Source: Cochliopodium minus (Eukaryota; Discosea; Himatismenida; Cochliopodiidae). From it: a stretch of 23,952 bases of DNA. The position numbers were made by a program, and so were the translations under genes. The DNA lies in assembly GCA_024220525.1 (NCBI GenBank), contig JAMYWO010000252.1, positions 27,656 through 51,607 on the forward strand, read 5' to 3'. Shown here piece after piece: positions 1-23,952 of this stretch (within the stretch, counting starts at the first letter, position 1; each line of letters begins with the position of its first letter). The notes beneath the pieces are model-generated. The model was not told where the DNA came from. It saw nothing but the letters and a program-made list of their open reading frames with translations, and did no database searches.

Positions 1-77
1 CCATTGTGATATATTTTTAAATGATATTTCATCGGTTATATCAAATACCATTATAACTTTTTGAAATTAAAAATTGA
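1..77. repeat. 77-bp exact terminal direct repeat, left copy
   Basis: Positions 1-77 are identical to 23876-23952. The repeat covers the first 56 nt of Rab1 exon 5 and 21 nt of intron 4. An exact 77-bp overlap at both ends of a contig is what a de Bruijn assembler using k=77 leaves on a closed path, so this is more likely a circularity mark than a biological terminal repeat. Confidence 0.95.
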
Positions 78-621
78 TTTTAATTATATTAAATTTTTTT
101 TTTTAAAAAGTTTTCAGAGAATTTAATTAATTTAAAATTAAACATTTTTCTTTTTTATTAATTACCTCCTTGTGCTCCTCTATAATAAGATGTTGTAATT
201 GTTCGAAATCTATCTTGTCCAGCAGTATCCCTGATCAAATAAAAAAAAAAATGGTTTAAAGAGAATTTGTTTTAAATAATCTTTTTCAAACCAAATTTGG
301 AGCTTGATTGTTTTTCCATCTATTTCTACAGTTCTTACTTTAAAATCAACACCAATCTTTTTGAAATGGACAAAAATAAACTCCAAAAAAAGCTATTTAA
401 AAAAAAAGTTAATCACAGTTGATATATAACTCTCAGTATACATATCGTCTGCGAATCTCAACAATAAGCACGATTTTCCCACCTTTAATTCAAATTTTTT
501 TTTTGTTAATTTGAAGAATATTTTCTTTGAAAATTAAATTTACTCCACTATCTCCTATTATCAGCATTTTGTAAATAGTATCATAATGAAAATAAGAGTT
601 GCAGTTCTCGTTTGTGCTCAT
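1..621 (-). CDS. rab1: Rab1-like small GTPase, 5' part (continues at the right end of the window)
   Basis: This is a vesicle-traffic GTPase of the Rab1/Ypt1 type (ER-Golgi transport). Exons on the minus strand are 621-544, 482-417, 356-292, 230-166 and 56-1, the last continuing at 23875-23552. All junctions are GT-AG and all phases agree. Visible motifs are the P-loop GDSGVGKS (split by intron 1), the effector region [16 protein letters not shown], and switch [11 protein letters not shown], in which the usual E of GQERF is D. The start at 621 gives a short N-terminal arm ([18 protein letters not shown]) before the G domain. The reading frame passes cleanly from position 1 to 23875, so the gene is whole only if the window ends are joined. 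The whole product is about 217 aa, normal for a Rab. Rab8/10/13 are less likely because the [13 protein letters not shown] stretch is Rab1-like. Confidence 0.93.
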
Positions 622-1076
622 TCTTTTTTATTGTGTTTTTTTTATTTTATTCAATTTCTTGCAAGATGATCTTTATTAAACCAATTGTTTATCGAGGTAT
701 TACGTTTGGATGTTCTTAATTACCCATCTATTTCATTATTATTCTTTTTAAATTTGTTTTGGTCTAAATTTTGAAAAAAAAAAAGGTGTTTTGCATACCA
801 TCTTAAGAACATTGAGGATGCTATTCATTGATTATTGAGGTATTAATTTGAATTTACCTGTTTATTTTCTTTAATTATTTTTTTACATCAACTATATTTA
901 CACTCATCTTTGTTGAAATAAAAGTATAGAATTTTCCATTTCTATATTATCAAAGTAATTGGTTAAATATTCTCAAATAATAAGCAATTTGCATTTTTTT
1001 TTGAAATATGGAGTGAAATATAAAAATTAAAAAAATATTTTAAAAATATTAAAAAAGATGAAAAAAAAAAAAAAAA
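622..1076. other. Intergenic region between divergent genes (Rab1 and a two-exon gene)
   Basis: AT-rich spacer of 455 bp that must hold both promoters. I see no tRNA, ORF or clear TATA element. A weak direct repeat is present: a TTATYGAGGTATTA core near 689 and again near 832. It ends in an A-rich run just before the ATG at 1077. Confidence 0.6.
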
Positions 1077-1927
1077 ATGGAAATAATTAGTTTTTATTTG
1101 GATAAAGATTATCAAGAACATATTAAAAGTGGAAATAAAAAGATAGAATTCATTGTAAATAAAAATGAATTCTATTCAAAAAAGAAACTTTACCGAAACA
1201 AAAAACTATTCTTTGATACAAGCAATAAAAATAATTTTTACATAGACTGAGAACTAAAAAACTCAAAAAATTTAATTCACTATTTTGAGTTTGAAGAAGA
1301 TGATTTTGAAACAAATATTTTATTAATGAATTCATACAGAAGAGATATTGTTAATAGAACATTGGCATCCTACAGAAACTTTAAAATTTTGGATAAAAAC
1401 ATCCAAAACTTTTTCAATTGCATTCTCTGTAATAAAAAATAATTTTTTTAATAATTCATTTTTAAAATTAATTTAAAGGCAACCAAATGCCAAAAAATCC
1501 AAAAAGAGGAAAAGAAGATTTAAGGAATCAAAAACAATCGACATCAAATAAAATGAAATACGAAAAACTATTTACTAATAAATTTTATCAAAGAGAAATT
1601 GAAGATTTCAAAAAAGAAAGAGAAAAAGAATATGAAGAAACCTTCCTGTTTTTTGGTCAAAGCAATAATAGATACAATGTTGAAAAGATTAAAGTTTTTC
1701 AGAAAATTGGAATTGTCATTTACACTAATTCTGCATTCTTTTTAGTTTGGTATAAAGATCAAAACTTGAAACGGATTAACAAAGATTTTATTTTTTGGGA
1801 GAAGAATCTGATTGATTGGAATTTATCTCTTTTCGATTCTCTTAAAATCAGGTTCCTTTCAACTGGATTATCTGTTCAAGCCAACGAAAATGAAAATCCA
1901 AGAGATTTTAACATATTAGTCACTTGA
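1077..1927 (+). CDS. Unrecognised two-exon gene with an in-frame TGA
   Basis: Two open stretches are joined by a clear intron: exons 1077-1428 and 1479-1927, donor GTAATA, acceptor TTTAAAG, phase kept. The product would be 266 codons, lysine- and phenylalanine-rich. The N-terminal half is rich in K, N, F and Y; a charged helix (QREIEDFKKEREKEYEE) lies near the middle; the C-terminal part (GIVIYTNSAFFLVWYKD) may be globular. I do not recognise a family. Codon 58 (1248-1250) is TGA with an open frame on both sides. Three readings are possible: a mutated gene, a recoded TGA, or an extra frame-preserving intron at 1155-1289 (GTAAAT...TTTTGAG, 135 nt) that removes it. The stop is TGA at 1925-1927. 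It is convergent with the CRT-like gene. Confidence 0.55.
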
Positions 1928-2048
1928 ATAAAAATTTTTGAAATGAATTTTTTTTTATTAAACAATTATTTTTTATTGGTATTTCTTAGTTCAAAAATTC
2001 TGATTCTTTTAAATCAGATTCACTCACTAATTTGGAAAGTAGACAATT

Positions 2049-3401
2049 TTAGTTAAATTGTTGAACTGACTTTTTGGAACAAGGCATTGAAGGAATTTTG
2101 TAGATTACTACTCCAAAAGCAACAAGAAAAAAAGAAAGCCAACCTGTCCAATTTATTGCGGAGTAGTACTGACCAAATAAAGCATGAATACCAATAATTA
2201 AGGTTGAAAGGGCAGGTGCTAGGGATAATATCATGGTCGAAAATGTTGCGCTATCTTCCCTTGAAAGTTTGGTTGTAAAATTGTTTGAAATGGCTTGAAA
2301 AATAATAGCAATCCAAATCCATGAAATTCCAATTCTACAATTGCTAACATCAGGGCCACTTAGCACACTACAATCACAAGTAGAAAACCAAATACATCTC
2401 CTAAAATTAAAAATTTTGTTTCAGTATTTTTTTGAAGAAGATAATTAACTAAAAGAAAAATTATTTTACATTCCACTTTGGAATTCAATAATCATTCTTT
2501 CATTACTGGCTAACATCGGAACCCAAAACAAAGATAATACATAAACAATGACCCAAAGGTTTACAGCAAAATAAACTATAAAGCAAAAAAATTAATAAAT
2601 TTTTTTCTTTAAAAAATTATCTTTAAAAAAGGGGCTTACATTGAGGAATGGACATAACAAATTTCTCTTTCTCTACCAAATTGTTGATCAACAAATCTTT
2701 TTTCAAGTGATTGACTCTTAGTTTAGAAAAATACTCTGTCATTACATTTGCTCCTCCAATGGAAACTGCTCCAAACAAGTAGAAAATGTACCAAACAAAC
2801 TGAGGTAAATTCTTATTTGTTTCGTGGGTTGATGATGTATTAAATAAAGGAATCAATCCAGCTGCTATAACAACCAGAACACCCAATATTTCCACCTATT
2901 ATTAATAAATAAATAAAAAAGTTTTAAAAGAGAAGTATTCTTCTTTAATTTTACCTTTCTGGACCATTCCTTCCAAAATTTCTTTCCCAAAAAGAAAAAA
3001 GACAAAATTAGAACTGTGGCGATATTAAACTCATTGAAAATGATTTGGATGATTCCTGGAGTAAAAGGGTTTGCGTTCAACAAGAATACATAATTCAACG
3101 CCCAAAAGATGGCTACTGAACCGCTTATTTTCCAACTAAAAACATTCAGTGTGTTTTTTTGAATTTTAAAGGGATTTAAGGTTCTATTTTGTATTGCTGT
3201 CCAAAACCCGAAAATGATAAATGTAGCCAAAGATAATGTTACTGCAAAAGCATATTGACCATTTGGTAATTTTATTCCCTCCATCACAACAAACTATTAA
3301 ATTAAATTAAATAAATCAAATTAAGAAATAATTCTTTTTTTTACGATGATCATTGCAGAATTGGTTATTAAGAGAATAAAACTTTGAAATAGGTAGTGCA
3401 T
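2049..3401 (-). CDS. CRT-like (drug/metabolite transporter superfamily) membrane protein
   Basis: Five exons: 3401-3345, 3293-2955, 2895-2640, 2575-2470 and 2400-2049 (stop TAA). All junctions are GT-AG and in phase, giving 369 aa. It is a multi-pass protein with about ten hydrophobic segments. Segments such as NPFTPGIIQIIFNEFNIATV followed by a LILSFFFLGKKF helix, and a late Cys-rich loop beginning GMRCIWFSTC, match the layout of the chloroquine-resistance-transporter-like family, in which a cysteine-bearing luminal loop precedes the last four helices. Known members move small solutes, amino acids or peptides across vacuolar or endosomal membranes; the substrate here cannot be read from sequence. 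The first exon (19 codons) is supported by an in-phase acceptor. A nucleotide-sugar transporter of the SLC35 group is the main alternative. Confidence 0.72.
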
Positions 3402-3723
3402 TAGTTGGAAAGTTTTATTTTTATTTCAGTTTTTAAGTTTTTTTTTTTTGTTATGAATTTTATTAATCTTAATTTTTTTTTTTTTAAAAGAAGAAAATGA
3501 AAAAATTTAAATTCTTTTCATTTTCATTATTATTCTTTCAAAAAAATGATTTACCAAAAGAATCAAAATCTTGTATCAGTGAAATGCAAAAAAGGAATAA
3601 GAAGATTAAGTTTTTAAAAAAAAATTAGATTTTAATATTTGAAATTCATAAAATTTAAATAGGAAAAAAATAGGGAATAAGAAAATTAATTTTTAGAATG
3701 GGAAAGATGGAAAGATGGAAAGA
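3402..3723. other. Spacer between CRT-like gene and TatD fragment
   Basis: AT-rich spacer of 322 bp between two minus-strand genes. A plus-strand ORF of 43 codons starts at 3497 but has nothing to support it. A perfect 8-bp tandem repeat (GGAAAGAT, three copies) sits at about 3703-3726, touching the TatD stop codon. Confidence 0.55.
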
Positions 3724-4169
3724 TCATAGATTCAAATTGAAAAGAGAGAGGGTGTTTTGATAAATTATTTGAGAAACATAATCAATATGTTTCTTCTTAT
3801 TTTTCGAAATTTCGTTGAGAACAAGGGGAATATAGCCGGGGTGGCACACTTTTTTGCGGTAAGGTTCTGGAGTGAGGAAAGGGCTGTCTGTTTCCGCCAA
3901 AATTCTTTCCAAAGGAACTGCTTCCACACATTTCCTCACATTTCCTGCATTTTCAAAAGTAATTATTCCCGTAAATCCTATATAACTTTTTTAAAGAAAA
4001 TAAAATTAAATAAATTAAATTTTTTAAAAATAAAACTAAAAAAAGAGATTTAATGAAAAAAAATATACCAATTTTCAAAGTTTGATAATAATTTTTCTAC
4101 TAAAGAAAGGCTTGATGTAAAACAATGTACATGAATCTTTGAGGAATAACCCAAACAATCTTTCATGAT
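3724..4169 (-). pseudogene. TatD-family metal-dependent nuclease, C-terminal part only
   Basis: Two exons, 4169-4069 and 3985-3724 (stop TGA), encode 120 aa that align with the C-terminal half of TatD DNases. HVHCFTSS carries the metal-binding His, IGFTGIITF is the next strand, and VPLERILAETDSPFLTP carries the catalytic Asp of the ETD motif, followed by EPYR and a C-terminal helix. The splice (donor GTATAT, A-rich acceptor AAAAAAG) keeps the frame and restores CYIGFTG. TatD enzymes are usually 260-300 aa and need an N-terminal HxH and a Glu to bind metals. None of this is found in the 400 bp upstream, which is AT-rich and non-coding. Either the gene is 5'-truncated by rearrangement, next to the odd 4.5-6.3 kb island, or its first exons are elsewhere. 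Confidence 0.7.
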
Positions 4170-4576
4170 CTTCAGATAAAAAAAAAAAAATAAACAAAAA
4201 AAGAGACAACAAAATGTATTAAAATTTTTTGTAAAAAAAAAAATTTATAAATATTTTGTGGAATTTTTTTGAAGCATAAAAAATTTTTTTTAATTACATT
4301 TGAACATGTGAAATTTTTTTTATAAACTTTATCTGAGCAAACAGTAAAAACCAAGAATCACATCGAATTTTAAATAAAATATAAAATATTTTTCTTTCTA
4401 ATTAAGATATGTTATTCTCGGGCACAATGAGCATCCCCAAAAAATTTTTTTTGTAAAATCATTTGAATGCATTATAAAGATAAAGTGATTTCAATTATAC
4501 GGTAATCACCATGATTTTAAGCATTATACTTGAAATGATCTGATATAAACAGAACTCAAAAATTTGATGCTAAGAA
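4170..4576. other. AT-rich spacer with no recognisable gene
   Basis: No ORF or RNA gene could be supported on either strand. The expected upstream TatD exons are not seen here. Composition becomes less A/T-homopolymeric from about 4400, hinting at the left edge of the island. A TGATATAA motif sits at 4541-4548. Confidence 0.5.
4541..4548 (+). promoter_or_regulatory. TGATATAA motif, copy 1
   Basis: TGATATAA 36 nt before the ATN codon at 4577 (third base ambiguous) that would open the SAP-like ORF. Same motif and nearly the same distance as copies at 5082 and 5468, so a promoter element of the island is a reasonable inference. Confidence 0.35.
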
Positions 4577-4684
4577 ATNTGGAAAGATTTCAGGGAGAAA
4601 TGCAAAGGATATAACATCAAACTTTCAGGAAAGAGACCTCAATTGATGAGCAAACTGATCGAAGCAATAAGAAGTGATAATTAA
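4577..4684 (+). CDS. Short SAP-domain-like ORF
   Basis: A 35-codon ORF ending in TAA. The peptide runs WKDFREKCKGYNIKLSGKRP followed by a QLMSKLIEAI helix. Two helices joined by a turn with an SGK/R-P-x-L motif is the SAP fold pattern, a DNA-binding helix-extension-helix found in nuclear proteins and common in large DNA viruses. The first codon is ATN because position 4579 is an ambiguous base, so the start is uncertain. The product is about one SAP motif and nothing more. It may be a small DNA-binding protein or the tail of something larger. The family call rests on pattern only. Confidence 0.4.
   Translation, partial: XWKDFREKCKGYNIKLSGKRPQLMSKLIEAIRSDN
4579..4579. other. Single ambiguous base (N)
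   Basis: The only N in the window. It falls on the third base of the possible first codon of the SAP-like ORF and may mark a polymorphism or a weak assembly join. Confidence 0.95.
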
Positions 4685-4821
4685 TCTTTTTAATTCAAAA
4701 AGTTGTTTAAAAATTAAAATCTAAAAAAAAATTTTTGAAATTTTACTTTGAATTGATTAATCAATCTTAGTAGTATATATTTGCTGTTTTAGCGTCAAAG
4801 TTCATTCACATTGTATACAAT

Positions 4822-5034
4822 CATAAAGCAAAACCGACATAGAGACCTACCCCGTATTTTCCATTGAGGATACTCGAGAAATGCACACCTTATCAGTTTC
4901 TCAATGAAAAAAGCATGATATTATTAAATGGCCGCCTGTTTATTTTTATGTTTACTCAATCATCAGGTATAAAAACATAAAGCAAAACAGGCATAGAGAC
5001 CGACCCTGTATTTTCCATAGAGGATACTTGAGAG
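4822..5034. repeat. Two diverged direct copies of a 59-bp sequence, period 154 bp
   Basis: Copies at 4822-4880 and 4976-5034 share CATAAAGCAAAAC, CATAGAGACC and GTATTTTCCAT followed by GAGGATACT, with about seven differences. Weaker similarity extends upstream of each copy (CTGTTT...GTATA), so the unit may be the whole 154 bp. It is richer in G and C than the flanks. No open frame is kept in both copies on either strand beyond the repeat. It could be a duplicated small RNA, a promoter-terminator unit, or part of an element end. Confidence 0.75.
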
Positions 5035-5068
5035 AAGGATATGCATAGCACTTTTTCCGTCATAAATA

Positions 5069-5104
5069 TGTGGAGAGAAAATGATATAAAAAAATATCTC
5101 CACA
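5069..5104. repeat. Inverted repeat TGTGGAGA / TCTCCACA with TGATATAA in the loop
   Basis: Perfect 8-bp arms at 5069-5076 and 5097-5104, loop of 20 nt containing TGATATAA (5082-5089). An ATG follows at 5118, 36 nt after the start of the TGATATAA. The right arm plus AAG (TCTCCACAAAG) recurs at 5457. This may be a hairpin at a transcript end or an operator-like site. Confidence 0.5.
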
Positions 5105-5194
5105 AAGCAGTAAAAAAATGAAACTAGATGTTTTTTAGATCTAGAATTAATTGAAATTAAAATTCAATAAACACATCTAATATTGGAAGGATAG

Positions 5195-5422
5195 ATTAAT
5201 TATTACAAGCATTTAATAATATTTGATAAAAAACAAATTAAAAAATGGTGTTTCAGAAAGAATTTATTAAAAGAAAAAACAGAGTGTGAAGTTTGTATTG
5301 AAGAAATGAGAAAAGATAATAACAAACAAGTTCATGTGGATGGACATATATCATATTCAAATGAAGAATTCGACGCATATGTACAACAAAGAACATATGG
5401 AAGTTTATCAAAATATATTTAA
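5195..5422 (+). CDS. Short unrecognised open stretch in the island
   Basis: An open stretch of 75 codons ending in TAA at 5420-5422. The only in-frame ATG (5306) would give 38 aa. The peptide is charged, with a small C-x-x-C (CEVCIEEM) and a segment VDGHISYSNEEFDAYVQQRT. Amino-acid use is unlike the noisy frames nearby, so it may be a coding relic. I do not recognise it. Confidence 0.25.
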   Translation: MNYYKHLIIFDKKQIKKWCFRKNLLKEKTECEVCIEEMRKDNNKQVHVDGHISYSNEEFDAYVQQRTYGSLSKYI

Positions 5423-5456
5423 TTTCAATAATTATTTTTTTAACTTGAAATTTTAC

Positions 5457-5490
5457 TCTCCACAAAGTGATATAATAGATAGTCTCCACA
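5457..5490 (+). promoter_or_regulatory. TCTCCACA - TGATATAA - TCTCCACA module upstream of the coiled-coil ORF
   Basis: Two direct copies of TCTCCACA (5457-5464 and 5483-5490) flank TGATATAA at 5468-5475. The ATG at 5502 lies 34 nt from the start of TGATATAA. The same parts occur near 5069-5104, with one box inverted. Likely a promoter or operator module of the island; this is inference. Confidence 0.4.
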
Positions 5491-5501
5491 TCTAGATTAG
5501 A

Positions 5502-5822
5502 ATGAAGATTGAAAATATAGAACAAGCAAAAAAGGTGAGATTGATGTATTTAAAAAAGTTGGAAGATCTTATCATGGAAGAAGAAGAATTTAATGAGAAT
5601 GTTGATAATATGGAATTTGATGATTTGAATGGGAGAAACAGGTTTTCTAAAGATTTTAGAAATTTAAGGAAAAGGAGAGAAAGAATACTGAATGTAATTG
5701 ATAAATTAGAAAATATAATTGAAGAAAAAATCTTTGAAAATGAATCTTGTTTCCATCAGGGACAAGACATTATATCAACAAATATGGGATATACAGAAAG
5801 TTTTGTTCAAAAGGATGTATGA
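5502..5822 (+). CDS. Small acidic coiled-coil protein, unrecognised
   Basis: Intronless ORF of 106 aa with its own ATG and stop TGA, preceded by the TGATATAA/TCTCCACA module. It is predicted to be largely helical: a first charged helix (MYLKKLEDLIMEEEEFNENV), an acidic stretch, then a basic helix (DFRNLRKRRERILNVIDKLE) likely to form a coiled coil, and a polar tail. No enzyme motif and no membrane segment. It resembles the small helical proteins common in viruses and mobile elements, but no family can be named. It is convergent with the methyltransferase, with 47 bp between stops. Confidence 0.5.
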   Translation: MKIENIEQAKKVRLMYLKKLEDLIMEEEEFNENVDNMEFDDLNGRNRFSKDFRNLRKRRERILNVIDKLENIIEEKIFENESCFHQGQDIISTNMGYTESFVQKDV

Positions 5823-5869
5823 AAATTTATAGAAATATTATCTCCAATAAACTTTAATACAATTTTTAT

Positions 5870-6340
5870 CTAAACATCTACTTCTTTTATTTTTAATTCT
5901 TCTTTGTTTTTATTTCCTGCGAATTCAACTATAATTAAAGGTTTTGGAAAAGGGTTATCATAACCTCTAAATTTCACTGGCTTCAAAAAAATTATTGAAT
6001 CAAAGTTTTCCCAAATCATATTATAATAGTTTGTACTTGAGTTGTTAGGGATCAAAAAGAAAGTTGTTCTATTGTTAGTATTTTTTTCGAAAATTTCCCT
6101 TTCAATAAATTGTTTTATACCACTCGATCTGCTACCGTATGGTGGATTACAAAAAATAAAGCTTCCCCATTCAACATCATCTCTTAGATTATCTATAATA
6201 CTATTCTCGGGGCAACAATCAAAGTCAAATTTTATTTTGTAATGTTTCTCAATCCACTTGATCAGATTTCTTGGAGTACCAATTGTATTATTATCTTTAT
6301 TCAATCTATATGATTTTATCTCTTTTTTAGTTTTTGACAT
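5870..6340 (-). CDS. Phage-type DNA N6-adenine methyltransferase
   Basis: Intronless ORF of 156 aa, ATG at 6340, stop TAG. It contains the amino-methyltransferase catalytic motif NPPYG (motif IV) preceded by WGSFIFC, and an N-terminal segment (TPRNLIKWIEKHYKIKFDFD, then CCPEN) like the TPxxLxxxLxxxFxFxLD opening of the small phage Dam-like family (Pfam DNA_N-6-adenine MTase). A later strand (TTFFLIPNNSST) and the RGYDNPFPKPLIIVEF segment complete the fold. Known members move methyl from S-adenosylmethionine to adenine N6 in DNA. The length is normal for the phage family and the frame is whole. All other long genes here have introns, so this one is likely acquired from a virus or phage. Its start codon lies 28 bp from the AASS stop on the same strand. 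Confidence 0.75.
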   Translation of the reverse strand: MSKTKKEIKSYRLNKDNNTIGTPRNLIKWIEKHYKIKFDFDCCPENSIIDNLRDDVEWGSFIFCNPPYGSRSSGIKQFIEREIFEKNTNNRTTFFLIPNNSSTNYYNMIWENFDSIIFLKPVKFRGYDNPFPKPLIIVEFAGNKNKEELKIKEVDV

Positions 6341-6368
6341 TTTATTATACTTTTAGTAAAGAAAACTT

Positions 6369-7097
6369 TCAATAAAGTTTTTTGTCTTCATAAAGAGGTA
6401 CATTTCTAAAAGTAAATTGGTATTCGATAACCTCTGAAATTGGATCTTGATAATAAAAACTGACCATTGCAACTTCTGTTTTGAAAATTTAAAAACTTAG
6501 CTAGTGTAAAAAGGACTAATTGTTTAAAGTAATTTCCAAGTTCAAATTAAAAAATAATGTGGATTGTAGTAAATTTATTCTATTAATCTAAAATATTTAA
6601 TGATAAAAAAAAATTTTTAAAAATATATATTACCTTGAGAATAACTTCCTTCATGAACCAATAATAACATCTTACATCCATCTTTGAATGGTTTTAAATT
6701 TTTATGTAGAAATCCTTTCCCATTAGAACACAAATAAACTTTATCACTGTTAAAGAAATATCCGTGTCTGTACTGATCACAAGCAAAACCTAGTTTTGAA
6801 TCTAGTACTGCTTTGCAAGATGCTACTCCGAACGGGAAATATGGATCTGTCTGGTGAGTTATTTGAAAAGGATACAAAAAATTTTCCATCAAATAGTTTT
6901 TGGTGATACAACAATTCCATGCTCCTATTATAAATTTATTTTTTTAATTTATATAATTAATTAATTTTTATTTCTATATCTGAGAAATGAAATTCATGAA
7001 AAAAATATTTGTTACCTGATTTGTCATTTGTTGTCACAATTTTGTTATTATTCAGATCAATATCCATTGTAGGTAATAATCTTTCTTTGTTCCATCC
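6369..7097 (-). other. SPRY-like segment fused to AASS (end of exon 9, exons 10-11)
   Basis: After the AASS homology ends, the frame continues for about 158 codons with a SPRY/B30.2-like order: an opening W followed by an IVTTND strand, [10 protein letters not shown] (the usual xGVA strand), [20 protein letters not shown] in place of the usual FKx[10 protein letters not shown] (the usual FYxNG strand), and [10 protein letters not shown] at the end. It stops where SPRY domains normally continue with LYPxV, so the last strand is missing. SPRY domains bind proteins. The assignment is by pattern only. Confidence 0.5.
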
Positions 7098-10000
7098 CAC
7101 CATCAAATTGATCAAACTGGAAAGAGCATCCAAAACATCAGAAAAACCAGTATATCTCAAAGTTCCTCTGAAAAAAGTTTTGGGGTTGGAAAGACCATAA
7201 GGTTTGATGTAGCTGAGAGAATCTCTGTTGGAATACCCCTCCAAACTGAATCCGGGAAAGAAGGAAACCTTTTGTTTGTTTTCGAAAACTGTTCCTGGTT
7301 GCAATTCTATTACTCTGTCTCCTTGTTTGTAAATCGCTCCATTCTTTCCTGCCAACAATGCTCCTCTTGGACTCCTAAACAAAAAATATTAATTTTTATT
7401 TATTATTTATTACTTATTTTATTATTTATTATTTATTATTTATTTTATTATTTATTTTTTATTTTTTATTATTTATTTTTTATTATTTATTATTTATTAT
7501 TTATTATTTATTTTTAGTTTTTTTATTTATTTTTAGTTTTTTTTTATTTATTTTAATATTAAGATTATTTTTAATTTTTTTTATTTTTTGTCATATTATT
7601 TTTTCTTATTATTTTGTATAACTTTACTTTTTATAATTTTTTTGGTTAATAATTTAAATGTTTTTTCTAATATTAATGTTTTCATTGATTTGTTTTTGTT
7701 TTTATTTTGTTTTAATTTTTTACCAACTAAATTTGTAGGCGAGAGGATTGTTACTTGCTTCAGGAGCAGGAAGGCCACCACACCAAGAAACAAAGCTGGT
7801 GACTTCTCCTCCCTTTTCTTTTGCCTCGTTAATCACTCTCATTGCTTCCAAGTGATCAATACCTGGATCCAATCCCATTTCATTCTTTTATTTTAAAAAA
7901 AAAATATTGTATAGTTCAGAAAAATGAAAAAAATTTAAAAAACTAATAATTACAAAAATAAAAAAAATAAGATAATAAATTGTTTTAAAATAAAAAATTA
8001 TGAAATTAAAAAATATTCAAATAAATAAAAAAAATTCTGAAAATAAAAAAATATTTAAAAAATGAAAAATATTTAAAAAATAAAGAAAAAAATGTATATA
8101 ACATATAATTTTAAATACATGAAAAAAAAAATTTTTGAAGAATAAAAAAAAATCATAAACTAAAAATATTGGATAAGAAATAATAAAAAAAACTAAAATA
8201 AGAAAATCCAAAAAAAAAAAAAAAAAAAATTTTTACCATGATAGTAACTTGAGCAGTTTCAGCTTGAGAATGCAAATCCTGCATTTCAGAAGTGGTATAA
8301 GAAGTAGTGACCAAAGAAATTCCCTTCTCAATGCAAGCCTTGGCAACACTGACATGCATGGTGGCAGGCAAAAGAGAGATGACGATGTCAGAGTCAGAAA
8401 CCAAGTTTTTCAAGGCGATGAGGTCGGTGGCGTCCCATTCCAACACGGTGATGTTTGGTCTGCCTCCCTTCATTTTCTCTGCTCTTTCTGGCTCGTTTGT
8501 TGCCACCACTACTTTGTATCCTCCTGCTCCGTCGTCTGCGAAGTAATCTATTACTGGTCCGCTCACCATTCCTTTTTTCAAAAAAATAAATCAAAAATTT
8601 ATTGAAAAAAAAAATAAAATATAATTTTAAAAATTAAAAAGAAAAAAAAGAAAATGTCCATAATCATAAAAAAAAATGTTCATAATCAAACAAATGAAAT
8701 TTACTTTAACATTATTTCTTTCAAAATTTAAGGTGTAAAAACGGAACAAATAAAAAAAAAAAATAAAAGAAAAAAAAAATATGTACAGCAATAATTAAAA
8801 TGTACATAAAAAATAAATCTTAAAATCTATTATAATTGAAAGAATTTAAAAGCAAAAATTATTTAAAAAAATTTAGAGAATCAAAAATAAAATTACCAGA
8901 ACCCAAAACTAGAACTTTTTTGAAATCTTTGTCTTTGGTGAGAGTTTTCTTACGAAGATCAGTGATGTATTGATAAGCAGGAGTGAGACTTCCGTGATTT
9001 GTCAAAACTGCTTTTCTGAGGGGTTCGGGTAAATCTGATTGTTCTTCGAATGGTTTGCTACCGTCTGACAAAGCCAATGGTTCGATGAAAGGAAGTAATG
9101 CATCTCCAAAATAAATTGTTGCGTCCTTTGGAATTTCTAAAAATAAAAAATGAATTTTAAAAAAATTATTGAAATAGAAACTTTTGGAAATAAAATTTTA
9201 AAAGAAAAAAAAATTAAAAGAAAATTTGGAAATAATGAAGAAAAAATAATAGAACAAATAAATCTTGAAATTGGAAAAAAATTTTGTAAAAAAAAAATTA
9301 TGAAAAGTTTAAAAAAATACAAAAAAAATGTAAAATTCAACAAAAAAATTTAAAAAATGAAAAAAAAATTTACCAGTTGGCAAGTTATCTACAGCAAGAA
9401 ACAATATTCCTTTTTTGGAAACATCCCATTGGACCAATCTGTTGACTACGTCATAAACAAAGAAAGGATGGTCAATGGAGGAATTTGTTTTCAAAATTTC
9501 AATTCCTCCTTCGAGATCGCAGGACAAATCTGCAACTCCAATTAATCTTAACTTTCTTTTTCTGTTTAATTCCTCTACTTGTTCTGTTGTCAATAATCTT
9601 GGGAAATTTGGATCCCAATACATACAATTTATAATAGCAGAAGCGTACCTAAAAAAATAAATTGAAAAATAATTAAGCTTTTAAAAAATAAATTGAAAAA
9701 TAAGAAGCAAAAATTGAATGTAAAAGAAAAAGCAAAAATATTAAATAATGATAAAATTCAATAAATAACAAAAAAAAAAAAATTTTTTTTTTTACCTTCC
9801 ATAATCTTGATAAAAAGTGGAATGATAATTTTGAGGTTCTCTGTAATACTCAAGTCTATTAAACTCTTTGTTAGGATCGTTATGCTCGACAATTTGATCA
9901 GAAGAAGCGATGGTACCATAAATGACATCCCTTCTCCATTTCTTCTTTGCAAAGATTTCGTGCATTTCCTCTTTGGTGACCCATTCGTGGGGCAAAAGCT

Positions 10001-11311
10001 CAAATATTTCTCTTGCTCCTGTTGATACTGATCCTGTTCCTGTGAATACAAATATCATTGGTAAAAACATGTCAGGAAGCCCTTGTTGAGTGATTTGTTC
10101 TCCTTCATAAAAAAATTTTTTAAATTGAATCAATTTTGAGAGTATAAAAAAAGATTGAATTAAAATATTAATTAAAGTCAAAGTGGAATTAGAAAATCTT
10201 TTGATAAAATATTAAGAAAGATAAGAATTATAAATTATATCAAAAAATAAAGCAAAAATAAAAAATAAATCCTGATAAATCAAAGAGGATCGAAAAGGGA
10301 TTGAGAATCATATTTTTTTTTTTTTACCCAAATGTCTAATTGCATCTTTTGCTGCATCGATATTACTGTACATATGAGTATATCCGACGTGTAAAAATGG
10401 AGTGGAATAACCCATAGTCAACATTCTATCTCCAAGACCGTGAATAAAATCAATCATACCAGCATATCCCGCAAATTCTCCAAATTTAACCAATCTTTGA
10501 TTATCTTTTACGATCTTTTCGTAATCAATCAATCTGATGTTCTATATTGAGAAAAAGATTATATTTAATCGGAGTGGTTTTAAAATTCAGTTAATAAATT
10601 ATATTTTTTTTTTTTCAAAGAAATTTCATTTAGGGATTTTATAAAAATGGAATTAATTCGTTATTTTTTCTCAAAATTGATGTTTACCTTTTCTAATACA
10701 CTATCCAACAAAGGCATATTCTTTTTCTGAGCCTTGATAGTATGTGAAAAGAATAGATAGGTTCTATTTGGAATCAATTTGTTGAGTGGAACTTCTTTGA
10801 CACCCAAAATCACTGGAGATGGAGAGATATCTTCAGTAATTATTGCTCCAGATTGTCTATACTGTTCGTCAGAAAAGATTCTGAGATTAGAAGGCTGGAT
10901 CAACACCTTTATTCCCTTTTTAGTCAACTCTTCAACATGCTTTGGTGCCAAAGGTGCTCTTCTTTCCCATCTATGGAGAAAAAAAAAAATGAAATAAAAT
11001 TCCACGTACAAAAAAAAAAGTTTTAAAAAAGATTTGTAATTATTTTAAATGAATTTTAAATGAATTTTGGGATCTCTTTTTTAAAAGTATCCACTCACAA
11101 TTCGATATTATTCGCACAAAAAAAAATATAGTTAATATATTCTATCTCTTTTTTATTAATTCTTTTCTTACCTATTCTTATCTTCTCTTCTTATTGCTAT
11201 TGTTCCATTTCCTTTTAATTCTTCAATTGAATAGTATTTATTCAATGAAAGAGATTTAGAAGAATTGAAGTATTTTGTGAATGGTATTTTCTTTTTGAAA
11301 AGCTTATTCAT
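6369..11311 (-). CDS. AASS: Mitochondrial LKR/SDH (alpha-aminoadipic semialdehyde synthase) with a SPRY-like C-terminus
   Basis: Eleven exons, all in phase: 11311-11172, 10970-10688, 10541-10328, 10102-9796, 9648-9374, 9136-8897, 8571-8237, 7884-7724, 7374-7016, 6924-6634, 6475-6369 (stop TGA); 903 aa. The enzyme joins lysine and 2-oxoglutarate into saccharopine (LKR) and then oxidises it (SDH) in lysine breakdown. Residues 1-28 are basic and Ser-rich, a likely mitochondrial presequence. LKR spans about 36-475 ([32 protein letters not shown]). SDH starts with the Rossmann motif VLVLGSGMVSGPV and runs through [12 protein letters not shown] and [13 protein letters not shown] to about residue 741. 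The remaining SDH region, including the conserved ExDM and SAMA parts, is absent. Instead residues 746-903 resemble a SPRY domain ([34 protein letters not shown]). The join lies inside exon 9 near 7100. LKR should work; SDH probably does not. Confidence 0.88.
7375..7723. repeat. AASS intron 8 with (TTATTTA)-type simple repeat
   Basis: This 349-nt intron carries an uninterrupted A/T low-complexity tract of TTATT/ATTTA units at about 7390-7560. No gene is seen in it. Confidence 0.8.
7885..8236. other. AASS intron 7, AT-rich, no gene
   Basis: 352-nt intron, donor GTAAAA, acceptor AAAAG. Long A-runs and AT-rich low complexity; nothing else seen. Confidence 0.75.
8572..8896. other. AASS intron 6, AT-rich, no gene
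   Basis: 325-nt intron, donor GTAATT, acceptor AAAAAAG. It splits the NAD-binding glycine motif of SDH after VLVLGS. Nothing else seen. Confidence 0.75.
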
Positions 11312-11782
11312 CGTATTTCTTTTTTTTTTTATTTTTTCTTATTCATTTTCTTCTAAATTGGAATGGTCCACTGAATGAAAAAAGATATTTATATTTTTAA
11401 TTCTTTTCTTGATGAATTTTAGAACCTTTATTTTTAAAAATGTTGAGATCTCCTTTTTTTCCATCAAAAAACAGCCACCATATCAAAAAAATAAATTATA
11501 AAAAAATAAAAATAACACCTTGCAATAAAAAATTTTATCTTTTCACTTCTTAACAAATTTCATTAAGATAATTCAAAAAATGATGGAAATCATAAGCCGA
11601 ATTAAGATATCAGATTTTTAAAATATGACCTCACTATCCCATCAAACAATCAAAATTAATGCAAAAATATTTAGTTGAATTTGTCTTTATTTCAACTGCA
11701 CTTCCACAATTCTGAGTGAAAAATATTTTTCTCAACAAAATTCAAATGAATGTGATTTGATTTTTTTATTTCTATTATTTAA
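11312..11782. other. Spacer between AASS start and membrane-protein stop
   Basis: 471 bp between two minus-strand genes; it should hold the AASS promoter. No ORF, RNA gene or repeat could be supported. Confidence 0.6.
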
Positions 11783-14774
11783 TCAGAAATCTAAAGTAAA
11801 GTTTTTGACTTTCTTTTGGTTTTCAATGTAAGTATCTTTAAACTCATAAACAATTTTCTTGTTTTCAACAATGCTTTCAGTCCACTCAATCAATTTTGTC
11901 AAAGCCTTCTCTTCGCTATCATGTTTATAATTAAGACCAACATTATGCATAGCATTGTCTCTCATTTCAACATACTCCATTCCAATCAAATTAGGCCAGT
12001 ACCACTTAATTTGGGCAGCATATAGAGCATAAAGACCCACACAAAAAGTGACAGCGTGAAATTCGATTTTGTTATTCAGAAGATCTTTGTTTTTTGCATC
12101 CAATTTCTCTACAATGTCGATGATTTCACTAAACCAGACAATGGATGACAGTTTTGGTGGAACATCTTTTTCATTTAAAAAAAATTAATTAATTAAAATA
12201 AAAGTTAAAAATAATTAAAACAAAAAAAACAAAGTAAATTCACATTTATCTATTGGATTTTGCAAGATTCTTCTGAATATTTTCAAGAAATATAGCCCCT
12301 TTTCTTTGTTGAGAGTGCTGCTCGCTTGTTGATCCAATAAGATATCCAATTTGTCTTGTTTTCTCTCTTTTCTGTCTTTAATGGAAGATTTGGAAGATTT
12401 TTTTGCTTCTTTCTTCTCTGTAAAACCAAACAACTTTGTTCCTATTTAAAAATTTAAGAATATAAATTAAAAATTAAAAAATTGAAAAATTTTTTATTTA
12501 CCCCACAATTCCCTTTGTTCCTTTGTCTTCAAACATTTGAATAAATAAATTTTGTCTTCTTTGCTAAAATTCTTTGGGTCAGGATTTTCCTTTTTTTTTG
12601 TCAAAATAAAAAATCAAAAAATTAAAAAATTTAAAATTTAAATTTAAATCAAAAAATTAAAAAATTTTTACCCAAAAAGATCTATAAAACTCTACTTTGT
12701 TTTCTTCAATTCCATCAAACAAAATGGACATGTCAACATTTTCGAAAAACTTGAGTTTTTTTTCTTCTTCGAGTTTTTCATCTTCAAATTTCTTTCTTTT
12801 TTTTAACAAAAACTCATTGACATAAGGTTCTTTCTTTACAGAGGGCAAAGAACTCCAAATGTCAGAAGGAGATTGTATAGAAGAGCGAAAACCAAATTTT
12901 TGGAAGCCAAAACGGAATTTCTTTGAAATTTCAACGAAAAAAAGAACAAAAAGAATAGAAATCAAACATGAATAAAACGCAGTTAAACCTCTAAATGAAA
13001 GGAGAACTGTCGCATTAAAAAATAAAAAGGAGAGGAGAGAGTATGTCGGTTTTGAAGTGTAAATAAAAGATTCGTTATAAAAGTACAGCCTTTCCATTTC
13101 TTTGTTGATCATTTTGAATTCGTCCATCATACATTTCAACCTATTTAAAAAATAAAAAATAAAATAATAAAATATAATAAAAAAAAAAAAAATAATATTT
13201 TTAAAAAATTATATACAAATTAGGAGGAACTTCCAGTTTTTGTTGTATGTAAAGATGATAATCATCACCCGATATTTTTTTGATAAATTTAATAAATTTT
13301 TTGTAGTGAGAAGAGAAAGAGGGAGAGGATTTGATGATTTGGGCGAGAAAAGAGAGGAGGGGAGAGAAAAGAGGAGAAAACACTTTTTGTTTGAAAGAGG
13401 AGTAACAATCCACAAAAAGATCTTTAAATTGAAAGAACAAAAGAGAGGAAATCAAAGAAAAATAAGAAAAAACTAATAAAGAAGAAAAAGAAGGAAATAA
13501 AAGAGAAAACACCGCAAAAAAAGCCAAAAACGCTGCAAAAAAATTTCTTTTGAAAAAAATGGGGAAAGAAAAAGAAGAAGGTTGATCTTTTCCTTCCACG
13601 TACTCTTGATTAAAAACAGAATTAAAAGAAACACGCAAAGGAGTACGACTCAAATGACCCAATAAATCCCGAGACTTTTCTATGTTTTTCCAGCCCAGAA
13701 AACTCTTCTTCTTTAGGTTTTCGGAGAGGTACTTTGTTGATTCTCCCATGATGGTGATCACTCTAAAGATGGAGTACTTCATGTTTTCGTTGTTTGGGTC
13801 GTATCGGGTGGTGGAAGTGGTGAGGGGTGATAGTCCTTCCAGCATTGTTTTTATTTGTAGTTTGTTGAGAAAAAAGGAAGACAATTTGCATATGTTCACG
13901 AATCCCCAAATAGGTGGTCTTGTTCTTAAAAATTTTTCAACAAATAGAAAATAAAAAAAATAGATTAAATATTGCAACATAAGAAAAAAAAGAAACTTAA
14001 GAAATTTAAAGAAAAACTTTTTAAAATACAAAAAAATACTATCAAAAATTAAAAAAATTATCAAATATTATTAAAAAAAATTATAAAATTTAAAAAAAAA
14101 TAATAAAATTTAAAAAAAAATTAACAATTAAAAATATCAAAAAAATTAAAGGAAAAAATATCAAAAAAATTAAAGGAAAAAATATCAAAAAAATTAAAGG
14201 AAAAAAAACCAAAAATAAAAATTTTTTTTTTTTTACACTTCCCCTCGTCTCTTTTCTGGTTTGAGATGAGCTTCTTTTTTTTGGTCTTTAATTATTTGAG
14301 AAAATCTTTCTTTCATTTCTTTAATATCGTGTTCCCAAATCATTGGGTAGGCTACTTCCATCATTTTTAGTGCTTTGTGTTCGTCATCCAAAGTTTCTTC
14401 GTTTGTTTTATCGATTAAATAAATTTGGATGTATTTTTTTATCAATTTTCCAAAAAATTCAAGGTAGTACCTTTGTAAAAAAAAAACAAATTAAAATTTA
14501 ATTTTAAATTATTATTTTCAGAAAAAAAAAAATTTCTATTTTACCATGGAATATCTTTGTATCTATCTTTTATACTCCATTTCTTATATGATACATCTCT
14601 TATTTTGGCAGAGATCGAAATAAGGTGATTCATTTTTTCCAAATCATCCTTGAAATCGCTCTTTTCCATAAATTCCAATATTTTCGCAATTTTCTCAATA
14701 TCTTCATCCCTAATTTTGCTTATCCAATCATTATATTCGTTGCATGCTTCATTTTCACTTACTGATTCGATCAT
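11783..14774 (-). CDS. 769-aa membrane protein of unknown function
   Basis: Seven exons in phase: 14774-14545, 14470-14237, 13924-13217, 13140-12672, 12589-12502, 12441-12244, 12165-11783 (stop TGA). The N-terminal ~270 residues are soluble and helical (KIRDEDIEKIAKILEFMEKS, then a KRR-containing linker and TRPPIWGFVNIC). Two long hydrophobic stretches follow, at about residues 283-319 and 423-459, each long enough for a hairpin or two helices, separated by about 100 polar residues. The C-terminal part has a Lys/Glu-rich coiled-coil-like region (KKRKKFEDEKLEEEKK, KKEAKKSSKSSIKDRKERKQ) and a helical domain with YALYAAQIKWYWPNLIG. No signal peptide, enzyme motif or known family was recognised. 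Two wide hydrophobic hairpins recall ER-shaping or organelle-membrane proteins, but this is only an analogy. Confidence 0.72.
14134..14205. repeat. 24-bp tandem repeat, three copies, in an intron
   Basis: The unit ATATCAAAAAAATTAAAGG plus A-run repeats with a 24-bp period at 14134, 14158 and 14182, inside intron 2 (13925-14236) of the membrane-protein gene. The copies are almost identical, so the expansion is recent. Confidence 0.85.
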
Positions 14775-14977
14775 TTTTTTTTTTATTTTTTATTGTGAGA
14801 ATAACATTGAATGAAAGTGAAACTGAGAAAAATATGAGAAATGATTCCAATTCTTAAATGTGAAGAGAGTTTATAAAATGAAAAGAAAAAGTTTAAATTA
14901 ATTTTTTTTTTTAATAATTTTCCAAAAATAAAATAAAATAAAAGCGAAGTATTTTGAAAAGAGAAAAGAGAACTGAA

Positions 14978-17900
14978 TTATTTATATTCTTCAACCAAGT
15001 TCTTGAAGTGTTTGATCAAATCATCAATGCTCATAGGTTCACCACGACCCTTTTGATCTTTACCAGTACCTCTTGGACGAACATTGACAGAGTTGTTCTC
15101 TTGTTCAACAGCACCAACAACAAGGGTGAAGTTGTATTGAAACTCGTTTGCGTAGAGGATCTTTCTTTCCATGGTCTTACCAGAAGTATCGACATCTACA
15201 TAGAATCCTGCTTCAAACAATTGTTTTTGAACTTTTTCTGCGTATTCATTGAATCCAGAACCAATTGGAACAACTAAAAGGAAACAAATGTTAATTTTAA
15301 AAAAAAAAATGTAAAATAAAAATTTCTTTTTTTTTGAATAAAAACTAAATGAATTTTTTGGATTTATTAGTCAGTGAAAAAATTTCTCCTTCATTATTAA
15401 TAGGTAGAACGAAAGTTATTTTCAAAATCATCATTTTAAAAACCAAAAAAAATGTTTTAAAATAAAACAAAAAAAAAGGAATGTAAAAAAAAAAATTTAA
15501 AAAAAAATTTTAAAATGTTACCCAAAGCTTGTCTTGGGGAAACCCAGAAAGGCCACTTTCCTTCAGTGTGCTCAGTCAAAATAGCGAAAAATCTCTCAAC
15601 AGAACCATAAATAGCTCTGTGAATGATGACAGGTCTGACCAAAGTGTTATTCTCATCCAAGTACTGCAACTCAAACTTGATAGGGAGTTGGAAATCAAGT
15701 TGGATGGTGGCGCATTGAAAAGATCTCTTCATGCAGTCGTATACGTGAATGTCAATTTTTGGTCCGTAGAACGCTCCGTCTTCTGGATTCAACTTCCATG
15801 GTTTTCCAAATTTGTTCAATGCGTCTTTGAGTGATTGTTCTGCTTCATCCCATTGACTAATTTCCCCTGTAAATTTGTAAAAAATAAATTAAGAATTTGA
15901 ATCAAAAATTATAAAAAAAAATTTAAAAAAAATAAAAAAATAACAATATAAAAATAAAAATAAAATCACAAAGATAATTTTATTGATTCAATTAAAATAG
16001 AATGAATTAACAAAAATTTAGATTTAAATTAAAAAATAATTTAAAAAATAAAAATAAAAATAAAAATAAAAATAAAAATAAAAATAAAAATAAAAATAAA
16101 AATAAAATTTATTTACCCATAAAATTTTTAGGTCTGGTGGAAAGTTCCAAGGAAAATTCGAATCCAAAGACACCATAGACATGTTTCATAAAACCAAGAG
16201 CGTTTTCAATTTCCTCAGTGATTTGCTCACGTCTGCAGAAAATGTGAGCATCATCTTGTTGGAATCTTCTTACTCTGGTCAACCCAGAAAGAGCATTGCT
16301 GAGTTCGTTTCTAAAAAGATAAAATGAGATAAATAAAAAAAATTAATCAAAAAAATTAAATGAAAAAATTTAATTGAAAAAAATCAAAAAATTAAAAAAA
16401 TTAATGAAAAAAAAATTAAAAAAAATTTAAAGAAAATGAAAAAAATTTAAAAAAAATGTTACCTGTGTAAGACTCCAAAGTCAGCGAGACGAATAGGCAA
16501 TTCTTTGTAAGATCTGGTTCTGTTTCTGAACATCAAACAGTGACCAGGGCAGTTCATAGGTTTGAGAGAAAACTCTTGGTCTTCGCAAATGAAAGAGAAC
16601 ATGTTTTCTTTGTACTTTGCATTGTGTCCAGAAATATCCCATAAACTATTTTCAAAAAAAAATAAAAAAAGAAAAAATAATAAATTAAAATGAAATAAAA
16701 TAAAATATGATAAAAATAAATTGTTAAAAACAAAATTAAGAGCAGAAGAAAGGTTGTTTAAATTTAATTACCGAGAACTGAAAACGTTTGGGGTAATTAC
16801 TTCAGTAAATCCTCTCTTTCTGTATTCCCCACGAGTAAAATCCATCAACTATCGAAAAGGGGTTATTTTTTTAAAAAAAAAAAAATGACAATAAAAAAGA
16901 AAAAAATGACAAAAATAAAGACTAACATGAATAAAAAATACGAAAAAAAAAAAGAAAATAAAAAAAATATTGTTTATTTTTGCAAAAATAATTCAACAAT
17001 TTTTTTACCTTGTTGTAAATTTTTGCACCATGTGGAAGGAAGAAACAAGAACCAGGACTCAACTCATCAAAGAAGAACAACTCCTGTTCCTTCCCGATCT
17101 TTCTGTGGTCGTTTTCGAGTTGTTTCTTTCTGTTTTCGATCCATTCTTTGAGCTCCTTGGCGGACGGGAAAGTGATGGCATAAACTCTTTGTACTGAAGG
17201 GTTGTCTTTATTCTTCCTGAAATAAGCGCTACTGTTTTGGAAAACTTCAAATGCTTTTGCTTTTCCAGTGTTAGGAAGATGAGGTCCTTTGAGAGTTAAA
17301 TTAATTTAGATAATTAAAGATTAAGGGATTTTTTTTTTATTTTTGGATATATAATTCGTTAAAATATCTTCTTCAATAAAAGGTTTTATTATTTATTAAT
17401 TATATTTTTCTGTATTATATTTTAAACTCCAAATTTGAAGTTGTATATTTTTATAAAGTTTATTTTTGCTTTCTTAGAATATTATTTAATCTGATTTATT
17501 TATTATTATTTTTTTTACCTTTGCATGGATCAATCAAATCACCACATCTATAAATGGTGCAGGTTCCACCTTCTTCGACCTTCTCCTGAAGAATTTCAGT
17601 TTTGAATCTGCTGTATTTGAACATTTCAAGAGCTTTATCCTTAGGACAAACAATCATCTCGAATTCATCTTTTTTCTTGACTACCTCTTTCACACCTTGA
17701 TTGATCTTTTCCCAATCTTCTTGAGTGATTGATACATCTTTCCCTTCTTTATCTTTGATTGCCATATCATAATAAAATCCTCCAGTTTCTATTGGTGGAC
17801 CTGAACATAGATATCCTCCCTATTATTATTATTAAAGAAAATAAATATTTTTCTTTTCAAAATTTAAAAATAATCAATTCTTACATAGATTCTTTCCAAT

Positions 17901-18463
17901 GCTTGTCCCAAGATATGTGCAGATGAATGCCAAAATACTTTTTTACCTTCTTCATCTTCGAATTTTAACAATTTTAAACTAGAATCTTCTTCAAAGGGTC
18001 TATTTAAATCCCAAAGAACATCATTAACCTAAATATAAAAAATGAAAGATGAATAAAAACTATTCAAAATTGTATATTTAAAGATATTTAACTGTATATT
18101 TCTCTTAAATACAAATATATTTTGGATAATTTTTTTTTTTATGTACTGTTTTTATTTTTTTTTCACCTTTGAAATGATAACAACATTTGCAAGTCCTTGT
18201 GAAATAGATTTTGCAACATCCATTGGGGTGGTAATATATGATTTTCCATCAAAAATCTTTCCATCAGGCAAAGTAATTTTGATATCTTTTCCTTGTTTCT
18301 TCAATTTTTCTTCTTCATTCAATTTTTTGACTTCTTCCCAAATTTTTATTCTGTGTTCAATATATTCAGGTTTTGGCAATGAATTATAATCAAACTTTGG
18401 TGCTTGAACTTTAATACTCTTTGGTTTATTGTTGTTCTTATTGTTTTTAATATCTTCACTCAT
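14978..18463 (-). CDS. TARS: Threonyl-tRNA synthetase, cytosolic type
   Basis: Nine exons, all in phase: 18463-18167, 18028-17885, 17819-17519, 17286-17009, 16848-16772, 16645-16463, 16310-16117, 15866-15522, 15273-14978 (stop TAA); 704 aa, the usual eukaryotic length. It charges tRNA-Thr with threonine. A charged N-terminal extension (about 1-60) precedes the TGS domain ([20 protein letters not shown]). The editing domain carries HSSAH at 133-137. The class II core has [17 protein letters not shown], the zinc-site region MNCPGHC, motif 2 [14 protein letters not shown] (439-452), [16 protein letters not shown], and motif 3 [15 protein letters not shown]. The anticodon-binding domain starts at [12 protein letters not shown]. 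There is no targeting sequence at the start ([13 protein letters not shown]), so it should act in the cytosol. All catalytic motifs are present. Confidence 0.96.
16043..16108. repeat. (TAAAAA)n hexanucleotide microsatellite
   Basis: About eleven perfect copies of TAAAAA inside intron 7 (15867-16116) of the ThrRS gene. Confidence 0.9.
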
Positions 18464-18689
18464 TTTTTTTTTTTTAAATTTGTTTATGATTTTTTTTTTT
18501 TATACAGATTGAAAAAACAACAAAATATTTTTCTTTTTGTACTTGTTATTTATGAGAAAAATATAAGAAAAGTGAATGTCATCTCAAAAGATACCATAAC
18601 TATTGAAATTTGTTATTTATTGCAAAATAAAGGCTGACTGAAAATTTATACCCAAAGAGAAGAAAAAGAAAAGTGAAAGATAAATAGAT

Positions 18690-20262
18690 TTATTTGGATA
18701 GTAAAGCATTTAACCAATCATCAAGATGAACCAAAGCAAGCTTAGGAGCATTTTTGAACAAGAGAAGATAACCTTGCAATTCAGCCATACTGACAACATT
18801 ATCACCAATAGTTTCGGAAAATTGGGTGACAATATCCTCACCACTAAGCTCAGGGAAAAACTTGATGAACATCTTCTCGATCTGAGTACGAGAAGCATTA
18901 CCTAAAAAGTGTTTGACATCAACTCTGCCAGGACGAATCAAAGCAGGATCCAACTTTTCAAGATGATTGGTGGTCATAAAGAGCAATCTTCCTTCTGAAG
19001 CAGCAACACCATCAAGAGCATTCAACAACCCAGAAAAAGTTAATCTATTCAAACCTTGGTATTGTGTGGTTTTTTCTTTTGTATCGTTTCTGTTTGTGAA
19101 GGCAGCATCTATGTCTTCTAACAAAATGATTGATCTTTCTGGTGCTACTGAAAGCAAATGAATCAGTCTATCATCTGTTAAGCTTGCATCAGATAAACTC
19201 AATATACAGATATTATATTCTAGTTGTCCTGCCAAAGCCTGAATAAAACTAGATTTACCACTACCTTTTGAGATAAAAAAATTTTTATTAATTCGTTGAA
19301 ATAATTTTGAAAAAAAAAGAAATTTTGAAAGAATTTATAAATTGAATTTAATTATTTTTTACCAGGAGGTCCATATAGCAAGTATCCCCTTTTTTATAAG
19401 TTTTTTTGTAAATTTAGAAATTATTTATTTTCCTATCTTGTTGTATATTTTTTTTTTCACCTTCTATATGGAATTCCTCTATCAATATACCAACCAGGAT
19501 TTTCAACGAAATCCTTTACATCATTTACAATTTCATCAGTAGTTGCACCATCAAGAAATACAGAAGTGATTGGTCTTCTTCTTCTTGGATTACCAAATGG
19601 TCTCCATTCATGACCATAACATGTATAAATAATAGTTGTTCCATATTCTTCTTTTAATGCCAATTGCTTTGCATCATTCAATAAATTAATCAATATTTGC
19701 TTATCTCTTCCTAACATGGTCAATGTTACTGTTTCCCATAATGATCCATTTTGTATATCTATTGCTGATTTTTCTCTTGTTCTTTCTACCTTTATCCATG
19801 TTCCTTTATATTTCAAATAATGATTTCCTACAGATGGAAGGAAATCTATTTTTGTTTTTACATTTCCATTATCATGTCTTTCGAATGATGTTGAAATGGA
19901 AAGATGTTGTGTTGTTTTAACTTTATATATGGTAAAAAAAATCAAATTTTAAAAATTCATCTTGATAAGACTAATAATTTCAATTATATCTCACCATTTG
20001 AAGACATCCATCTCAAAAACCATTGATAACTTTTATCTTTTGATGGTATTTCAATTGATACCAACAATTTTCTTCTTGCATATATTGTTCCTTGTTGAAA
20101 TCTATAGAATTAACCTCATTAATTTTGTTTTTTTTTTTTTTGACAATTATTTTAATCTTTAACCTACAATTTTCTCCCAACTGTGGCCGCAGCTCCTATT
20201 CCAATCAAACCAAATCCAGCTGAAAAATATGGATTATTTGACAATAAATCGTTTAAATTCAT
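18690..20262 (-). CDS. BCS1: BCS1-type mitochondrial AAA ATPase (complex III Rieske translocase)
   Basis: Five exons in phase: 20262-20168, 20101-19995, 19920-19461, 19388-19363, 19264-18690 (stop TAA); 420 aa, matching human BCS1L (419). It moves the folded Rieske protein across the mitochondrial inner membrane during cytochrome bc1 assembly. The N-terminus ([20 protein letters not shown]) is the single membrane anchor. The BCS1 N domain follows ([53 protein letters not shown]). The AAA domain has Walker A GPPGSGKS (227-234), Walker [32 protein letters not shown] with the sensor Asn and Arg finger region, and a C-terminal helical part. Exon 4 is only 26 nt and splits Walker A. It shares a 327-bp divergent spacer with the Rho/Rac gene. 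Confidence 0.96.
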
Positions 20263-20589
20263 CAAAAAATTAAAAAAAATCTTAGATCCTTTTTATTTTT
20301 TTTATTTTTTTTTGATGTTTTGACAAACTAGATTTTTTTTTATTTCATAAAAATGGAAAGTAAATCATACTCTTTGAATCAAATAATCCATTATAATCAC
20401 CCATTTTCTTCCAAACAATAATAAATAACGAACATTTTTTTTTTTTAAATTGTTCTGTTTTGATGAATTTATAAAAAAAAAAATAATCCTTTGGCAAAAT
20501 TCTTTATATACTCAATAAAAGAATAGAAAAGAAGTGAAGAAATAGATCAATAACAACTGAATACATAAATAAATATATAGAAAAAGAGA
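20263..20589. promoter_or_regulatory. Divergent promoter region between BCS1 (-) and Rho/Rac (+)
   Basis: 327 bp with no full gene. On the minus strand a 19-codon ORF (20404-20345, MGDYNGLFDSK...) lies 82 bp before the BCS1 start. No in-phase splice links it to BCS1, so it is at most an upstream ORF. No other motif could be supported. Confidence 0.45.
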
Positions 20590-21741
20590 ATGAATTTAAA
20601 ATTGGTAAATTATTTTTTTGAGAATAATAAATATTTTTATTATTCTCTCAATATTGAATTATAATACTAATCTTACTCTTTAGGTTGTAGTGGGTGATGG
20701 TAGTGTTGGTAAAACGGCTATGCTTATAAGTTTAATAGAGGTAAATTAAAATATATTCAAAATAATAACCTCGAATATATCGGAATGATGAAACTCAACT
20801 GAATATAATCTCATTATTTTAGAATCGATTTCCAATTGACTATGTTCCAACTGTATTCGAAAATCATTCAACATGTAAAACCAATATATACTTTATTTAA
20901 TGAATGATATTTTAAATATTCCGTTTATAAAAACTCAAATAATCATTTATATCTCCTTTGATTAAATTTAGCAATCGATGTGGATAATAAAACTTATATG
21001 ATGGATTTATATGATACAGCGGGTCAAGAAGAATACAAAAGATTAAGAGCTATATCATATCCTGAAACAGATGTGTAAGATAATTTTTTAATAAAAATAA
21101 TTAATCTCCTTCAATAAGAATTATATTTATATTTTTGACATATAAAAAACAGGTTTTTGATTTGTTATTCTGTTGTGGATGAAAATTCATTTGGTAAAAA
21201 AAAAAAAACTTTTATTAATAACATAACTTGCATAAATAAACATTAGATGTTACAATATACATCATATATCAATTATAGCAAAGAAAAAATGAAGATTAAT
21301 TCAAAAATATTGAATGGGATTCGTTCTTCAACATATTTTTCTCCTTTATTAATTTAATTTTAATTTTAGCCAATATAACTCTCAAATGGCTGAGAGAATT
21401 AAATCATTATTGCCCTGATGCAATCAAAATCTTGGTAGGAACAAAGATCGATCTCAGACAAGATCCGATCATTAAACAAAATCAAACTAGAATTATGAAT
21501 AAAGAAGATGGTATCAACCTTGCCAAAGAAATTAAAGCACAATCTTATCAAGAATGTTCATCCTTTTCAAGGGAAGGTTTGACTTTTTCAATTATAATCA
21601 ATATCCTTTTCATCTCATTTCTTTTTCATTATTTAAAAAGGTCTTAAAGAATTATTCCAACATGCTGCTAGGAGCGTCATTAATATTAAATTTAATAACA
21701 ATCAAAAGAATAATACGAAAAAGGGATGCACTATTTTGTAG
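20590..21741 (+). CDS. Rho/Rac-family small GTPase
   Basis: Seven exons in phase: 20590-20604, 20684-20740, 20823-20874, 20972-21074, 21153-21193, 21370-21576, 21641-21741 (stop TAG); 191 aa, the normal Rho size. It is a membrane-bound switch for actin and polarity signalling. P-loop [14 protein letters not shown], switch [10 protein letters not shown] (the effector Thr is present), switch [14 protein letters not shown], a Rho-type insert around [10 protein letters not shown], and a C-terminal CAAX box CTIL after a basic lysine pair (NTKKG), predicting geranylgeranylation. The usual ECSA motif reads ECSS, and the insert region ([13 protein letters not shown]) is ordinary for Rac. The first coding exon is only five codons, ending right before the P-loop strand. 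No inactivating change in the GTPase core. Confidence 0.95.
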
Positions 21742-21904
21742 ATATTTATCATTATTACCTCTTCATAAATAAAAATGTAATTTATATCCTAATTTATTTC
21801 TCTTAACCAAATCTTCATTTTTGAAATTTTTCAATCTTCTTTTGGGAGATCTAATTTTGTTTTGAAAGATTATAGTTTTCAAATTGAAATTTAAAGAAAA
21901 AAAA

Positions 21905-23400
21905 ATGGACAGAGATATGGAAAAGAGAGAAAAAATAGAAAGATCAAATAGGGTATAAAACTAATCTTTCTATTCCATCTTCAATTCATGAAATATTTGA
22001 AATTAAAAAAAAGGGATTATTTCCTATCAACTCTGAGAGTCTATTCTCAAATCCTACATCCGAAGAGATATATTATTTTGGTTATTCAAAAGATTCAAAA
22101 GAGAATGTCATTTTTTTGAGTGGAAAAAGAAGGATAGATTTGGAAGAGAAAAAAATAAAGAGTATTGCTCCTGGTTATAACTTTACAATAGCTATATCAG
22201 AGGAGAATAGAGTATATTATTGGCTTTCTCGAAAGAATATAGAAGAAATAAAAGAAATTAGTTTAGGAAATGAATTGAAAGGAGAACCCATTTTATGCAG
22301 GATGGGATATTATCATTCAATCATTTTAACTGATAAAGGTAAAAATATGAAATTTAATTTTTTTAAAAAACTAATTGTGAGATAAATAAATTAAATTAAA
22401 TTAAATATAAAACCTCAATTATTAAAATGATTACTTATTAATAGGAGAGGTTGTTACGATCCCTTCATTTCAAGAAGGTTATAATTATACAGGGAATGAA
22501 AAGGAGAAGGAATTAGTGGACTTCAATGGATACTCCTTGTCTTTGTCCTTTTTGAGTGGAAAAGAAATAGTAATATCTGTCACTTGTGGTTGTTTTCACA
22601 GTTTGCTTATTACAAGTGAGGGAAGGGCATATGGTTGGGGAAGGTAAAATAATTTTTCATCAAAAATTTGAATGTTTTTTTTTTTTTGAATGATTTTTTT
22701 TTGTATTTTTTTAAATATAGTTCAACCAGTTACGAACTAAATGATGGTTTTAAAGTTTTAAAATAAATTTTTTTTTTAAATATTTCTTTTTTTTTTAAAA
22801 AAAGAAACAACAAGTGTAAAAACTCCATTAGAGATTAAAGGAGATTTGCAAAATAAGTTTGTGACACAGATAGGAGCAGGTTACAACAATAGCGTGTTTT
22901 TGGTGGAGGGAGGACAAGTTTATGCAAGGGGTTCAGGAAATTTGGGGAAGAAAGTTGAAAAGAGATCCCTTTCTTTGTGTGATGGAGACGAAAGAATTTT
23001 GCAAAAAGTAGAATCTATATCTTGTTTTAATAACACTGTCCATTTTTTAACAGAAGGGAGAACTTTAGTTTTATTTTTTGAGAAAACAAAAGTTAATGAA
23101 ATTAAATTGGCGTCTCCTCTTTTGTGTGGGACGACTGGCTATAACAACAAATCTTTTTTCTGCGAAAAAGATCATTTCGTGTCAAGTTTAAGCAATACTG
23201 ATTTTAATCCTCCCCTAACTGTTGTAGGGATAAATGAGAAGTATCCTTTTTATTCTCAAGAGTGGAAACCGGAAACTCATCGTTTGATGAGATCTTATGT
23301 TAAAAAAGCTATTTTTTGTTTGGTTGTGCTAAGGAAAATCCATCCTCTTTTCAAAAGAGTTCCCAAACCTGTTTTATACATTATCTTCAGAATGTTATAA
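21905..23400 (+). CDS. RCC1-repeat protein with an F-box-like C-terminal tail
   Basis: Five exons in phase: 21905-21952, 22014-22338, 22445-22643, 22721-22746, 22805-23400 (stop TAA); 397 aa. RCC1-type propeller repeats are visible: IKSIAPGYNFTIAISEENRV, MGYYHSIILTDKGEV, VTCGCFHSLLITSEGRAYGW, IGAGYNNSVFLVEGGQVYA and a weaker ISCFNNTVHFLTEGRTLV. So at least five blade units exist, fewer or more diverged than in a full seven-bladed RCC1. The last ~55 residues (EWKPETHRLM, then PKPVLYIIFRML) form a helical tail like the F-box-like ends seen on protist RCC1/BTB proteins. Known RCC1-repeat proteins act as exchange factors or scaffolds; the partner here is unknown. Exon 4 is a 26-nt microexon. It lies just after, and on the same strand as, the Rho/Rac gene. 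Confidence 0.85.
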
Positions 23401-23551
23401 AAAAAAAGTTTAAAGAAACAAAAGAGAAGAATAAAAAGTTTATTTAAAAATTTTTTTTTTTTTATTTTTATTTAAATGAAAAAAAACATTTGAATAAAAA
23501 AAACATTTGAATAAAAATGGTTTTAGAAGATTCATCCTTTAGACATTTTTT

Positions 23552-23952
23552 TCATAAAATTTGGCAGTTACAACTTTTTTTCCTTTCAGCAGGAAGGTTA
23601 TTTTTGAAAGATAAAACAGAATCAGATTTGAAAGGGAGAGAGGGAGGAGGGCATTGAACAAGATAAGATTCATATATTTGTTTTGTTAATGAAACAAAAG
23701 TTTCTTCAACATTTATCTTATGTTTGGAAGAGGTTTCGATGTACTTAAATCCCAATTCATCTGCAAATTCTTTAGCTTGACAAGATTCAACAACTCTGTA
23801 TGATTCCAAATCGCATTTATTTCCTACCAACAACTTTTGCACGTTTTTGCAGGAATATCTATCAACTTCTTCAAGCCATTGTGATATATTTTTAAATGAT
23901 ATTTCATCGGTTATATCAAATACCATTATAACTTTTTGAAATTAAAAATTGA
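23552..23952 (-). CDS. rab1: Rab1-like small GTPase, 3' part (exon 5, joins the left end)
   Basis: Exon 5 runs 23931-23552 and ends in TGA; 23932-23952 is the end of intron 4. The first 56 exon bases are the same as window positions 56-1. It encodes the guanine-specificity motif NKCD, the G5 motif ETSSK, and a hypervariable tail ending in CNCQIL. A CxC pair near the C terminus is a usual Rab geranylgeranylation signal, so membrane anchoring is expected; here it is followed by three more residues. The tail contains a proline-rich run (CPPPSLPF), which is not typical of Rab1. The gene is convergent with the RCC1-repeat gene, whose stop lies 151 bp away. Confidence 0.93.
23876..23952. repeat. 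77-bp exact terminal direct repeat, right copy
   Basis: Identical to positions 1-77. With this overlap removed the unique length is 23,875 bp. The open Rab1 frame runs through the join, which supports real adjacency of the two ends. Confidence 0.95.

Follow-up and report, generated by a model that had tools for sequence, protein, structure and literature searches.

A closed 23.9-kb path of intron-rich nuclear DNA in which two cut genes face a common filler

The window, by which we mean the whole stretch of 23,952 nucleotides analysed here, carries an exact 77-bp border with an intact Rab1 gene over it, two cut genes, and a filler of ordinary composition between their cut ends. Judged from its letters, the window is best read as a ~21-kb nuclear fragment closed on itself through the filler; this path may stem from a composite circle, from a tandem copy or from a chimera made in assembly. 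We favour, with a probability of roughly 0.4, a composite extrachromosomal circle, that is, a closed path of nuclear DNA derived from a circular or head-to-tail repeated template.

Terminal overlap and the Rab1 gene across the join

Bases 1-77 are identical to bases 23876-23952. Self-comparison of the window confirmed this end overlap, already pointed out in the preliminary description, as the sole exact border among lengths 1-1999. Given the base composition of the window, any particular 77-bp match would arise by chance with a probability of ~10^-39.5. In Rab1, the overlap comprises 21 bases at the 3' end of intron 4 followed by 56 at the 5' end of exon 5.

1..77, no strand: 77-bp terminal overlap, left copy, across the boundary of intron 4 and exon 5 in Rab1 (direct repeat D7)
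23876..23952, no strand: 77-bp terminal overlap, right copy, exact border (direct repeat D7)
1..621, minus strand: Rab1 exons 1-4 and start of exon 5 (621-544, 482-417, 356-292, 230-166, 56-1); spliced frame over the join, Rab-1A match
23552..23952, minus strand: Rab1 exon 5 up to the stop; spliced frame, Rab-1A match

The fifth Rab1 exon runs from 56 across the join to 23552, and the introns measure 61, 60, 61 and 109 bp. Spliced over the join, the five exons give a single open frame of 217 aa and a stop, of which residues 12-177 align without a gap to a PDB Rab-1A chain (4fmb; E 6.6e-79). When the two halves were searched separately against PDB chains, Rab-1A was the best match for both. The joined ends thus make the one uninterrupted five-exon Rab1 gene that had been proposed, and because this gene is coherent across the join and each half points to Rab-1A, the window ends are probably true neighbours in the DNA. 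A scan of prokaryote genome contigs for relatives of Rab1 returned 30 loci (GC 0.31-0.52); only two short DNA alignments to the window, of 59 and 102 bases, were found among them, so that none of the 30 is a close relative.

The length of the overlap suggests how it arose. According to the CheckV authors, terminal repeats cluster at 55, 77 and 99 bp, which are assembler k-mer lengths, and such repeats are explained by a circular template that assemblers broke at a random place. The present overlap is exact and has one of the lengths that these authors tie to k-mers, which supports the earlier proposal of an assembler footprint rather than a biological terminal repeat. The 77 bp are probably such a footprint, with k = 77, and the join inside Rab1 is probably merely the place where the ring was opened. 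It is very improbable that the window is a linear 23.9-kb segment between two copies of Rab1 with exactly 77 identical bases in common. A contig beginning and finishing on the same k-mer would look alike, but 21 of the shared bases are intron, the length in common would need to coincide with 77, which is a standard k, Rab-1A is the best match among PDB chains for both halves, and the cut TatD and LKR/SDH genes would go unexplained.

Cut genes and the filler between them

The remaining features of the window, which is AT-rich eukaryotic nuclear DNA, are as follows.

2049..3293, minus strand: CRT-like transporter (PF08627, 28.9 bits, cut-off 26.9, positions 29-335 of 335)
3724..4171, minus strand: C-terminal portion of TatD DNase without the 5' part, approximate gene end (PF01026; PDB alignment)
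4172..4579, no strand: J1, putative junction interval with putative bounds, between the first TatD exon that remains and the single N
4575..4684, plus strand: SAP-like terminal exon, tentative, without recognised upstream exons (PF02037)
4802..5033, no strand: pair of 78-bp direct repeats, 83% identical, spacing 154 (repeat search)
5496..5822, plus strand: charged ORF in the filler (ORF list)
5870..6352, minus strand: phage-type DNA N6-adenine methyltransferase (Dam), single uninterrupted ORF (PF05869; phrog_111)
6617..6943, minus strand: orphan ORF, without family and without SDH similarity
6925..7118, no strand: J2, putative junction interval at the end of LKR/SDH homology
7016..11311, minus strand: bifunctional LKR/saccharopine dehydrogenase with its 5' end but without the C-terminal part of SDH (Pfam; AASS alignment)
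11783..14761, minus strand: one or more spliced genes, approximate (gene model)
14978..18499, minus strand: threonyl-tRNA synthetase (TGS, tRNA_SAD, core and anticodon domains)
18690..20219, minus strand: BCS1 mitochondrial chaperone, start approximate (BCS1_N 1-182 of 182, AAA, BCS1 lid)
20690..21740, plus strand: Rac-like small GTPase ending CTIL, start approximate (PF00071 3.2e-44, positions 4-161 of 162; gene model)
21939..23330, plus strand: RCC1-repeat protein, bounds approximate (PF13540 7.6e-22)

The genes inside the large fragment appear whole (ThrRS, BCS1, Rac and the LKR start), and, as expected of eccDNA, the sequence is nuclear and chromosomal in kind, with spliced eukaryotic genes. 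The gene finder merged neighbouring genes into one per strand, and its exons are therefore only a guide. Nothing in 11783..14761 reached a curated cut-off in family profile scans, and in the window no Rfam family was found at the gathering score and no tRNA by ARAGORN. The preliminary description had spoken of a closed set of intron-rich nuclear housekeeping genes, which is right in kind (ThrRS, BCS1, the Rac-like GTPase, the RCC1-repeat protein, the CRT-like transporter and LKR/SDH) but overstated as a closed set, since TatD and LKR/SDH are broken.

TatD lacks ~147 N-terminal positions of the 253 in its profile: PF01026 is covered at 148-235 in the spliced piece and at 169-253 in the raw frame, and the alignment with the best PDB chain starts only at residue 154 of 265. 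Six-frame Pfam scans of the linear window found no second TatD piece. LKR/SDH, whose first exon was read by eye, matches PF05222, PF03435 and PF16653, the last at positions 1-137 (1-152 in the raw-frame scan). Its SDH alignment with AASS breaks off at 309 of 497, with the last aligned residue near 7119, and a looser raw-frame Sacchrp_dh_C match continues to about 7026, position 152 of 265. Six-frame Pfam scans and a search for TatD and SDH motifs turned up neither of the missing parts in the window.

The cut ends of both genes point toward one common stretch of 2.3-2.9 kb. Suspicion thus falls on joins at ~4.17-4.58 kb, where TatD is cut, and at 6.93-7.12 kb, where LKR/SDH is cut, both at a distance from the ends of the contig; a ring excised from a chromosome must contain a junction, which may lie anywhere on it. 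Of the earlier view of a circle, array or assembly loop, the k-mer footprint and the Rab1 adjacency stand, and the suspect joins move elsewhere, into TatD and LKR/SDH. The single N of the whole window, at position 4579, falls in the first interval, which by position alone would happen in 1.7% of cases for 4172-4579 and 4.7% for 4172-5282, as judged after the fact. The truncations of TatD and LKR/SDH and this N go beyond the preliminary description.

The filler holds the SAP-like exon, the Dam methyltransferase and this N. The SAP-like exon scores 22.0 bits against a PF02037 cut-off of 23.9 when isoleucine is assumed at the N-bearing codon, and 14.7 bits in the raw frame. For the charged ORF there was no Pfam or NCBIfam match, and PHROGs gave nothing better than E 0.097. 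The Dam ORF matches PF05869 (6.5e-11) and phrog_111 (3.2e-17), with TIGR01712 at 26 bits, under its cut-off of 97; the 68 phage records that it matched are every one below 60% identity. A SPRY/B30.2 domain was considered for the orphan ORF at 6943-6617, which could be spliced in phase to the last SDH exon. Pfam lent this assignment no support, PDB gave only an unrelated match (E 1.3) and the AlphaFold2 single-sequence model reached a pLDDT of 39.1, so the ORF is given no family. The tetranucleotide profile of the filler is ordinary, with a larger deviation in 26 of 80 same-sized windows; a foreign origin by composition is not supported, and we do not mark the filler as foreign.

Origin of the closed path

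We propose that a closed assembly path, opened at an arbitrary k-mer within Rab1 (k = 77), would have had circular, or head-to-tail repeated, DNA as its template. A chromosomal fragment of ~21 kb, running from within the 3' part of LKR/SDH via Rab1 to within the 5' part of TatD, would have been joined at both ends to a second fragment of 2.3-2.9 kb carrying the Dam methyltransferase; both cuts may be fusion points of a circular template rather than of an amplification or assembly chimera. In favour of the composite circle are the single exact border of 77 bp, in line with the lengths that the CheckV authors report, the coherent Rab1 gene across the join, the seemingly whole genes inside the large fragment, and cut ends of TatD and LKR/SDH that face the same stretch while their missing parts are undetected in the window. 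Against it count the only N, whose place in the first junction interval is what one might expect of a scaffold misjoin, the possible in-phase splice of the orphan ORF to SDH, and the ordinary filler composition; one or both truncations could also be old gene decay in the chromosome.

A serious contender, if short of even odds, is an artefact of assembly or amplification, in which a real linear nuclear contig, from the LKR/SDH side through Rab1 to the TatD side, was made into a ring by a single false join or a pair of them, near 4.2-4.6 and 6.9-7.1 kb. These joins might stem from chimeric reads of whole-genome amplification, or from a scaffold misjoin marked by the N; genes are cut at both places and the N lies inside the first interval. 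However, two false joins would both have to reach the same filler and close exactly, by chance, whereas closure of a circular template through one filler would need no coincidence. Inverted duplication is typical of amplification chimeras, and it was not seen here: among inverted repeats of at least 60 bases (eight pairs listed, AT-rich), none was more than 75% complementary.

Unlikely, in our estimate, is a chromosomal tandem duplication or array, head to tail, that collapsed to the same loop in the assembly graph. It would be the same as a circle in a k-mer graph, and in Leishmania one kind of repeat recombination is described as giving rise to both tandem duplications and circles (PMC9910336), but a duplication whose flanks were assembled would usually interrupt the contig at its edges, here the cut genes, and not in Rab1.

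The closed form and the phage-type methyltransferase would fit a minichromosome maintained as a circle, or the genome of a virus or plasmid that carries eukaryotic genes. We consider this highly improbable, because the conserved genes TatD and LKR/SDH are truncated where a functional minichromosome would carry intact genes, and Pfam scans yielded no viral replication or capsid family at its cut-off. No viral hallmark gene was found at curated cut-offs in six-frame scans of the linear window, the nearest viral family being the lambda-integrase arm domain (E 0.83, 10.2 bits against 22), and among six selected ORFs searched against PHROGs, the Dam methyltransferase alone fell below E 0.001. Plasmid and phage collections gave no near match, the exact 77-mer is absent from viral contigs, and no relatives of Dam, Rab1 or LKR were found there by scans that were seeded by six short peptides of one protein and reach close relatives only. 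A virus or plasmid was accordingly rejected.

A more specific version of the composite circle is unlikely as it stands: a protist with an abundant ~24-kb composite nuclear circle, made of a gene-dense 21-kb and a 2.3-2.9-kb Dam fragment and amplified well above the chromosomes, possibly via recombination between two copies of the Dam fragment that would lie in LKR/SDH and in TatD.

A contig that closes on itself is often assumed to be a complete viral or plasmid genome. The present window indicates that clean closure with a k-length overlap is also possible for intron-rich nuclear DNA, and that a gene-integrity check around the ring points to suspect joins distant from the contig ends. Should the ring exist physically, it would constitute a large multi-gene eccDNA of an AT-rich eukaryote that is probably a protist.

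Comparison with known systems

Assembler direct terminal repeat (DTR) contigs are usually thought of as phage, plasmid or organelle. The window resembles those described by the CheckV authors (k = 55, 77 or 99) in its exact terminal overlap of a k-mer length and its arbitrary cut point, and differs in consisting of intron-rich nuclear DNA. Leishmania circular amplicons form between direct repeats (PMC9910336); our repeat search of the window saw no such pair at the two junctions, although a ring would keep one copy. The likeness lies in circles of nuclear DNA in a protist, the ring here being putative. Non-continuous, two-fragment eccDNA is known from mouse cells (PMC9295135), which speaks for the composite circle; those circles are far smaller, 99.5% lying within 3 kb, which speaks against it. 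The present path, putatively circular, measures 23.9 kb and was abundant enough to assemble, and what it would share with the mouse circles is the union of two genomic pieces in one ring.

Terminal overlap and Rab1 across the join

The preliminary description held that bases 1-77 equal 23876-23952. This identity was confirmed, and 77 is the sole exact border among lengths 1-1999, the chance of a given 77-bp match being ~10^-39.5 at the base composition of the window. The claimed uninterrupted five-exon Rab1 gene across the join was likewise recovered as a spliced frame of 217 aa with one stop:

621-544, 482-417, 356-292, 230-166, and a fifth running from 56 across the join to 23552, minus strand: Rab1 exons, spliced after dropping one overlap copy

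The product aligned gap-free with a PDB Rab-1A chain over chain residues 2-167 (E 6.6e-79), and Rab-1A was the top match for both halves searched separately (E 1.1e-43 and 1.6e-28). Two Rab1 copies, rather than one gene through the join, are a very improbable reading. In a Rab1 scan of prokaryote genome contigs, three Rab1-like loci (L001, L002 and L024; 64-68% identity to the query) lay inside contigs titled bacterial, perhaps as eukaryotic contamination of those MAGs.

The overlap comprises the final 21 intron bases and first 56 exon bases of Rab1, a stretch that makes no evident sense as a repeat of biological origin. We accept the proposed assembler origin as a reading and take the 77 bp as the putative k-mer of the assembly. 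According to a CheckV figure legend, terminal repeats fall on particular lengths, 55, 77 and 99 bp among them, which are likely assembler k-mers, the circular template apparently being broken at a random place (PMC8116208).

Gene content and two broken genes

With the ends joined, the ring carries Rab1, BCS1, threonyl-tRNA synthetase, bifunctional LKR/saccharopine dehydrogenase (LKR/SDH), a Dam methyltransferase, TatD and a CRT-like transporter on the minus strand, and a Rac-like GTPase, an RCC1-repeat protein and ORFs without assignment on the plus strand. GC content is 0.21-0.31 per kb across the window. No Pfam or NCBIfam family reached cut-off in the following region:

about 11783-14761, minus strand: one or more spliced genes without assignment, partly hydrophobic

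A ring excised from a chromosome must hold a junction, and genes at that point are likely to be broken. Two genes, TatD and LKR/SDH, are broken in the ring. The TatD remnant covers profile positions 148-235 (spliced piece) or 169-253 (raw frame) of 253, and alignment with its best PDB relative begins only at residue 154 of 265. LKR/SDH keeps its 5' end, as read by eye, and its LKR and NADP-binding domains, then breaks off: of the 265 positions of Sacchrp_dh_C, the match reaches 152 when the raw frame is read and 137 in the trimmed model, and alignment with AASS stops at 309 of 497. When all six frames of the linear window were scanned with Pfam, with stops as X (1-3400, 3300-6700, 6500-11100, 11000-15000, 14900-19100 and 19000-23952), no further TatD or SDH pieces emerged. 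When TatD and SDH motifs were searched over the closed circle, two TatD and two SDH controls were found once each; seven of the ten patterns for the missing parts had no match, and the other three gave five matches, plus-strand or distant from both genes.

Sequence between the cut ends

The cut ends of TatD and LKR/SDH face one another across a filler of 2.3-2.9 kb, which contains:

4802-4879 and 4956-5033: direct repeat pair, 78 bp each, 83% identical, possibly a degenerate dispersed element
5870-6352, minus strand: phage-type Dam adenine methyltransferase, one uninterrupted ORF (PF05869, 6.5e-11; phrog_111, 3.2e-17)
6617-6943, minus strand: orphan ORF, no family found

The filler also holds one ORF without assignment and a SAP-like terminal exon that, with one residue assumed, scored 22.0 bits, short of the 23.9-bit cut-off. 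In tetranucleotide profile the filler does not stand out from the window: of 80 same-sized windows, part of them overlapping it, 26 deviate more. The Dam ORF is unbroken and lies in an intron-rich eukaryotic contig. It scored 26 bits against NCBIfam TIGR01712, under the cut-off of 97, and shared <60% identity with every one of 68 phage records. By our own reading the orphan ORF could splice in phase to the last, truncated SDH exon, and it may therefore be a natural, odd end of LKR/SDH.

Origin of the ring

We favor, with a probability of only about 0.4, a putative composite circle, in which a single ~21-kb fragment would have been closed via a single filler. A matching tandem array would give the same pattern, and a tandem copy is an improbable source; a minichromosome or virus is the least probable reading. 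Opening inside Rab1, away from the cut genes, would suit an isolated assembly-graph loop. Almost as probable is that the ring is an artefact: the sole N of the window, at 4579, lies within the first putative junction interval (4172-4579, from the first remaining TatD exon), a placement with a post hoc chance, by position alone, of 1.7% (4.7% for 4172-5282), and rare closed contigs picked from very large collections carry a selection effect. Assigned genes span ~82% of the large fragment (approximate spans, the 11.8-14.8 kb region counted in), so that both ends would be expected in genes under any random break; the cut genes thus do not decide between circle and artefact.

The main value of the ring is as a lesson in interpreting closed contigs. 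Two-fragment eccDNAs exist in mouse cells, where circles stay within 3 kb in 99.5% of cases (PMC9295135), and circular amplicons are described as forming between direct repeats in Leishmania (PMC9910336). The ring, if real, would join these already known kinds of circular DNA as a further member.
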